Part shown: positions 1 through 64,000 of the stretch, piece after piece
Position numbering within the stretch: position 1 is the stretch's first letter
Layout: the number at the start of each line of letters is the position of its first letter
IMG/VR virus record: IMGVR_UViG_3300013137_000013
Coordinates: 1-64,000 of that record
Strand: one strand, 5' to 3'
Source of the DNA: a virus
DNA length: 64,000 bases
Notes under the pieces: generated by a model
Seen by the model: the letters and a program-made list of their open reading frames with translations, nothing else
What the model was told of the DNA's origin: nothing
Database searches by the model: none
Program-made: the position numbers and the translations under genes

Positions 1-9
1 CCATCCTTA

Positions 10-17
10 TATAAATA
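10..17 (-). promoter_or_regulatory. Possible late promoter box (leftward)
   Basis: The minus strand reads TATTTATA here, the octamer found before many other genes in this window. A minus-strand ATG lies at positions 4-2, so a gene probably starts here and runs off the left edge. Only two bases beyond its start codon are absent or present, so no product can be named. The gap to the ATG (5 bases) is shorter than at the other sites, which lowers confidence. Confidence 0.35.
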
Positions 18-104
18 TACAAAAATTTTATAAAATTGCAAAATAAATAAAACTTTTTTTAATTATTTTCGTATATTTGTATGAATTTAAAAATATTTGG
101 CAAT

Positions 105-443
105 TCATCCAACGACTGAAGTGTGTTGGCTTTCTTGCCGATTTCTCATAAGTGTGTCTCCAATGTAAAAACAACCTCTTTTTGACCTGATAGGACCTTT
201 TTCAGAGAAGTCCATTTTGATTTTCACCAAATCAATAAAGTGCAAATTTTTTATAATTTGACATCTTAACTCCTCTAAGGATACTATTTCCCAAGCCTTT
301 TTTAAAATGACTTTATGTATTGCTTGGGCTATTTCAAGACTTTTGGGTCCTAAATAATTGACTGTCTCCCACTCTAATTCACCAAGTTTTTCTCCAGAAA
401 TTTCAAATTCCAAATCAATTATTGATGGATTATTATTTTGCAT
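105..443 (-). CDS. Hypothetical protein, 112 aa
   Basis: I do not recognise this small protein. It is rich in charged residues, with no signal peptide or membrane segment. Its start overlaps the end of the upstream minus-strand gene by 11 bases, so the two are probably co-transcribed and translationally coupled. The C-terminal part contains several basic residues and one cysteine (around RSKRGCFY), which is not enough to name a fold. No promoter motif of its own is visible. Confidence 0.6.
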   Translation of the reverse strand: MQNNNPSIIDLEFEISGEKLGELEWETVNYLGPKSLEIAQAIHKVILKKAWEIVSLEELRCQIIKNLHFIDLVKIKMDFSEKGPIRSKRGCFYIGDTLMRNRQESQHTSVVG

Positions 444-705
444 ATTTTTCAGTTTTTTCTTTGGCTTTATCTAAGTAAGACTCATCATAAGCTTTTCCCA
501 ATTCTAAACCATAAGAATTTTCAAATTCTTCAATTGCTACTTTTTTAGTTTTACTTTGTTTATCTAAAGGAGCAGTCATTTGCTGTTTTCCAATACAAAA
601 CTGATTTGGTTTCAAAATAACACCAGGTGCCATACTTGGCTTAACACAAACAGTGAATTTTACTTGTGAATTTGTTAAATTCTTAATTCTCCAAAATTTT
701 TCCAT
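433..705 (-). CDS. Hypothetical protein, 90 aa
   Basis: This is a small basic protein of unknown function. The N-terminal half (about residues 1-50) looks like a short beta-rich domain, with FWRIKNLTNSQVKF followed by a segment rich in proline and glycine. The last 30 residues are a charged helix ending in KAKEKTEKYAK. It lies downstream of the 360-residue gene on the same strand, and its end overlaps the start of the next gene, so the three probably form one leftward operon. The beta-then-helix pattern would suit a small virion protein, but that is only a guess. Confidence 0.6.
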   Translation of the reverse strand: MEKFWRIKNLTNSQVKFTVCVKPSMAPGVILKPNQFCIGKQQMTAPLDKQSKTKKVAIEEFENSYGLELGKAYDESYLDKAKEKTEKYAK

Positions 706-765
706 AACGTTTTTTATTTAAATCTACTAATATACTATGTTAAAGTAAATAGAAAAATAAATATT

Positions 766-1848
766 TTATTCAACATAACATTTTCTTATAGACATTGGGT
801 TTGAAGGTAAAAAATACTTTGTTTCATTTATTTTGTATACTTTTACTTCTTTGTTGTCACCAATTAATACAGCCTTTTGAGATTTACCTTCTATGGATTC
901 TATTAATTCTTTTGGAGAATCAATTTTTCTTAATTTATTAACCATATCACTTACCGTATAAATGTATGTCTGAGACACTCCTTCTGATACTGGATAAGAA
1001 AGACCATTGGGTGACATTGCAGGTATTCCAGAGTCAATAGAGCTGTGGGTTGTTGGGATAGATGTGTAATTTAAATTTGGGTCATTAACGGCTCTTTCTG
1101 AATTTGTAAGAAAATAGTTTTTAACTATATTCGAAATAACGTCATTGACTTTCTGGTCTATATCTATATTTTGCTTAATATAGCTTTCTATTTCCTTTGT
1201 TGGGTCTGCAGCATATGGATTTTCCTTATATTGTTGCTGTGCAATCAAATCTGGTTCTGCGCCTCTTTCTATAAATTGTGATGAACCACTTTTATAGTCA
1301 AATATAATATCCCCTATTTTTTCAAATTTTGTTTGATATACCTCGGCTTTTGTTATTCCCTTTTCAGACCACATTTGTTGCATTGATTTACTCACACTTG
1401 GGTCTTCCATTGTCTTAAATGGTTTGTTTGAGAGATTTTCTCCACCAACGCTTAATTCGTTAAAATCATATACAAATACTTTTCCAGGTTCTACTTCTTT
1501 TAAAAAGTCGGGGATTTCAGGAACTATTGCAATTTTTGGTTCTGTTGGAACATTTAATGGTTGTGCACCAGCCTCCATTCCTACTTTTGGTATTTCAGTT
1601 GGGACATCTGTTTGAGCAATGTCTGGGGCAACCTTAAACTTTTCTTCATCATCTTCTGGGTTTATAAATGTGGTTGGTCCTTGAGCCACTGCTGGATTTT
1701 CCATTTCAGTCATGCCTTGCATTTCTTGAATTTTTTTCAGCACTTTTTCTTTTACCATATCCAGTTTTATAGCGTCATTTAAACCTACTTTTCTTATTTC
1801 GGCTGCCAATAAAGCATTCACTTCATCTTGATTTATCATTTTTTCCAT
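766..1848 (-). CDS. Hypothetical, probable virion-associated protein, 360 aa
   Basis: There is no recognisable catalytic domain. Residues 1-45 form a charged amphipathic helix (EVNALLAAEIRKV near the start, then a K/E-rich stretch). This resembles the N-terminal segments of the proteins at 2980-3678, 3744-4835 and 59175-59942. Residues 50-110 are rich in proline, acid and valine and are probably disordered. The remainder is mixed alpha/beta. A TATTTATA box lies 13 bases before the start codon, as for other late genes. It heads the leftward three-gene unit and diverges from the PhoH gene. A structural or internal head role is inferred from promoter class and N-terminus only. Confidence 0.6.
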   Translation of the reverse strand: MEKMINQDEVNALLAAEIRKVGLNDAIKLDMVKEKVLKKIQEMQGMTEMENPAVAQGPTTFINPEDDEEKFKVAPDIAQTDVPTEIPKVGMEAGAQPLNVPTEPKIAIVPEIPDFLKEVEPGKVFVYDFNELSVGGENLSNKPFKTMEDPSVSKSMQQMWSEKGITKAEVYQTKFEKIGDIIFDYKSGSSQFIERGAEPDLIAQQQYKENPYAADPTKEIESYIKQNIDIDQKVNDVISNIVKNYFLTNSERAVNDPNLNYTSIPTTHSSIDSGIPAMSPNGLSYPVSEGVSQTYIYTVSDMVNKLRKIDSPKELIESIEGKSQKAVLIGDNKEVKVYKINETKYFLPSNPMSIRKCYVE

Positions 1849-1861
1849 GATTTTATTTATC

Positions 1862-1869
1862 TATAAATA
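1862..1869 (-). promoter_or_regulatory. Late promoter box TATTTATA for the leftward 360-aa gene
   Basis: The minus strand reads TATTTATA 13 bases before the ATG at 1848. This exact octamer recurs in the same orientation and spacing before many late-type genes in the window. Confidence 0.6.
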
Positions 1870-1892
1870 TTTTAATTTTTCTTTTTTTGATT

Positions 1893-1929
1893 TTTGGTGT
1901 TTTTCTTTGTATATTTATTATACACCAAA
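1893..1929. promoter_or_regulatory. Inverted repeat around the PhoH gene promoter region
   Basis: TTTGGTGT at 1893-1900 is repeated in inverted form as ACACCAAA at 1922-1929, with 21 bases between. The spacer holds TATATTTATTAT, which includes a near match (TATTTATT) to the late box. It lies 13 bases before the PhoH start codon. The arrangement looks like an operator overlapping a promoter, but this is inference from symmetry only. Confidence 0.35.
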
Positions 1930-1942
1930 TAAACATTAAATA

Positions 1943-2704
1943 ATGGGAAGAAAAGACCAGACTAGCAGAGCACAAGTAAAAGATGAGTTAAAAAAAGAAG
2001 TAAAGGATTATAATAGTAGCAAAATGAAACCTAAAGGTTCTCTTAAAAGAGAGGAAATTGAAAGGGCTCATATTGAACTTACTCCTAAACAACACGAATT
2101 TTATAAAGCCATAAGAAATAATATTTTTACTTTGGTGCAAGGTCCTGCAGGAACATCAAAAACATTTACGGCATGTTATGCATCACTTTGTTTACTTGCA
2201 GACAAAAAAATAGAAAGAATAGTAATTACAAAACCAATTCAAGAAAGTGGTGAAAATTTAGGATTTTTACCTGGAGATATTGATGAAAAAACAGCTCCTT
2301 TTATGAGAAGTTATATGTCTAACTTTGAAAAAATAATTGGAAAACAAAATGCTGAATTTTTGAAATCTATTGGAGACATAAGTGTAGAACCTCTTGCTTA
2401 TATGAGAGGAGTAACTTATGATAATGCTATAATTTTATTAGATGAAGCGCAAAATGCCACAATGAAACAATTAGTTTTATGGATTACCAGACTTGGAAAA
2501 AATTCAAAAGCCGTTTTAATGGGAGACATTAGTCAATATGACATAAAAAAGAAAGATTCAAAATTTTTAGATTTCATTGAAATGGTTAAGGGAGTTGAGG
2601 AAGTGAATACGTTTGAATTTACTTCAGAAGATATTGTAAGAAATAAGTTTTTAATTGAAATTGTGAATAGATATGAACAGTATAAATTGGAAAATGAAAT
2701 TTAG
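1943..2704 (+). CDS. phoH: PhoH-like ATPase
   Basis: This is a PhoH-family P-loop ATPase, 253 residues, the usual size for phage PhoH proteins. Visible motifs are the Walker A GPAGTSKT at residues 67-74, a Walker B-type ILLDEAQNAT at about 163-172, and a sensor-like MGDISQYD at 193-200. PhoH proteins are very common in large marine and aquatic phages. They are thought to act on RNA or in nucleotide metabolism, but the exact role in infection is not settled. Residues 1-40 are a charged, probably disordered extension. It is transcribed divergently from the leftward genes and followed closely by a 56-residue gene, with a terminator after that. Confidence 0.93.
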   Translation: MGRKDQTSRAQVKDELKKEVKDYNSSKMKPKGSLKREEIERAHIELTPKQHEFYKAIRNNIFTLVQGPAGTSKTFTACYASLCLLADKKIERIVITKPIQESGENLGFLPGDIDEKTAPFMRSYMSNFEKIIGKQNAEFLKSIGDISVEPLAYMRGVTYDNAIILLDEAQNATMKQLVLWITRLGKNSKAVLMGDISQYDIKKKDSKFLDFIEMVKGVEEVNTFEFTSEDIVRNKFLIEIVNRYEQYKLENEI

Positions 2705-2707
2705 AAC

Positions 2708-2715
2708 TATTTATA
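2708..2715 (+). promoter_or_regulatory. Late promoter box TATTTATA
   Basis: TATTTATA lies directly after the PhoH stop codon and 25 bases before the ATG of the 56-residue gene, in the same orientation as that gene. It matches the motif found before other late-type genes. Confidence 0.55.
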
Positions 2716-2740
2716 AGAAACAAATTTAAACTGAATTATT

Positions 2741-2911
2741 ATGGCAAACGATAATGAAAGAAAACAAGGAAGTGGTTTAATAGACCCAAAAAATGCTGCT
2801 GAACCAAAAAAAGAGCCTAAAAAAATTTCTATTAGCCAAGATGGATTAATGGAGAGAGAAGAAAATAAGGTTCTTACTGAAGACGGAAGAGAACTTTTAA
2901 AGGAAAATTAA
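2741..2911 (+). CDS. Small hydrophilic protein, 56 aa
   Basis: This short reading frame starts MANDNERKQGSGLIDPKN and ends LLKEN, 56 residues in all. It is strongly charged (many K and E) with no hydrophobic core and is probably disordered or helical. Support for it being a gene comes from the TATTTATA box 25 bases upstream, the typical A/T-rich ...ATTATGG start context seen at many genes here, and a strong terminator 23 bases after its stop. No function can be assigned. Confidence 0.65.
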   Translation: MANDNERKQGSGLIDPKNAAEPKKEPKKISISQDGLMEREENKVLTEDGRELLKEN

Positions 2912-2934
2912 TAAAGTCCTTCTGTTATTAAAAT

Positions 2935-2962
2935 AAAAAAACCGCCTTTTAGCGGTTTTTTT
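2935..2962. terminator. Rho-independent, bidirectional terminator
   Basis: An 11-bp stem (AAAAAAACCGC with GCGGTTTTTTT) encloses a 6-base loop. The A-tract and T-tract on either side let it work in both directions. It sits between the rightward PhoH unit and the leftward gene ending at 2980, so it can stop both transcripts. Confidence 0.85.
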
Positions 2963-2979
2963 ATTTGTAGTATCACAGA

Positions 2980-3678
2980 TTATTCATTAAAATCATTTGG
3001 CCTTATTCCAGAAAGAATTTGCATTCTTTTTAATGTAGATTCACTAACAAGCTGGTCTTTTTTAGGAACGTCTGCTTTGTCTTCGAAAGGAACTGCAGGT
3101 TTTGGTTTAATTTCAGCATTAACGATTGGAGTGCCATCTTGTTCTTTTACAACACCTTCTTCTTCTTTGCAACCCTCTTCAGCTGGTTTGACTTCATCAA
3201 GGTCTTCTCCAGGTGTTTCTTCATCTGGTATTTTTTCATCTGAAGATTCTTGTCCACTACCCACTTTTTCATCAACAGTGGTTTCGATTTTATCTTCAAT
3301 AGCATCAGCTAGTTTTGCAAGAATTGCGTCAATGTTTAAATCGCCTTCCAATGATTCTTCGTCAGCAGGTTCATCAATAACAACTTCGTCAGAAACTTCT
3401 TCGTCTTCGATTAAGTGACTGCCTTTTTTAGTGAATTCAGCTCCGAATTTTTCATCGCCACCTTTTTCTCCAGTCCAAGCAGTAGAACGAACTTTTTCTT
3501 TTCCACCAGCTTTAACTTCTTCTAAGCCTTCTTCTTCCATATCTTCAGAAACGATTTGTTTCATTTCTTCATTGATTTGTTGAAGTCTGTTTTTTAATTT
3601 TATTTCAGTAAGCTTTTTGAAATATTCTTCTTTTATCATTTGTCTGATTTCTTCTTTCGAAATTTTAATCTTTGCCAT
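2980..3678 (-). CDS. Acidic helical protein with putative N-terminal targeting segment, 232 aa
   Basis: Residues 1-40 are an amphipathic helix (KEEIRQMIKEEYFKKLTE, then LQQINEE). This resembles the N-termini of the proteins at 3744-4835 and 59175-59942. L/I-x-E tripeptides (LTE, INE) occur just after it, the form cut by T4-type prohead proteases. Residues 50-200 are very acidic and low in complexity (runs such as DEVVIDEPADEES), and the C-terminus holds a short conserved-looking ESTLKRMQILSGI. A TATTTATA box lies 21 bases before the start. I infer a virion or prohead-core protein. No homologue is recognised and no protease gene is in the window. Confidence 0.6.
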   Translation of the reverse strand: MAKIKISKEEIRQMIKEEYFKKLTEIKLKNRLQQINEEMKQIVSEDMEEEGLEEVKAGGKEKVRSTAWTGEKGGDEKFGAEFTKKGSHLIEDEEVSDEVVIDEPADEESLEGDLNIDAILAKLADAIEDKIETTVDEKVGSGQESSDEKIPDEETPGEDLDEVKPAEEGCKEEEGVVKEQDGTPIVNAEIKPKPAVPFEDKADVPKKDQLVSESTLKRMQILSGIRPNDFNE

Positions 3679-3699
3679 AACTTTTAGTTTTAAGTTTTC

Positions 3700-3707
3700 T
3701 ATAAATA
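3700..3707 (-). promoter_or_regulatory. Late promoter box TATTTATA
   Basis: The minus strand reads CTATTTATAG, 21 bases before the ATG of the acidic 232-residue protein. Orientation and spacing agree with the other boxes. Confidence 0.6.
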
Positions 3708-3743
3708 GTAAAAAAAAATGAAATTATTATTTTTGTTTAATAA

Positions 3744-4835
3744 TTATTCTGCTGCTGCAGGAGTATATTTTTGTAAAGCATTAATTGCAGCGTTAAACAT
3801 ACTTGCGTTGTATTGTACTACCTGTTGCATTTTTTCTGCCTGTGCTTTAGCTGCTGCTTGTTTTTCATCCTGTCCCTTTTCATATTCTTGACCAGCTGCC
3901 TGTGCTGCTGCTCCAAGTTTCTGTCCGTATTGCTGAATTGGTGCTGCTACTTGTTGAGCTGCACCTTTAACTGCCTGACCTGCCGATTGAGCTGCGCCCT
4001 TAACTGCCTGACCTGCTGCTTTGGCTGTATCTTTAACATCTTTTCCAAACTGTTTAGCTGCACCACCAATCATGGCACCATATTTTCCAAAAAGTTCATC
4101 TAATTCTTCCTGCATTAATTCTCCTGGTTCTTCGCCTTCTGCAAGTGGAATAATTTGTTTTTTGGAATATTGTAAGCCAAAAGGCTTTAATATTGCTTGA
4201 ATATCTTTTTGAAAATTAAATTGTCGTCCAGCTTTATTTAATTGAGCCATTCTTGTCTGTAAAGCTTCGATTGCTTTCTTTTTCATGGTTTCTATTTCTT
4301 GAGATTGCCTTGTTTGCTGATATTGCTGTTGACCTGCTTGTTTACCTGTTTGCCAAGCTGCCTTTACACCTGAAATTCCAGCCTTTAATTTATCAAACAT
4401 GCCTTCGTTTAAGTCACCAAGAGCACCTTCAATTGCAGCAAGTTTTTCTCTTAACATTGCATTTTCATCTTTTAGAGATTGAATATCATCTGTTGGTTCT
4501 GAATCAGTTTTTACATCTTCTTCTCCACCAAATTCTTCAATATCTTTTTCCAATTTTGGGAATTGGTCTAATTTACAACCACATTCTTCAGGAGTTTGGT
4601 CTTCTGGTTTTTGCTCCTCGTAGTGCGATGGAGTAACTAATCCAAGAACTGGATTTGGGCTTTCGGTGTTTTTGAAGCCCCAACCTAACATGGCACCTGG
4701 GTGACCATATTCATTAAGTTGTTTAAGTTCTTCATTTATTTTTTGAGCTTCTTTAAAAAGTTCTCTTTTTCTTTTTATAGTTAGAGCTTCTTTTAAGATA
4801 GCATCTAAAATTTCTTTTTGGCCAATTTTTTTCAT
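3744..4835 (-). CDS. Helical protein with LEA-like 11-residue repeats, 363 aa
   Basis: Residues 1-45 form an amphipathic N-terminal segment (KEILDAILKEAL, then INEELKQLNE) with I/L-x-E sites suited to T4-type prohead processing. Around 120-145 there is a coiled-coil stretch (LKDENAMLREKLAAIE). The C-terminal third is rich in Ala, Gln and Lys, with amphipathic repeats of period 11 such as TAKAAGQAVKGAAQSAGQA, similar to LEA or apolipoprotein helices. There are no catalytic motifs. A near-late box (TATTTATC) precedes it. I infer an abundant internal virion protein or scaffold, perhaps one that binds DNA or other proteins through long helices. Function unproven. Confidence 0.6.
   Translation of the reverse strand: MKKIGQKEILDAILKEALTIKRKRELFKEAQKINEELKQLNEYGHPGAMLGWGFKNTESPNPVLGLVTPSHYEEQKPEDQTPEECGCKLDQFPKLEKDIEEFGGEEDVKTDSEPTDDIQSLKDENAMLREKLAAIEGALGDLNEGMFDKLKAGISGVKAAWQTGKQAGQQQYQQTRQSQEIETMKKKAIEALQTRMAQLNKAGRQFNFQKDIQAILKPFGLQYSKKQIIPLAEGEEPGELMQEELDELFGKYGAMIGGAAKQFGKDVKDTAKAAGQAVKGAAQSAGQAVKGAAQQVAAPIQQYGQKLGAAAQAAGQEYEKGQDEKQAAAKAQAEKMQQVVQYNASMFNAAINALQKYTPAAAE
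3956..4021 (-). repeat. Two 33-bp tandem repeats inside the 363-aa gene
   Basis: Two adjacent 33-base units, at 3956-3988 and 3989-4021, share most of their sequence, including the core CTTAACTGCCTGACCTGC. They encode successive 11-residue repeats of the AAGQAVKGAAQ type, so this is an in-frame coding duplication, not a mobile or regulatory repeat. Confidence 0.7.
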
Positions 4836-4856
4836 ATTTTTTAGAATTGCTTTTTA

Positions 4857-4864
4857 GATAAATA
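4857..4864 (-). promoter_or_regulatory. Variant late promoter box TATTTATC
   Basis: The minus strand reads TATTTATC, one base off the TATTTATA octamer, 21 bases before the ATG of the 363-residue gene at 4835. Confidence 0.45.
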
Positions 4865-4865
4865 T

Positions 4866-4896
4866 TTGGAAATTTTCTTTTTTTTTCCTATCTTTA
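4866..4896 (+). promoter_or_regulatory. Host-like promoter for the glycan island
   Basis: TTG at 4866-4868 is followed after 20 bases by TATCTTTA at 4889-4896. This fits the Bacteroidota TTG-N17/23-TAnnTTTG pattern except for the last base. It lies 26 bases before the first glycosyltransferase start codon and is the only good promoter seen ahead of the 8.7-kb island. Confidence 0.5.
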
Positions 4897-4922
4897 CATA
4901 AATAGGGAAAAAAACAGAGTTT

Positions 4923-5723
4923 ATGATTAATGCAACAATTTTTACTTTTGACCGTTCAGCCCAACTTCATCTCTTATTGGAGTCTATTAAAAAAAACGCA
5001 AATAATATTTTTAACATCAATGTCCTGTATAAAAGTTCAAATGAAGAATTTAAAAGAGGATATGATTTGTTAAAGGAAAGGTTCCCATATATAAATTGGG
5101 TGGAAGAAACAAATTTTAAAGAACAAACTTTAAAATTAATAGAAACAGATTTAGAACATACATGTTTTTTTACCGATGATGACATTATATATAATAGTAT
5201 AAGCGAAAGTGATATTGTAGAATGCTTAAAAGACAACAACATTTTTTGTTTTAGTCTTAGGCTTGGAACCAACGTTAGCTATTGTTATACAATGAATTGC
5301 GATGATATTTTAATTCCAGACAAACAAGATGAAAAATTTGTGTGGTGGAATTGGACAAAAAGTTATGCAGACTTTGGTTATCCACTTTCTGTTGATGGGC
5401 ATGTATTTAGAACCAAAGAAATTAAAAAACTTATTAGAGCTGTTAATTTCACAAATCCTAATACTTTAGAAGGAAACTTACAAGTTTTCGAAAACTTTCC
5501 AAAAGAAACTATGGTGGCCTATAAAATAAGTGTCTTGGTAAACTCTCCCAATAATATAGTGCAAAATGTTTATCACAACAGAAAAGCAGAGAAGTATTCA
5601 TTTACCACAAAAGAACTAAATGATAAATATTTAGCCAATGAAATAATTGACCTCAATTCAATAGATTTTTCGAATATTAGAGGTTGTCATCAAGAATTAG
5701 AATTTAAGTTTAAAAAAATATAA
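4923..5723 (+). CDS. Glycosyltransferase-like protein (GT-A type), 266 aa
   Basis: This is the first gene of the glycan island. It begins MINATIFTFDRSAQLHLLLES, the typical first strand and helix of a nucleotide-sugar-binding fold. It carries an acidic FFTDDDIIY at about residues 82-90, which fits the metal-binding DxD motif of GT-A enzymes. There is no signal peptide or membrane helix, so it should be cytoplasmic. The stop is 1 base before the next gene's ATG. Family assignment beyond GT-A is not possible by eye, and the sugar donor and acceptor are unknown. Confidence 0.65.
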   Translation: MINATIFTFDRSAQLHLLLESIKKNANNIFNINVLYKSSNEEFKRGYDLLKERFPYINWVEETNFKEQTLKLIETDLEHTCFFTDDDIIYNSISESDIVECLKDNNIFCFSLRLGTNVSYCYTMNCDDILIPDKQDEKFVWWNWTKSYADFGYPLSVDGHVFRTKEIKKLIRAVNFTNPNTLEGNLQVFENFPKETMVAYKISVLVNSPNNIVQNVYHNRKAEKYSFTTKELNDKYLANEIIDLNSIDFSNIRGCHQELEFKFKKI

Positions 5724-5724
5724 T

Positions 5725-7716
5725 ATGAATCAAGTAATGCCTCCATTTTTTGTTCCACCTGGCATTCCATCAGTGGAGTATGATAAAAACCCAATTAAAA
5801 TAATAGTCCCATTTTATAATGCAGCCGCTTATATTGAAAGAAGCATGTTATCTGCATTAACACAAAAATATGAAAATTTTAAAATAATTTTCATTGATGA
5901 TGCGTCAACTGATGGCTCCTGGGAAAAATTGCCACATGATGACCCCAGGGCTATTTGTATAAGAAATGAAACTAACGTGACTGCATTACCAAACATTCAT
6001 AGGGCAATAATGGAATATTGTGACCCAAATGACATTGTCGTTCTTTTGGACGGTGACGATTGGCTTCCCAATAATAAAGTTTTGAAATATATCAATGAAT
6101 ACTATTGTCAAAATGATTGTTGGATTATGTATGGTCAGGCCACATGGAGTACTGGGCAAAAAGGTTGTGCTTCAGAATACACCAAGGAAGAATTTGACCA
6201 CTTGAGAATGGCACCATTTAGAGTTTCTCATATTAGAACATTTAGGACTTGGTTATATCATAAAATAAAAGAACAAGACCCAGAATTTTCCTGTATGAAA
6301 GATAAAAGTGGGAACTGGTATAGAATGACATATGATGTTGCAATTATGTTTCCTATTATGGAAATGGCTGGATTTGATAAAATAAAATATAATGACAAAC
6401 CTCTTTATATTTATAACTTTGAGAATCCCAGAAGCGACCACAGAGTCAACCAGCAACTACAGTGGGATATTCATAAAGAAATTGCAAATAAAATACCTTT
6501 TAAAAAAATAGAAAGCATGCTTAAGGAAAACATTTTTAAAAATTACAAAAACAAATATTTTGTTGAAACTGGAAGTCATAATGGAGATGGAATTCAAAAG
6601 GCAATTGAAGCTGGATTTGAAAACATCATCTCAATAGAATTGTCTGACAAATATTTTGATAGATGTGTTCAAAGATTTAAGGATAATAAAAACGTTACAA
6701 TCATTAAAGGAGATTCTGCCTTAGTTTTAAATGACGTTATAAAAGACATTAATTGTAGTATTACCTTTTGGTTAGATGGTCATTATTCTTGTGGCGATAC
6801 AGCATGTGGAGCATATAGAATTCCACTTATTCAAGAACTTGAACAAATAAAAAAACATAAAATAAAAAATCATACAATTCTTATTGATGATATGAGATGC
6901 TGGAAAGAACCCAACGAGGTTCATGGGTTTTATGAAAAAGACATATTTGATAAAATAAAAGAATTTGATACAAAATATAACTTTTCTTTTGTGGATGGCT
7001 CAGAAAAAGATGATATTTTAGTATGCAAACCCAAATATAAAATTGGCTTATTGGTTATTGCAACTGGGAAGTATGATAAATTTGTTCCACCACTTTTAAA
7101 ATCAATGAAAGAACACTTTTTGAAAAATCAAGACGTGACCATGTTTGTATTTTCAGATAAAGAAATTCCTACACAGGATGGCCTAAAAGTAATACAGCAA
7201 GAGCATGAAGGTTGGCCAAATGCAACACTTAAAAGATACCATATATTTTCAAAAAACAAAGATATTTTATCTCAAATGGATTATTTGTTTTATTGTGATG
7301 CCGACATGTTGTTCACAGCAGATGTCGGAGATGAAGTTTTGGGAGATTTAGTTGCAACAATACACCCAGGCTTCTTTGACCAGGGACGTAATAGTTATAC
7401 CTATGAAGGCAGAAAAGAGTCTACAGCTTATATTGCCCTAAATGAAGGGAAAAAATATTATGCTGGTGGATTTAATGGTGGTACATCAAGTAAATTTCTT
7501 GAAATGTCCGAACAAATTAAAAACAACGTAGACATAGATTTTTCAAACAACATTATTGCCATATGGCACGATGAAAGTCACCTAAACAGATATTTGGTAA
7601 ATAATGAACCAACTGTTGCATTATCACCTTCTTATTGCTATCCAGAGTCATGGAACATTCCTTTTGAAAAAAGATTATTGGCCTTGGACAAAAATCATTC
7701 AGAAATAAGGCAATGA
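5725..7716 (+). CDS. Three-domain glycan enzyme: GT2 - methyltransferase-like - GT6
   Basis: This 663-residue protein fuses three modules. Residues about 22-240 are a GT2 transferase (IIVPFYNAAAYIERS, IDDASTDGS at 57-65, DGDDW at 109-113). Residues about 275-435 are a class I SAM-methyltransferase-like domain (FVETGSHNGDG at 279-289, TFWLDGH, ILIDDM), closely similar to the separate protein at 10584-11102. Residues about 438-645 are a GT6 transferase, the family of ABO and alpha-1,3-galactosyl enzymes: CDADMLF with DxD at 525-527, AGGFNGGT at 580-587, WHDESHLNRY at 614-623 (E617 matching the catalytic Glu) and SPSYCYPE at 634-641. Retaining GT6 enzymes add alpha-Gal or alpha-GalNAc; the specificity here is unknown. 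It overlaps the next gene by 4 bases. Confidence 0.85.
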   Translation: MNQVMPPFFVPPGIPSVEYDKNPIKIIVPFYNAAAYIERSMLSALTQKYENFKIIFIDDASTDGSWEKLPHDDPRAICIRNETNVTALPNIHRAIMEYCDPNDIVVLLDGDDWLPNNKVLKYINEYYCQNDCWIMYGQATWSTGQKGCASEYTKEEFDHLRMAPFRVSHIRTFRTWLYHKIKEQDPEFSCMKDKSGNWYRMTYDVAIMFPIMEMAGFDKIKYNDKPLYIYNFENPRSDHRVNQQLQWDIHKEIANKIPFKKIESMLKENIFKNYKNKYFVETGSHNGDGIQKAIEAGFENIISIELSDKYFDRCVQRFKDNKNVTIIKGDSALVLNDVIKDINCSITFWLDGHYSCGDTACGAYRIPLIQELEQIKKHKIKNHTILIDDMRCWKEPNEVHGFYEKDIFDKIKEFDTKYNFSFVDGSEKDDILVCKPKYKIGLLVIATGKYDKFVPPLLKSMKEHFLKNQDVTMFVFSDKEIPTQDGLKVIQQEHEGWPNATLKRYHIFSKNKDILSQMDYLFYCDADMLFTADVGDEVLGDLVATIHPGFFDQGRNSYTYEGRKESTAYIALNEGKKYYAGGFNGGTSSKFLEMSEQIKNNVDIDFSNNIIAIWHDESHLNRYLVNNEPTVALSPSYCYPESWNIPFEKRLLALDKNHSEIRQ

Positions 7717-8588
7717 AAAAAATAAAATTATTTTCTTCTTATTGCTCGGATGAGCAAATATATAATAACATAGTAGGTTCTTGGGGAAAAGGAAATACCT
7801 CATATAAGGACTTTGTTTTCACAGTTAATGATGATTACACGCATGCAGTACTATTCAATACGGCTATGCATAATAAATCATTAAACCCCAAAAACGTTAT
7901 TGGTTTTTCTCATGAACCCAGGAAAATATTGGGAATAGATAATGATAAAAATTATATAAATTTTGTGGCAAACAACGTTTCTGCTTATTATATAAGTAAT
8001 AGAGACAATTTACCTCCCAATTTTATAGAAGGAAATACTTTTATTTGTCCTTCAGAATTTAAAGAAAGTGAAAATAAATCATATTCTCATGAAAACAGAA
8101 TGAGTATGATATTGTCAATGAAGATGTATATGCCAGGGCACACAATGAGGCATAGAATTTTAAAAGAAATTTTAAAAACAGATTTAGATATTCATTTTTT
8201 TGGAAATGGTGTTGATGAAGTATATAATGATGAAAGAGTAAAAAAGTTTGATTGGAATATTTTTAACATTCCTTATGAAAACTACAAATATCAAATTGTC
8301 GTAGAAAACATAATAGACCGAAATTGGATTTCTGAAAAACTAACAAATTGTATTATTAAAGAAACAATACCAATTTATTATGGGTCAGAAAAGGCCATTA
8401 AGGAATATTATCCAGATAATTCAATTATAATATTAAATGATAATTTAAAAGAAAATGTTGCTAAAATAATTGATTTGTATAACAAAACAGAGAATGGGTT
8501 AACAACTTCTTTTGCAAAAAACAAACTTTATTCAGAAAATAATCTTTTAGAATTTATTTATTTAAAATTTAAAGATGTAGCAATATGA
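7713..8588 (+). CDS. Fucosyltransferase-like protein (GT10 family), 291 aa
   Basis: The region at residues 191-225 (YKYQIVVENI, then ISEKLTNCIIKETIPIYYG) matches the conserved GT10 alpha-1,3/1,4-fucosyltransferase motif, in which an Asn/Glu-rich segment is followed by a Glu-Lys pair and a P-x-Y/V-x-G strand. The first half (VIGFSHEPR at 62-70, then the GNTFICPSEF region) is the acceptor-side lobe of a GT-B fold. GT10 enzymes transfer fucose from GDP-fucose, but other deoxy-sugars cannot be excluded. The start overlaps the preceding gene by 4 bases (ATGA), and its end overlaps the next gene in the same way. Confidence 0.7.
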   Translation: MKKIKLFSSYCSDEQIYNNIVGSWGKGNTSYKDFVFTVNDDYTHAVLFNTAMHNKSLNPKNVIGFSHEPRKILGIDNDKNYINFVANNVSAYYISNRDNLPPNFIEGNTFICPSEFKESENKSYSHENRMSMILSMKMYMPGHTMRHRILKEILKTDLDIHFFGNGVDEVYNDERVKKFDWNIFNIPYENYKYQIVVENIIDRNWISEKLTNCIIKETIPIYYGSEKAIKEYYPDNSIIILNDNLKENVAKIIDLYNKTENGLTTSFAKNKLYSENNLLEFIYLKFKDVAI

Positions 8589-9250
8589 TAGGAGTAATTT
8601 TTTTTCATAAAAACATATTTAAAATCTATCAGGAACGATGGATTAGAAAATCAATGGAATCCATGATACATCAAAAGAAAGTTGATTACAAAGTAGTTTA
8701 TTATGAACTAAACTATGAAGGGAATGGTTTGTCCTTGTTTAAACATTTTGGATTTGAAACAAATGAAAAAACTGATTATTTTTTTATAAATCAAGAAATG
8801 AAAAATCATGTAGAAGCCATGAATTTTATTATTTCAAAAGCATTCCAAGATGGTTGCAAATATGTTTTTAACACAAACTTGGATGATTATTACAGAACTG
8901 ATAGGTTGAAGTTACAACTAGAATTATTGGACGCTGGCGCTGATATTGTATCTTCAGATATGTGTTATATTGATGAAAACGATAAAAGATTTTTCGAAAA
9001 ATATTTAAATCAATTTGACACAAAAGAAAAAATAATTAATGCTTTCAATGGTGGAGATAATGTAATAGCACACCCATGTGTAGGATATTCAAGAAAATTT
9101 TGGGATAACAATAAGTACTTGGATGAAATTCCTATGGAAGATTTTAAGTTATGGAAAAGAACCATTGGTGATTACGACTTTAAAATACACAAAGATGTGC
9201 TTTTGTTTTATAGGATTCATAATTCACAAATAACAAAGAGTTTAAGATAA
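8585..9250 (+). CDS. Glycosyltransferase-like protein (GT-A), 221 aa
   Basis: This is a short GT-A type transferase. It contains YVFNTNLDDYYRTDRL around residues 94-109, with the Asp-Asp expected at the metal and sugar-nucleotide site. Next comes DAGADIVSSDMCYIDE, then a C-terminal acceptor region with HPCVGYSRKFW and MEDFKLWKR, as in GT2 enzymes. The usual N-terminal VSVIIPTYN strand is diverged (IGVIFFHKNIFKIYQ). It is embedded in the island with a 4-base overlap upstream and a TAATG overlap downstream. Donor and acceptor are not known. Confidence 0.65.
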   Translation: MIGVIFFHKNIFKIYQERWIRKSMESMIHQKKVDYKVVYYELNYEGNGLSLFKHFGFETNEKTDYFFINQEMKNHVEAMNFIISKAFQDGCKYVFNTNLDDYYRTDRLKLQLELLDAGADIVSSDMCYIDENDKRFFEKYLNQFDTKEKIINAFNGGDNVIAHPCVGYSRKFWDNNKYLDEIPMEDFKLWKRTIGDYDFKIHKDVLLFYRIHNSQITKSLR

Positions 9251-9942
9251 TGGATTCGCAAATAAAAATACCAAAAGTTTCTATACTTTTGGCAACTTAT
9301 AATGGAGAGAAGTTTATCAAAAAGTCAATTGATTCAGTGTTGTCTCAAACATTTAAGAAATTCGAACTTTTAATAGGTTTTAATGGAACTACGGATGACA
9401 GCAAAGATATAGTAAACTCCTATAATGATGAAAGAATTAGAGTTTTTGATTATGGTGACGATAAGGGTAAATCTAAAACTTTAAATAAACTTTTAAAAGA
9501 AGCAAGAGCCGACTGGTTGGCAATTCAAGATGACGATGATATGTGGATGGGCAACAAATTAGAAGAGCAAATTTTATTCTGTAAAGATTTTGACATTATA
9601 GGTTCACAAATAAGATACGTAGACGAAAATGATGCATTGACGGGAACTATACTATCATTAGCAAAAGACCATAACGACATACTTTTTAGGGCACTTAATG
9701 GTGATAACCATATTGCAAACACTTCTGCTGTGTTTAAAAAAGATAAAACAGTACAGGTTGGCGGCTGGGATGAGAGTATAATCGGGGTTGAAGATTTTGA
9801 TTTTTGGCTAAAGATGATAAAAGTTGCTGATTGTAAAGTTACAAACCTTGACAATATACTTGTACATCACAGAGTACATTCCAACAGTAACTTTAATACC
9901 AAAGTTTGGAATGTAGATGAAATTTTAAAAAAATATAAATAA
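9250..9942 (+). CDS. Glycosyltransferase family 2 protein, 230 aa
   Basis: This is a clear GT2 enzyme. PKVSILLATYNGEKFIKKS at residues 9-27 is the first strand and helix, LLIGFNGTTDDSKDIV is the second, and WLAIQDDDDMW holds the DxD metal site. GVEDFDFWLKM near residue 180 is the typical ED catalytic-base motif. It should transfer a sugar from a nucleotide donor in the cytoplasm. Its ATG overlaps the stop of the previous gene and its stop overlaps the next ATG, so translation is probably coupled. The specific sugar cannot be read from the sequence. Confidence 0.85.
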   Translation: MDSQIKIPKVSILLATYNGEKFIKKSIDSVLSQTFKKFELLIGFNGTTDDSKDIVNSYNDERIRVFDYGDDKGKSKTLNKLLKEARADWLAIQDDDDMWMGNKLEEQILFCKDFDIIGSQIRYVDENDALTGTILSLAKDHNDILFRALNGDNHIANTSAVFKKDKTVQVGGWDESIIGVEDFDFWLKMIKVADCKVTNLDNILVHHRVHSNSNFNTKVWNVDEILKKYK

Positions 9943-10580
9943 TGTTAATAGATTTAAAATATTTGTGTGAAAAGTACCAATTTATTCCCAAGGGAATAAT
10001 TCATATTGGTGCACACTTAGGAGAAGAACATGTCATTTACTCCACGCTTGAAATAAAAGAAGTATTGTGGATTGAGGCGAATAAAAGCATCTTTCAAAAT
10101 TTATGTTCCAAACTATCCCACATATCAACATATAAGTTTTTTAACTATCTTGTTTCAGATGTGGACGACAAAGAATATAAATTTTTTATCACAAACAACG
10201 GGGAATCGTCTTCATTGCTTGAATTAGAAGAACATTTAAAAGAACATCCTCAAATTTTTGTTTCCGATGTTGTCGAAATGAAATCTAAAACCGTTGATTC
10301 TATAATTCAAGTAAACAAAGTTGAATCTAGCAAATACAATTTTTTGAATTTAGATATTCAGGGGGCAGAATTGTTGGCACTAAAAGGCGCTGTTGATTTG
10401 TTGAAAAATATTGACTATGTTTATTCTGAAGTGAATATAAAACATCTTTATAAAGATTGTGCATTAATGGACGAAATGGATTCTTTTCTTAAAGAACATG
10501 GATTTGAAAGGGCTGAAGAAAAAATATTAAGTCACGGTTGGGGAGATGCATTTTATATTAAAAATAAATTAAACAATTAA
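9942..10580 (+). CDS. FkbM-family methyltransferase, 212 aa
   Basis: The protein has the FkbM architecture: GIIHIGAHLGEEHVIY at residues 18-33 for SAM binding, VLWIEANKSIFQNL as the acidic second strand, SSLLELEEHLKEHP, then TVDSII and FLNLDIQGAELLALKGA. FkbM enzymes O-methylate hydroxyl groups, commonly on sugars or polyketides. In this glycosyltransferase cluster a sugar O-methylation is the natural inference, capping or protecting the glycan. It is complete for the family and tightly packed with its neighbours. Confidence 0.85.
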   Translation: MLIDLKYLCEKYQFIPKGIIHIGAHLGEEHVIYSTLEIKEVLWIEANKSIFQNLCSKLSHISTYKFFNYLVSDVDDKEYKFFITNNGESSSLLELEEHLKEHPQIFVSDVVEMKSKTVDSIIQVNKVESSKYNFLNLDIQGAELLALKGAVDLLKNIDYVYSEVNIKHLYKDCALMDEMDSFLKEHGFERAEEKILSHGWGDAFYIKNKLNN

Positions 10581-10583
10581 AAT

Positions 10584-11102
10584 ATGCCAGGGAATTTAGA
10601 CGCTTTCAAAGAAAGTGGGTACAAAAAGTTTTTTGTTGAAACTGGTTGTTATCTGGGAGATGGAATATCAAGCGCATTGACAGCGGGGTATGATAATATA
10701 ATTTCAATAGAAATTGCAGAAGAATTTAAAAAAAATTGTGAAGAAAAGTTCAAACAAAATAAAAACGTAAATGTCGTATTGGGCGACTCATGTGAGATTT
10801 TATTTGATGTAATAAAAAACATAAATGAACCAATTACGTTTTGGTTAGATGGACACTTTTCTGGAGGAAACACTGGATTTGGCAAGTACGAATTTCCCCT
10901 AATACAAGAGTTAAAGCAAATAGAAATGCATCCAATAAAAACCCACACCATTATGATTGATGATATGAGGCTGTTTGGCGATAAAAAATATGGGTTTGAT
11001 AAAAATATGATTATAGAAACCATTTTACAAATCAACAAAGATTATAAAATATCTTACAAAGACGGTTGTGAAAAAAATGACATCTTAATTGCTTCAGTAT
11101 GA
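10584..11102 (+). CDS. Stand-alone class I methyltransferase-like protein, 172 aa
   Basis: This protein is a close paralogue of the middle domain of the three-domain enzyme at 5725-7716. Shared blocks include FFVETGCYLGDGI, NIISIEI, ITFWLDGHFSGGNTG, FPLIQELKQIE and TIMIDDMR. The first block matches the SAM-binding glycine loop. No metal or substrate residue can be assigned with confidence. The presence of the same domain as both a fusion and a single protein points to duplication within the island. It overlaps the following broken glycosyltransferase by 4 bases. Confidence 0.7.
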   Translation: MPGNLDAFKESGYKKFFVETGCYLGDGISSALTAGYDNIISIEIAEEFKKNCEEKFKQNKNVNVVLGDSCEILFDVIKNINEPITFWLDGHFSGGNTGFGKYEFPLIQELKQIEMHPIKTHTIMIDDMRLFGDKKYGFDKNMIIETILQINKDYKISYKDGCEKNDILIASV

Positions 11103-11895
11103 TAAACATTTTTTCTTCATATGACCAAAGTGGACCAAAGAAAGTAAAAGACAACTTGAAATTGGGACTTGAATTGTGCGAAATAAAGTTTGCAGAAAAC
11201 TGTTTTACTTATGAAAATAGTATATTTTTATCCGACAAGCCAGAGATGTATAACTCAAATAATTTAGATAAAACTATCGTAGGACCCAATGTGTGGCCTT
11301 TTCAAAACGAGTGGGTTTTAAAGCAAAATTATAAATGTTATATAGTTCCATCTGCCTGGGTAAAAAACATGCTCATTAGCAAAACGTCCATGTCCAAAGA
11401 CAAGATTCAAATATGGCCAGTGGGGATTAATACAGAACTTTTTTGTGACATGTCAAAAGAAGAAAGCAATCAGAACTAAAAACCGTGACAGATTTGCTTA
11501 AATCTAAGAATCAATCTTTTGAAATAATTGAATATAGCAATTATAGAGAAGAAGATATGATTTTAAAAGCAAAAATAAGTAAATATTGTTTTGTAATTAA
11601 TGGAACAGAAAGTCAAGGAATCGCATTAGAAGAGTTAATGAGTTGTAATGTTCCACTATTTGTTTGGGACGTTAATTCCTGGAATGACATTGGAGAACAA
11701 TATAAGTCCCCAGCAACAAGCGTCCCTTATTGGTCAAACACCTGTGGGGAAAAATTTTTAAACGAAGAAGAATTAAATATAAAATTTGATGAATTTTTAA
11801 AAAATATTGATTCTTACAATCCAAGAAATTATATTTTAGAAAACTTAAACTTAAAAAAGCAAGCCCTTGAATTAATTAAAATTTTTAAACAATAA
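11099..11895 (+). pseudogene. Frameshifted GT4-like glycosyltransferase
   Basis: Two consecutive reading frames make one GT-B glycosyltransferase. The first (11099-11479, 126 aa) has the N-terminal lobe and the linker CYIVPSAWVKNML followed by IQIWPVGINTELF, typical of GT4 enzymes. The second is open from 11449 to 11895 in the -1 frame (GTG possible at 11485). It supplies the donor-binding lobe, with FVINGTESQGIALEELMSC and VPLFVWD. The frames overlap at 11449-11476 in an A/G-rich run. No canonical slippery heptamer is visible, so decay or a one-base sequence error is more likely than programmed frameshifting. Either half alone should be inactive. Confidence 0.7.
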
Positions 11896-11897
11896 AT

Positions 11898-12443
11898 ATG
11901 GCACACCAAGAACAAAAAGATTATTTTTTGGAAATAAAAAATAAATTTCCAGAGTATTTTAAAAACAAAAAAGTTTTAGATATTGGTTCCTTAGACATAA
12001 ATGGAAACAATAGACACTTATTCGAAAATTGTGAATATACAGGACTTGATGTGGCCGAAGGAAAAAACGTTGATGTAATTTGTTTAGCACATCAATACAA
12101 TGCTCCAGACGCAACCTTTGACGTAATTATAACTAATGATTGTTTTGAACATGATATGTTTTATAAAGAAACAATTAAAAATATTTTTAGGTTATTAAAA
12201 CCAAATGGGCTACTCCTGTTTACATGTAAAACAACTGGTTCTGGCGAGCATGGAACACTAAGGTCTGATGGAGGATTTTCATCCCCCCTCACATCAAAAA
12301 TTCCAGAGTGGGCTAACTATTATCGCAACATAATAGAGGAAGATGTAAGAGACATCCTTAATATAGAAGAATCATTTTCTACTTTTGAATTTAGTGTTTT
12401 AAACATTACTTTCGATTTGAGATTTTATGGAATAAAAAAGTAA
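11898..12443 (+). CDS. Class I SAM-dependent methyltransferase, 181 aa
   Basis: The motifs are those of a UbiE/Methyltransf_11 enzyme: KKVLDIGSLDINGN at residues 24-37 (SAM loop), YTGLDVAEGKNVDVI (acidic strand), DVIITNDCFEHD (strand 4 with a polar pocket), and LKPNGLLLFTCKTTG. The usual GxGxG loop is modified to GSLDING, as seen in some sugar methyltransferases. It sits between the broken glycosyltransferase and another methyltransferase, so the substrate is probably a glycan or its precursor. The start is the ATG at 11898, three bases after the upstream stop. Confidence 0.8.
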   Translation: MAHQEQKDYFLEIKNKFPEYFKNKKVLDIGSLDINGNNRHLFENCEYTGLDVAEGKNVDVICLAHQYNAPDATFDVIITNDCFEHDMFYKETIKNIFRLLKPNGLLLFTCKTTGSGEHGTLRSDGGFSSPLTSKIPEWANYYRNIIEEDVRDILNIEESFSTFEFSVLNITFDLRFYGIKK

Positions 12444-12447
12444 AATC

Positions 12448-13092
12448 ATGAAAAATTTTTTAGATGAATTAGCCATAAAGTATAATACAGATAAGAGTTC
12501 GAAAAATCATAATTATACAAAAACATATGATAAATATTTGAGTCCCATAAGAGAACAAAAATTAAACATTTTAGAAATCGGAGTCCTAAATGGGGCTTCT
12601 TTAAAAATGTGGGGAGAATACTTTCCAAATTCTCAAATATATGGCCTGGACATCAGCCCAGATTGTAAAAAGCATGAAAAAGATAATATAAAAGTAATCA
12701 TAGGCAGTCAGGATGATGAAGAATTCTTGATTCAGAATATTAAATCTATCAAATTTGACCTCATTATAGATGATGGAAGTCATATATCAAGGCACCAAAT
12801 AAAAAGCTTTAATGTACTATTTGACAGCCTTAATAGTGGGTGTTATTATATTATAGAAGATGTTTGCTGTTCATACTGGAATAGTCATGAAGGTGGGTAT
12901 AAAAAACAGGGCTCTGTCATAGAATACTTTAAAGACAAAATTGATGATGTCAATTTTTACGGATTCAAAGGAGATTTGTACGATAGGAAAAGAGAGTATA
13001 TTACATCCATTAAAAAGGATTTGACATTTTTTGAAAAGACTATTAACTCAATACATTTCTATAACAGCATAATTATTATAGAAAAGATATGA
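12448..13092 (+). CDS. Sugar O-methyltransferase-like protein, 214 aa
   Basis: The N-terminus (LAIKYNTDKSSKNHNYTKTY at residues 8-27) and the following LNILEIGVLNGASLKMWGEY, YGLDISPD and DLIIDDGSHISRHQI are typical of one methyltransferase group. That group includes rhamnosyl 2'-O-methyltransferases and mycinamicin-type sugar O-methyltransferases, metal-dependent enzymes. The IIDDGSH segment would supply metal ligands. This is the clearest sign that the island modifies deoxy-sugars. It overlaps the next gene by 4 bases. Confidence 0.78.
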   Translation: MKNFLDELAIKYNTDKSSKNHNYTKTYDKYLSPIREQKLNILEIGVLNGASLKMWGEYFPNSQIYGLDISPDCKKHEKDNIKVIIGSQDDEEFLIQNIKSIKFDLIIDDGSHISRHQIKSFNVLFDSLNSGCYYIIEDVCCSYWNSHEGGYKKQGSVIEYFKDKIDDVNFYGFKGDLYDRKREYITSIKKDLTFFEKTINSIHFYNSIIIIEKI

Positions 13093-13673
13093 TAATTTTA
13101 TTTACCAGTGCCCTTACAGAAAATCTCTTCGAACAAAGAAAAGAAGAATATATAATCTCTTTCAACACTTTGTGTTCATTTGGATATAAGAACAACATTC
13201 AAATAATAGAATGTATTAACAACTCCGAGGATAGTTTTCTTAATACTTTGACTGAAAAAGTTTTTTATACAAAACAAAATTATGCCTATAGAAACAAAGG
13301 CGTTAATGAGTTGTTAAATATTAAATTCTTTTTAGAAAACTTTAATGTTGATGATGAAGAAAAAATCGTCAAACTAACTGGAAGATATAATCTTCTCGAT
13401 AATTCATTTATTAAAGAGTTTGAAAATAGTTCTTGTGACGTACTTTATAAAAAAGATTCTGTCAACCAAGTGTTTTTTGGGTGTTTGTGTTTAAAGAAAA
13501 AAGTCCTAACAAACTTTATCAATCAATTAAACTTTAATGTTCTTGAATCAAATCTTGTATGTATAGAAAAATCTTTTGCCGACTTTATATACAAAAGTGA
13601 ATATGAACAAAAGGTGATTGAAAAAATAAATATCAGATGCAATATTAATAATGAAGATTTACACACTCTTTAA
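13089..13673 (+). CDS. Hypothetical glycosyltransferase-like protein, 194 aa
   Basis: The protein has no clear catalytic signature. A segment IVKLTGRYNLLDNSF near residue 97 resembles the KxTGRY strand found in some uncharacterised viral and bacterial glycan-cluster proteins with a GT-A-like fold, but no DxD follows. It is the last gene of the rightward island and ends tail-to-tail with the aminomutase gene, overlapping it by 4 bases. Its function is unknown, and glycan involvement is inferred only from context. Confidence 0.55.
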   Translation: MIILFTSALTENLFEQRKEEYIISFNTLCSFGYKNNIQIIECINNSEDSFLNTLTEKVFYTKQNYAYRNKGVNELLNIKFFLENFNVDDEEKIVKLTGRYNLLDNSFIKEFENSSCDVLYKKDSVNQVFFGCLCLKKKVLTNFINQLNFNVLESNLVCIEKSFADFIYKSEYEQKVIEKINIRCNINNEDLHTL

Positions 13674-14812
13674 ACTGGATACTTAAATATTTCTTCCTCA
13701 TAATTCTTTAAATAAATATATTTTTCATCAGCTCCAACTATCGAATTTGGTAATATTGGAATTTTACCGCCACCCCCAGGCGCATCTATAACATATTGCG
13801 GAATTGCATAACCACTGGTAAATCCCCTTAAAGACTGAATAATATTCAAACCTTCTTCTATTGTTGTTTTAAAATGTGCCGAACCAATGATGGGGTCACA
13901 TTGATATAAATAATAAGGCTTAATTCTAATTTTTAAAAGCTCATGAAACAATTTTTTTAACACTTTTGGCTCATTATTAACACCATTCAATAAAACAGTT
14001 TGACTTCCCAAAACAATTCCCACATCAGCCAATTTTGTAACGGCCACTTTTGATTCATCTGTGATTTCGTCTGGGTGCGTTGAATGAATGCTTAAGAATA
14101 GTGGATGGAATTTTTTTAAAATTGAAACAAGATTGTCTGTAATCCTTTGTGGCAAAACAAAAGGAACTTTTGTGCCAATTCTGATTATTTCTACATGAGG
14201 AATGTTTCTTATATTCTCAAGAAAATATTCTATTTTTGAATCTGAAAGAGTAAGTGGGTCTCCACCAGATATAATAACGTCCCTAACTTCTGAATGGCTT
14301 TTTATATAATCAAAAACTTTTTCATAATCCACAAATTTTTCTTTGTTTTCAATAATCCTTGAGCGTGTGCAATATCTACAATTTGCTGAACAAAAATTTG
14401 TTGCTAAAAGAAGAACTCTATCTGGGTATCTATGTACAAGACCTGGAAGGGGAGAATCTTCAATTTCAGAAAGGGGGTCTATTTCTTCTCCAAAATTTTT
14501 GTTAAGTTCTTTATCAGTGGGCACCATAGTTTTTCTAATCTCTTTACTACTGTGCACCAAACTGAGATAGTATGGGGTAATTCGCAAAGGAAGTTTTGTA
14601 CTATCAACATCTTCGGCTGCTGTAATATTTAAAAACTTTTTAATTTGAGAAATGGTTCTGATGGAATTTGACAACTGCCATTTCCAATCATTCCATTGAA
14701 TATTTGTTATTTGGGGGTAATATTTTTTTTTGAAACTTTCAACAAGACCTAAAGGGTCTTCTGCTTCTACATCTGCGACTGCTATTTCATCTGTACAATC
14801 CTTTGTTTTCAT
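13670..14812 (-). CDS. kamA: Lysine 2,3-aminomutase-like radical SAM enzyme
   Basis: This is a 380-residue KamA-family protein, close to the usual length. CSANCRYC at residues 141-148 is the radical-SAM [4Fe-4S] site (C141, C145, C148), and SGGDPLTLSD at 182-191 is the SAM/PLP region. YQCDP holds D306. DAPGGGGK at 343-350 supplies D343 and the PLP-binding lysine K350. These match the two substrate-binding aspartates and the PLP lysine of clostridial lysine 2,3-aminomutase, so L-lysine to L-beta-lysine is the likely reaction. The N-terminal WNDWKWQ (40-46) is also conserved. Related enzymes acting on other amino acids, or EpmB, are alternatives. It is rare in phages and lies next to the glycan island on the opposite strand. 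Confidence 0.88.
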   Translation of the reverse strand: MKTKDCTDEIAVADVEAEDPLGLVESFKKKYYPQITNIQWNDWKWQLSNSIRTISQIKKFLNITAAEDVDSTKLPLRITPYYLSLVHSSKEIRKTMVPTDKELNKNFGEEIDPLSEIEDSPLPGLVHRYPDRVLLLATNFCSANCRYCTRSRIIENKEKFVDYEKVFDYIKSHSEVRDVIISGGDPLTLSDSKIEYFLENIRNIPHVEIIRIGTKVPFVLPQRITDNLVSILKKFHPLFLSIHSTHPDEITDESKVAVTKLADVGIVLGSQTVLLNGVNNEPKVLKKLFHELLKIRIKPYYLYQCDPIIGSAHFKTTIEEGLNIIQSLRGFTSGYAIPQYVIDAPGGGGKIPILPNSIVGADEKYIYLKNYEEEIFKYPV

Positions 14813-14955
14813 TTTGGTGAGTTTATTCTAAATATACAAATAATACGCAAAAATTACATAAAAGTTACCTAAAAAAGAAAAAAAAATTTCATCATTTTTC
14901 TGAGTTCTACAACCATTTGATTTTCAAGTAAAAAATACGAAAAACTGGGTTAAAG

Positions 14956-14986
14956 TTGTATTTTTATTTTTTTTTATTTATATTTG
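14956..14986 (+). promoter_or_regulatory. Bacteroidota-type promoter before the metallophosphoesterase gene
   Basis: TTG at 14956-14958, a 20-base spacer, and TATATTTG at 14979-14986 give an exact TTG-N20-TAnnTTTG host-type promoter. The start codon follows 24 bases later. The surrounding intergenic region (14813-15010) is very AT-rich and shows nothing else clear. Confidence 0.7.
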
Positions 14987-15010
14987 CCACAAATTTAAAC
15001 AACAAAGAAT

Positions 15011-16615
15011 ATGATGTTAAAAAATTTAGAACAATCCGACATTGAATACATCAAGAAGACTTACGTAGACAAAGCATTAACATGGGATGAAAGAATGGGA
15101 ATTCTTATGAGTCATTTTGGTAAATCCGAAAGAACTGTAAGAAAATGGTTGTCAAAGTTAGGAATAAAAGAGAAAACAAATGGAACAGCAAGAGGCGATG
15201 TAGAATCTCCCCAATTTGAAGAAGCTAAAAAAAAGCAGTTTGACAAAACTAAAAAAAGATTCATTGTAACCTGGGCGCAAAATAATACCCCTGTTCATAA
15301 GCAATTCTTAGAAAACATTAAGGCATATGCAAAATTTTTAGATGCAGACCTTCATGTAATTGCTGGAAGATATAAAAACCCAACTTCTGTTTTTGCAGAT
15401 AAAGACTTTGATTTTTGGGTAGAAGATGTCGCTCCGTATCTTGATGCTAACCGTCACGACATTCACAAATACGTTTCAATTCTATCAGATGTTAAAATTC
15501 AGCCCACTGCCGTAAACCCAATGAGCGGTTTAGAAGGAATGAGTGGGGTTAATTCTTGTATTTTTGGCTCTCCAAAGGTACAAATGGAAGTTATAGGCGC
15601 TCTGGAGGGTTATAGGCCAAAGTTGATGCTTACCACTGGTGCGGTCACTTTAAAGAACTATACGGACTCTAAAGCGGGAAAAAAGGGAGAATTTCATCAC
15701 ATTCTTGGATTTGTAGTAGTAGAAATTAAAGATGAAGAAAAATTCTTCGTCCGTCAAGTTACAGCTACTACAGATGGAGAATTTACAGACCTTTACTATT
15801 CTGTTAAAAATCAAGAAGTAAAAGAAATTGATGGAATAGAAGCTATTGTTTTGGGAGATATTCACCTGGGGCAAGTAGATGAAACTGTTATGAGTTCAAC
15901 AATTGACCTTTTAAACAAACTCAAGCCAGACAATACCATAATTCATGATTTATTTGATGGCTATTCTATAAGCCATCATGACATGAAAGACCCAATAAAA
16001 ATGTATAGGAAAAGTGTAGAAGGCCGAGATTCTCTTAAAAAAGAAGTTGACTATATGCTTACCTGGTTAGAAGAAATGAGGAAATATCATCTTGTAATTG
16101 TAAGAAGTAATCACGATGACTTTGTTGATAGGTGGATAATAAATACAGACTGGAAGAAAAATATTCCAAATTCAGTTGAATATATGGAATATACAAAAGC
16201 TCTACTTGAAGACAAAGCCCCCAACGGAATTATCCCTTACATTATTAACCAAAGGTTTAAAGATGTCAAAACTCTTGGTAGAATGGATTCGTTTAAAGTT
16301 AAAAAATGGGAATTGGGGGTTCACGGAGATTACGGGCAAAATGGAAGTCAGGGTTCAATTACACAATTTAGAAAATTAAATACAAAACTGGTTATTGGTC
16401 ACTCTCATACTCCAGGAAGGAAAGATGGAGTTTTGCAGGTTGGAACATCTACCAAAAAGAGACTTGGGTACAACCTTGGTGCCAGCACATGGCTAAATTC
16501 ACACGTTATTATTCACAGAGATGGAAAAGCACAACATGTAAATTTCCTTGACGGAGAATATACAACATTTAAAATGGAAAATTTTCAGAAAAAGACTGCA
16601 AAACATAAAAAATAA
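15011..16615 (+). CDS. Metallophosphoesterase with N-terminal helix-turn-helix, 534 aa
   Basis: Residues about 24-51 look like a helix-turn-helix (WDERMGILMSHFGKSERTVR, then KWLSKLGI). The C-terminal half is a calcineurin-like phosphoesterase: GDIHLG (D283, H285), HDLFDG near 316, SNHDDF (N367, H368) and GHSHTP (H464, H466), which together give the two-metal site. Large phages encode related proteins, and the family also includes phage T5 A1-like proteins implicated in host DNA breakdown. That likeness is architectural only. A Bacteroidota-type promoter suggests early expression. A nuclease or phosphodiesterase acting on DNA is inferred, and the substrate is not proven. Confidence 0.8.
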   Translation: MMLKNLEQSDIEYIKKTYVDKALTWDERMGILMSHFGKSERTVRKWLSKLGIKEKTNGTARGDVESPQFEEAKKKQFDKTKKRFIVTWAQNNTPVHKQFLENIKAYAKFLDADLHVIAGRYKNPTSVFADKDFDFWVEDVAPYLDANRHDIHKYVSILSDVKIQPTAVNPMSGLEGMSGVNSCIFGSPKVQMEVIGALEGYRPKLMLTTGAVTLKNYTDSKAGKKGEFHHILGFVVVEIKDEEKFFVRQVTATTDGEFTDLYYSVKNQEVKEIDGIEAIVLGDIHLGQVDETVMSSTIDLLNKLKPDNTIIHDLFDGYSISHHDMKDPIKMYRKSVEGRDSLKKEVDYMLTWLEEMRKYHLVIVRSNHDDFVDRWIINTDWKKNIPNSVEYMEYTKALLEDKAPNGIIPYIINQRFKDVKTLGRMDSFKVKKWELGVHGDYGQNGSQGSITQFRKLNTKLVIGHSHTPGRKDGVLQVGTSTKKRLGYNLGASTWLNSHVIIHRDGKAQHVNFLDGEYTTFKMENFQKKTAKHKK

Positions 16616-16635
16616 ATTTTTTTTAAATATTTAGC

Positions 16636-16667
16636 AAAAAGCCTTTACAATCGTAATGGCTTTTTTT
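16636..16667 (+). terminator. Rho-independent terminator
   Basis: The stem AAAAAGCC pairs with GGCTTTTT around an internal TTAC...GTAA helix, followed by a T-run. It closes the metallophosphoesterase transcript 20 bases after the stop codon. Confidence 0.8.
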
Positions 16668-16690
16668 ATTTTTTGTCTAAATAACCCGTT

Positions 16691-17038
16691 ATGGACGAAA
16701 AGTTTTTAAAAAGAACTAAATACACATTTGGTGCTCCAATAATTACTGTCGAGCTCACCGATGAAATGATAACAGAATTATTCGAAACCGCAGTTGAAGA
16801 TTTTGACATGTATTCAAAAATTTCAAGAAGAGGCACAAAAAGCCTTAGAGAAATAAAAGATACCTGGATTAAAAAATACACCATTGCACTTTGTAAGGAA
16901 ACGATAGGAATGATAAGGGAAAAAATTGACGGAGCAACCAATATTCCTTCTGGAAATTTGAAACTCGAATACGAAAGTTTGCTTGCTGAAAGTCGTAAAG
17001 AAAAATCATTCCTTATAAGTATTTGTTTAAATAAATAA
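16691..17038 (+). CDS. Neck/head-completion-like structural protein, 115 aa
   Basis: The N-terminus (KYTFGAPIITVELTDEMITE at residues 9-28, then LFETAVEDFDMYSK) resembles head-to-tail neck proteins of T4-like and marine myophages. In those, a G-x-P-x-x-x-VEL-T-D segment precedes a helical domain. The rest is helical and charged. There are no catalytic motifs. A structural role at the head-tail connection is inferred from this likeness and the protein size, and I am only moderately sure. Confidence 0.5.
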   Translation: MDEKFLKRTKYTFGAPIITVELTDEMITELFETAVEDFDMYSKISRRGTKSLREIKDTWIKKYTIALCKETIGMIREKIDGATNIPSGNLKLEYESLLAESRKEKSFLISICLNK

Positions 17039-17066
17039 ATCTAAAATCAACTTTAAAATACACAAC

Positions 17067-17837
17067 ATGAAAAAATTAGGAATATCAATTGACGGAGTAA
17101 TTAGAAATTATCTTGATGCATTCGATAAACAATACAGAAAAGCTTTTATTTATAATGAAAGTATTGTTGAAATGAGCGAAGAGTTCAAATATAAGGAACC
17201 AACCGAGATGGATATAGAAGCCAAAGCAAAGCAAATTGAAGAAAGGACTAAAGAATTAATTTCTCTTCCCGTAGACTCTCCAGACCTTTTGAATCACTAT
17301 CAATTTAACGAAATTAAAGAATTTGAAAACGAAAATGCTTTCCAACAAGATTCTACTGAGCAAAATATTCTTTTCGAAAATTTTAATTCATTTGAAAACA
17401 GAGTTCTTACACCCCAGGAGGCACTTGAAAAATTTATGTACGAAAAGCATCCTTTTAGAATATTTGGCGACTCAGAAGAATTTCAAAATGCAATGAGCCA
17501 CTTTAATAGAATTCAGACATACGGACTGCAAAATAAACTTTTTGAAACCGTTTTGATTACCGACTTAAAGGCTTCTGCAATTTCTGCAAATTATTTTTTC
17601 CTTCACAAAACAGGATGTAGAGCAAGAAACATACAAGTTGTAAAAGACCACGCTGACAAGTGGAACTACTGTGATGTGCTTGTAGATGCCGCACCTGAAT
17701 CATTCCAAACAAAACCAGATGGAAAAATTTCAATCAAAATTGATAGACTATACAATCAACATGATGAAGCTGACTATACAATAAAAAACTTAAAAGAAGT
17801 TAATAATGAAATGTTACTTAAAAAAATATTTAAATAA
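17067..17837 (+). CDS. HAD-like protein with degenerate active site, 256 aa
   Basis: The ends resemble a HAD-superfamily 5'-nucleotidase: KLGISIDGVIRNYLDAF at residues 3-19, TDLKAS at 165-170, and CDVLVDAAPESF at 202-213 followed by a polar IKIDRLYNQ. The nucleophile position of motif I (normally DxDG) is Ser7 in SIDG, so phosphatase chemistry is not expected. Residues 45-130 are a charged helical insertion. I infer a pseudoenzyme or a protein that binds a partner or nucleotide. It lies between neck-like and helical proteins. The overall fold assignment is moderately supported. Confidence 0.5.
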   Translation: MKKLGISIDGVIRNYLDAFDKQYRKAFIYNESIVEMSEEFKYKEPTEMDIEAKAKQIEERTKELISLPVDSPDLLNHYQFNEIKEFENENAFQQDSTEQNILFENFNSFENRVLTPQEALEKFMYEKHPFRIFGDSEEFQNAMSHFNRIQTYGLQNKLFETVLITDLKASAISANYFFLHKTGCRARNIQVVKDHADKWNYCDVLVDAAPESFQTKPDGKISIKIDRLYNQHDEADYTIKNLKEVNNEMLLKKIFK

Positions 17838-17849
17838 AATTCAAAACTT

Positions 17850-18869
17850 ATGGCAAAGAAAATGAAAAATTCTGTTAAAACAGAAATGAAAAACATGGTT
17901 CAAAGAGAACTTGTTAGAATCATGGCAAAACAAATTTCCAATGAAGATTCCTTCAAAGAAATGGTTCAGGAAGTTATTAGTGATTTTTATGAAGAAGAAG
18001 CAGTAGTAGAAAATCAAACAAGCTATAATTCCAAGAAGGACTTACAAAAGGGCAGACTTGGACTTTTAACCGATATTATGAATGGGAAATACAAAGAAGA
18101 GTTTTTGACTTGTATCAATAAGGAATTGGAAGAAAAAAATTTATTAATGGATTCCTTAGTAACTCCACACAAATCTTCAATCCCAATACAAAAACAGTCT
18201 AATGTTGAACTTTCAAAAGAACAAATGGATGCGTTGTTTAGAATAAGTCCAACAAAACGTGCAGAAAATGAGAAAATAGACAATCTAGTTTTTAGCAAAG
18301 CAAATGTACATAACATGAGGATTTTGAATAATATAAATGCTGAACAGGCATCTCAGGATTATCAAAAAATTCAATGCACAAAAGAAATTTCCGACCAATT
18401 ATTTGATTATATTGAAAACAACAAAGGTAACTTAGATGCTACTCATGAACAATTGCACATTAACAACAAATCAATTGAAACCTATAAAGTCCACAATAAA
18501 GAAGAAAAAGAAAAAATAGGAAACTTCAAATTTGGCAAAGGATTTACTACAACACTTAATCCAAAATATTTTGCTTTTGAATTGGAAATTAAAACAAACG
18601 AATTAACCAAACAAAGAACACTTACTCTCAAAAATATAACAATGGAGTCAAACTCAATTTCAAAAGATGTTATGAGTGCTAAAAATATAGAAAAATTGCT
18701 AAACATAGTTCAAGAGATTTATTCCAATACCACAATTAAGCCTCTTTCGCAGACAGAGCCAATTACAGAAGAAGAAAAACGTGCTGCAAAAAAATTAAAA
18801 AGTAACCAACGTGCAAAAAAGGCTTGTAATACTATTAAAGCAAAAAAACAAATACAAAAAACAAAATAA
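17850..18869 (+). CDS. Hypothetical helical protein, 339 aa
   Basis: The N-terminus (residues 1-55) is an alternating basic/acidic helix (MKNMVQRELVRIMAKQ, then a run of E). The middle is mixed and the last 35 residues are very basic (EEKRAAKKLKSNQRAKKAC). No enzyme motif or membrane segment is seen. A basic tail could bind nucleic acid. It follows the HAD-like gene by 12 bases and is probably in the same transcript. Confidence 0.55.
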   Translation: MAKKMKNSVKTEMKNMVQRELVRIMAKQISNEDSFKEMVQEVISDFYEEEAVVENQTSYNSKKDLQKGRLGLLTDIMNGKYKEEFLTCINKELEEKNLLMDSLVTPHKSSIPIQKQSNVELSKEQMDALFRISPTKRAENEKIDNLVFSKANVHNMRILNNINAEQASQDYQKIQCTKEISDQLFDYIENNKGNLDATHEQLHINNKSIETYKVHNKEEKEKIGNFKFGKGFTTTLNPKYFAFELEIKTNELTKQRTLTLKNITMESNSISKDVMSAKNIEKLLNIVQEIYSNTTIKPLSQTEPITEEEKRAAKKLKSNQRAKKACNTIKAKKQIQKTK

Positions 18870-18928
18870 CCATTTATTTTATTTGGAAATTTAAGTAATA
18901 TTAACCTAACAAATGTAATTAAATTTAT

Positions 18929-20116
18929 ATGGAACAAGAAATGATTGATACCACGCAGATTGACCACAATGCATTAGTACAGTCTGTAATTGAAAAAGTA
19001 AGAAATAATGAATCGAAATATTATTTCTATTGCCCTCCTTTAAATGTACCCAGTGGGGGAATTGGCGTTTTAATCAAGATGGCAAGAATTATGAAAGATT
19101 CTGGCTATAACGTCAAGGTTGTTTTCGAACCAAGACAAGACCAGAGAGCATCTTTTGAAGAATCAAGAAAACAGAATAAACAGGTTGATATATTTGAAAA
19201 ATTTAATCCCCAGTGGTTGGATTTTGATTATTCAGACATTGATTTCTTCCCACTTGGAGATAAAACCATTGTTTACAATGATGGCACCAAACAAGAATGC
19301 GTTGCTTTAAATGTTAATCCAGAGGATTTCTTTATTATTCCAGAAGGATTTCCAAATATCATGAAAAAAATCATGCAGGTGGCATGTAAAAAGATTGTTT
19401 TGGCACAGAGCTGGTTTTATATTCTCAATTCTTTAAACACTGGCGAAACATGGCAGGGAATGGGTATATTTGATGTTATTTCAGTTTCCGATGCAATTAC
19501 AGAATATCTTCACACGGTTATGCCTGGACTAAAGATTAAAAACTTTTCACAAGGTATTAACAGAAAACTTTTCGCTGCTCCAGCCAAAATGTCCAACAAA
19601 TATCCAATGGTTGGATTTATGGGAAATAGGGGACAAGAAAACCAAATGAAAACATTCAACATTATTAAAACCTTCCAGGCATTTTATCCTCACTTAAGAT
19701 GGGTAAGATTTATTCAATTAAGCGGACTTTCTAAAAAAGATTTCGCAGAAAGATTGGCAAGCTGCGCATTTGTTTTATATACTGATGACATTGCTGGATT
19801 TGGAACATTACCTCTTGAATCTATGGCAAGTGGAACACACGTTGTTGGCTGGAATGCATATGGCGGAAAAGAATATGTTACCACAGAAAATGGATTTTGG
19901 ACTGTTAATGGAGATATTTTTCAAACAGCAGAAATTTTAGGTGTTGCTATTGATAAATGGTTAAACGGCGAAATGGATGTGGATGAAATTCAAGCATCTT
20001 ATGAAAAAACCCTTGAAAAATATACAGAAGAAGGGGAAAAAGAAAACTTCTTAAATATAATTAACGAATATAAAAATGAAAGAATCAATGAACTTGAAGG
20101 ACTTAAAAAACAGTAA
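18929..20116 (+). CDS. GT-B glycosyltransferase (GT4-like), 395 aa
   Basis: The N-terminal lobe begins with YYFYCPPLNVPSGGIGVLI near residues 31-49, a Gly-rich donor-side loop typical of GT4. The donor lobe carries YTDDIAGFGTLPLESMASG near 281-299, then HVVGWNAYGGKEYV, which matches the E-x7-E region that binds nucleotide sugar. It is complete in length. It forms a two-gene glycosyltransferase unit with the next gene, separate from the island at 4.9-13.7 kb. A 40-base overlap with that gene suggests coupling. Confidence 0.82.
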   Translation: MEQEMIDTTQIDHNALVQSVIEKVRNNESKYYFYCPPLNVPSGGIGVLIKMARIMKDSGYNVKVVFEPRQDQRASFEESRKQNKQVDIFEKFNPQWLDFDYSDIDFFPLGDKTIVYNDGTKQECVALNVNPEDFFIIPEGFPNIMKKIMQVACKKIVLAQSWFYILNSLNTGETWQGMGIFDVISVSDAITEYLHTVMPGLKIKNFSQGINRKLFAAPAKMSNKYPMVGFMGNRGQENQMKTFNIIKTFQAFYPHLRWVRFIQLSGLSKKDFAERLASCAFVLYTDDIAGFGTLPLESMASGTHVVGWNAYGGKEYVTTENGFWTVNGDIFQTAEILGVAIDKWLNGEMDVDEIQASYEKTLEKYTEEGEKENFLNIINEYKNERINELEGLKKQ

Positions 20117-21035
20117 TGTACTTGTCGCAATTTTTATTGACGATTTAAGTAATTTAATCACATTAGAAGAAACATTTTACAGTGTTTCTAAACAGACACA
20201 TAATGTTGATTTACTTGTGTTGCACTCAAACACATTTTCTGATGAGCAAATCAATTCTTTAAAGTCAGCATTGGATAAACCAAAGCTTATTTTAAGAAAG
20301 CAAAATGCAGAAGGAAAATTAGAAGAACAGGTTTTAGAAACTGATGGAAAAATAAATTATTTTTTAACCCCATCAAATTCTGATTCTTTTCCAAAAATTT
20401 TCAATGAAGGATTTAATGTTGCATCAGAAAATGAGTATGAATTCTTTTCCGTCATTGAACCAAATGATGTAGTAGGATTGAATTGGTATACCCAGGCAAA
20501 CATTTATGCAAAAGAAAATGAAAATGTTTCAATGTTCTTCCCAATTATTAGGAATACTGTAAATGGTGTTTTTAATGGGTTACTTAATGAAGCGCCTTGG
20601 GCTGAAGGACTTGCGGAAGAAGCAGGAAAAATTGATTTAAATCTTTTAAATCGTTTTAACTGTGTTGTTCCAACGGGCTCTATGCTTAAAATAAGTGCTC
20701 TCAAAGAATATAGCGAACAAAGGCAAGATGGAAAGTTTTATCCATTTAAAGAAAGCATGAAAATCAGTCATTATTATGAATTCTTAATGAGAATGGTTTA
20801 TAATGATGTGAAAGCAATGTGCATCCCCAGAATCGGGTACGAATTCAAAGTTAAAAACAATAATGAATTCAAACACGTTTATTGTAAAATTCCGCAGAAT
20901 ATTGCCCAAATTCCTGCTGAACAGGGAGGAATAACCCCAAATGAAGGCAAATTTTGGATGGAAACTGCGAAAAAAGAATATTTCTTTGATGAAGACAGGA
21001 ACAAAGTTTATGAAGAAGCGAGTCAGCAAAACTAA
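20076..21035 (+). CDS. GT2-like glycosyltransferase homologue, 319 aa
   Basis: The first half resembles a GT-A domain (VLVAIFIDDLSNLITLEETF, then LLVLHSNTFSDEQI), and EPNDVVGLNW falls where the DxD site would be. The metal motif is therefore atypical and activity uncertain. C-terminal FNCVVPTGSMLKISAL and SHYYEFLMRMVYND fit GT2 acceptor regions. An alternative start at 20088 would shorten the overlap with the preceding gene. It lies between the GT4 gene and the sigma factor. Confidence 0.55.
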   Translation: MKESMNLKDLKNSNVLVAIFIDDLSNLITLEETFYSVSKQTHNVDLLVLHSNTFSDEQINSLKSALDKPKLILRKQNAEGKLEEQVLETDGKINYFLTPSNSDSFPKIFNEGFNVASENEYEFFSVIEPNDVVGLNWYTQANIYAKENENVSMFFPIIRNTVNGVFNGLLNEAPWAEGLAEEAGKIDLNLLNRFNCVVPTGSMLKISALKEYSEQRQDGKFYPFKESMKISHYYEFLMRMVYNDVKAMCIPRIGYEFKVKNNNEFKHVYCKIPQNIAQIPAEQGGITPNEGKFWMETAKKEYFFDEDRNKVYEEASQQN

Positions 21036-22032
21036 GAAAAAACAAAACTTTGATATACAAAACGAGGATGAGGTATTAGATTTTTTTTGCCAGGAATGCG
21101 CAGATAGAAACGAACTCAAAGAGGACTCAGAAGAGCCAGAGTCTCAACTACCAGACGAATTCGAAGAAAAAATCTTAAACGAATCTGAATTAAAAATCGA
21201 AAGTAATGAGTTGGTACTTGATGAGAAAAGCGTTAAGACATATTGGACCGACGATACTGAAGCGGGGGTTATAGATTTTCTATACCTTAATGAATTTTTT
21301 TATGAAAATAGAATTAAAGAAGAGATAGAAGATGCACAAAAAGAAAAGCGTGTAGTAAACAAATTCTATTGCAATGAAATGCAAAGAAAGATGGAAGAAG
21401 TAATGCGCATTTCAGACCGTGTAGAAAGAAGGGAAAAAATTTTTAGAGAAAAAATTGAAACTCCGCTTAAAAAACTTGTCGAAAACATTCTTTTTAATTA
21501 TAAATTACTTTTACCATACACAGATTCAAAAACTCAGCAAAAAGATTGTTTTACCTTTTTATATCTTAAGTTTTCCAATTTTAACCCATGGAGAAAAACC
21601 AAATCCTTTTCTTATTTTGGAACTATTGCAAAACATCATTTTCTCGGAAACAAAAAAGAATTTTCCAAAAATTTGAAAATTCTTTATGACTATGATTCGA
21701 ACAAAGAAGAAGCTGACAACAAAAAAATAGAAGACCCTAAACCATATGTAAAAGAAGATACATTATCTGATTTTTTTAATTTTATCATATCGTCTATTGA
21801 ATCTGAACTAAATAAAGGTTCCTTATCTAAAAATGACCAAAAGGTCGGAGACGCAATAGTTCAAATTTTTAGAAACCACGAAATTTTAGGAGTATACAAT
21901 AAAAACCAAGTATACCAACTAATTAAAGAAAACACAGGACTAGAAACAAAAGATATAACTTACTCCTTACACAGATTCAGAATTATATATAAAGTTTTAA
22001 AACAAGAATTTGTGAATAAACGAGAAGAATAA
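21010..22032 (+). CDS. gp55-like late-transcription sigma factor (putative), 340 aa
   Basis: The ATG at 21010 is preferred over 20941 because an AGGA lies about 9 bases upstream and the longer form would lie deep inside the previous gene. Residues 1-100 are charged and acidic. From about 175 on, the LYLKFSNFNPWRKTKSFSYF then GTIAKHHFLGNKKEF block resembles sigma-70 region 2 as reduced in T4 gp55-like factors (F-x-P...K-x-F-S-Y-F...I-A). The C-terminus (HRFRIIYKVLKQEF) is basic and helical. In T4-like phages gp55 directs late transcription. Here it would read the TATTTATA boxes. No gp33 or gp45 homologue is in view. Confidence 0.55.
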   Translation: MKKRVSKTKKKQNFDIQNEDEVLDFFCQECADRNELKEDSEEPESQLPDEFEEKILNESELKIESNELVLDEKSVKTYWTDDTEAGVIDFLYLNEFFYENRIKEEIEDAQKEKRVVNKFYCNEMQRKMEEVMRISDRVERREKIFREKIETPLKKLVENILFNYKLLLPYTDSKTQQKDCFTFLYLKFSNFNPWRKTKSFSYFGTIAKHHFLGNKKEFSKNLKILYDYDSNKEEADNKKIEDPKPYVKEDTLSDFFNFIISSIESELNKGSLSKNDQKVGDAIVQIFRNHEILGVYNKNQVYQLIKENTGLETKDITYSLHRFRIIYKVLKQEFVNKREE

Positions 22033-22048
22033 TTTTTTTTTAGTCATA

Positions 22049-22056
22049 TATTTATA
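22049..22056 (+). promoter_or_regulatory. Late promoter box TATTTATA
   Basis: The exact octamer lies 15 bases before the ATG of the 126-residue gene that opens the tail/baseplate region. Confidence 0.65.
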
Positions 22057-22071
22057 GAAAAATTAATAATT

Positions 22072-22452
22072 ATGGCTGAAAAAATAGAAATTTCAAAAGA
22101 CGGTTATCTAGCTTTAATTAAACGAGTCTTTGAAAACAAACTCGAAGAAAGAGAGCTTGCCTTGGACAGATACAGAAAGGCGGATGACCAAATGGAAACT
22201 GCAGAGCAGTTTGCAATAATGGGAAAAAATGCTGTTTCCTTTTTAAACCTAGCGTCCTTATCTACAAATGATTTAGCGGCACTGGCCAAAGAGGTCAAAA
22301 GTCTTGTCTATAAAGACGAAGTAGGCGGCGACATCAATCTTAATTTATCTGAGGATTGGAAAACAGCCATTTCCGAAAAAATTGAAGAGGTTGAAAAAGC
22401 AAGAACTTCTTCTAGGAACGTAGATAACAACAACGATAGCGAGGGAAAATAA
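22072..22452 (+). CDS. Small helical tail-region protein, 126 aa
   Basis: The protein is almost all helix, with a charged N-terminal coiled-coil-like region and a disordered Asn/Ser tail (DNNNDSEGK). It has no catalytic motif. It opens the 22-49 kb virion region with its own late box and overlaps the next start by one base. I infer a small virion or assembly protein; no homologue is recognised. Confidence 0.55.
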   Translation: MAEKIEISKDGYLALIKRVFENKLEERELALDRYRKADDQMETAEQFAIMGKNAVSFLNLASLSTNDLAALAKEVKSLVYKDEVGGDINLNLSEDWKTAISEKIEEVEKARTSSRNVDNNNDSEGK

Positions 22453-23924
22453 TGGCATATACAGTACCACTCGACCAACCTTTAAGCGAAACCCAAGCTA
22501 AATTAATTGCCCAAGTAGGGACAATGAAAAATCTCGCCAATCTTTCCTTTTTAAAAAAGTTTAAATTTAAAAGGGAAGAAAATATGTCTTTATTTGACTA
22601 TTTGCTTAAAATATTAAGGTCAATGGGTATTGACCCAGAAATTATATTAACTGCCTTCCTAAATGATTTTTTCAGAACTGATAAAGTAGTAGATTTTCTA
22701 ATTACTGCTATTGCAAGATTAGCAACATCTATAAATAAACAATTGGATTCTAATGCACAGCTTTCATTTACTCCAGGTGATGATGTTGTTATGGATGATG
22801 CACGAATTAAAGAATTAAATGACTCTAATTATAAATATTTAAACAATTTTTCTGTAAGTTTGGATAGCATGACAGTTCCCCTTAAGCCTGCCTTATATAA
22901 ACTCATAGATGCACTAAGAACCAGAATGATTCAAGAACTCATGGTTATAATTTTTGGGAAACCAAAAAAGGCAGTAACTGGACCCAATGGCATGGTTACT
23001 GATGACAATAGAATGAATGAACTCATTGATGAAAGTGTGTGCGGTGGAGAAACAATATTTAGTGTATCTAATCCAGCTGCTATAAACTTTGGAGATTTAG
23101 AATATAATAGACTTCAAAAATTAGAAAAAGCAAAAAACGGAAATCTTTCTTTTTCCATTACTTGCCAAGGCGTACAAATAACGCTTCCAGATGACCCGAT
23201 GTATTTGTTTAAAAGTGTACCTCCAGGATTTCAAGGCGGAGAATCCGTATCACCCGAAGAGGCAATGACGAATGTTTTTAATTTTGTATCTAATCAAGTA
23301 CAAAAACAAACAAGTGGTGCGAGTAGTCAGTCTAATGCTTCGTCTGCTGGTAAAAGTTTTATTCAAAAATTTTTAGAATCTTTAATTGCTTCGATTACAA
23401 CATTGGTAAAACCTTTTTTTGTTGGAATTATTGGAACAGTGCCAGGAGAAGCACAGGGTCTTGCACCAGAGGCTTTTGATTTATTACAACAAGGATTGCT
23501 AAACATGGTTTTTCCAGGTTCAGTAACAACTGACCCTAATACAGGGAAAAGAGTTGGTGATTATGTTCCACCTTCAAGTTGCGAAATTAATAGTCAATAC
23601 CAAAAAGGAGCTTTAGATTCAATTAAAAAGAAAAAAGTATCTTTGATAATTATATTGTGTAATTTACTATTAAATATTGCCATAGGTTTTATCATGGCCT
23701 ATGTTCTTGAGAAGATAAAAAAAATGATTAAAAAATATGTAGCAAAAAGAGCACAAGAAAAAGCTGCAAGAAAAATTCAAAAATTAAAAGATAAATATGC
23801 AACATCCGTTGCTGGAAGACAAAAAAAGAAAACAGATAGAGCTGTAAGACAAATAAAATTAATGAAGAAAATTTTTGGAATCCTTCAGGCAAACGCTGGC
23901 TCATTTACCCCTACCCCTAAATAA
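22452..23924 (+). CDS. Virion protein with C-terminal membrane helix, 490 aa
   Basis: This is a long protein of unknown family. A hydrophobic segment at about residues 395-415 (VSLIIILCNLLLNIAIGFIM) is followed by a very basic region (KKMIKKYVAKRAQEKAARK). The layout suits a tail protein that inserts into or contacts the membrane during DNA delivery, or one awaiting assembly on the inner membrane. The gene lies between a small helical protein and baseplate genes. The membrane helix is seen directly; the role is inference. Confidence 0.55.
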   Translation: MAYTVPLDQPLSETQAKLIAQVGTMKNLANLSFLKKFKFKREENMSLFDYLLKILRSMGIDPEIILTAFLNDFFRTDKVVDFLITAIARLATSINKQLDSNAQLSFTPGDDVVMDDARIKELNDSNYKYLNNFSVSLDSMTVPLKPALYKLIDALRTRMIQELMVIIFGKPKKAVTGPNGMVTDDNRMNELIDESVCGGETIFSVSNPAAINFGDLEYNRLQKLEKAKNGNLSFSITCQGVQITLPDDPMYLFKSVPPGFQGGESVSPEEAMTNVFNFVSNQVQKQTSGASSQSNASSAGKSFIQKFLESLIASITTLVKPFFVGIIGTVPGEAQGLAPEAFDLLQQGLLNMVFPGSVTTDPNTGKRVGDYVPPSSCEINSQYQKGALDSIKKKKVSLIIILCNLLLNIAIGFIMAYVLEKIKKMIKKYVAKRAQEKAARKIQKLKDKYATSVAGRQKKKTDRAVRQIKLMKKIFGILQANAGSFTPTPK

Positions 23925-23940
23925 ACTTAATTATGTTATT

Positions 23941-24363
23941 ATGGCAGCACCATTCGTAGATATAGACCCCAAATTAAACATTTCAGAAGACGTTGCTGAT
24001 TTGTTATTAACGCTCATGAGTGATTCTTTTGAGTTAAATAGAAATTTAACAGTATATGAAATTTTAGCTGAAAAAATAAGACCTGGAATAAATTCAGATG
24101 TTTTATCAAATGCTATAATTTCAAGATTTAAAGAAATCGGCCTACCAAGTGGACCTTTAGTAAATGGAGCACAAAATGTAATGGAAGCTTTTGTGGTTGT
24201 ATTTTGTGAAGAACTTGTAGATGCCATACAAAATGACATGAGAGTAGATATTGGTATTTTCCCAGGCGGAACTGTTAATACAAATGGAGCCAATGCTGGA
24301 GGTCCAGTGGTTTCCATAGGAACAACTGTAAATGCACAACAAGGTATAGGAATAGCTAGATAA
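23941..24363 (+). CDS. Tail-region protein of unknown function, 140 aa
   Basis: The start at 23941 is chosen because an upstream ATG at 23875 lies inside the previous gene. The first 95 residues are helical (ISEDVADLLLTLMSDSF, EAFVVVFCEELVDAIQ). The C-terminus is Gly/Asn/Val-rich (GTVNTNGANAGGPVV), like a flexible or beta-structured tail. The position just before the baseplate hub suggests a tail or baseplate subunit. No family is recognised. Confidence 0.55.
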   Translation: MAAPFVDIDPKLNISEDVADLLLTLMSDSFELNRNLTVYEILAEKIRPGINSDVLSNAIISRFKEIGLPSGPLVNGAQNVMEAFVVVFCEELVDAIQNDMRVDIGIFPGGTVNTNGANAGGPVVSIGTTVNAQQGIGIAR

Positions 24364-24364
24364 T

Positions 24365-24529
24365 ATGGAAGAAAAAAATAAAAAAACGAAACAAGAATTA
24401 CTTGAAGATGCTCAAAAATTAACAGAAAAGCATGCTGAATTAAAATCAGTAATTATGAATATGCTTGACGAAATGGATAAAATTGAGTTAGAGTATAATA
24501 AAATTATTGAAGAGATTAAAAAGAAATAA
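24365..24529 (+). CDS. Small coiled-coil protein, 54 aa
   Basis: This short reading frame (MEEKNKKTKQELLEDAQKLT onward) starts two bases after the previous stop (TAAT before the ATG) and ends three bases before the next ATG. It is a single highly charged helix with heptad-like hydrophobic spacing (LKSVIMNMLDEMDKIELEY). The tight packing within an operon supports it as real. It could be a tail chaperone or small virion subunit, but nothing shows which. Confidence 0.65.
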   Translation: MEEKNKKTKQELLEDAQKLTEKHAELKSVIMNMLDEMDKIELEYNKIIEEIKKK

Positions 24530-24531
24530 AT

Positions 24532-25863
24532 ATGCCAAAAGACGATATTATAGCGCAACGAGCTCTTCAAAACGCTGGACAAGGAAATTACAGCTCTAAT
24601 ATTTCTAATGGGAGAGGTATATATCCTGCCATTGTTGTTCCTTATGGTACCAACGATAACTCAGAACAAAACCGCATAAGAGCAAGAATAGTAACTGTAC
24701 AAGATGATGGAAAAATACAGGGTAGAATAAATTTAAATAGTGAAGAAAATTATAATGGTTATTCTGGCAAAGATAGGGGGATAACTGATGATAATCTTGT
24801 TTTATGTATGCCTCTTCTGCCAGAGTTTTTCCACATAAGACCGCAAGTTGGAGAAATGGTTTTTGTTATTCTGGAAAATCCTACCGATAACTCCAGTGTG
24901 AGATATTGGATTGGACCTATAATTTCATCAAAATTAAAATTAAATTACCAAGGTTTTGAGGATTCTTATAAAATGTTTAACAAAACCACTTTTATATCTA
25001 GTCCCAAAACAAGCGGTTCCTTAGACCTTTCAACAACCTTTCCAGAAGACTCTGATGTTGCAATCCAGGGAAGAAAAGATGCAGATTTGATATTAAAAAA
25101 CAGAGAGGCTTTACTTATTGCTGGCAAATTTTCAGACTTTCAAAATTTTGTTATCAATACCGACTATCCTTCATATTTAAGGTTAAAACAATTTGATAGT
25201 ACTACAACAGAAGAAAAACCTACAGTAGAGCCTAAGAATATTATTCACAACATCAATGTAGGGATGGTACATGACCCTATTGGTAACAAATTTGCTGGAA
25301 CAATAATAGTAAAAGAAATAAAAAGTGATATTGAGCTAAAAAACGAAACAAACACATATATATCAAGTTCTGATACAATAAGTTGGTTAAGTACAAAAAT
25401 TACAGAAGTTAAAACAAAATATCCAAATTGGTCATTTACTTCAGAAATGGAAACATATAAAACCTATAAAAAAGATTATTATGTAGTTTCAGCGCCATCC
25501 GTCACAGACCCACCAGTCGCAACGAATAATGAAAATTTATTAAAAAAATACTCCCAAGCAACTCTTATTTCAACAAATATTAACATATACTCTCCAAGAG
25601 GCAAATTTAGAGGTAATGATGTAAAATCTTTCGAAAAGAATGATGATTTAAAATCTTTTGGGACTTTTGCAGACACACTTCATCCAGCAATATTTGGAGA
25701 TGAAACAGTCAGAGTTTTAGATTTAATTATTAGACTACTTCTTACCCACATTCACACACCAGAAATGCCTTTATTACAAACTGCAATTTCAAATGAGTTG
25801 AAAAAATATACAGTGGATGGATGGTTACAGAATCTTATATCTAACCACATCAGGATTAATTAA
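24532..25863 (+). CDS. Baseplate hub / gp5-like OB-fold protein, 443 aa
   Basis: Residues about 46-135 resemble the N-terminal OB-fold of phage baseplate hub and spike proteins. RIRARIVTVQDDGKIQGRI is followed by LVLCMPLLPEFFHIRPQVGE, then MVFVILENPTDNSSVRYWIG. The P-x-V-GE-x-V-x-V pattern is typical of gp5 and VgrG-like proteins. The C-terminal part is mixed, ending with LLTHIHTPEMPLL, which recalls the end of an OB-domain spike. No lysozyme domain is seen. The protein is expected at the tail tip. It is followed by the gp25 and gp6-like genes, with a minus-strand adhesin between. Confidence 0.6.
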   Translation: MPKDDIIAQRALQNAGQGNYSSNISNGRGIYPAIVVPYGTNDNSEQNRIRARIVTVQDDGKIQGRINLNSEENYNGYSGKDRGITDDNLVLCMPLLPEFFHIRPQVGEMVFVILENPTDNSSVRYWIGPIISSKLKLNYQGFEDSYKMFNKTTFISSPKTSGSLDLSTTFPEDSDVAIQGRKDADLILKNREALLIAGKFSDFQNFVINTDYPSYLRLKQFDSTTTEEKPTVEPKNIIHNINVGMVHDPIGNKFAGTIIVKEIKSDIELKNETNTYISSSDTISWLSTKITEVKTKYPNWSFTSEMETYKTYKKDYYVVSAPSVTDPPVATNNENLLKKYSQATLISTNINIYSPRGKFRGNDVKSFEKNDDLKSFGTFADTLHPAIFGDETVRVLDLIIRLLLTHIHTPEMPLLQTAISNELKKYTVDGWLQNLISNHIRIN

Positions 25864-27275
25864 AATGGCTTAATTATCTTTAGGTCTATTCTTTCTGGCA
25901 TTACCCTATTTGTTCCCATTTCATTAATCTTAAAACTAATTTGATATGTTTGATTGTGTAATAACCAAGATGCGTCTACATCAAAATAATTAGTTGTACA
26001 ATCATCTATGACAGCATGATTAACTTCAGTCCATGGAATAACTTCAACTTGATTGTTCATTATCATTCGGTACTGTAAAGAATAGGATGTGCTTGGTTTA
26101 TTTGTGCTATAATTAACTCTCAAGTCACAATATACCCTTATTTTTTCATCCTGATGAACTATCATGCCCTGTTCAATTCCATAGGTTTCAAGAACATATT
26201 CATTTATAGATGGCCTATTGGCTGTATAATAATTTTTTTGTATTTGGAATGTTTGCGATATATTTTGATTGTCATATTGACTAAAACTTACATTATTCCA
26301 AACATCCACATATTTTTCCCCAGGGGTAGCGCCAGACATCCATACGTTTACATAATATGCTCCAGTAGATAACTGAGAAGGAATAAGCCCAGAATAAACT
26401 GTAGTGTTTCCTCTTTTAATATCTACAGTCACTGCAGACAGATTTATGTTTGTAAAATTATGACCACTAAAGGTATATAAGAATAAATTTGATGGTCTAT
26501 TGTTAGAAATTTGTTTCCTATCATCTTGAATGACTTGATTGTACACAACCTCAAGAAATGGCTTAAATGCAGTATTTGTTTTTTCAGTAAAAAATGAACT
26601 TATATATCTTGTGTCTGCACTAAACAATTCATAATCTCTTCTATAAGCAATTGCAATTCCATTGTTTTCAGAACCACCACTTAACCAATCTTTTACAATA
26701 TCAGTTACATCCATATTTAAATCCTCATCTCCAATATCAAAATGCTGAGAAGTGTGATAAGTTGTAGATGCGGATGGGTCAATATATATTCCTGGTTCAT
26801 TCCAGAAAGTCAATGACGTAGCGTAATCCCAATTAGAAACCCCAGATGTCAAATAGTTTCCAGATTGTCTAACAATATAAATTTCTTTGATTAAATCATA
26901 ACCTCTGCCCTCTTCCCAATACTTATTTATTGGGAAAGCAATCAAATCGAATGAGGTGGCAACCATTTTTTTTAAAACATCATGTTCATATTCAGACTCA
27001 AGAACCAAATCTCTTGGTTTCGAATTTTTTAACTTTAATTTATAAGATGTAACCAAAGATTCATTAATTTCTTTAGTGCTGAATTTTTGCTGTAAATTAG
27101 TTAAATCAAAATAAAGTAGAAATCTGCTAACAGAATTTCTTTTGTCTGGCGCTGTATCTGTTCCTCCGCCACCATACCACAAGTCTGTTACGGTGTTTTG
27201 ACCAGAGTTTAGGTTGCTATAATAACTTCCAGCTATAGTGTTGCTTTTTGATGGATAAATTCTAAAAACTGACAT
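25860..27275 (-). CDS. Tail adhesin with DNRLRE-like domain, 471 aa
   Basis: Residues about 1-245 fit the DNRLRE/CBM-like domain of extracellular proteins. There are several beta strands, WEEGRGYDLIKEIYIV, then LNMDVTDIVKDWLSGG with NNGIAIAYRRD, and KPFLEVVYN at the end. Residues 250-471 are two or more beta-sandwich repeats. It is probably a virion-surface protein that binds polysaccharide. It lies on the minus strand inside the plus-strand baseplate cluster, with its own TATTTATA box and a 4-base tail overlap with the hub gene. That is typical of an exchangeable host-recognition gene. Confidence 0.6.
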   Translation of the reverse strand: MSVFRIYPSKSNTIAGSYYSNLNSGQNTVTDLWYGGGGTDTAPDKRNSVSRFLLYFDLTNLQQKFSTKEINESLVTSYKLKLKNSKPRDLVLESEYEHDVLKKMVATSFDLIAFPINKYWEEGRGYDLIKEIYIVRQSGNYLTSGVSNWDYATSLTFWNEPGIYIDPSASTTYHTSQHFDIGDEDLNMDVTDIVKDWLSGGSENNGIAIAYRRDYELFSADTRYISSFFTEKTNTAFKPFLEVVYNQVIQDDRKQISNNRPSNLFLYTFSGHNFTNINLSAVTVDIKRGNTTVYSGLIPSQLSTGAYYVNVWMSGATPGEKYVDVWNNVSFSQYDNQNISQTFQIQKNYYTANRPSINEYVLETYGIEQGMIVHQDEKIRVYCDLRVNYSTNKPSTSYSLQYRMIMNNQVEVIPWTEVNHAVIDDCTTNYFDVDASWLLHNQTYQISFKINEMGTNRVMPERIDLKIIKPF

Positions 27276-27289
27276 TTTCTTTTTTTTAT

Positions 27290-27297
27290 TATAAATA
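27290..27297 (-). promoter_or_regulatory. Late promoter box TATTTATA
   Basis: The minus strand reads CTATTTATAA, 14 bases before the ATG of the 471-residue adhesin. It faces away from the plus-strand box at 27362. Confidence 0.65.
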
Positions 27298-27361
27298 GCC
27301 TACTTTATTATTTTTTTAAACCCTCAAACATAAATATAAATGTTTATTTTTTTTTAAGTAA

Positions 27362-27369
27362 TATTTATA
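27362..27369 (+). promoter_or_regulatory. Late promoter box TATTTATA
   Basis: The exact octamer lies 17 bases before the start of the gp25-like gene, divergent from the box for the adhesin. The 110-base gap between the two genes holds only these two promoters as far as I can see. Confidence 0.65.
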
Positions 27370-27386
27370 TTTAAAACAAAGGAAAC

Positions 27387-27770
27387 ATGAAATCATTAGG
27401 AATACAATTTCCATTTACAGAAACTTATAACGGGGGAATTATAGGATACACTCAAATAGATGTTGAGGCAATAAAATCCAACCTGACAGCATTTCTTACT
27501 CTTAAAAGAGGACAAAGGCCGATGCATAATTCATTGTATTCTCCTTTATATGATTATATAATGGAACCTTGGGACAATATTAGTGAATCAAGATTAACAG
27601 ATGATTTAAGCAAAAAGCTGGTAGAATTTTTTCCAGAAATAGAAGTAAAAAAAATAAATTTTGTTTTTGAAGAAGAAAACAATTATTTACATCTAACACT
27701 TTATTATACAGTAGTTGATTTAAAGGTATCAGACAGTGTTTCTGTAACAATAGCCATTCAACCAAAATAA
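27387..27770 (+). CDS. Baseplate wedge protein, gp25-like
   Basis: At 127 residues this matches the GPW_gp25 family. IDVEAIKSNLTAFLTLKRGQ at about 25-44 is followed by MHNSLYSPLYDYIMEP. The final conserved Glu-Pro, then a strand-rich C-terminus (LHLTLYYTVVDL), is typical. gp25 sits at the inner baseplate next to the tube and sheath and is conserved in contractile phages and related injection machines. It starts the rightward baseplate operon that continues with the gp6-like gene 9 bases later. Confidence 0.9.
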   Translation: MKSLGIQFPFTETYNGGIIGYTQIDVEAIKSNLTAFLTLKRGQRPMHNSLYSPLYDYIMEPWDNISESRLTDDLSKKLVEFFPEIEVKKINFVFEEENNYLHLTLYYTVVDLKVSDSVSVTIAIQPK

Positions 27771-27778
27771 GATAAGAA

Positions 27779-29680
27779 ATGTCAACAAATTTAAATTTAA
27801 ATGCACAATTTACTCAGTCAGCAGTAGGTATTAAACAAATAAACTACTTGAGTAGAGATTTCCAAACAATAAGAACCGATTTAATTAATTACTTAAAAGC
27901 CTTTTTCCCAGAACAATGGCAAGACTTTAATGTTGCATCACCTGGCATGGCTCTTTTAGAATTAAATGCTTATGTTGGTGATTTATTAGCTTTTTCTATT
28001 GACAAAAAATATAATGAACTTTTTCTTGATGGTGTGCAACAAAGAGAAACTGTATATAGAATGGCAAAAACTTTTGGATTTAAAGTTCCTGGAGTTCGTC
28101 CAGCACTCACAATTGTAGATTTAATTTGTGATGTTCCAACAACTGCAGATGGACCCAATTATTCATATGCTCCAGTTTTAAGGCCAGGACTTCAAATAAA
28201 AGGGGGAGGACAAACATTTGAAACTGTTTATAATGTTGATTTTGCAAGTGATTTTAGTGAAACTGGTGCTGCAAATAGAACCATACAACCTATATTAAAT
28301 GGGAATCAAGACCTAATAAAATATAGAATTTTAAAAAGAGAAGTCATAAAAGCTGGTATTACAAAAAATATGAAGGTTGAGGTGCCTTCAGGTCAAGAAA
28401 AGCCTTTTATGCAAATTGTTTTACCAGAAAATAACGTTTTAGAAATAGTAGATGTAATGGTTGAGCCTGGAATTGGATTAACCAAAAATCCAACTTATGA
28501 AGATTATCATGACCTTTCTAAAAGATACTGGGAAGTTGAATATTTAGCAGTTGATAAAATATTTGTCGAAGACGATAATGAACCGTCTGTAAATGGTGTA
28601 AAAATTGGAAAATATTTAAAAGTTTCAAAAAGATTCATCAAAGAATTTATGTCTAATGGTACTTGTAAATTAACTTTTGGAGGAGGTAGCGAAAATTACG
28701 ATTCATATGAAGAATATTTACAAGGGTTAACAAATAGTTGTTGTGATATTACCACCAACTTAAATGTGTCTTCGTTGCTATTAAATCCTTCTCTGGGCGA
28801 GATGATTCCAGGCAACTCAACTTTATATATAAAATATAGAATTGGGGGAGGTGCACTAAGCAATATTGGACAAAATGTTTTGCAAGCAGTTAGTAATGTA
28901 AATGGTATTATATTGGGAACTGACCCAAACCTAAATCAAGCTGTTTTGTCATCAATTAGAGCAAATAACCCTGTTCCCGCAATCGGCGGAAGGGGATTGC
29001 CTACTGTTAGTGAAATCAAAAACTATATAGCATCAAATTTTGCATCACAAGATAGGTGTGTAACATTGGAAGATTACATTTCTAGGTCATATCAAATTCC
29101 TGGAAAATTTGGAGCGCCATTTAGGATATATGGAGAAGTAAATGATAATAAAGTTATTTTATATATTCTCACTAAAGATGCTAATGGCAAATTAAATACA
29201 ATTTCAACTGGTGAGATAAAAAATAATTTAGTAACATATCTTCTTCCTTATAGAATGATAAATGATTTTATTGAAATTAATGATGGAAAATTTGTGAATC
29301 TGGAAGTCCAAGCAGATTTATTTATAGACAAAACTTTTAACAGAAGTGAGGTAAAACTTAATTCTATTTTGAAAATTCAGAATTTTTTCAACACAGACAA
29401 TTGGCAAATGAATCAACACATATACGTTTCTCAATTAACAGATATTTTAAGAGAAATTCCTGGAGTAATTAATGTTGTTGATATTAGATTTTATAACTTA
29501 GAAGGCGGTCTTTATTCTTCAACTTTATGTTCTCAAGCTATTGGACCAAGAACCCAAGATATTGATTTGGGCGTATATAAAACACAGGTTTTACCAGTGG
29601 ATAACGCAATATTTAGTACGCCATTATCAATGTTTGAGGTTCGTTATCCAGAAAAGGACATAAAAGTAAGAGTGGCATAA
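27779..29680 (+). CDS. Baseplate wedge protein, gp6 / baseplate-J-like
   Basis: The protein is 633 residues, near the T4 gp6 length. The N-terminus (YLSRDFQTIRTDLINYLKAF, then NVASPGMALLELNAYVGDLL and NELFLDGVQQRETVYRMAK) is the conserved gp6/baseplate-J core. A middle region has ALSNIGQNVLQAVSNV, and the C-terminal part includes ISRSYQIPGKFG and IPGVINVVDIRFYN. These are strong matches to gp6-family wedge proteins, which form the ring around the baseplate. It follows the gp25-like gene, the usual order. Confidence 0.9.
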   Translation: MSTNLNLNAQFTQSAVGIKQINYLSRDFQTIRTDLINYLKAFFPEQWQDFNVASPGMALLELNAYVGDLLAFSIDKKYNELFLDGVQQRETVYRMAKTFGFKVPGVRPALTIVDLICDVPTTADGPNYSYAPVLRPGLQIKGGGQTFETVYNVDFASDFSETGAANRTIQPILNGNQDLIKYRILKREVIKAGITKNMKVEVPSGQEKPFMQIVLPENNVLEIVDVMVEPGIGLTKNPTYEDYHDLSKRYWEVEYLAVDKIFVEDDNEPSVNGVKIGKYLKVSKRFIKEFMSNGTCKLTFGGGSENYDSYEEYLQGLTNSCCDITTNLNVSSLLLNPSLGEMIPGNSTLYIKYRIGGGALSNIGQNVLQAVSNVNGIILGTDPNLNQAVLSSIRANNPVPAIGGRGLPTVSEIKNYIASNFASQDRCVTLEDYISRSYQIPGKFGAPFRIYGEVNDNKVILYILTKDANGKLNTISTGEIKNNLVTYLLPYRMINDFIEINDGKFVNLEVQADLFIDKTFNRSEVKLNSILKIQNFFNTDNWQMNQHIYVSQLTDILREIPGVINVVDIRFYNLEGGLYSSTLCSQAIGPRTQDIDLGVYKTQVLPVDNAIFSTPLSMFEVRYPEKDIKVRVA

Positions 29681-29692
29681 TATGAATTTAGT

Positions 29693-32600
29693 ATGCAAGA
29701 TGAAATTTTAATAAAAAGATATAAGAGTGGAACCACAATTCATTATTTTAATACGGATATAAATCCTAATAATTATTCCACGTCAACAATACCAGCCATC
29801 GTAAAATTAAATTCGACGGACAACGTTCCCTTGGAACTTCATGGATATGATGGAGTATTTTTGACTGGTAATTCTCCAACTGTTTTGTGGAAAAGAAATG
29901 AACAACAGAATTCATATGATTCTGGAATAAATATGAATTATGTTATTGATACATATTTGCCAAATTCGAATTATGTTTCTGGAAGAACATTTTCTTTAAC
30001 CGTAAATATTCCTATTAATAAATTGAAAACAACTACACTATCAAATAGATTCTTTGATAGCATGAATAATCTATTTACAGCTGGCACTACATCATTTGTG
30101 TTTTTTGAACCGATTTTAATAGACGATTTGTATGCAAATGTTAAATTGGAAAAAACATTTGACGTTTTAAATACTTTAAATATTTATAACAAAGTTTCTG
30201 GCGAAATTCCAATTAGAGAATCTACAACTGGAGTAGTTTTTGGAAGATTAGAAGCCATTCAAAAAATTTCTGATACAAATGGGAATAGAATAAAAATCCC
30301 CTTGAGAAACGTTCCAATAGGAGTTTTTAATCCTTCTGTAGAATTCCAAACTCCAGATGAATTAGATAGTGAAGGGAATAGAATAAGGCTTAATTATAGA
30401 CCCCTTACAGTATCTGAGGATAATTATTCACAACAATCTCCACTTGGCTGTTTAGAATATTATTTTAATTCAGAATCCGCACAATTTGATAACATATTTC
30501 TTAAACAAACTCCAATGGATGGAATTAATGTCCACCCAACATTTAGTGGGGTTGTTTATACCAATGAAAACGGAGAATTTTTTTTACACAATGTCGAAAT
30601 TGGTCCTCAAATTTTATTTTTCGAGGTAGATTTATTAAAACAAGGACTCACCAAAGATGAGGTTGCTTTAAACTTTTTCCCATATCCACCAAACTATGAC
30701 AACATATTAATAGATACTGTTCCTCATTATTTTTACAGAGCAATCCCAATAGACGTTGTTCCAAGTTATGGAAGGTCTTATCAAACTGGATATACAGAAG
30801 TAGATGTTTCTGTTAATTTGGATTTGAGAAAATGGGCAACTTATATCATTCCTCCAGTAACGTATCAAAACAATGAAATTGATAGCGCAATCTATAGAAA
30901 AATTTCAAAAGCACCTCTTACTGTAAAAGTAAGAGATATGAGTAAATTTGATAAAAAGAAAGCGGCATCTACATCTGGGGCAATTAGAATAGAGACTTAC
31001 CCATCCACAGGAATTCAAATAGTTGAAATACAAAACATTGGCGACAAAAACTCCAATCAACAATGGGAGTGGGCTAATGAATTTTCTCAAATTAAAGACA
31101 AAGCACTTTTTTATTCATATGGTTATCATGCAGTAAAATTGCCTGCAAATATTTATGATGATCAATCATATAAAACAAATATTTATGGCATTCCAAAAAA
31201 CGGGACAACAGAAGAAGCAAAATTCTCAAAAGGAGTTTGGTTATGTGGTTATCAACTTAAAGTTTACTTAACAAAAGAAGATAAATATTATAGAACCACA
31301 GGAATGGAAGTTGGGTGGAATGGCTCTATTTCAGAAAAGTGGTATTCAAGAGACCATTATCATTGTAATTTATATGATACAAATAGGCTACCATCTATTT
31401 ATCAATTTGTTAATAGTGATAATAATTATAATACAGTGATAGGGCAAGGAATAGGTATTTATCCGTATGAACAAGCTTGGACTAAAAACTACCCAAAACC
31501 ATACAGTATTCCTAAAAAACCAACAATTTCGAATTTTATTGACCCTTATTTAGAAAAACCATATATGGAAACTCCAACATGGCAAGATGGGGACATTATT
31601 CGTGGAAGTTCATATTTAGGATTTGCTGGTTTTGGACTTGGCTGGAATGCAGAAATTGTGCAATATACGGATTTCGCAACAGATGTTATAGGAAATTCTA
31701 ACGATTCAGATATGTACAAATATGAACCAACAGTAAATGCAGATTGCGGTTGCTACGCCAATGGATATTGTTATGATTTAGATAATGCAAACTCTGGAAA
31801 TGGAGTTGGTAGCACATCAAGAGTAATTGGAGCAGAAGAATTTCAAAGAGTAGAGGCTGGTTATGGATATTTTTTATTTCCAAGTTCTATGCCTAGAATA
31901 ATTCCATATCCTTGGTATTATGATGGTCTTCATATCAAAGAGACTGATTATAGCAAATATAATCAACAAGATGCAATGTACACATCTCAAATACAATTGT
32001 TGTTTCAAGGATATAATCAAGTGCTTTTACATCATTATCATTCATTTAGTATACTAAATAATGGGAAAAGTATAGCAATGGATTTAAGTAAAAAAGGAGA
32101 TGGGGGAGTTATAAATGATAGATTAAATATTTATAGAATTATTAATGGAGCAAATAGACTACCATATACTACAAAACAATTAATAATACCGACATATTTT
32201 AATATCGGCTTGGGTGGTTTTATGGATGGTTGCTATTCATTTGTATTTATTAACGATGGAGAAATAACAGTTGAAATTGAAAACGCTTTTAGTACACCAT
32301 TAAATGCAAGTCATTTACGATATGGAGCTATAATGAACACAGATAACTCAAAAATTATTTTGCCACCTGGGAGTTATTTTATCATAACTAAAGCAAATGG
32401 TAATGATATTGAAGCAACTTTAAATTATACAAAAATAAATTATATTCCTGCAAATTTTGCTTTTAACGATGAACACAATAGATATACAAAAGCAAAATAT
32501 CATATAGTTGTATCACTTAATGATAGTACTTTAGACGGTCCATGGAATAGTAGTTCATCTGAATCATACGAAAATTATCAATCAATAACAAATCACCATT

Positions 32601-32854
32601 GGGCGGCCCATGGCGGATATGCAGATATAATTTTGAATATAGATGCAAATGAAATTCCAGAGGATTGGTTCTTAAATACAGAATCGACTGGAGGTGCTGA
32701 ATGTGCAACATTAGGGTGTGGGAGTGCAAGTAATGGAAATAGATATGGTATCACACAATGGGGTAGTGGTTCAGTCCAACCAAGCTGGTACAGGATTTGG
32801 GTTGGAAAAACAAAAATGTGTGATGTTTCTACATTCGGCGGCAATCCTTGTTAA
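29693..32854 (+). CDS. Large baseplate or tail structural protein, 1053 aa
   Basis: It follows the gp6-like gene and is probably a peripheral baseplate or tail-fibre-attachment protein. A carboxypeptidase-regulatory-like beta segment (HPTFSGVVYTNENGEFFLHN) is visible near residue 280. Next comes a repeated-looking beta region with PHYFYRAIPIDVVPSYGRS. A C-terminal region has many Cys and Gly residues (DCGCYANGYC, then ECATLGCGSASNG), which may bind metal or form crosslinks. It is larger than T4 gp7 (about 1030 residues, close in size). Family membership is not provable by eye. Confidence 0.6.
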   Translation: MQDEILIKRYKSGTTIHYFNTDINPNNYSTSTIPAIVKLNSTDNVPLELHGYDGVFLTGNSPTVLWKRNEQQNSYDSGINMNYVIDTYLPNSNYVSGRTFSLTVNIPINKLKTTTLSNRFFDSMNNLFTAGTTSFVFFEPILIDDLYANVKLEKTFDVLNTLNIYNKVSGEIPIRESTTGVVFGRLEAIQKISDTNGNRIKIPLRNVPIGVFNPSVEFQTPDELDSEGNRIRLNYRPLTVSEDNYSQQSPLGCLEYYFNSESAQFDNIFLKQTPMDGINVHPTFSGVVYTNENGEFFLHNVEIGPQILFFEVDLLKQGLTKDEVALNFFPYPPNYDNILIDTVPHYFYRAIPIDVVPSYGRSYQTGYTEVDVSVNLDLRKWATYIIPPVTYQNNEIDSAIYRKISKAPLTVKVRDMSKFDKKKAASTSGAIRIETYPSTGIQIVEIQNIGDKNSNQQWEWANEFSQIKDKALFYSYGYHAVKLPANIYDDQSYKTNIYGIPKNGTTEEAKFSKGVWLCGYQLKVYLTKEDKYYRTTGMEVGWNGSISEKWYSRDHYHCNLYDTNRLPSIYQFVNSDNNYNTVIGQGIGIYPYEQAWTKNYPKPYSIPKKPTISNFIDPYLEKPYMETPTWQDGDIIRGSSYLGFAGFGLGWNAEIVQYTDFATDVIGNSNDSDMYKYEPTVNADCGCYANGYCYDLDNANSGNGVGSTSRVIGAEEFQRVEAGYGYFLFPSSMPRIIPYPWYYDGLHIKETDYSKYNQQDAMYTSQIQLLFQGYNQVLLHHYHSFSILNNGKSIAMDLSKKGDGGVINDRLNIYRIINGANRLPYTTKQLIIPTYFNIGLGGFMDGCYSFVFINDGEITVEIENAFSTPLNASHLRYGAIMNTDNSKIILPPGSYFIITKANGNDIEATLNYTKINYIPANFAFNDEHNRYTKAKYHIVVSLNDSTLDGPWNSSSSESYENYQSITNHHWAAHGGYADIILNIDANEIPEDWFLNTESTGGAECATLGCGSASNGNRYGITQWGSGSVQPSWYRIWVGKTKMCDVSTFGGNPC

Positions 32855-32866
32855 AATTAAACAAAA

Positions 32867-34273
32867 ATGGATGAAAGAAGAAGAATATTATTAGGAAATA
32901 AAGATATATTATCCAGAAAGATTAAAGATTTTTATCTTGATATAAATCTTTCTAGGGATAATAAAGAGATTATACCATACAAATATGATAATGTTTTTGA
33001 TTTAACAAGGTTTTATGACCAAGAAAGAAATCAAAGCAGAAATTTTATCATATATGGCATTATAGATTCTTGTTCTTGGGATTGTGATAATCTATTAATT
33101 CAAGTATACCAATCCCCAGATTTAGATACTCCAAATTATTTATGTAGTACAGTAACAAAAAATGTTGTTAATCAAGCTATGCCATTTAAGAATATTTTTA
33201 ATAAACTGAGAGGAAGATATATTATTGATAATATTCCAACAACCTTTACTGGATGTTCCGTTTATTTAAAGGTAAATGTTCCTGGATATACATATATTAC
33301 TGAACAACAATTAATTTTTACAACATTAACATTAAGCAGTACTGGTGAAAAAGTTATTGAACAACTCAAATATGGAATAGATGAGGCTATTACTGATTGT
33401 GACGGAAATGTAATTCCAATAACTAATGATTTTGATTTTTTTTATAATAAACATTGGATTAAAAAAGATATATTTGCCACCGACTATAGAACTATTTGGG
33501 TTGGAAATCCAGAGGATTTTTTATGTATACAAGACCAATACGGATATAATACAGGAATGGCACATTATAATTCAGTAATTGAATTATATGCTATTAACCA
33601 TTATCCAACTGGAAACATGCAAAATAACGCCCCCCCTTATGATGTGGCAGATTTTGAGAATCTTGGAGCTTGCCCATTACCAATTCCAACAGAACAACTT
33701 ACAATTATACAAAGCCCATCAAATGGAGGAACATTTATTATAAATCCAGAAAAATTAAATTTATTATATTTGCCAATTGATAATGTTCACATATCTGCAA
33801 CAGCCAATAGTTGTTTCAATTTTTCTGCTTTCACATATTCAGATGGCACTATAATTCCACACAATGTCACAGATAATGGAATTGATGTTTTAATGAATAG
33901 CGCCCAAACCATTTCTGTTATTTACAATTACAAAAAATATACATTAAGAGTTAGATTTACTTATACTGTAGAGACTAGTCCTTACGACAGCTATGACTTA
34001 AACGAATTTCCACTTGACATAAATACTAGTCAATCACCAGTAAGAATAAATGGAATACTAACTGCAAATAATGTTGATTTAATATTTAATTGTGGAGATG
34101 TAGTATATATTTCACATTTTCTCAATACAATTTTTTCACAATCATTAGGTAGATTTTGGCTTGGCGATGTAGTATTTGAAGGAAATAGCCACTCGCCAAA
34201 TGATTTTGATTTTATAATTAATTCTGATTCTACTTTAGAAATTGTATATGTTGCTTATTATCATCATCAATAG
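32867..34273 (+). CDS. Virion protein with bacterial-repeat-like domain, 468 aa
   Basis: The N-terminal 150 residues contain LYLDINLSRDNKEIIPYKYD-type mixed beta structure. From about residue 274 a repeat-like domain appears (LTIIQSPSNGGTFIINPEK, then ISATANSCFNFSAFTYSDGT and AQTISVIYNY). It resembles InlB-B or Flg_new-type beta repeats, and a second, weaker copy follows to the C-terminus. These domains often mediate surface contact. It fits a baseplate or tail accessory protein in this operon. Confidence 0.5.
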   Translation: MDERRRILLGNKDILSRKIKDFYLDINLSRDNKEIIPYKYDNVFDLTRFYDQERNQSRNFIIYGIIDSCSWDCDNLLIQVYQSPDLDTPNYLCSTVTKNVVNQAMPFKNIFNKLRGRYIIDNIPTTFTGCSVYLKVNVPGYTYITEQQLIFTTLTLSSTGEKVIEQLKYGIDEAITDCDGNVIPITNDFDFFYNKHWIKKDIFATDYRTIWVGNPEDFLCIQDQYGYNTGMAHYNSVIELYAINHYPTGNMQNNAPPYDVADFENLGACPLPIPTEQLTIIQSPSNGGTFIINPEKLNLLYLPIDNVHISATANSCFNFSAFTYSDGTIIPHNVTDNGIDVLMNSAQTISVIYNYKKYTLRVRFTYTVETSPYDSYDLNEFPLDINTSQSPVRINGILTANNVDLIFNCGDVVYISHFLNTIFSQSLGRFWLGDVVFEGNSHSPNDFDFIINSDSTLEIVYVAYYHHQ

Positions 34274-34297
34274 TATTCTAATTTTAAAAAATAAATT

Positions 34298-34873
34298 ATG
34301 AATTTAAACAAAAACTACATAAAAAAAACTATATTTCTTCAAAAAAGAGACAAATCTCCCTTTACTCCAATCAGTACTCTTGATATTCAAGATTTGAATT
34401 TTTCGCAAGGTCTTCAAAAGGGTTATTTTTCTATACCAGAAGACATGTATGTCAACGTTTTGTTAACAAAAACATGTGAAATTTTTGAATATGTTGACAC
34501 AAAAAAAGATGATAGAATATATGCGATTGACAGACAATTAATAAATCCATATTATATAAATTTCGATTTTTTTAATACGGTAAGAAGAATAAAAGTCAAC
34601 ACTTCAGATGATTTAACACTACAAATGAAAGCGCATCTTCAAACTGCTTATACGGAGTCAATAATGCTATATTCTGCAAGCACAGACCCAACCACTACTT
34701 GGTTTAATGAAATTGGTTATAATATTCTTGTAAATGATATAATAATAACAGTTGATGATGTTACAGGATTAAAGCGAGAAGAAAATGGATTAGAAAGATT
34801 AGAAAAAATTAAAAAAACATTTTATAGTGTTGTTTCCAAAGCTTTTTATTTCCCAATAGATATAAATAAATAA
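34298..34873 (+). CDS. Virion protein, 191 aa
   Basis: This is an unrecognised protein between two larger tail proteins. It has mixed strands and helices, and the C-terminal 40 residues are helical and basic. It starts 24 bases after the previous gene and ends two bases before the next ATG, so all belong to one transcription unit. By order it could be a tail-completion or baseplate component, but no sequence feature shows which. Confidence 0.55.
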   Translation: MNLNKNYIKKTIFLQKRDKSPFTPISTLDIQDLNFSQGLQKGYFSIPEDMYVNVLLTKTCEIFEYVDTKKDDRIYAIDRQLINPYYINFDFFNTVRRIKVNTSDDLTLQMKAHLQTAYTESIMLYSASTDPTTTWFNEIGYNILVNDIIITVDDVTGLKREENGLERLEKIKKTFYSVVSKAFYFPIDINK

Positions 34874-34875
34874 GA

Positions 34876-37278
34876 ATGGAACAAATTCATGACATATTAA
34901 TTAATAGATTTTTTACTGGTTCCACCAGTGCAACTACTATTGTCACCACTCAAAGTGATTTGAAATATGAGAATAGTTATTACTATAACCCCATTGGAAC
35001 TCCAGACATTATAGTAGATTATTCAAACGTAAGAGCATTTTTGTCAAATGAAAACAATCAAAAATTCGTTCAAGAATATTATTCATTTTTGACATCTTCT
35101 ACGTTAATGAATTCTGCAATTTTGGCTGACCCAAATACAACACTTTTTATTCCAACGGCTGCATTTAAAGAAATTTATTACGATGATGAAAAACTTGCAG
35201 AATCTTATAATAATTTTTACAATTCATCTCTTTTAAGGGGACTTGATACCAATTACATATCTAATCCTGATATTACAAATACTTCACTTAAAAATTTGCT
35301 ATTGTCAGACGGTGTTAATCAATTGATAACTCAAAATGTTTTTCATAATTATTATTTTTGGCAAAGTTCCATCCCAGCAAATCCAGCGTATTCACCACCA
35401 AAAAATCCATTTTTTACAGCTGGAACCCCATACTATACATCCCCACCATTAGATGTTTATGGAGGAGATAGAGACGAAAGTGCAGAAGAGAGGCTTGTTG
35501 AAATTCCTATAAATAAGGAAAATTATTATGTAAATGTTTTATTACTAAAAAGATTTACTCAAACAGCAAGAATGGCATTCGAGACATGCAACAATGTTAT
35601 ATATAAAACAATAAACTCAACAAACACACTTTCTCAAAATCCAACTGATACAATAAGATATAATGATTTTGTAACGACATCAAATACAAGATTAACAAGC
35701 AATTTAGATGGGTCTCAGATTGTAACAATCCAGCAATCATACGATAAAGCGCTACAAGAAAATTTTACTCAATCAACAATTGATATTTCAGAATCAGAAT
35801 TACAAACTGGGAAAACATATTTACAATGCTTTGTTGACCCTAATTTTAAAACTAATGAAAATGAATATTGGACTGATATTAAGGCCAATTATGTTAGATT
35901 TGAGCATTCTTCTTATTCTTTACCGATTGGAAACACCATAGGGGTCAAAGTTATTTTACAACATCCCGCAGAAGAATATGTAACCGTAGAAGTAAAAATA
36001 GTAAACGAAACAGCTAATTCTTATTATGATTATAATATACTTTCTCCATTTCATACTTTAGAAACAAACAAATATATCACTGTTTACTTTAATGAAGGAG
36101 AAAGTGTAAAAACAATATATTTTGAAAATTCTTACACTTCTTACGAAATTGGCACAGAAGAAGTGGGGAAAACATTACCAATACCACAAAGCGAGAATTC
36201 TAATGTAAATATTTTAGGAGAAATTAGCGGAGGCACATCCAATGCCAAGACGTTTGTAATTCAACCATCTCAGATTGATACTGCCACAACATTAGAAAAT
36301 TCCTCAATGAGATTTGCAACCATAGAAGATTTAAATACTATTACGTCATCTACTACTTTTATCAACACAACATATACGCCACCAAATAATGATTATATAG
36401 AAGTAAATAATTTAACAGAAATTGCTACTTCTTTAACTGATGCTGGATTCAAACTTGGGGGTGCGTATGGTTTGAGTAAACAAGGCTATGTTTTCAGAAG
36501 TAAATTTAAAGATTTAGATTTCTTTGTTACTAAAAATAATGAAACGTCCATTTTGGTTGTACCATATGAAATAATAATAGAAAACTTTATCCCAGATTCA
36601 ATTCCAAGTCAACTCAAAACCTTTCTTTCTTATATATTTGCAACTAGAATAAAGGTAAGTAAAATAAAAAAACAATTTTCAACCAAAACCGATTTAATTA
36701 ATGTTTGGTATTCTATTTATACAGATTATGGAGTAATAGAACTGTTCTTTTATAATAATTCTTTTAAAGTAAATTTATTAATGCCAGAACTTGTAGATTA
36801 TACTGAAATTTTAACATTGAAAAGCTTAGTGGCACGTCCAAAAGACTTAAACGACGTAGAGCTTTTTGTTCCATATGCTACACCACTTCGTATAAATCAA
36901 AATTCAATAATAAATGCAAGCTCTGAGTATGCAAAATCAATCACTATTAATCAATCAACCTTAAAAACATATACAATAACAACAATTGATACTAAAAACA
37001 TTCTCTTAACTTTATCAAATTCATATGGAGGTTTATTAATTGGAAATATTAGCAGTACTAATATAGCAACGGAAAGGTACCAAGTTCAATATGAAACAGA
37101 AACAGAGCCAGAGCCAGCATCAGAAGTAACACAAGCATCTCAAACACAGCAAGTTCAAACAGAAGAAGTAATGACATGGGGAAGCGAACCAGACCCACCA
37201 GAAGGAGGAGACTCACAATCAGAACAAACTCAAGGTGGAGATTCTGGAGGCGACTCTGGAGATGGTGGAGATTATTAG
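34876..37278 (+). CDS. Large tail structural protein with acidic Gly-rich tail, 800 aa
   Basis: The main part (residues 1-740) is mixed beta/alpha with no enzyme signature. The last 60 residues are low-complexity, with alternating Glu/Pro/Thr then Gly/Asp/Ser (GDSQSEQTQGGDSGGDSGDG), probably disordered. A FEHSSYSLPIGNTIGVKV region near 350 looks like a Calx-beta or Ig-like beta domain that lies around residues 340-420. It may be a tail or baseplate protein of the same operon. Confidence 0.55.
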   Translation: MEQIHDILINRFFTGSTSATTIVTTQSDLKYENSYYYNPIGTPDIIVDYSNVRAFLSNENNQKFVQEYYSFLTSSTLMNSAILADPNTTLFIPTAAFKEIYYDDEKLAESYNNFYNSSLLRGLDTNYISNPDITNTSLKNLLLSDGVNQLITQNVFHNYYFWQSSIPANPAYSPPKNPFFTAGTPYYTSPPLDVYGGDRDESAEERLVEIPINKENYYVNVLLLKRFTQTARMAFETCNNVIYKTINSTNTLSQNPTDTIRYNDFVTTSNTRLTSNLDGSQIVTIQQSYDKALQENFTQSTIDISESELQTGKTYLQCFVDPNFKTNENEYWTDIKANYVRFEHSSYSLPIGNTIGVKVILQHPAEEYVTVEVKIVNETANSYYDYNILSPFHTLETNKYITVYFNEGESVKTIYFENSYTSYEIGTEEVGKTLPIPQSENSNVNILGEISGGTSNAKTFVIQPSQIDTATTLENSSMRFATIEDLNTITSSTTFINTTYTPPNNDYIEVNNLTEIATSLTDAGFKLGGAYGLSKQGYVFRSKFKDLDFFVTKNNETSILVVPYEIIIENFIPDSIPSQLKTFLSYIFATRIKVSKIKKQFSTKTDLINVWYSIYTDYGVIELFFYNNSFKVNLLMPELVDYTEILTLKSLVARPKDLNDVELFVPYATPLRINQNSIINASSEYAKSITINQSTLKTYTITTIDTKNILLTLSNSYGGLLIGNISSTNIATERYQVQYETETEPEPASEVTQASQTQQVQTEEVMTWGSEPDPPEGGDSQSEQTQGGDSGGDSGDGGDY

Positions 37279-37299
37279 TGAACATAAATTTTTTTAAAT

Positions 37300-37307
37300 T
37301 ATTTATA
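37300..37307 (+). promoter_or_regulatory. Late promoter box TATTTATA
   Basis: The exact octamer lies 13 bases before the ATG of the 291-residue virion gene. Confidence 0.65.
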
Positions 37308-37320
37308 AAAAAGCAAAATT

Positions 37321-38196
37321 ATGGCAGTAGGAATTTACGGTACGAAAAAATTAGCAGACGTTGACTTCAATGATGTTGATGTTTTGTATGCATATGCCCC
37401 CACCAGGGAATCTGTTACAGACAATCAATTAAGACCGTTATTTGCTAATATTACCAACAGCGACTTTACTAAAATGTTTGGGGCTGACGGTGCATATAAG
37501 TTAAAATTACCAGCATCGGTTTTTAATAAACTTGGATTTTATGCAGTTTTAATAAAACCAAAAACATTTGAAACGAATATTATAGACTGTTCTTTTGTCG
37601 TAACAGAAACTGTAGAAGAAATTCAAATTTCAAGAAAGGGAATTGTTATCCCAAAATTGCAATTTCAAGGAACTGGTAGTTTAATTGGTTATCAAATAGA
37701 ATATTTTGATGATAATGGAATAAAAATTAAAAATTTTCATAAAATTGTAACAGGAAGTGACCCCGTAAGCCCAGCACAAAACTCTAATCAATCAGTGCAA
37801 GGGTCAACAACCAGTTACACTTTAAATGACAATGGAGCCTCATTGTTTTTAACTTTGACACCAGATGAAGTTAGTTTAATATCAAATTTGGCAAAAGCTG
37901 ACTTGGGAAAGGCGGGACAAAAAATATTAATTTCCAATACATTTTTTGACCCAGTAATGCTAGAGATTGAAATGGTTGACCAAACCGTTAAAACTTTAAG
38001 TTATGGTATATTTGGAAACTCTACAAGAGATATGGAAACTGGTTTATTCTCTATATTTGATGAAAATAACAATCTTTACAAACAATATAATTTGTTAACC
38101 AGGAAGAAAGTGTTTACAAATGGTAATATTGATTATAAAGAACAAAGAACATCTATAAATTATAATCAAAACTTTAATGACTTATCGCAACAATAA
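37321..38196 (+). CDS. Virion structural protein, 291 aa
   Basis: The N-terminus is beta-rich (YGTKKLADVDFNDVDVLYAY). It resembles an uncharacterised group of structural proteins in Bacteroidota and marine myophages, but no named family can be assigned. It is followed immediately by a strong terminator and then by leftward fibre genes, so it ends the baseplate transcription unit. It has its own late box. A tail-tip or baseplate-associated role is inferred from position. Confidence 0.55.
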   Translation: MAVGIYGTKKLADVDFNDVDVLYAYAPTRESVTDNQLRPLFANITNSDFTKMFGADGAYKLKLPASVFNKLGFYAVLIKPKTFETNIIDCSFVVTETVEEIQISRKGIVIPKLQFQGTGSLIGYQIEYFDDNGIKIKNFHKIVTGSDPVSPAQNSNQSVQGSTTSYTLNDNGASLFLTLTPDEVSLISNLAKADLGKAGQKILISNTFFDPVMLEIEMVDQTVKTLSYGIFGNSTRDMETGLFSIFDENNNLYKQYNLLTRKKVFTNGNIDYKEQRTSINYNQNFNDLSQQ

Positions 38197-38200
38197 TAAA

Positions 38201-38225
38201 AAAAGCCCCAAATTGAGGGGCTTTT
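38201..38225. terminator. Bidirectional rho-independent terminator
   Basis: A 9-bp stem (AAAAGCCCC with GGGGCTTTT) encloses a 7-base loop, with A and T runs outside. It serves both the rightward virion gene and the leftward fibre gene that converge here. Confidence 0.88.
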
Positions 38226-38228
38226 CTA

Positions 38229-39839
38229 TTAATTATAATTGTATCCTATATTCCAATAGAATGTTGTTGTAGATGCTCGATAAACAAATGAGATAATGTC
38301 TTCGGCATTTATGCCTGATGATAAAAGTACAGAACCACCACCGCCATTTACAATCTTATGAGTACCTGGAGTTCCACTAAATGATAATGTTCTGCTACCA
38401 GAACCATCTTGCTGTACAATTAATGTTCCAGAATCACCATCAGAAACGCCAGTTATTGATAAACTTCTATTTCCACCTAATTGGGCAAATGCATTTGCGC
38501 CCAAATCATATCCCCACGTAATTGTGGCATCATCAATAAGTGTTTGGAATGCACTCGTTCCAGAAACAACATTTCCATTAATATCTATGCCCAATCCAGC
38601 AACCAATGTCCCAGTATCTAACTTATTAACATTTAACCTATACACATATGTTGTGTATGCTTGCGTTCCAGTTAATGAAAATCCACCAATAATTGCACTA
38701 TAATTTGCAGTAGAATCTAAATAATTATTCGAACCTCCCAAAATTACGCCACAACTTGCATCATTAGCATTTAGTGAGCCGTGTGTCAAAGAGTAACTTC
38801 CTTTTGCTGTTGTATGATTTCCAAAAGTATTTGAATTCTTGCCCAATGCCGTTGTATAGGCACCCTCTGCATGAGATGCTTCTCCTGAAGCTATTGTGTA
38901 ATATCCTTCTGCATGAGAATATTGCCCATATGCCGTTGTATAACATCCTTCTGCATGACTATATCCTGGCTGAATGAGTTGTGAATATCCACCTGCAGTT
39001 GTGTAATATCCCTCTGCATGAGATGCTTCTCCTGAAGTCATTGTATAGTACCCTTCTGCATGAGATGCTTCTCCTGATGCTATTGTGTGATTCCCTTCTG
39101 CATGAGAATATTGTCCATATGATACAGTATTTTTTCCTTCTGTATGAGATGTTGCTCCATTTGCTGTTGTTTGACCCCCTTCTGAATGTGAATTATTTCC
39201 AACCGTAGTTGTTAAACCCCCTTCAGCATGAGATACTGCTCCAGATGCTATATTATATCCGCCTTCCGCATGAGATGCTAATCCAAAAGATATATTATAT
39301 CCACCTTCAGCGTGAGAAGCATCCCCAATGGCAGTAGTTCCAGAACCTTCTGAATGACTTGCACTTCCTGAAGTTATTGTCTCAACTCCCTCTGCATGAG
39401 ATGAATAACCATTAGCTAATGTTAATTGCCCTTGTGCAAATGAATAATCCCCACCTGCTACTGTATTATAACCAGCAGCAAAAGAAGTATTGCCACTAGC
39501 AAGGGTTGAATTATTGCAAGCAAACGATGAATAACCCGTGCCACTGGTGTTAAATCCTGATGCGGTTGCATAATTTCCAGTTGCATCTGTTCCACTATCA
39601 TTATTTTCTTTAACAGAATAATTACCACTTGAACCAGAAATCCATATATCAGAACCTTGTGCTTGAAAAACGTTATATAAATCTGTGTTGCCAGAATAAA
39701 GGGTTCCTCCACTAAGAGAAGTTGAATAAGCTTCATTAAAGGTAGCGGCATTGAAAGATGATGTTGCACTAAATGCATTATTTAGCGCAACCCTTCCTTG
39801 GTCAAGCGTATATGAACTTAATAATAATTCGCCAATCAT
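38229..39839 (-). CDS. Trimeric-adhesin-like tail fibre with SHAEG repeats, 536 aa
   Basis: Thirteen SHAEG, SHSEG or SHTEG pentapeptides lie at residues 147-326, spaced by 14 residues except one 21-residue step (after 273). This is the YadA-head/Hia-type repeat that folds as a trimeric left-handed beta-roll. Less regular copies extend this to about residues 105-355. The N-terminal 100 residues should attach to the virion. The C-terminal 170 residues are beta-rich (SLSITGVSDGDSG, then GTHKIVNGGGG) and are probably the receptor tip. Such proteins form trimeric fibres that bind host surface. It is on the minus strand with its own late box. Confidence 0.85.
   Translation of the reverse strand: MIGELLLSSYTLDQGRVALNNAFSATSSFNAATFNEAYSTSLSGGTLYSGNTDLYNVFQAQGSDIWISGSSGNYSVKENNDSGTDATGNYATASGFNTSGTGYSSFACNNSTLASGNTSFAAGYNTVAGGDYSFAQGQLTLANGYSSHAEGVETITSGSASHSEGSGTTAIGDASHAEGGYNISFGLASHAEGGYNIASGAVSHAEGGLTTTVGNNSHSEGGQTTANGATSHTEGKNTVSYGQYSHAEGNHTIASGEASHAEGYYTMTSGEASHAEGYYTTAGGYSQLIQPGYSHAEGCYTTAYGQYSHAEGYYTIASGEASHAEGAYTTALGKNSNTFGNHTTAKGSYSLTHGSLNANDASCGVILGGSNNYLDSTANYSAIIGGFSLTGTQAYTTYVYRLNVNKLDTGTLVAGLGIDINGNVVSGTSAFQTLIDDATITWGYDLGANAFAQLGGNRSLSITGVSDGDSGTLIVQQDGSGSRTLSFSGTPGTHKIVNGGGGSVLLSSGINAEDIISFVYRASTTTFYWNIGYNYN
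38862..39401 (-). repeat. Thirteen 42-bp coding repeats (SHAEG units)
   Basis: The 14-residue protein repeats are encoded by 42-base units in which the TCT/TCA-CAT-GCA-GAA-GGA-type core recurs. Some are nearly identical, such as those around 38870-39090. The array is in frame throughout and lies entirely within the fibre gene. Such tandem coding repeats can change in copy number by recombination. Confidence 0.8.
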
Positions 39840-39851
39840 TTTTATTTTTTT

Positions 39852-39859
39852 TATAAATA
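39852..39859 (-). promoter_or_regulatory. Late promoter box TATTTATA
   Basis: The minus strand reads CTATTTATAA, 12 bases before the ATG of the SHAEG fibre gene. Confidence 0.65.
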
Positions 39860-39870
39860 GTTAAACAAAA

Positions 39871-41574
39871 TTAATCTATACCAAAAATTTTATCACCCAT
39901 AACTCCCCATGTATCCCACATATTGCCCCAAAGCAATTTGAGATGAATAACTCCAACCGAGGTGTCACCAGTAATACTAATAGTTCTACTGTCTTGTTTA
40001 TATCCTCTATAGAAAGTATTTAAAGTATATGTTCCAGGTTCTAGCTCTGTAAATACAAAATTTCCAGTAAGGTCAGTCGGTTGAGTTATATAACTACTAT
40101 TTGGATAAATTAATTGAATAGTAGCACCAGTCACAACACTTCCAGAAACAACTCCACTAAGAGAATATTGACCCTGGAGAGAATCATCTAAATATGATGG
40201 ATATGCCCACATAGGAGAATCTGCAATGTGTGGGCTATCTGATTGGGTATAAACATAAGATTTATATACACTTGGGGTCGTTATTGCAGTTCCAACATCA
40301 GAAAAAGTTACAACACTTTGCTTCACTCCAAATATGTTTATTAATTCTTTGACCCCACCCATTCTGTACCAAAATTGTGTTTTATTTAATAAAGGAACAG
40401 AATATTCTCTTACAATGTCAGTTGTTTTTTGTGTTATAGACCAATCTTCAGATTCAGAGCCCAACAATTCATTTGTACTTAATTTTGTATCTTCTTTTTT
40501 AATTGGATAAGAATATACCACACCACTAAAAGATTGTGAATCTCCAGAATCATAAACAACTTGTAATAAATAACTATCTGCATCATTAGAATTTGACCAA
40601 AAGAAGTTGGGGGAAAAAGTAGTTAGTTGTCCAGTCACATAAGGTTTAACCCATTGTGGTTTATTTGGAATCAAAAAATATGTGAAATAATTTCCATAAA
40701 CAGTAATTCCCGAAAATGTTCCACCAGTTATTATGTGTGCTGGTACTGGAGTAGTTTCCTTATAATATTGTTGATAACTTATAGGCACAATGCTATCATC
40801 ATCTCCAAGTTGACAAAATTCATATAATCCCGCTCCCTGCATTCTTTCAAACTCGAATTGTGTTGTAATAAAGTATTGCGCATAATCCTCAAATAATTGA
40901 AAAGCGAAATCTCCTTTTCTTTTTTGATATTCTGCTAAAAATAAATCATAAACACTTGTTGAAATCCCAGATGTTGTTGCAGTAATCGTTAGAATTGGAT
41001 TTTCTAACATTGTTTGCATTGCTTTATATTTATCAGATTGACTAATTGAGGATGTTAATTCCGATGGAAATGAACTTGGAGCCAATAATTCAGAAACGTT
41101 GTTTAAAGATATTTTTCTTTTTGTAACACTTGTGCTTGATATTCCATCTTTTGTTATTGTTTCCTCAATGGTTTCCTCAGATGCATTTCTTGTTTCCTGA
41201 ACTTTTGTCCTTTCTAAATTAGCAACACATTCTTTATAATTTTTATAAGGAATTTTATAAAGTTGATGTTTAATTGTTACACCAGTTCCAAAGTGGTCTG
41301 TGTTTGCAGTAAATATAAACCTAATAAATGGCCTAGAGACATTGGTAAAAATAGACCAATAATCCTGCATATAATAATTCAATGTTCCACCTAAAGTGTA
41401 ATAAGTGGGCGTATCGAATTCAAAATAATCGCTATTTACAATATTTACATCAACAAAATGATTAGTGTAAAATCCTTCAGCAAAACTTTCTGGGTAACAA
41501 GCTGGCATACCAGAATGCTTTTGGTAATCTTGCTTTATGAAAATCTTTTTATTTGAATCGTATATTAATGACAT
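39871..41574 (-). CDS. Tail fibre or fibre-linker protein, 567 aa
   Basis: The C-terminal part holds a carboxypeptidase-regulatory-like beta domain at about 470-545: SLSGVVSGSVVTGATIQLIY, then DLTGNFVFTELEPGTYTL. The N-terminal region is mixed beta. It follows the long tail protein on the same strand with a 25-base gap, and its likely partner is the SHAEG fibre downstream. No enzyme signature is visible. I infer an adaptor or fibre that exposes a beta-sandwich domain. Confidence 0.55.
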   Translation of the reverse strand: MSLIYDSNKKIFIKQDYQKHSGMPACYPESFAEGFYTNHFVDVNIVNSDYFEFDTPTYYTLGGTLNYYMQDYWSIFTNVSRPFIRFIFTANTDHFGTGVTIKHQLYKIPYKNYKECVANLERTKVQETRNASEETIEETITKDGISSTSVTKRKISLNNVSELLAPSSFPSELTSSISQSDKYKAMQTMLENPILTITATTSGISTSVYDLFLAEYQKRKGDFAFQLFEDYAQYFITTQFEFERMQGAGLYEFCQLGDDDSIVPISYQQYYKETTPVPAHIITGGTFSGITVYGNYFTYFLIPNKPQWVKPYVTGQLTTFSPNFFWSNSNDADSYLLQVVYDSGDSQSFSGVVYSYPIKKEDTKLSTNELLGSESEDWSITQKTTDIVREYSVPLLNKTQFWYRMGGVKELINIFGVKQSVVTFSDVGTAITTPSVYKSYVYTQSDSPHIADSPMWAYPSYLDDSLQGQYSLSGVVSGSVVTGATIQLIYPNSSYITQPTDLTGNFVFTELEPGTYTLNTFYRGYKQDSRTISITGDTSVGVIHLKLLWGNMWDTWGVMGDKIFGID

Positions 41575-41599
41575 TTTTTAAAGATTAATAGTTAAAAAT

Positions 41600-43975
41600 T
41601 TATTCGGCCACTAATTGTTGTGATGAACTAATTATAGATGCTGTGGCGATTACGGCACCAATTTCTGAATTAACAGTTTTAGTATTAACACTACATGTAA
41701 TGTTTAAAGCCTTTATGGATGCCTCCTTTGTCTCAATTTTTTGGCAGGAAAACTTAAAAGGAAAAACATTTTGCTGAGTTGGAATAATAATTTTTACATC
41801 AGAAAGCGAACAATACTTAAATTGTCCTATCACTGGTTCTAAAGAATCTCTTCTAAACATAGAACCTTTGTCAACTCCTTCTCTGTAAACAAATCTTTCT
41901 CTATGAAAAACTGGATTTTTATATGTAGTTGGAACGTGTTCATTAAAAATTGTGGTAGCTGGAACTAATTGTAGCATATAATCTCCGAGTTGTACTTCAA
42001 GTAACTGTATGTATGATTCCAATTTACACATTGTTAGTGAATTGCTATCAGGACAAGTTGCATAATAATAAGATAAATATATATTTTTTAGTTCTGGATA
42101 GCCCCAAACAGTATGACATTGTGCGTTTGTTTTTCTATTTGTTGGATTAATTGAATTCGTATAAACATAATCTATATACTGACTTAAAGTCATAGCAGCT
42201 ATATTTATTGGTTGCACGTCTTCTTGTGTAAAAGTTAAAAATTCAAACGGAATAGTCATACAACTAAAAGAAGGGCATGGACTGCCCCACATCCATGATG
42301 CACATGGTTGCTGAAAATATTGCCAAACATCACATTCAATAGCTTGTGTTGGAGCAAATTCAAGTCCCACTTCTTTTGTGTTAACAATACTTCTTGTACC
42401 ATCAATTGGGTCTCCAACCTCTATTTTAATATTATCAACCCTCATAAGTGGGTCAAATTCTGGCCTCCATTGATTAATATAATCATATCCATTTCCCCTG
42501 TTAATTCCCCCTTGTTGGAATATATATAAACTTTCAGAATAATTAATATATCCGTCAGTATCAACTTTTGATGTTACATTTGGGGCTGTTTTAACAATAT
42601 CATAAACAAATTCATTGAAATTTATTAAACAATCTGGAGCTCCAAGAAGTTTAAATATAAACGTAATAGCGTCTCTGGTGCCCTTTTTCTTATACAACCA
42701 CACTATATTAATTAAAATTCTTCTCCAAATTTCAACATTAAAATAAGAAAATGAATTATTGCTTTGGTCCAAATCGCTTGTTAAATAATCAAACAAATCC
42801 AATTCGCTAAATCCATCTGATAATTTCCACCCCAAAAGAGTCCCTAACTTCATCATAAATTTTCTTGGAACAGTTTCTTCGTTATTATATTCAACACTAT
42901 GAGCATATGCTATTGCGTCTATATAATTTTTAAGTTTATCAAATTCATAAGCATATGTTTGAATAATACTTCTATAAATTTGTCCATTGGAATCCAACTC
43001 CAAATAGTTTTCTGGAATTACAGTTTTTATAAAAATATCAGTTTTCTCCTCATCAACCCTTTCTGCTGCAACTAAAATTTTATCTTTATATGTTTCAAAA
43101 TTAGAACCATATGAATCAGGAGCAAAACCATCAATCGTTCTTGGCCATATAAATTGTTTATTAATATAATCATCTTCTGTTGTTTCTGTATTTGGAATCG
43201 CAAAAATTCCTTCTCCCAACAATTGTGTTTCTAATGAAGTTATCGAATCATTGTAATTATACATTCTTTCAATGGTTGGCCTGATGTATAATGCTTTTGT
43301 AAAAACAGGACTTGAATTGCCACCCATTAAAAGCCCAGAGACTTCAAAATACAAATATGTTCCAGAGAAAGAATAGTTTTTTATTTTATGAATTTCCGTT
43401 TGTCCACTTAATTGTACACAAAACTGTTTATAGTCATAAGATAAACTGTAATTATTAGGAGTATTTGCAGACGTTAAAATAATATTACTTTGGTTAGTTA
43501 AACCAGATGTTGGTATTTTAAAAACCGACCACGTTTCAAACGTTATATTGTCATAGTGCTCAGAATAGTCAAATATATTTACGTTACCATTATTATAAGA
43601 TAGAATTGCATATGGATAGTCGGATATTATTCTATTTATTGCTGACGCTACGCTGGTATAAAACGAAGAAAAATAAGAATGACTTTTAGGTTTTCTTTTT
43701 GGTAAATTTAATTCGTTTTGTTGAACGAATGTGCTAGAAACAGAACTAATTAAATTTACAGCATTTAAGGTCTCTAAATTATCAAATGTGCCAAAACTAG
43801 CAAATTGTGTAGAGGAAGTTAAAACATCTAGGGAATAATTTTTTTCAATTGTAAAATCCCCAAAAGAAAATATGGCATCAGACTTTGAGGCTACTAATCT
43901 TTTTTCCTTTCCTGGTTGTGGACGTATAGATAATGTTGTAGCAGAATTTATATTTGTCTCAAAAGGTATTGGCAT
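41600..43975 (-). CDS. Large tail protein with P2 gpI-like segment, 791 aa
   Basis: A segment at about residues 385-480 fits the P2-gpI or Mu gp48-type tail-protein domain found in contractile systems: KLGTLLGWKLSDGFSELDLF, then WRRILINIVWLYKKKGTRD and AITFIFKLLGAPDCLIN. In these systems it links the baseplate to fibres. The other domains are beta-rich; residues 560-580 are cysteine-rich (QPCASWMWGSPCPSFSC), possibly metal-binding. It heads the leftward fibre operon with its own late box. Confidence 0.65.
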   Translation of the reverse strand: MPIPFETNINSATTLSIRPQPGKEKRLVASKSDAIFSFGDFTIEKNYSLDVLTSSTQFASFGTFDNLETLNAVNLISSVSSTFVQQNELNLPKRKPKSHSYFSSFYTSVASAINRIISDYPYAILSYNNGNVNIFDYSEHYDNITFETWSVFKIPTSGLTNQSNIILTSANTPNNYSLSYDYKQFCVQLSGQTEIHKIKNYSFSGTYLYFEVSGLLMGGNSSPVFTKALYIRPTIERMYNYNDSITSLETQLLGEGIFAIPNTETTEDDYINKQFIWPRTIDGFAPDSYGSNFETYKDKILVAAERVDEEKTDIFIKTVIPENYLELDSNGQIYRSIIQTYAYEFDKLKNYIDAIAYAHSVEYNNEETVPRKFMMKLGTLLGWKLSDGFSELDLFDYLTSDLDQSNNSFSYFNVEIWRRILINIVWLYKKKGTRDAITFIFKLLGAPDCLINFNEFVYDIVKTAPNVTSKVDTDGYINYSESLYIFQQGGINRGNGYDYINQWRPEFDPLMRVDNIKIEVGDPIDGTRSIVNTKEVGLEFAPTQAIECDVWQYFQQPCASWMWGSPCPSFSCMTIPFEFLTFTQEDVQPINIAAMTLSQYIDYVYTNSINPTNRKTNAQCHTVWGYPELKNIYLSYYYATCPDSNSLTMCKLESYIQLLEVQLGDYMLQLVPATTIFNEHVPTTYKNPVFHRERFVYREGVDKGSMFRRDSLEPVIGQFKYCSLSDVKIIIPTQQNVFPFKFSCQKIETKEASIKALNITCSVNTKTVNSEIGAVIATASIISSSQQLVAE

Positions 43976-43992
43976 CTAATTTTTTATTTTTT

Positions 43993-44000
43993 TATAAATA
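43993..44000 (-). promoter_or_regulatory. Late promoter box TATTTATA
   Basis: The minus strand reads AATATTTATAAA, 17 bases before the ATG of the 791-residue tail gene. The 139-base divergent gap to the next rightward gene also holds the box at 44092. Confidence 0.62.
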
Positions 44001-44091
44001 TTCACAAAAAAGATTTAAAAACAAACAAAAATGGTTTTTTTAAAAGTTAACTATTTATTTTTAGAAAAAGTTTGAATATTTTTTTATTGAT

Positions 44092-44099
44092 TATTTATA
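44092..44099 (+). promoter_or_regulatory. Late promoter box TATTTATA
   Basis: The exact octamer (ATTATTTATAGG) lies 15 bases before the ATG of the 699-residue gene. Confidence 0.65.
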
Positions 44100-44114
44100 G
44101 GAAAAAGAAAAAAA

Positions 44115-46214
44115 ATGAGTTATATAGTTCAAGAACCCTCAAATTTTATAAACATCAAGCTTACTGATACAGGAAGAAGATTATTATCGTTGGGAGCATT
44201 AACTTTTAATAGTATAATCTTTTCCGACAGAGAAGTTAATTATTACTTAGGAAGAAATAATATATATGATATTTGTCGCAATAGAGTTTTAGCTCCAAAA
44301 GATGACCAACCAGCCATTTCTGGGATTCCGTTTAATCAAATACCTAGTATTTCAACTCCCACGGCAGTTGAAAAACTAAGCCTTGCCTTAAGTTCAAGTT
44401 TCAACGGAGCCAATAGTGTTCCCATAACTTCACAAAACTTAACAAGTGCAAAACAAATTGTTTCTGCCATGACGAGTTCGGTTGGTTTTTTCACTGGTAG
44501 TTCTTATAATTGGCAAATAAAAACTGGAGCAACAGTTGGCGATGCTTATAGCATTGGCATGGCCGAAATAGATTATTCAACGACTATTCCAAATGGAACA
44601 ACAGAAATTGATGTTACAGCTGGAGGATATACTGCAAAAACGGGGGATTTGGTTTATATTCCATGGGAACCACCTCAATATAGTGCTATAACTAATAATA
44701 CAACTTATGTGTTTAGTGCAAGACCAGAAGTTGCATTATGGTATAGAGTTCAGGGGGTAAATGGAACCACTCTTTCTCTTGATAGAAGTGTACCAAATTT
44801 TGGGAATACCCCAATCGTGGGCTCTACTCAAAAAATTAAAGCATATTTTTATCCTTATGGAAAAGTAGAAAACTTTTATGGTTCTGCGGTGACAGTGGAT
44901 TGTGGAGTTTGGAATATGAATATAGTAAGAACATCTTCTGAAATTGGAACACTCCCATTAATGAGTGGGTATACAACATATGGTTCTATTGAATATAATG
45001 GAACAAAACAATATTTAGGTTTTGGATATGATATCAAAGCTTTTGGTATAATTCATTATACAAACAAATTTTCTGGAAATACCTATGCAGAACAATTAGT
45101 ACCAAAAACGGTTAAATTAGAAATTCCAAATATAATGTGGCACAGAAGTTATTCTGTATCAGTTGGCCAAGAATTGATTCATGGCTTGACATTATATGAT
45201 TATTATGGAACTGACATATTCGATACAATTGCTCAAACAACTTACAGAGAGCTGAGAGATGGAACATCAAGCACATCTTTTGTAGTTGGAAGAGTTTATC
45301 ATAAACTTAAAATAATTGTTATAACCGACCAAGAATTGTTGACGGCTTTAACATATAAATCAAATAGAAATTATACATTACCAGAATTAACACTTTCTAC
45401 AGAGCCATCTATACTTGGCTCATCATCTGGATTTTGTAAGAGTGATTATGTTTATTATGTAACATATTTAACGTCAAGCAATGCTTATCAAGACGGTGTA
45501 AGTTATGGATACTCACAAAGTTTACCATGTGGTTATATAAAACAAATTAATGGAGATACAGATACAGTTACTGGTCTACATTCTGTTTTAAAAGCCAACT
45601 TCTCAACACTCTCATTTCCTTACATGAGAAATAGCACTAATTTAACATCTTTATCTGGAACTGGATGGAATGCCAATTCAGTACAATTAATATTCCAAGA
45701 ATATCCAGTATCGGCCTCTACAAACGTGGGAACTTTACCTACAGATTTGTGGAAAATATTCACTGGAGGCAATGGGGTATATACTGGAGAAACAGGTAGT
45801 ACAACTATAAATCCAGCAGATTTGCAGAGTCACGTTTTTGCTCTCAATCTGTCAGATTACTATTCATCAACCACCTATTCATTAACAGGCTTATATTCCG
45901 CATTTACTACAAATACAGATTCATATACTTCAAGTGGATTAACATTTGGTGACGAGGCATTCTTTTATGGTAATTTAACAACAGGAATTCAGGCAAATGT
46001 TTACAAAACAATTATTACTATATATGCAAAAAATGACGAATATAATTCATCTTTGAATTCTACTTTCGACAGTTTGTATAATGATAGTACGTTTATAACC
46101 GAAATAGGAATTTTGAATACCAAAAATGAACTTGTGGCAGTGGCCAAGCCAGCTTATCCAATAAAAAAGGATTCTTCAAGATACCTTGCATTTCAGTTGG
46201 AATTAGATTTTTAA
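44115..46214 (+). CDS. Tail/fibre structural protein with shared terminal modules, 699 aa
   Basis: The N-terminal segment (NFINIKLTDTGRRLLSLGAL, then IIFSDREVNYYLGRN) resembles that of the 144-residue protein at 46250. The C-terminal segment (FITEIGILNTKNELVAVAKP, then YPIKK and FQLELDF) closely resembles the end of the 390-residue protein at 47467. The long middle is beta-rich and likely fibrous. These shared ends suggest that the four proteins at 44.1-48.6 kb assemble together at the tail. No enzyme motif is seen. Confidence 0.6.
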   Translation: MSYIVQEPSNFINIKLTDTGRRLLSLGALTFNSIIFSDREVNYYLGRNNIYDICRNRVLAPKDDQPAISGIPFNQIPSISTPTAVEKLSLALSSSFNGANSVPITSQNLTSAKQIVSAMTSSVGFFTGSSYNWQIKTGATVGDAYSIGMAEIDYSTTIPNGTTEIDVTAGGYTAKTGDLVYIPWEPPQYSAITNNTTYVFSARPEVALWYRVQGVNGTTLSLDRSVPNFGNTPIVGSTQKIKAYFYPYGKVENFYGSAVTVDCGVWNMNIVRTSSEIGTLPLMSGYTTYGSIEYNGTKQYLGFGYDIKAFGIIHYTNKFSGNTYAEQLVPKTVKLEIPNIMWHRSYSVSVGQELIHGLTLYDYYGTDIFDTIAQTTYRELRDGTSSTSFVVGRVYHKLKIIVITDQELLTALTYKSNRNYTLPELTLSTEPSILGSSSGFCKSDYVYYVTYLTSSNAYQDGVSYGYSQSLPCGYIKQINGDTDTVTGLHSVLKANFSTLSFPYMRNSTNLTSLSGTGWNANSVQLIFQEYPVSASTNVGTLPTDLWKIFTGGNGVYTGETGSTTINPADLQSHVFALNLSDYYSSTTYSLTGLYSAFTTNTDSYTSSGLTFGDEAFFYGNLTTGIQANVYKTIITIYAKNDEYNSSLNSTFDSLYNDSTFITEIGILNTKNELVAVAKPAYPIKKDSSRYLAFQLELDF

Positions 46215-46229
46215 AAAAATTTTTAAATA

Positions 46230-46237
46230 TATTTATA
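46230..46237 (+). promoter_or_regulatory. Late promoter box TATTTATA
   Basis: The exact octamer (ATATATTTATAAAA) lies 12 bases before the ATG of the 144-residue gene. Confidence 0.62.
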
Positions 46238-46249
46238 AAAAAAAAAATT

Positions 46250-46684
46250 ATGGGAAACGTTTTATCATCAAGTACGATTTATGCAGTAGCATATTTAACA
46301 GATTTGGGAAGAAAGTATTTGTTTGACCCAATAACAAATCATAGATTTGTAAGAGATGCTGCTGGAAATACAATTGATGCTTTTAAAATTGTATATTTTT
46401 CTATGTCTGACCCAGACTACAATTATAATTTAACTCAAGGAATAGCACTTGAAAGTGGCGACATTGCTAATGTTTCTGGGAAAAATGACGATTTTATCCA
46501 AGGTTCCATTGTTAGCGAAGAAAACAATTTGATTTCTGTAAACGGAGAAGTTGGGGGCATGAATGGTATGACAACTCCAACAGAAAATATATCAATAGAT
46601 GTTCCTTATATTTTAGAAAGCAATATGACTGACAACGTTCTCACAGTTAATACAAGTACGTTTCAAGTTGCTACAGGTATATAA
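46250..46684 (+). CDS. Small tail protein, 144 aa
   Basis: The N-terminal region (IYAVAYLTDLGRKYLFDP, then FKIVYFSMSDPDYNYNL) is related to the start of the 699-residue neighbour: both contain LTD-x-GR-x-L and an FSD/SMSD-x-x-x-NY segment. It lacks the C-terminal VAVAKP module. It is a beta-rich structural protein with its own late box. Its role in the tail is inferred from this kinship. Confidence 0.58.
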   Translation: MGNVLSSSTIYAVAYLTDLGRKYLFDPITNHRFVRDAAGNTIDAFKIVYFSMSDPDYNYNLTQGIALESGDIANVSGKNDDFIQGSIVSEENNLISVNGEVGGMNGMTTPTENISIDVPYILESNMTDNVLTVNTSTFQVATGI

Positions 46685-46698
46685 TTAATTAAAAGAAT

Positions 46699-47442
46699 AT
46701 GGCAGCAATAACAACAACAACGACAATATCCACGAATACAGCATCTAAGGTTGCATCTAACCTTGGTATTTCTTATTCTGATGCTATTCAAAATTTGAAT
46801 AACAATAGGAGCCCAATTATATCAATGAATGAAAACCCTCACCCAAGTAATTATGTTACCAATGGAGTGGCAAGGGTAATACAATTATTGACATACTATG
46901 GTGGTAATATAAATAATAACAGCATAGCTGTAGAAAAGTATTCAATCAGCCCAAATTTTACTGGATTGATTAAATGCTCTGGGCCGCAAAAGGGGATTTG
47001 GTATCTTCCTTTTCCAAATACTGTTTACGCAATTAAATTTTATGGACCAGATGAATATGATGCAAAGTATTATAATCACGTTTATGCTGTTCCTGCAAAA
47101 ATAGACAGTTCTTATTGGACTGGGCTTAAAGATTATACAACCGCAGTGCCTCAAGAATGGATAACAGCATTTGTGCAATACGCAAGTACGATACCATCAA
47201 ATATTACACCTGCAACCCCCACTCTTACTCCAATATTAAATGCAGTTAAAAGTTTTCCAACAACTGATGCTACTCAAAAATATCAATTTTCTTTTAATTT
47301 TTGGGGAAGTTTAAGTGGAACAATCGGCAAAGCTTCAAGTTTTGCTTTTGAATATGTATTTTACCCAGGAACAGCACCAAAACCTCCAGTGGTAGGAACA
47401 GTAATTAATGCTGATTTGAATACTTTTTTATCAGCAACGTAA
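46699..47442 (+). CDS. Tail-region protein, 247 aa
   Basis: The N-terminus is Thr-rich (MAAITTTTTISTNTASKVAS), followed by a mixed region with aromatic motifs (IWYLPFPNTVYAIKFYGPDE). It is co-directional with its neighbours. I see no known domain, and the protein is probably beta-rich and structural. Confidence 0.52.
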   Translation: MAAITTTTTISTNTASKVASNLGISYSDAIQNLNNNRSPIISMNENPHPSNYVTNGVARVIQLLTYYGGNINNNSIAVEKYSISPNFTGLIKCSGPQKGIWYLPFPNTVYAIKFYGPDEYDAKYYNHVYAVPAKIDSSYWTGLKDYTTAVPQEWITAFVQYASTIPSNITPATPTLTPILNAVKSFPTTDATQKYQFSFNFWGSLSGTIGKASSFAFEYVFYPGTAPKPPVVGTVINADLNTFLSAT

Positions 47443-47466
47443 GCAATAAAATAAAAAAATAAATCT

Positions 47467-48639
47467 ATGGCAGAAATTAATAAAAGATTAGTCAATTCAT
47501 CAACTTCTATTAGAAAGGAAGTATCAACTTGGGTAAGTTTGTCTGATTCCAAGTTGTTATATACTCTTGCAGATAGAACTGATGTCAATAACAAATATGG
47601 ACATTATTTTTCCACATTTAATATTCCCTACAAACGCTCTAATTCTATTTTTTATAGCGGGGAAACAATGGCAAGAACCAATCCAGAATTGTTTCAATTA
47701 AATGTTGATAAAATTGTAGTAATTCCTATTAGTGAGAACTATTATAGTGAATATATTGATGGAAGGTCAATTACTTTAAAAGTTCCACAAACAGGCGGCA
47801 CATACAAAACGGTGGTTTCTAGTTTCTATTCTGATACTTTAAGAAATGCCAAAACTGGAGATTCGCCAATTCAATATTTTGGACCTTATAATACTGCTTT
47901 TTTATTTTCAGATGATATAAATAAACCTTTTACTGGAACAACCGAAAACGGTTCTATAAACCACAATCAAATTACAACCTGGGACCCAACTACTGATTTT
48001 AGAAATAGACCATCTGCTGTTGCATATAATCCCGAAATAAAAAGAAGTGATTATAACAAAGACCAGAGACCTTGGTCATCAGTAGATTTGGCAGTATATG
48101 TAAATCAAGCATATCCTAAATCTTTAAATACATACGATGATGTTGTTAACGGCTATAATTATGATATTCCAGTTGGTTTTGTTAGCTTAGATAAGGGGTA
48201 CATAATTTTAACACACCCAAGTATTGTTGATAATATTCCATGGACAACTGGAAGCAAAACATATCAGCCAGGATATGGAGAAGCAAATGCGGGAGAAAAT
48301 ATTATAACGGGAGATAATTTAGCTGGAAGCACAGAGAAAATTGTGTTTACTGGTTTAACATCTACTTTAACTTTTGAAGATATAAGCATAAGATATTTAA
48401 CTTCTGTTGTTTGTATTGCAATGCCAGGGGAGTTTTTTATATCAAAAAACCCATCATGGCCATTATCAAGAAATTTGGCTGAGATTAGCAATCAAACAAC
48501 CAATTTTGATTCCATTTTTATTACTCAAATTGGCTTGTACAATATTCACGAACAACTAATTGCGGTTGCAAAACTAGATAGACCAGTTGAAAAAACATAT
48601 GATGGACTAATAAATTTCAATTTACAAATTGACATTTAA
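47467..48639 (+). CDS. Tail structural protein with shared C-terminal module, 390 aa
   Basis: The C-terminal 60 residues (FDSIFITQIGLYNIHEQLIA, then VAKLDRPVEK and INFNLQIDI) mirror the end of the 699-residue protein at 44115. Elsewhere, beta segments (YYSEYIDGRSITLKVP, KTVVSSFYSD) suggest a fibrous or plate-like structural protein. It is followed at once by a strong terminator, ending the rightward tail operon. Confidence 0.6.
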   Translation: MAEINKRLVNSSTSIRKEVSTWVSLSDSKLLYTLADRTDVNNKYGHYFSTFNIPYKRSNSIFYSGETMARTNPELFQLNVDKIVVIPISENYYSEYIDGRSITLKVPQTGGTYKTVVSSFYSDTLRNAKTGDSPIQYFGPYNTAFLFSDDINKPFTGTTENGSINHNQITTWDPTTDFRNRPSAVAYNPEIKRSDYNKDQRPWSSVDLAVYVNQAYPKSLNTYDDVVNGYNYDIPVGFVSLDKGYIILTHPSIVDNIPWTTGSKTYQPGYGEANAGENIITGDNLAGSTEKIVFTGLTSTLTFEDISIRYLTSVVCIAMPGEFFISKNPSWPLSRNLAEISNQTTNFDSIFITQIGLYNIHEQLIAVAKLDRPVEKTYDGLINFNLQIDI

Positions 48640-48654
48640 TTTTCAAAGAGAAAT

Positions 48655-48685
48655 AAAAAAGGGGAGTCAAAAACTCCCCTTTTTT
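48655..48685 (+). terminator. Strong rho-independent terminator
   Basis: A 13-bp stem (AAAAAAGGGGAGT with ACTCCCCTTTTTT) encloses the 5-base loop CAAAA. It ends the tail/fibre transcript 16 bases after the stop codon and separates it from the RuvC-like gene, whose reading frame appears longer if read through this hairpin. Confidence 0.92.
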
Positions 48686-48694
48686 ATTTTACTA

Positions 48695-48725
48695 TTGATT
48701 TGTGATTTTGTTTTTTCTATATTTC
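48695..48725 (+). promoter_or_regulatory. Host-like promoter for the RuvC-like gene
   Basis: TTG at 48695-48697, a 20-base spacer and TATATTTC at 48718-48725 fit TTG-N20-TAnnTTTG with one mismatch. The start codon at 48749 follows 24 bases after the element. Confidence 0.55.
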
Positions 48726-48748
48726 ATCTGAACAAAAAAAACAAAAAC

Positions 48749-49291
48749 ATGTTGTTATCGTTAGATATAAGTACAAGCTGTATTGGATATTCAGTATTCA
48801 ATGAAAAGAATACTTTAATAGAAATGAATTATGTAAAGTTCGACAGCAAAAAAGACCTTTTCGAAAAGTTAGAATATTTTATAGAAAAAGTTTCTTATTT
48901 GTTAAAATTTCCAATTACAGCAATAGCTATCGAAGAACCCTTACAAAAATTTCAAGGAAAATTCTCAAGTGCTCACACAATTTCTATATTAAACTTTTTT
49001 AACGGAATGATTAGTTCCTTTCTTTATAGTCACTTTAGGATTAAACCTATTTACTATAACGTAAACAATGCAAGGTCAATTGTTTTGCCAGGTTTCAAAA
49101 TTAAAAAAGAAGGCGCATCTACAAAACATCAAATATGGGAAAAGGTGGTAGAAATGGAGCCACAGATTAATTGGAAATACGGAATAAAAAGCAGAAAGCT
49201 TTTAGAGGAAAATTATGATATGGCTGACTCATATATAGTTGGAAAATGCTTTATCAAAATGCTTGAAATTCAAAAAAATAAAATTTCTTAA
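48749..49291 (+). CDS. ruvC: RuvC-like Holliday junction resolvase, 180 aa
   Basis: The start at 48749 follows the terminator and promoter and gives a normal RuvC-size protein. Asp6 in LSLDIST, Glu62/63 in AIEEPLQKF and Asp157/Asp160 in YDMADSYIVGK are the expected acidic metal-binding residues of the RNase H-fold RuvC family, with a helical C-terminus. RuvC resolves recombination or replication junctions by paired cuts; phages use it to clean up branched DNA before packaging. It heads the replication-recombination block. Confidence 0.8.
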   Translation: MLLSLDISTSCIGYSVFNEKNTLIEMNYVKFDSKKDLFEKLEYFIEKVSYLLKFPITAIAIEEPLQKFQGKFSSAHTISILNFFNGMISSFLYSHFRIKPIYYNVNNARSIVLPGFKIKKEGASTKHQIWEKVVEMEPQINWKYGIKSRKLLEENYDMADSYIVGKCFIKMLEIQKNKIS

Positions 49292-49322
49292 CATTAATTG
49301 TGTAAATTCATTTTTTTTTGGA

Positions 49323-49330
49323 TATTTATA
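49323..49330 (+). promoter_or_regulatory. Late promoter box TATTTATA
   Basis: The exact octamer (GATATTTATAGG) lies 32 bases before the ATG of the 64-residue lipoprotein, the longest gap in this series. Confidence 0.55.
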
Positions 49331-49362
49331 GGCGATTTAAAACAAACTTAAAATTATATAAA

Positions 49363-49557
49363 ATGAAAAAACTAATTACATTGTTATTTGCAATCTTAGC
49401 ATTTGCATTAGTTTCTTGCAACTTTGGAGAAACAAAAGAAGAAGTAAAAACCGATTCAACCGCAGTATGCGTTGATACAACAAAAGTGGTAGTAGATACC
49501 ATAGCTAAAGTTGATACTTGCGAAAAAGTAGAAAAAGCACCTGTTGTAAAAAAATAA
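49363..49557 (+). CDS. Small lipoprotein, 64 aa
   Basis: A signal peptide (MKKLITLLFAILAFALVSC) ends in the lipobox LVSC with Cys19, so the protein should be lipidated and exported. The mature part is short, lysine-rich and repetitive (VDTTKVVVDTIAKVDTC). The residues right after Cys (NFGE) lack the dense acidic tract used for outer-surface export in Bacteroidota. The start at 49363 is preferred over 49318 because it gives a proper signal. Phage lipoproteins such as T5 Llp block receptors; a similar exclusion role is a possibility, not shown. Confidence 0.75.
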   Translation: MKKLITLLFAILAFALVSCNFGETKEEVKTDSTAVCVDTTKVVVDTIAKVDTCEKVEKAPVVKK

Positions 49558-49577
49558 ATAAATCTGAAAAGATTTAC

Positions 49578-49609
49578 AAAACTCCCAAAGTGAAAACTTT
49601 GGGAGTTTT
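49578..49609 (+). terminator. Rho-independent terminator with GAAA loop
   Basis: A 14-bp stem (AAAACTCCCAAAGT with ACTTTGGGAGTTTT) is capped by a GAAA tetraloop and followed by T-rich sequence. It ends the lipoprotein transcript. Confidence 0.92.
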
Positions 49610-49624
49610 TTGTTTTATTCTACT

Positions 49625-49654
49625 TTGATTTGTCAATAATTAACCTTATATTTG
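49625..49654 (+). promoter_or_regulatory. Bacteroidota-type promoter before the primase gene
   Basis: TTG at 49625-49627, a 19-base spacer and TATATTTG at 49647-49654 give an exact host-type promoter. The preferred start codon at 49661 begins only 6 bases after the element, so the leader would be absent or very short. Confidence 0.72.
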
Positions 49655-49660
49655 CAGATT

Positions 49661-50659
49661 ATGGAAGACCAAAAATTTATTATAATATCCATTTTAAAAA
49701 ATTTTCTCGGTGATCCCAAGTCTTCAAGAGATTTGGAAACGAGAGAACAGTGGGAATTTAATTGTCCCAGCCATCAGTGTAGGAACGATATAAACAAATA
49801 TAACCTGGCCTTTAATACAAAAAACAATATCTACAAATGTTGGAAATGCAAGGATAGCGGAATTATTCATAAATTAGTCTACAAATATGGGTCTGCAGAA
49901 GACAATAAAAGACTAAAGCTTATAATGCCCACATATACAGGTAATTTTATTAATGTTTTCAGAAAAAATATTGTAAATCACAACCTTATAACTTGCCCTC
50001 TTCCAGATGGATATACCCCAATCACGTCCGCCATCAAAACACCAATGCATCAATTGGCCTATGATTATGCGGTAAAAACCAGGAGGCTATCATTTAACCA
50101 ATTGATTGAACACAAAATAGGTTATACAGAAGTGGGTGCTTATAGAAACAGAATTATAATTCCTTCGTTTAATGATTATGGGAATATTAATTATTTTGAG
50201 GCCAGGACATTCCTTAAAAATATAAAACCACCCTATTATAAGCCTGACCAAAAGGTTTTTCCAGACAAAAACATACCAGAAAAATATGATATTATTTTTA
50301 ACGAAAGAAATATAAACTGGGATTTACCAGTTTATTTGGTCGAAGGAGTCTTTGATATGTTCCGTATACCAAATTCAATACCTATGCTTGGAAAAACACC
50401 ATCTTGGTTATTGATTTCTCGACTTATAGAGCACAATGCTACTGTAATTATTTGTCTCGACGAAGATGCATTTAAAGACAGTTTTGAAATATATGAGCAA
50501 CTTTCCTCTTTAGGTTTGGATGTTTATTTTGTAGACTTAAAGGGTTTGGGAGACATTTCCTATCATTATGAGCAAAATGGTGCCCAGGGAATAACGGGAT
50601 TATTACAAAGTAGAAAGAAAATGGATTTTATTTACAAAATTTCAAGAATATTAAATTAA
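49661..50659 (+). CDS. DNA primase, 332 aa
   Basis: The N-terminus has a zinc-binding site (C35-x2-H38 and C60-x2-C63), seen as CPSHQC and YKCWKCKD. The TOPRIM core has LVEGVFDMFRI with E229 and IICLDEDAF with D267 and D269. Together these are DnaG-type primase features in a short phage form without a helicase-binding domain. It makes RNA primers at the replication fork. The ATG at 49661 is chosen over 49652, which lies inside the promoter. It is followed by the SbcD-SbcC gene after 10 bases. Confidence 0.88.
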   Translation: MEDQKFIIISILKNFLGDPKSSRDLETREQWEFNCPSHQCRNDINKYNLAFNTKNNIYKCWKCKDSGIIHKLVYKYGSAEDNKRLKLIMPTYTGNFINVFRKNIVNHNLITCPLPDGYTPITSAIKTPMHQLAYDYAVKTRRLSFNQLIEHKIGYTEVGAYRNRIIIPSFNDYGNINYFEARTFLKNIKPPYYKPDQKVFPDKNIPEKYDIIFNERNINWDLPVYLVEGVFDMFRIPNSIPMLGKTPSWLLISRLIEHNATVIICLDEDAFKDSFEIYEQLSSLGLDVYFVDLKGLGDISYHYEQNGAQGITGLLQSRKKMDFIYKISRILN

Positions 50660-50669
50660 AGGACAAAAC

Positions 50670-53600
50670 ATGAAAATAGCACATTTATCAGATATTCATA
50701 TAAGATTTGCAAGTAGACATGACGAATACAGAGAAGTTTTTAAAAGACTTTTTGATGATTTAAAAAAGCAAAAACCAAACAGAATAGCAATTACTGGAGA
50801 CTTAAACCACTTAAAAGTAAATATGTCCCCTGGGTCAATTGATTTAACTTCTGAGTTCTTAATAAATCTTGCAAAAATTGCTCCAGTTGACATCATATTG
50901 GGAAACCATGATGTAAACCTGCAGCAAAAGGAACAGGGAGACACTATAACGCCAATTTTTAACGTGGCCGATAGATTCTCTGATTTAATGTCAGAGTCCG
51001 TTAAAAAGAGTATAAAGAAGTCGTTTATCATAGGAAAAGATAATGCCAACACAGTTGATTTTTCAAAAAAAGGAATTTATTTCTTTCCAGATAGTGATTT
51101 CTACAAAATTTCAGAAACATTAGTCTATGGAGTTTATTCCTGTAAAGATGACAAAATTCTTACTCTTACCAAAAAAGAGCCAGGAGTAAAATATGTTGCC
51201 TTATTCCATGGACAACTGAAAGGTGCCAGAGGAGACAATGGATATGAACTCGTTGGAGATGACCTTCTTAATGTAACTACATTCAATAACTTTGACGTAG
51301 TATTTTTAGGCGACATTCATGAACATCAAGCATTTAGAGAAGACGAAAGTATGGCTTATTGCGGTTCCCTAATCCAACAAGATTACGGTGAATCAATAAA
51401 TAAGGGATATTTGATGTGGGATTTGGAAAAGAATTCTTTTCAGAGAAGGTATATACTCAACGATTATGGTTTTGCAAAAATAACCATTTCTAAAGGGGAA
51501 TTATTCGAAGAAAGAATTGAAAATATCAAATTCAGCAATGACAAAAAAAGAACAAAAGTTTATATTGTCTGGGAAGATTACGAAGAAAATTATTCCACAG
51601 AAAAAGAATCTCAAATTGCAAAACTTGTAAAAGAAAAATTTGGCTGTGATGTTGTAAAAGTGGAGTTTTCTGAAATTAAAAAATTACAACAAGAAAACAC
51701 AGATGTGGCGGATTCCAGAAACAAAGAAACATTTCTACAACAGCTTGCAGATTATATTAAAGAAATAAATCCAGATGAAGATGAAGATGTTGTTAAGGAA
51801 GTATTACAACTCGCAGAAACAATAGACAAAGAACTTGAAATTTCTGATAAAGTAGAAGATGTAAAACTTTGGAATGTTGATTGTGTGGAAATTTCAAACA
51901 TATTTTCCTTTCCAGAAAAACCAACTATTGTTAATTTTGAGAAATTGCGTGGCTCTACTGGTATTTTTGGAAAAAATTATTCTGGAAAATCAAATGTTGT
52001 CAAAGCAATTGTGTGGGGGTTATACCAGCACATTCTTGGGGGCGGAAATGCTAAAAAGATTGTAAACATTTACACTTCTTCAAACAAGGGATATGTAAAA
52101 ATACATCTCACCGTTGATGGGGAAAAGTATTATTTTAAAAGAGAAGTCATTACAAAGATTGATAAACATGGAGAATCATCAAACACATATCCAATAGAAT
52201 ACAAAAAATTAGTTATTGATGATTCTGGAAAAGAAAAGTGGGTAAGCGAAATATCAGACAAAAAATCCAATGACAGGAAAGAGATTAAGAACATTATATT
52301 GGCCGCAATTGGAACTGTAGAGGATTTTACCAAAGTGTGTCTTCAGACTCAAGGGGGAAAAGAAGATTATATAAATCAAGACCAGCAACCAAAAAACGAT
52401 TTGGTTAATAAATATCTTGGACTTGAACCTTTCAGGGACAGATATGAGTATGGAAATAAAAACTTTAATGATGTAAAAAAGAAACAGAAAGAATTGGGCG
52501 ATATAGTTTCTTTACAATCCACCGTACTGGAAATAGAAAACAATATTTTAAAACTTCAGAAAGAATATGACCTTTTGGTTGATGAAAGAGAGAAATCGGA
52601 AAAACAAAAGGATGTATTAAACAACAAGGTTTTGGAGCTTTCGAAAAACTTGAAACAATACGTACAATTATCAAAAGATGAAATAGAAGATGAAAGCCTT
52701 ATATTAAGCAACATTAGTGCATTAGAAGAACAAGTAAAAGACGATGGAACAAAATTGCAGGAGTTGTCTGACTGGGTTTCTGTAAATTTTAAAAGAGAAT
52801 TGCCGTTTGACGAAAACGAAACAATTGAAAGTCTTTCTTCGGAACTTACAAAAGAAAGTTCAGAATTTACCAAAGATAAAAACAAATATATTGAAGTAGA
52901 AAATTGGATTAAATCTAACCCACTAAGGCCACTTGCAAACATCGAAGGTTATGATTTAATTATTCAAAATCTAAATATTCAAATAGTTGGTTTACAAGCA
53001 AAACTCCCAACATATAAAGGAGAAAAGTGTCCCACTTGCGGACATGTCACCACACAGCCCAATCCTGATTTGTATAATCAGTGTTTGCAGGATATTACCA
53101 CACAAACTGGGCTTATGAACAATTATATAAATGCTGTAAATAAATACAGAGATGATGTTGCCCATAACAATACTTGCGATTTACAAAATTCAAATCTTCA
53201 GACACTACGAGCCACATTGACCGCAAGAAAAAATAGAAAGGAATCTTTAACACAAAGAATAGCACTAATATCTCAGTCACAAGACATTTTAGTTTATAAT
53301 CAAACTGTAGAAGATAAAAATAAACTTTTAAATTCTACCAGGTCAGCTATTGATTTAAAGAAAAAATTTATTGACAAACTCAATACCAATCTCGAAAAAG
53401 TAAGACAGAACACAGAAAGTAAAAGCCATAATGCATCAACGGAAAATGAAATTTTCAACATTCAAGAGCAAAGTAAATCATATAAATTTGCCGCATATGG
53501 CCTTTCACAAGACATAAACAATAAGAATGGAGACATTAGAGTTGAAAAAAATAATTTGGAAAATTATAAAAGTAAACTCGATGAAGTAAAGGCAGCTGAA

Positions 53601-54140
53601 AAAATATACAAAAAGTATTCTCTTTATCTGCAAGCTGTTCACAGAGATGGGATTCCTGCTAAAATAATCAGAAGAAAACTTCCAATTATTAACAACAAAA
53701 TTAACAGTATACTTAGCACAATTGTAAATTTCAAAATAGAGATGAGCATAACTATAAAGGGGGATATTATAGAAGGTTTTTATTTTAGTCCAGATAAATC
53801 AGATATGCTTCCTCTTGCATTTGCTTCGGGGGCTCAAAAATTTATTTCCAGCGTTGTTATTAAAGATGCTTTACATTATATGAGCAATCTTATAAAACCA
53901 TCACTAAACATCATTGATGAAGGATTTGGAACTCTTGATGATGATTTAATTTCTGGAATTATAATCGTTCTTCAGTATCTTAAAAACAAATACAAAAATG
54001 TGCTTATAATTACCCATAGAAATGAAATCAAAGATAGCGTAAACAATATCATAGAGGTATATAAAACATATGAAAACATTCCCCAGGAAGTTCTTGATGT
54101 AAATGAGCATGCTGGAATTACTCAACTTAATATTTCTTAA
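50670..54140 (+). CDS. sbcDC: Single-chain SbcD-SbcC (Mre11-Rad50 / gp47-gp46) fusion, 1156 aa
   Basis: Residues about 1-340 are an SbcD/Mre11 nuclease: HLSDIH (D8, H10), TGDLNH (D44), LGNHD (N79, H80), then LFHGQLKGARG and FLGDIHEHQAF. Residues about 400-1156 are an SbcC/Rad50 ATPase: Walker A GKNYSGKS at 434-441, long coiled coils with a zinc-hook CPTC (C787, C790), the signature AFASGAQKF near 1050, and Walker B LNIIDEGFGTLDDD near 1080. In T4 the same pair is gp47 and gp46. The complex processes DNA ends and hairpins for recombination-dependent replication. Both parts are normally separate genes; here one uninterrupted frame joins them. Confidence 0.93.
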   Translation: MKIAHLSDIHIRFASRHDEYREVFKRLFDDLKKQKPNRIAITGDLNHLKVNMSPGSIDLTSEFLINLAKIAPVDIILGNHDVNLQQKEQGDTITPIFNVADRFSDLMSESVKKSIKKSFIIGKDNANTVDFSKKGIYFFPDSDFYKISETLVYGVYSCKDDKILTLTKKEPGVKYVALFHGQLKGARGDNGYELVGDDLLNVTTFNNFDVVFLGDIHEHQAFREDESMAYCGSLIQQDYGESINKGYLMWDLEKNSFQRRYILNDYGFAKITISKGELFEERIENIKFSNDKKRTKVYIVWEDYEENYSTEKESQIAKLVKEKFGCDVVKVEFSEIKKLQQENTDVADSRNKETFLQQLADYIKEINPDEDEDVVKEVLQLAETIDKELEISDKVEDVKLWNVDCVEISNIFSFPEKPTIVNFEKLRGSTGIFGKNYSGKSNVVKAIVWGLYQHILGGGNAKKIVNIYTSSNKGYVKIHLTVDGEKYYFKREVITKIDKHGESSNTYPIEYKKLVIDDSGKEKWVSEISDKKSNDRKEIKNIILAAIGTVEDFTKVCLQTQGGKEDYINQDQQPKNDLVNKYLGLEPFRDRYEYGNKNFNDVKKKQKELGDIVSLQSTVLEIENNILKLQKEYDLLVDEREKSEKQKDVLNNKVLELSKNLKQYVQLSKDEIEDESLILSNISALEEQVKDDGTKLQELSDWVSVNFKRELPFDENETIESLSSELTKESSEFTKDKNKYIEVENWIKSNPLRPLANIEGYDLIIQNLNIQIVGLQAKLPTYKGEKCPTCGHVTTQPNPDLYNQCLQDITTQTGLMNNYINAVNKYRDDVAHNNTCDLQNSNLQTLRATLTARKNRKESLTQRIALISQSQDILVYNQTVEDKNKLLNSTRSAIDLKKKFIDKLNTNLEKVRQNTESKSHNASTENEIFNIQEQSKSYKFAAYGLSQDINNKNGDIRVEKNNLENYKSKLDEVKAAEKIYKKYSLYLQAVHRDGIPAKIIRRKLPIINNKINSILSTIVNFKIEMSITIKGDIIEGFYFSPDKSDMLPLAFASGAQKFISSVVIKDALHYMSNLIKPSLNIIDEGFGTLDDDLISGIIIVLQYLKNKYKNVLIITHRNEIKDSVNNIIEVYKTYENIPQEVLDVNEHAGITQLNIS

Positions 54141-54230
54141 TATGCAAAAATAAGGAGTTTTAAAACAAAAGAAAATGCTGAAAAAGCCTTACTTTTGTTC
54201 AAAAAAAGAGTTTATAAAACGGAGCGTAAA

Positions 54231-54270
54231 ACCCACCCACCAGCTTTGCTGTGGGTGGGGAGTTCACTAA
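54231..54270 (+). other. GC-rich hairpin resembling an IS200/IS605 right end
   Basis: CCCACCCACCAGC and GCTGTGGGTGGG pair around a TTT loop with one bulged base, followed by GGGGAGTTCAC. Hairpins of this kind with a GAGTTCAC-like flank occur at right ends of IS200/IS605-family elements. It lies in the 141-base gap between the SbcD-SbcC gene and the 126-residue gene. There is no T-run, so it is not a normal terminator. No transposase is present, so it could be a relic or a structured leader. Confidence 0.45.
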
Positions 54271-54281
54271 AAACTTATAAA

Positions 54282-54662
54282 ATGAATTCAGAACAAAGAA
54301 AAAAATATGACGAGCAAGTTGCCTTAGAATACAAAAGTAGAAAAGAAAAATCTCTAAAAGAAAAGGAAAAGGCCAGGCAGACCCAACAAAAAAAAATGTT
54401 AGAACCAGCCATTAAAAAAAACATAGTTATTTGGATTGACAAATTTAATAATGGAAATGTTTATGAAGGAAGTTTTGGTAAAGAAATTTGCTTTGAAATC
54501 AAAAGAGGGTTGTTATCTTTTTCTTTAAAAATAGTTCATCCAGAATTAAAAACGCCAAGTAAGAACAATGTTTCTACTGAGCTTATTAAATTACAAGAAA
54601 TAGCAAATAAAATTCTTTGGAACAATCCTAAGTTTCTATTAAAATTTAAACCCGTCTCTTAA
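54282..54662 (+). CDS. Hypothetical protein, 126 aa
   Basis: The start at 54282 is chosen because the longer frame from 54195 would run across the GC-rich hairpin. The N-terminal 45 residues are a charged helix rich in Lys, Glu and Gln (KSRKEKSLKEKEKARQTQQK). The rest is a small alpha/beta domain (VIWIDKFNNGNVYEGSFG). The C-terminus overlaps the convergent 249-residue gene by 24 bases. No function is recognised. Confidence 0.55.
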   Translation: MNSEQRKKYDEQVALEYKSRKEKSLKEKEKARQTQQKKMLEPAIKKNIVIWIDKFNNGNVYEGSFGKEICFEIKRGLLSFSLKIVHPELKTPSKNNVSTELIKLQEIANKILWNNPKFLLKFKPVS

Positions 54663-55388
54663 AAATTTATTCCAAGGCTTTTTAAGATACAAATTTCTTC
54701 TTTCTCTTTCTGTCATTGATTTTTCAGCTCCAGTTTCTGGAGCTTTTTCTTCTGGTGCCTCTGGGGTTTCTACATTTTCTGGCGCTTCCGCTGGGATTGG
54801 TCCAGTTGGAGTAACTTTTGACAAATCAATTGGTTCGCCCAACTTTTCTCCCCTACCTTCTCTATCATCTCTTTCGACTTCTGCGTTTGTAATGTCGTAC
54901 TGGTCTGTAATTGTGACAAATCTTCTGTCTCCTTTTTTATATCCTGGGGGATATTCATAAAAGAATTTATCTGTAAACCACATACTTTTAAAACTTTTTG
55001 GGTCAAGGTCAAATAATCTCCAAACGCTTTCAGTTTCTTGACTTCTTGTTCCAGTTTTTTGTGCGGCTCTTTCTGATTGTCCAGCCAGGTGAAAAGCACT
55101 CAATTTAAGCGGAACCCCTGATTTTGTTTTATATGTTCCCAATGTAACGGGAAGAATAATTCTAAATTTTGTAATTGGCATATCAGTACTTTTGTAAGAT
55201 ATGCCTATTGCCCTACCTTCACGAATAGCTTGTTTTAGCATGTTTAAATCGAAACCCTGAACTCTTTGCCAGCTTTTGTCATATGCCTTCGTCAAATCCT
55301 CTCTATTGAAGTCAATGACCTCATCAAGTGGCATTATCCCAGCCAGCTTCATTATTCTACTTTTATATGACTCAGAAAGAAAACCCAT
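54639..55388 (-). CDS. WYL-domain-like protein, 249 aa
   Basis: Residues about 48-165 resemble the WYL/SH3-like fold found in regulators and ligand sensors: LKQAIREGRAIGISYKS, then ITKFRIILPVTLGTY, LKLSAFHLAG and VWRLFDLDPKSFKSM. The N-terminus (LSESYKSRIMKLAGIMPLDE) is a helix like those of phage virion proteins. The C-terminal 80 residues are acidic and proline-rich (disordered). It has no DNA-binding domain. It could sense a nucleotide or other ligand, but the match is by eye. It is on the minus strand between the SbcDC and nuclease genes. Confidence 0.45.
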   Translation of the reverse strand: MGFLSESYKSRIMKLAGIMPLDEVIDFNREDLTKAYDKSWQRVQGFDLNMLKQAIREGRAIGISYKSTDMPITKFRIILPVTLGTYKTKSGVPLKLSAFHLAGQSERAAQKTGTRSQETESVWRLFDLDPKSFKSMWFTDKFFYEYPPGYKKGDRRFVTITDQYDITNAEVERDDREGRGEKLGEPIDLSKVTPTGPIPAEAPENVETPEAPEEKAPETGAEKSMTERERRNLYLKKPWNKFLRDGFKF

Positions 55389-55434
55389 ATGTAATAAATA
55401 TGGAAATAATCTTATTTTTTAGGATTTTTTTTAT

Positions 55435-55442
55435 TATATTTG
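55435..55442 (+). promoter_or_regulatory. Host-like -7 element before the Cas4/AddB-like nuclease gene
   Basis: TATATTTG lies 14 bases before the ATG at 55457 and matches TAnnTTTG exactly. No TTG is found at the right distance upstream, so only the -7 element is supported. Confidence 0.5.
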
Positions 55443-55456
55443 CAAAAAAACGAATT

Positions 55457-56401
55457 ATGACTATAAAAGTAATAGACAAAAAAATAATTAAAGACGACTT
55501 GCACGCTTCCTTGGGACAAGATAGCAACAATACCCATATTAGCTTTAGTGAATTTTCTCTTTATAATGAATGTGGCCAAAAACATTTAATTTTTAAATAT
55601 CTCGCTCTTGATACTCAAGAGCAATCTATACATTTATTCTTTGGAAATGCTATTCATGAGTCAATCGAGATGGGTGTAAAAAATGGACTTAACAATGAAC
55701 AAAGAGCAAAATATTTTGCGAACAAGTTCAAAAAAGACATGATGGATAACATGCTTCATGATAAGCAATTTGCTGATGTAGAAGATTTTATTGAGCAAGG
55801 AAAGCATATTTTGTTAATACTCGACACAGAAGTTCTTTTAAAGGGTTATCAAATTGTAAGTGTAGAAGACCCCTTATACGAAGTAATATATAAAAAATTC
55901 AGATTCAAGGGATTTATTGACCTTATTGCTTATAATCCAACTACAGGAAGATATTTAATTATTGATTGGAAAACCTCTGGAGAAGAATGGAATGTTGACA
56001 AAAAGAAAAAAGATGACATTTTTCTTTGCCAGATGCGTTTTTACAAGTTTTTCTGGGGCAGAAAGAGCAAAGTACCACTTGATAAAATTGATTGCAAATA
56101 CGTTGTTTTAAATAGGCTTAAAAACAAAAAGAACCCCCAGGGTGGATTTGGAGAAATTCAGATAGTTGATATTAATTCTACTGAAGCAGAGATTTTTGAA
56201 TCATTAGACAGACTTGGCAATACTTTAAAAAACATTCACGTAGAAAAAATCTTTCCCAAAGTTAAATTTACTGGAAACGAAAGATTTAACTGTATGTTTT
56301 GTAAATATAAGGGAGGAATTCACCCCCTCTGCAACTCTAAGTATAATCAATATGTAGAGTTGTTACAGGAACATGAACATAAAAAACTTACTAATATTTA
56401 A
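55457..56401 (+). CDS. PD-(D/E)XK nuclease with four Fe-S-type cysteines (Cas4/AddB-like), 314 aa
   Basis: The start at 55457 follows the -7 element. ISFSEFSLYNECGQKHL with C39, then FGNAIHESIE (H67), KGFIDLI (D155) and LIIDWKTS (D170, K172) form a RecB-type nuclease site. C279, C282 and C292 (CMFCKYKGGIHPLC) complete a four-cysteine set with C39, as in Cas4 and AddB, where a [4Fe-4S] cluster holds the fold together. The protein should cut DNA with 5'-end or end-resection activity. It is followed by two small genes and an SNF2 helicase, so it may act with that helicase. Confidence 0.82.
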   Translation: MTIKVIDKKIIKDDLHASLGQDSNNTHISFSEFSLYNECGQKHLIFKYLALDTQEQSIHLFFGNAIHESIEMGVKNGLNNEQRAKYFANKFKKDMMDNMLHDKQFADVEDFIEQGKHILLILDTEVLLKGYQIVSVEDPLYEVIYKKFRFKGFIDLIAYNPTTGRYLIIDWKTSGEEWNVDKKKKDDIFLCQMRFYKFFWGRKSKVPLDKIDCKYVVLNRLKNKKNPQGGFGEIQIVDINSTEAEIFESLDRLGNTLKNIHVEKIFPKVKFTGNERFNCMFCKYKGGIHPLCNSKYNQYVELLQEHEHKKLTNI

Positions 56402-56417
56402 TATAAAACTTTAGAAT

Positions 56418-56822
56418 ATGGCATATTACAGTAAAGAAGGTGTAAAAAAATACATCAATGAAAACAATGACAAAATTGAAAACAAGGGACATAAATCCAT
56501 AACACCAGTTGAGCATTCATTTATGCAATTAGACGACGAGGAAGATGTTGTGGGATTCTTCTGGATGGACATTAACGAAGAAAGCGGTGACGGTGCAAAG
56601 GTTAAAATGCAAGGAAAAACATTTGTCAGAATTGATTTTAATTTATACACGGACGACAGATTTGCAATAGACCTCTATCAATCTCAGGCAGAAGGCACAA
56701 CTGTTACTCAAGTAATTAAAAACAGAGAGATAGACCAGGAGCGTGCAAAAAAGTCTATAAAAGAGAACAAGGAAGATTTAGAAGATGGCCTTTCTGACAA
56801 ATTACACCACAAAGAAGAATAA
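56418..56822 (+). CDS. Hypothetical protein, 134 aa
   Basis: This is an acidic alpha/beta protein with an aromatic core (VVGFFWMDINEESGDG). The last 35 residues are a charged helix. It starts 16 bases after the nuclease gene and ends 3 bases before the next start, so it is in the same unit as nuclease and helicase. It might be a partner of those, but no known domain is visible. Confidence 0.6.
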   Translation: MAYYSKEGVKKYINENNDKIENKGHKSITPVEHSFMQLDDEEDVVGFFWMDINEESGDGAKVKMQGKTFVRIDFNLYTDDRFAIDLYQSQAEGTTVTQVIKNREIDQERAKKSIKENKEDLEDGLSDKLHHKEE

Positions 56823-56825
56823 AAT

Positions 56826-57161
56826 ATGGAACTAAGCGAACTATACGAACTTACTGCACTTAACGAACTCGATTTACTTTATAAACTCATTGAAATTGCT
56901 GAATCAAACAAAAAAGATGCAGAAAAAATTTTAAGAGGGGAAAAGGCTGCTGGGATTCGCATGCGTGATAGTTTACAGGATGTTAAAACATTATGCGAAA
57001 TTATAAGAGACCAAATACAAATAAGAAAAGGAATGGAGTGGGGACCAAAAAGAGTTTCTGCTTTAGACAAGGCCATCAATGAAGCTCAAAAAAGACAAAT
57101 AAAGGATAAAGAATTAATTGATAAGAAAAAAAGAGAGCGCCTGGCAAGGCTTGCAAGATAA
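56826..57161 (+). CDS. Small helical protein, 111 aa
   Basis: The protein is nearly all helix: ELYELTALNELDLLYKLIE, then RMRDSLQDVKTLCEIIRDQ and a basic tail rich in Arg and Lys. It ends 4 bases before the SNF2 helicase start, so the genes are likely translationally coupled. A helper or histone-like role is possible; nothing shows it. Confidence 0.6.
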   Translation: MELSELYELTALNELDLLYKLIEIAESNKKDAEKILRGEKAAGIRMRDSLQDVKTLCEIIRDQIQIRKGMEWGPKRVSALDKAINEAQKRQIKDKELIDKKKRERLARLAR

Positions 57162-57165
57162 GAAT

Positions 57166-59112
57166 ATGGCAAAACGGACAAAAAAAGAACAAGACAATCA
57201 AGAAGTTAACGTTGTAAAAATAAGAAAGCTTAAAGTTAACTTCGAATTAAGGTATGACTACTTAAAAGTCCTGACTGAATATATAAAAAGACTTCCCAAA
57301 GAGCACAGGTCTTTTAGAAAAGATAGTGTTATAGGAATGGATGGACATCCAAAAGATGAATGGGTGAGAATCGTCAGTGAGGCTAAAATGGGAGAAATTG
57401 TTACATTTTTAATTGATAATAAAATTAAATTTGCTTTTGAAAACATTACTTCTGATGTATTAGATAGGTTTAGAAATGAATACCTTGAAAGGCTAAGAAA
57501 AATATCTGAAGTTTTAAAATTAAAAGCCGAACAATTAGATATTTCTGGGGAAGATTATTCCTTCATGAAAATCCAGCCATATGATTATCAAAAAAAGGCC
57601 ATCAAATTTTTCGAAATAAACGATGGAATTTCAATATTAGGAGACCAACCTGGTGTCGGAAAAACCTGCCCCGCATTTGCTTACGCATCAAAATATAAAT
57701 TAAAAACATTAGTAGTTTGTCCAGCATCATTAAAGCTGATGTGGAGGAAAGAGATATTAAAATTCACCAATGAAAATGCTTTTGTTTATAAATTAAAACC
57801 AAAAAAGAAAAGTAAATTAATAACCCATACAAAGGAAGAGTCTTTATTCCATATTACTAATTACGAAGCAATAGAATCATACATAAAACTTGAATACCAC
57901 CATAAATGTAGTGGTAATATTCTACAAACAAAAGGGGGAATGGGTAAATGCACATGGGAACAAACAGACCTTACCAAACAATACAAAAAGTGTCCCATTT
58001 GCGAAAATACTGGCACTGTTAAATCAAGAATTGTAGATTTAGTTTATTTTAACGATGCTTTTGGACAAGAAATAAATCCAGCAGATTATGATTTAATCAT
58101 TATTGATGAATGTCATAGAATGAAGGAGTTAAAGACAACTTGGACAAAAATTATTCATCGAGCATTTGCTTGTATTCCCAAAAAACTTTTATTATCTGGA
58201 ACTGTTATAAAAAGTCGTCCATTTGAATTTTTCTCCACACTTAATTTTATAATGCCAGAAGAATGGAAAAATTCTCATGAATTCGGTGTAAGATATGGTG
58301 CAGGATATCAAGATAATTTTGGATGGAATTATAATGGTGCATCTAACTTAGAAGAATTATTTACCAGGGTATCCCCCTACTTTTTAAGGAGGCTTAAACG
58401 TGATGTTTTAAAAGAACTTCCTCCAAAAACATATCTTGAAATTCCCCTTGAACTTGATGACAAAGAATATGCAGAATATCAAAAATTAAAAGAAGGGGTC
58501 AAAAAAGAAATAGTTGATGGAAAAGAAGTTGAGAAAAAAGATTCATATTTAACTTCAGTTCATAAGCTTAAAAAATTTCTTGGCAAAATTAAGGTTAAAA
58601 AAGCAAAAGAAATTATAGAAGATATAATTGATGGTGGCGAAAAGGTAGTTGTAATTTCAGATTACCAGGAAATGGCCGAAGAAATTGCTGATATGTTTAA
58701 AGGAATATCGGTTCTTCATACTGGTTCTTTGAGTGATGTTGATAAACAAACTTCGGTTGATAGATTTCAAGAAGAAAAGGAAATTAAAGTTTTTTCTGGA
58801 ATGGTAATTGCCTCTGGGGTTGGAAATACGTTGACGGCTGCCAGTAAACTTATTAAATTGGGATTTTCATGGACTCCTTCAGATGAAGAGCAGGTAGAAG
58901 ACCGAATTCATAGAGCAAGTACCACAGCTGATACAATAGAGATTATAACCTTATATTGCCTGGATACTATTGATGAAGACATCATGGAATTATTGAACGA
59001 AAAGTCATATATCGTTACAAAGGCATTAGACAATAAAGAATATAAAAAACAGAGTACCACCGTAGATGAAAGTATTTTCAAAGACTTATTAAGAAGGATT
59101 CAAGAAAAATAA
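57166..59112 (+). CDS. SNF2-family helicase/ATPase, 648 aa
   Basis: The start at 57166 is chosen because an earlier ATG lies inside the upstream gene. Walker A is GDQPGVGKT at residues 159-167, motif II DECH at 314-317, LLSGT (motif III) near 346, and EDRIHRAS (motif VI) near 579. A four-cysteine insert (C248, C262, C276, C279) could bind zinc; DnaJ-like zinc ribbons in such positions contact DNA. The arrangement is like SMARCAL1/RapA-type SNF2 translocases used in fork repair or reannealing. It comes after a Cas4/AddB-like nuclease and two small proteins. Confidence 0.88.
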   Translation: MAKRTKKEQDNQEVNVVKIRKLKVNFELRYDYLKVLTEYIKRLPKEHRSFRKDSVIGMDGHPKDEWVRIVSEAKMGEIVTFLIDNKIKFAFENITSDVLDRFRNEYLERLRKISEVLKLKAEQLDISGEDYSFMKIQPYDYQKKAIKFFEINDGISILGDQPGVGKTCPAFAYASKYKLKTLVVCPASLKLMWRKEILKFTNENAFVYKLKPKKKSKLITHTKEESLFHITNYEAIESYIKLEYHHKCSGNILQTKGGMGKCTWEQTDLTKQYKKCPICENTGTVKSRIVDLVYFNDAFGQEINPADYDLIIIDECHRMKELKTTWTKIIHRAFACIPKKLLLSGTVIKSRPFEFFSTLNFIMPEEWKNSHEFGVRYGAGYQDNFGWNYNGASNLEELFTRVSPYFLRRLKRDVLKELPPKTYLEIPLELDDKEYAEYQKLKEGVKKEIVDGKEVEKKDSYLTSVHKLKKFLGKIKVKKAKEIIEDIIDGGEKVVVISDYQEMAEEIADMFKGISVLHTGSLSDVDKQTSVDRFQEEKEIKVFSGMVIASGVGNTLTAASKLIKLGFSWTPSDEEQVEDRIHRASTTADTIEIITLYCLDTIDEDIMELLNEKSYIVTKALDNKEYKKQSTTVDESIFKDLLRRIQEK

Positions 59113-59143
59113 TTAGTAAATTAATTTTTTATTTTTTTTTCTA

Positions 59144-59151
59144 TATTTATA
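59144..59151 (+). promoter_or_regulatory. Late promoter box TATTTATA
   Basis: The exact octamer (CTATATTTATAGG) lies 23 bases before the ATG of the 255-residue membrane-associated protein. Confidence 0.62.
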
Positions 59152-59174
59152 GGAAATGTAAAAAAAATATTGCT

Positions 59175-59942
59175 ATGAAAATTAAAAAATCTATCGTAGA
59201 ACAGATAATAAAAGAAGAAGCTGTAAAAGTTAAGAAACTTATTTCTTTAAACGAAGAAAAAAAGGTTATTCTCAAACAGCTCAACGAATTATATGAAGAA
59301 CAACCAGAAGAAGAGCCAGTAATGGAAGAAGATTCAATTTTAAGTTTGATTCCAGACCCAAAAGACCAGCAAATCGCACAACAAGACATTCAACAGGCAC
59401 AGCAAACTGGACAACAAGCCACACCAACTACATTAGAAGAAGAAATGCTAAGTGAAGCTATGGGTGGAGTATTGGGAAAACTTCAAAATTTGTTACTTGG
59501 TAAATTAAAAGCCCAAAACCCAGAAGGTTTTGAACAAGCTGCAGATGCTGTTGGACAGAAATATGCTAACGCATCATATGCAGATATATTCAAAAGTGTT
59601 AAAGCAGCAGCACAGCCTGTAATGGAAGAAGCAGTTGCAACAGGTAAAAAAACAATGACCAAAGATGAGGCTAAATCAACAGTTGAAAAAGTTGCTGGTA
59701 AAGTCGGAAGTGCTTTAGGTATTGCAGCCCCAATCACTTACTTTGCAAGTGCTATGTGGACAGCCGCAACAGGAACAGGTTTCGGAATACCTTCAATACT
59801 TGGCATGGCATCTGGTGGTCTTTTAGCAGCAGCCGTTGTTGCTGGATTAATTTATCTTCTTGCTGTTTATTACAAACAGAAAAAGCAGCAAAAACCTGCA
59901 GCACCAGCAGCTAAAGCACCAGCCGCAGCTCCACAAGCTTAA
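59175..59942 (+). CDS. Virion-type protein with N-terminal segment and membrane helices, 255 aa
   Basis: Residues 1-40 form an amphipathic helix (KSIVEQIIKEEAVKVKKLIS) followed by LNE, the same kind of segment as in the proteins at 2980-3678 and 3744-4835. Two hydrophobic stretches at about residues 182-235 (ITYFASAMWTAATGTGFGIP, then GGLLAAAVVAGLIYLLAVYY) are likely membrane helices. The C-terminus is Lys/Pro/Ala-rich. A late box and the LNE site fit a processed internal virion protein that enters or forms a membrane channel during infection, by inference. Confidence 0.58.
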   Translation: MKIKKSIVEQIIKEEAVKVKKLISLNEEKKVILKQLNELYEEQPEEEPVMEEDSILSLIPDPKDQQIAQQDIQQAQQTGQQATPTTLEEEMLSEAMGGVLGKLQNLLLGKLKAQNPEGFEQAADAVGQKYANASYADIFKSVKAAAQPVMEEAVATGKKTMTKDEAKSTVEKVAGKVGSALGIAAPITYFASAMWTAATGTGFGIPSILGMASGGLLAAAVVAGLIYLLAVYYKQKKQQKPAAPAAKAPAAAPQA

Positions 59943-59964
59943 TTAAATTATAGCAATTATAAAC

Positions 59965-59991
59965 AAAAAAGCCCCGCATTGGGGCTTTTTT
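59965..59991. terminator. Bidirectional rho-independent terminator
   Basis: An 11-bp stem (AAAAAAGCCCC with GGGGCTTTTTT) has the 5-base loop GCATT. It lies between the rightward virion gene and the leftward putative holin gene, so it can serve both. Confidence 0.88.
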
Positions 59992-60317
59992 TATTTCTTA
60001 TCTTCTGGTTTATCTTCAGGTTCCTGAAAGTTATTATTAATACTATGAACTACGCCGTCAATCATGCCATGTACCTCAATCACTTTTTTCTTGAATAAAA
60101 ATCTATACATTAACTCAAAGAAAATTGGATAAATGATAAGAGAAAGTGTAATAAAGCCAAGCGTTTGCTGAGTGATGGAAAAATCAATCTTCATGGCAAC
60201 GGGTGCCATAAAAATGAAAAAATTAACGAAAAATCCCATACCTTTACTAAATAAGGTTTTGAGGGCAATAAGAAAAATTTTTACTATTCTCCAACCGATG
60301 TTTGCCTTTGTTTCCAT
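59991..60317 (-). CDS. Two-helix membrane protein, holin candidate, 108 aa
   Basis: Two hydrophobic segments at about residues 25-46 (GMGFFVNFFIFMAPVAM) and 51-72 (FITLSLIIYPIFFELMY), a basic loop after them and an acidic tail (NFQEPEDKPEDKK) fit a class II holin by size and topology. It lies directly next to the endolysin gene but on the opposite strand, so a shared operon is not available. A holin would permeabilise the inner membrane to release the endolysin. The alternative is a membrane protein of unknown role. Confidence 0.5.
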   Translation of the reverse strand: METKANIGWRIVKIFLIALKTLFSKGMGFFVNFFIFMAPVAMKIDFSITQQTLGFITLSLIIYPIFFELMYRFLFKKKVIEVHGMIDGVVHSINNNFQEPEDKPEDKK

Positions 60318-60443
60318 AATTACGTTTCTTTTGTTTGTTTCTACTAAATAATACGAAAATTAACAAAAAATGTTGCAAATTAATTATCTTTTATTTGGAA
60401 ATATTATTTTTTTTCGTATGGCGAATATTAGAAAAAAAATACC

Positions 60444-60451
60444 TATTTATA
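60444..60451 (+). promoter_or_regulatory. Late promoter box TATTTATA
   Basis: The exact octamer (CCTATTTATAAAG) lies 16 bases before the endolysin ATG. The 150-base divergent gap holds this and nothing else clear. Confidence 0.65.
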
Positions 60452-60467
60452 AAGAAATGTATTTCAT

Positions 60468-61367
60468 ATGGTAAAGTTTGGTGACATAGGTACAGAAGTA
60501 GCTGAAGTACAAAAGCTATTGTCCCTTTTAGGCTACGACTTAATAGTTGACGCTTCCTATGGTAATAAAACACTTAGGTCTGTAAATGCTTTTCAAAAAA
60601 AATATGGACTTGTTCAGGATGGGATTGTGGGCGAAAAAACGATGACTGCCTTAAAAGCGGCACAAAAAAGAACATCTAAAGAAAACGCAACTCCACTTGA
60701 TTCAGTTGATTATGGCGATTTGATAATAAAAACAGATTGTCCTATGCCAGACCAACAATATGTAAAACAAGTAACTCAAAAAAGTCAGATATTTCTTCAT
60801 TTTACCGCTGGAGGTTCCAGTGCAAAAGCCACAATAAACTATTGGACAAGCGACCCAGTCCAAGTTGCTACTGCTTATGTTATTGATGGAGACTCTGGGC
60901 TTCCATATCAAGCTTTTCATCCAGATTATTGGGGTTGGCATCTTGGGGCAAAAGGCACCAATGGGAAGCTCGATAAAGCGTCAATAGGAATAGAAATATG
61001 CGCCTTTGGTCCACTTGTTAAAAAGGGCGAAAATTATTATGCATGGCCAAACAATTACAATACAAAAGTGAATTCTTCAAATGTTTATACCTTGGATAGT
61101 CCATTTAGACAGTACACATACTATTTTAAATATACTGACAAACAAATAGAAAACCTTGAAAAGCTTTTAATATTTCTAATAAAGAAATACAATATTAAAG
61201 TACAAGAAAAATTCGATTTACAATGGCTTGAATATAATCAAGAATTACTTGATAAATGTTTGCCTGGAATATGGTCTCATACCAATGTTAGAAAAGATAA
61301 GTTTGATACATATCCAGATGCAAGATTATTTGAAATGCTCAATAGAATAGCTAAGCAATTTAATTAA
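60468..61367 (+). CDS. Endolysin: PG-binding domain plus N-acetylmuramoyl-L-alanine amidase, 299 aa
   Basis: Residues 1-64 are a peptidoglycan-binding_1 domain (VKFGDIGTEVAEVQKLLSLL, then FQKKYGLVQDGIVGEKT). Residues about 95-290 are an amidase_2 domain: H111 in IFLHFTAGG, WGWHLGAKG, and H271 and D280 in WSHTNVRKDKFDTYPD, giving the zinc site of AmpD-like enzymes. It cuts the link between muramic acid and the peptide stem. No signal peptide is seen, so release should need a holin. It has a late box. Confidence 0.92.
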   Translation: MVKFGDIGTEVAEVQKLLSLLGYDLIVDASYGNKTLRSVNAFQKKYGLVQDGIVGEKTMTALKAAQKRTSKENATPLDSVDYGDLIIKTDCPMPDQQYVKQVTQKSQIFLHFTAGGSSAKATINYWTSDPVQVATAYVIDGDSGLPYQAFHPDYWGWHLGAKGTNGKLDKASIGIEICAFGPLVKKGENYYAWPNNYNTKVNSSNVYTLDSPFRQYTYYFKYTDKQIENLEKLLIFLIKKYNIKVQEKFDLQWLEYNQELLDKCLPGIWSHTNVRKDKFDTYPDARLFEMLNRIAKQFN

Positions 61368-61368
61368 T

Positions 61369-61662
61369 ATGACAACACAAGACGAATTAAAAGTTCGAGA
61401 ACTAATTAAATCTGCTATTGACAAAGAACTCAAAAAGCAGAAAGAAGAATTTGAAAAAAAAATTCTTCAATCAATAAAAGATAGTGAAAAAACTCAAAAA
61501 GAAGAATTTTTAAAATCTTTGAAGAAAGAAATTGATGCTTTTGATAAAAAAACTATGACAAAAGAAGACGTAAAAAACCTTATGATTAAAGCTTTTGTTA
61601 GACAAAATAGATTCATGTGGGAAAAATCAAAATTTATAACCTCTTATTTTAAAGAATTATAA
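61369..61662 (+). CDS. Small helical protein, 97 aa
   Basis: A single long charged helix (KVRELIKSAIDKELKKQKEE), then an aromatic end (NRFMWEKSKFITSYF). It starts two bases after the endolysin stop. The N-terminal helix resembles the virion-type segments of the proteins at 59175 and 61664. No domain or signal is present. It may be a virion protein or a small assembly factor. Confidence 0.6.
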   Translation: MTTQDELKVRELIKSAIDKELKKQKEEFEKKILQSIKDSEKTQKEEFLKSLKKEIDAFDKKTMTKEDVKNLMIKAFVRQNRFMWEKSKFITSYFKEL

Positions 61663-61663
61663 T

Positions 61664-62362
61664 ATGGACGAAGTTGCAAGAAAAAAAGTATTAGAAATAA
61701 TCAGAAAGTCTATAGATGAAGTTGTCTATGACGAAATGAGACAAATGCCTGGCAGAATTCAAGCTAGACAAGAAGAATTTAAAAAAACCAGGTCACAAAG
61801 AGCCCAAGATGCTCACGAAGCACTATTTGGAAAAGAAGATGAAGAAGTTAACTACAGACTAAGTCTTCATGAAGAAGAAGATAAAAAACCTAAAATAACC
61901 ACCAATGAGCTCTCTCAGTTTGAAAAGGAGTTTAAAAGTCGTTTTCCCGATATTACTTTTGACAAACAAAATGCCCCTGGGCAAAATGGCCAAATTGTAG
62001 ATTTTCCAATAATAAATGGGAAAAAAGATGCTGTTGCTTCTGGTAAAATAATTATTGATAAAGAAACAGTTGGATTCACAATGTCACTATCCGACGGATT
62101 TAAAATTAAAAGCACAATTGAAAACGGTAAGCCAAAAGAGTTTGAGATTAAATCAGAAACAAAAGATGTCTTTGGAAAAATTCTTAATTTATTCGACGAA
62201 CTGTTTAAGAAAAAATTCAACGAAATTATTAATCCTATTAAAGAACCTGCAGCTGATACAATAGCTGCCCCCGAAGGAGGAGTTCCTCCAGTGGCAGCGG
62301 CAGCACCAGCACCAGCTCCAGGTGGAGAAACTGCACCTCCAACCCCAGCTCCTGGAGTGTAA
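61664..62362 (+). CDS. Protein with disordered Pro/Ala tail, 232 aa
   Basis: Residues 1-40 form an amphipathic helix (RKKVLEIIRKSIDEVVYDEM), similar in character to the other N-terminal segments. The middle domain has a mixed alpha/beta look (IVDFPIINGKKDAVASGKII). The last 40 residues are low-complexity Pro/Ala/Gly (GGVPPVAAAAPAPAPGGETA), hence disordered. It follows the preceding gene by one base. The role is unknown; internal virion placement is inferred. Confidence 0.6.
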   Translation: MDEVARKKVLEIIRKSIDEVVYDEMRQMPGRIQARQEEFKKTRSQRAQDAHEALFGKEDEEVNYRLSLHEEEDKKPKITTNELSQFEKEFKSRFPDITFDKQNAPGQNGQIVDFPIINGKKDAVASGKIIIDKETVGFTMSLSDGFKIKSTIENGKPKEFEIKSETKDVFGKILNLFDELFKKKFNEIINPIKEPAADTIAAPEGGVPPVAAAAPAPAPGGETAPPTPAPGV

Positions 62363-62416
62363 TATAAATTAAACAACTATTTAGTTTATCCTTTTTTAGG
62401 ATTATATTTTCTTTGC

Positions 62417-62707
62417 ATGCATTCAATTCAACAAATAATAGAGAACCAAAGTAAGTTTAAAGAAGAAATTTTTTCTTTTTTTTCTAAGGAACAGGCGGAA
62501 GCCAAGCGAGTTCTAAACAATATTAAGTCGGAAGATGAATATATTGTTAAAGAAAAGAATAAATTGAAAAACAAATTTAAAAAGATTAAACAGAGCATTT
62601 ATGTAGAACGCCTGTTTTTTTTAAATTCTTCCAGAAACAAAACTTTATATGTTTGGTGGGACGAAGAAGAAAAAGATGCTAAAATTTTTAAATATGACAA
62701 AAGATAG
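62417..62707 (+). CDS. Hypothetical protein, 96 aa
   Basis: This is a highly charged protein (QSKFKEEIFSFFSKEQAEAK) with helical potential and an aromatic/acidic end (NKTLYVWWDEEEKDAKIFKY). The upstream 54 bases hold a partial inverted repeat (TAAAC...GTTTA) and a T-rich stretch. Its last 14 bases overlap the next gene. No function is recognised. Confidence 0.55.
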   Translation: MHSIQQIIENQSKFKEEIFSFFSKEQAEAKRVLNNIKSEDEYIVKEKNKLKNKFKKIKQSIYVERLFFLNSSRNKTLYVWWDEEEKDAKIFKYDKR

Positions 62708-63014
62708 AAAAAACACCCAAGTTTATCTCGTTGATATTAAGTATAGACATTCCATGAACTACTTCGAAGAATGCTATGGAGAAAGTATAAATTATTCTTT
62801 CATTGAACAGGAAAGTTACATTGATTTGAAAAAAATGGTTTCTAAATTGATTAGTGAAAAAATCAAATTCAGAAAATATGAAAGAAACAAAATGGTTTTA
62901 ACGCTTAAAGTTGAAATGTTGGAAGAAGAATTAGAAAAATTGAGATATTTAATAAAAGAGAAGAAGATGAAATTTTTTCACGATTATGAAATAAGTGACA
63001 TTAGAAAACTATAA
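62694..63014 (+). CDS. Hypothetical protein, 106 aa
   Basis: The ATG at 62694 is chosen over the upstream start at 62649 because it limits the overlap with the previous gene to 14 bases. The protein has an N-terminal beta segment (VYLVDIKYRHSMNYFEE) and a long charged helix (VEMLEEELEKLRYLIKEKK). No family is recognised; a small virion or assembly protein is possible. Confidence 0.55.
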   Translation: MTKDRKNTQVYLVDIKYRHSMNYFEECYGESINYSFIEQESYIDLKKMVSKLISEKIKFRKYERNKMVLTLKVEMLEEELEKLRYLIKEKKMKFFHDYEISDIRKL

Positions 63015-63026
63015 AAATATTGAATT

Positions 63027-64000
63027 ATGGGACAAGAATTAACACCAGCTCAATTAGAGAGGTTAAAGCAACAAAGAGCCGCAAAGTTCAAATCTATGGG
63101 TTTGCCTGCAACTGCAGGACAATTGATGGACATTCCTGTGGAAAACATACCAGAACAAAGAACTTATGAAGAACAACCACAAGTTGTTCAAGAATCAACT
63201 CAATATGAGCAAATAGACCCACGCATCAACGTAGAAATTCCAAACCAATCAAATATTACAGAAGCAATTCAGCAACAATTGGCAGAAGAAAGAGCACAAA
63301 GACAGAGTACAATGTATACAGCACCAAGGGATAAGTTCAATGCATTAGAAACAATTAAGCGAGGTGCAAAAAAACAAGAATTTAAAACATTCATGAAGGC
63401 AGAATCCCCCAATCAAAAATTTCAAGAATTAAAAGTTCCAAACACAAAAAGAAAAGGTCAACCACAACAGCAATCGAAATCTTCAAACGCTGTTGCCCCT
63501 CAAGTATTTAATTCTTTAAAAAGTAGAGAGGAAGATATGTTAGCAAGCTTATTTACAGAGAATTCTGCTGGAATTAATATGAGTTCAACTGGGAGTGCTG
63601 CACCACAAGGAACACTTATTGAAACTGATGAAAACTACTCAAACATAGGACCATATTTTGACCCAGTTGCACACTTAAAAGCAAAAGCTGCAGAAAAGGG
63701 AATTAACATTGGCTTTTCTAAGAAAAAGCAAGTTCTACAAGAAGGTCAAACGCCTCAAATTTTTCAAGCTGGAAATTCAGAACAGCTGGACAAAATGATG
63801 TTGATGATGGAAACCATGATGAAAAGTCAGCAAAAAACTTATGACATTGAAGCCATCAGACAAGAAATCCGTACTGTTGCGAAAAAAGTTGCAGAAGATA
63901 CTATAAGAACCGTTTTAAAGGAATACTTAGAGGTTCGAAAGAAAAAACAAGCATTTGAAGTAGTTAACAAAGAACAAAACGTAGTTAAAATAGGCGAAAA
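63027..64000 (+). CDS. Gln-rich virion-type protein, truncated by window end (at least 324 aa)
   Basis: The frame is open from ATG 63027 to the end of the window, so only the 3' end is missing. The N-terminal half is Gln/Glu/Pro-rich and disordered (QLERLKQQRAAKFKSMGLPA). A helical C-terminal part (LDKMMLMMETMMKSQQKTYD, then DTIRTVLKEYLEVRKKKQAF) looks like a coiled coil. It starts 12 bases after the previous stop. I infer a virion or scaffold-like protein; there is no enzyme motif. Confidence 0.6.
   Translation, partial: MGQELTPAQLERLKQQRAAKFKSMGLPATAGQLMDIPVENIPEQRTYEEQPQVVQESTQYEQIDPRINVEIPNQSNITEAIQQQLAEERAQRQSTMYTAPRDKFNALETIKRGAKKQEFKTFMKAESPNQKFQELKVPNTKRKGQPQQQSKSSNAVAPQVFNSLKSREEDMLASLFTENSAGINMSSTGSAAPQGTLIETDENYSNIGPYFDPVAHLKAKAAEKGINIGFSKKKQVLQEGQTPQIFQAGNSEQLDKMMLMMETMMKSQQKTYDIEAIRQEIRTVAKKVAEDTIRTVLKEYLEVRKKKQAFEVVNKEQNVVKIGE

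Follow-up and report, generated by a model that had tools for sequence, protein, structure and literature searches.

Phage T4 reads its late promoters with RNA polymerase carrying gp55, together with gp33 and the sliding clamp gp45. T4 gp55 flips out the bases at -12, -9 and -8 (PMC7892883), and the late box is known to vary among phage groups, S-PM2 using NATAAATA and Aeh1 a variant at -13/-12 (PMC2984593, PMC2988020). According to a T4 review, a fusion of gp55 and gp33 has not been found in nature (PMC2988020). For the probable late box described here, TATTTATA, we found no report in the open literature, subscription papers lying outside the search.

The DNA analysed (hereafter the window) comprises 64,000 nucleotides of a viral contig of 76,245 bases with 78 called genes, which is part of a T4-type myovirus genome. 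Its baseplate wedge protein shares 84% identity with the counterpart in a 372-kb IMG/VR contig, G001, and 28% with that of the cultured Flavobacterium phage immuto, whose annotation includes a T4-like gp20, a gp21-type protease and gp23. G001 encodes proteins homologous to the terminase, portal, protease, major capsid protein, sheath and tube of immuto. A megablast search with the baseplate region against annotated phages gave no matches. The genomes used for comparison were G001, immuto, further IMG/VR contigs, Microcystis phage Mel-JY01, LR756508 (a 484-kb uncultured phage, of which 400 kb were compared) and T4. Genes were called with a simple caller that misplaces some starts, so the box counts given below are slightly too low; in the G001 baseplate assembly gene, for instance, the box lies inside the called gene.

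Occurrence of the box in the window and in related phages

A first-pass annotation of the window had listed fourteen exact TATTTATA octamers before start codons, and the variant TATTTATC before one further gene. All fourteen lie where it placed them and on the same strands, and the variant is indeed found before gene 3744-4835(-); the list had missed a box at 14975, before the gene starting at 15011. The features of the window are as follows, with the fraction of orthologues that keep the exact box.

1862..1869 (-): TATTTATA box, 13 nt before gene 766-1848(-); exact in 2/3 orthologues
2708..2715 (+): TATTTATA box, 25 nt before small gene 2741-2911(+); 2/2 orthologues
3700..3707 (-): TATTTATA box, 21 nt before gene 2980-3678(-); 1/1 orthologue
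4857..4864 (-): variant TATTTATC, before gene 3744-4835(-); same variant in G001, before the gene adjoining the orthologous block
14975..14982 (+): TATTTATA, 28 nt before 15011-16615(+), phrog_1745; 0/4 orthologues
20989..22032 (+): candidate late sigma factor, 347 aa (a longer start at 20941 is also open); likely a distant gp55 relative
22049..22056 (+): TATTTATA box, 15 nt before 22072-22452(+); 13/15 orthologues
27290..27297 (-): TATTTATA box, 14 nt before 25860-27275(-), divergent with the 27362 box; 14/19 orthologues
27362..27369 (+): TATTTATA box, 17 nt before 27387-27770(+), a homologue of the immuto baseplate assembly protein; 8/14 orthologues
37300..37307 (+): TATTTATA box, 13 nt before 37321-38196(+); 14/19 orthologues exact, 5 variant
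39852..39859 (-): TATTTATA box, 12 nt before 38229-39839(-), a homologue of an immuto tail spike; 4/4 orthologues
43993..44000 (-): TATTTATA box, 17 nt before 41600-43975(-), divergent with the 44092 box; 3/4 orthologues
44092..44099 (+): TATTTATA box, 15 nt before 44115-46214(+); 3/4 orthologues
46230..46237 (+): TATTTATA box, 12 nt before 46250-46684(+); 3/4 orthologues
49323..49330 (+): TATTTATA box, 32 nt before small gene 49363-49557(+); the matching small gene of G001, 243372-243563, is also boxed
59144..59151 (+): TATTTATA box, 23 nt before 59175-59942(+)
60444..60451 (+): TATTTATA box, 16 nt before endolysin gene 60468-61367(+); 2/2 orthologues

Since none of its orthologues keeps it, the copy at 14975 is probably outside the system, either by chance or as a lineage-specific sequence. 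Between 4923 and 13673 the window holds a run of tightly packed rightward genes, with a glycosyltransferase gene first, none of which is preceded by TATTTATA; a TATCTTTACATAA-like sequence is found before the first gene of this run.

The window contains 30 copies of TATTTATA against 11.6 expected, a number reached in 0 of 100 dinucleotide shuffles. The contig carries further boxes beyond the window, at 64808, 70914, 74310 and 75136, and 19 of its 78 genes have a sense copy within 60 nt of the start, at a distance of 11-32 nt. Only two antisense copies lie upstream of genes, both overlapping coding sequence, in agreement with the uniform orientation that had been claimed, and the divergent pairs at 27290/27362 and 43993/44092 have one box each, as had also been noted. 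The motif search against shuffled controls proposed along with these claims, run on the 76-kb contig, set the 19 boxed genes against an average of 0.83, and no more than 4 in any shuffle, when the upstream regions were dinucleotide-shuffled region by region. In an unbiased count of 8-mers, TATTTATA was the top enriched upstream word in both the window contig and G001.

The same bias was found in the relatives. In G001, TATTTATA precedes 98 of the 454 genes, and sense and antisense copies within 60 nt of starts number 101/18 in G001, 28/10 in G002, 21/7 in G007, 12/1 in G008 and 23/6 in immuto. Between 7 and 50 nt upstream, the values are 12/1 in Mel-JY01 and 5/1 in G005, while G006 shows little strand asymmetry (6/4) and LR756508, with a higher G+C, shows no enrichment of TATTTATA upstream of genes. 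Overall, sense enrichment far exceeds shuffles in three genomes, and strand asymmetry is seen in six. Regarding conservation, the exact box is kept in 76 of 103 reciprocal-best orthologues of boxed window genes, many of the proteins being 30-60% identical, against 3 of 234 orthologues of unboxed window genes; the genomes are mutually related and the 103 cases are not independent events, but the contrast is still very large.

One could argue that TATTTATA merely recurs by chance in AT-rich DNA, given a G+C content of 31% and 15 intragenic copies in the contig that lack the flanks described below. Those 15 do look like chance copies, because the flanking signature is missing. For the upstream copies as a set, however, the shuffles, the strand asymmetry and the conservation among orthologues refute this explanation, to which we give practically no credence.

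Anatomy of the signal and the genes that it precedes

When the upstream copies are aligned by the box, the full signal consists of a T-tract, then (A/C)TATTTATA, then an A-run. Counting from the box, A or C occupies position -1 in 92% of the copies in G001 and in 100% of those in immuto, C is rare at +8, and A is found from +10 to +13, reaching 92% at +11 and 85% at +12 in G001. The T-tract precedes the box by 5-10 nt, and in G001 T rises again, more weakly, some 10 nt farther upstream; the aligned boxes of immuto have no T-tract. None of these box-locked flanks is found around intragenic copies. The G001 T-tracts, at -6 and -16 from the late box, are about 10 nt apart, a spacing that suggests bent DNA or an UP-like aid.

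The A-run is fixed relative to the box and the distance from box to start codon varies, which fits the start region of a promoter and not a ribosome signal. With the T4 placement of the box, from -13 to -6, the A-run would fall at about -3 to +1. The alternative, that the box acts in the RNA on translation or mRNA stability, could draw on the AU-rich sequence and on the position of most boxes, 10-25 nt before start codons. Yet the A-run and the T-tract are locked to the box and not to the start codon, divergent genes have one box each, and the box is nearly missing within tight operons with gaps below 20 nt (0/31, 2/145, 1/85 and 0/126), where translation signals are equally needed. We consider such a role very unlikely.

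Upstream of the T-tract, the box-aligned copies show no conserved -35/-33 element. TTG at the -33 distance accompanies 0.11-0.32 of the TATTTATA sites, which is the background level, in comparison with 0.74 (G001) and 0.50 (G002) of the TAnnTTTG sites. The latter, in the form TTG-N~19-TAnnTTTG, are host-type (Bacteroidota primary-sigma) promoters in the relatives, and in G001 they precede the RecA, primase, SbcC and PhoH units. Several members of the group have such Bacteroidota-type earlier promoters, and several are apparently Bacteroidota phages.

The genes preceded by TATTTATA are of another kind. In immuto, the box was found before 14 of 56 virion-module genes and 5 of 162 others (p=6e-6), and the objection that it might be as common before replication genes did not hold there, as 0 of 28 replication and nucleotide genes are boxed. 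In G001, TATTTATA or its variant TATTTATT precedes the terminase, portal, scaffold, protease, capsid, sheath, tube and spike genes; an exonuclease/DnaB replication unit preceded by TATTTATA is an exception, and many boxed genes have no known function. Taking gene function as a stand-in for timing, the 'late' class is well supported for the virion genes.

These data also bear on whether TATTTATA could be a variant -7 box of the host primary sigma, in which case no phage sigma would be needed. The T, A and T positions common to TATTTATA and TAnnTTTG, and the presence of both box types in the same genomes, speak for it. However, TTG at -33 stays at background for the TATTTATA sites, unlike the TAnnTTTG sites, the gene sets of the two box types differ, and TATTTATA is also found in Mel-JY01, the phage of a cyanobacterium. 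In our view, this explanation is unlikely, and a late promoter is the most likely function to predict for TATTTATA from its position, its flanks and its genes.

Further boxes were found in the same genomes. In immuto, a different box, TATATTTAGGTATCAATAATTAAAA, precedes 15 genes outside the virion modules. Around 15 small genes at 60-77 kb of this genome (NC_055915.1) are preceded by the long and uniform box TATATTTAGGTATCAATAATTAAAAC, which is never found in front of virion genes and is likely an early promoter. In G001, a third class, TTTGCTTTATATA, with a uniform form of approximately CCCACTTTTT-N-ATAATTTGCTTTATATA-N-TCATAACCAAAAA, was detected ahead of 37 of the 55 small genes between 317 and 347 kb, likely an early-gene region. 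G001 also carries a fourth motif, TTTCGTATA.

A candidate sigma family

No multi-subunit RNA polymerase was found in the phages, and therefore the polymerase used is presumably that of the host; the search for a single-subunit RNA polymerase gave no match in any control genome and is therefore uninformative. As for the clamp, the gp45 profile (phrog_223) matched T4 only, and not the window contig, G001, G002, G007 or immuto, and no bacterial beta clamp was found in the phages, although very divergent clamps or missing contig parts could escape these searches.

Searching with phrog_234, the PHROG profile of T4 gp55, we obtained a weak match to immuto gp118 (E=0.008), at a loose threshold that also gave matches in 7 of 14 control genomes. 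The homologues of gp118 form one family, comprising the window gene 20989-22032, members in G001, G002, G007, G008, Mel-JY01, LR756508, G005 and G006, and a dozen further loci. The family was found in all compared phages that hold the region, including LR756508, where a member is present although the enrichment of TATTTATA is absent; in immuto and Mel-JY01, its members are annotated as 'hypothetical protein'. Two of the family matches, L111 (G006 8432-9220) and L108 (LR756508 100297-100950), cross one in-frame TAA or TAG, which may reflect a frame edge, a sequencing error or stop recoding.

The G006 member matched the gp55 profile over domain 2 with E=5e-6, the relation being weak for most members. 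A profile-profile comparison of the family with gp55 aligned the same region (P=0.0057), and with a gp55 profile built here, immuto gp118 ranked first in its proteome (E=7.5e-4). The AlphaFold model has a mean pLDDT of 70, with a helical core mostly at around 80-96. Its first 30 matches among PDB folds were sigma factors or sigma-containing complexes, with probabilities up to 0.97 and a best E of 0.03, none reaching E 0.001, and the matches in a viral fold library include phage sigma factors. Searching PDB sequences with the profile of the family returned no matches. Taken together, these individually weak matches make it likely that the family consists of divergent sigma-domain-2 proteins, distantly related to T4 gp55, and the window gene 20989-22032 is the likely candidate for the cognate factor that would read TATTTATA. 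The C-terminal 93 residues fold confidently on their own (pLDDT 88); as a fold search with this separate domain matched nothing meaningful, its identity as sigma domain 4 was dropped.

The phages encode other sigma70-type proteins, namely G001 98736-99575(-), of 279 aa, which resembles a primary-type sigma, and the ECF-like orthologues G001 343082-343708(+), of 208 aa, and G002 165382-166002(+). One of these, for example either G001 protein, might read TATTTATA instead; both G001 proteins lie well above the Sigma70_r2 cut-off, a better match than that of the favoured candidate to gp55. Nevertheless, immuto has the box and no Sigma70_r2 match, and the other genomes hold no homologue of the 279-aa protein and, in G002 only, one of the 208-aa protein, whereas the 20989-22032 family is present in all of the genomes. 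We regard a reader outside this family as improbable.

We consider it probable, then, that TATTTATA marks the late promoters of a group of large T4-type myoviruses and that these are read by a phage sigma of the 20989-22032 family; function, timing, start and pairing are what we infer from the evidence given above. Under this model, the host core RNA polymerase would carry the very divergent phage-encoded sigma and open the DNA at (A/C)TATTTATA, acting as a -10-type element. No -35/-33 element would be used, and the upstream T-tract may aid opening or bending in most members. RNA would start in the A-run a few bases downstream of the box, giving short leaders for virion, spike, baseplate and lysis genes, while earlier genes would be read by the host sigma from TTG-N~19-TAnnTTTG and from further lineage-specific boxes. 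More speculatively, and with low probability, the family could be a one-chain late sigma, in which a gp55-like domain 2 is combined with a C-terminal domain of its own that binds polymerase or DNA, and which works without a T4-type clamp or a separate gp33; if true, the gp55-gp33 fusion would have a natural counterpart.

Such a late-gene code would make late genes recognisable from sequence alone in a group of large phages annotated mostly as hypothetical, and the box points to a likely sigma family that had gone unrecognised. Two questions about the T4 late system also become open to testing: by what route its box changed, and whether it can do without a T4-type sliding clamp.

Comparison with T4 and other known promoters

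The first-pass annotation had described a late promoter of a T4-related phage in which the T4 box appears in its opposite-strand form. The late promoter itself is well supported by orientation, position, conservation among orthologues, the association with virion genes, the lack of boxes before immuto replication genes and a gp55-like candidate gene, but the opposite-strand form is misleading. TATTTATA is the reverse complement of the T4 consensus TATAAATA, but each octamer is nearly palindromic. When both are written along the direction of transcription, all positions agree except the two central ones, T4 positions -10 and -9. Given the bases flipped by gp55, one of the three is therefore changed here. 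It is simplest to assume that a -10-type box has changed and that a diverged gp55-like protein reads it; a reversed promoter would be a more complicated assumption. A change from gp55 H95 to F, seen in the profile alignment and considered as the cause of the changed -9 base, was dropped because cyanophage gp55s share the F while S-PM2-type cyanophages keep NATAAATA.

T4 was included in the same pipeline as a positive control and gave 21/5 sense/antisense copies of TATAAATA and 5/21 of TATTTATA, a mirror result that serves as a check on the method and demonstrates a difference between the two phage groups. Sense copies of TATAAATA number 2 in the window contig, 18 in G001 and 6 in immuto, in comparison with 19, 101 and 23 for TATTTATA.

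The present system resembles that of T4 in having a single AT-rich -10-type octamer before virion genes, no -35 element and a gp55-like candidate. It differs in the central bases of the box (TT here, AA in T4), in the box-locked A-run, accompanied by a T-tract in most members, in the size of the candidate sigma (232-347 aa with an extra C-terminal domain, against 185 aa for T4 gp55) and in that no gp45 was found here. Bacteroidota primary-sigma promoters (-33 TTTG / -7 TAnnTTTG), which also occur in the relatives before replication genes, are distinguished from TATTTATA by a different -7 sequence, with two fixed positions differing, by the -33 TTG and by a different gene set. Finally, in the S-PM2 and Aeh1 variants the first positions of the T4 box are changed, whereas in TATTTATA the change affects the two central ones.
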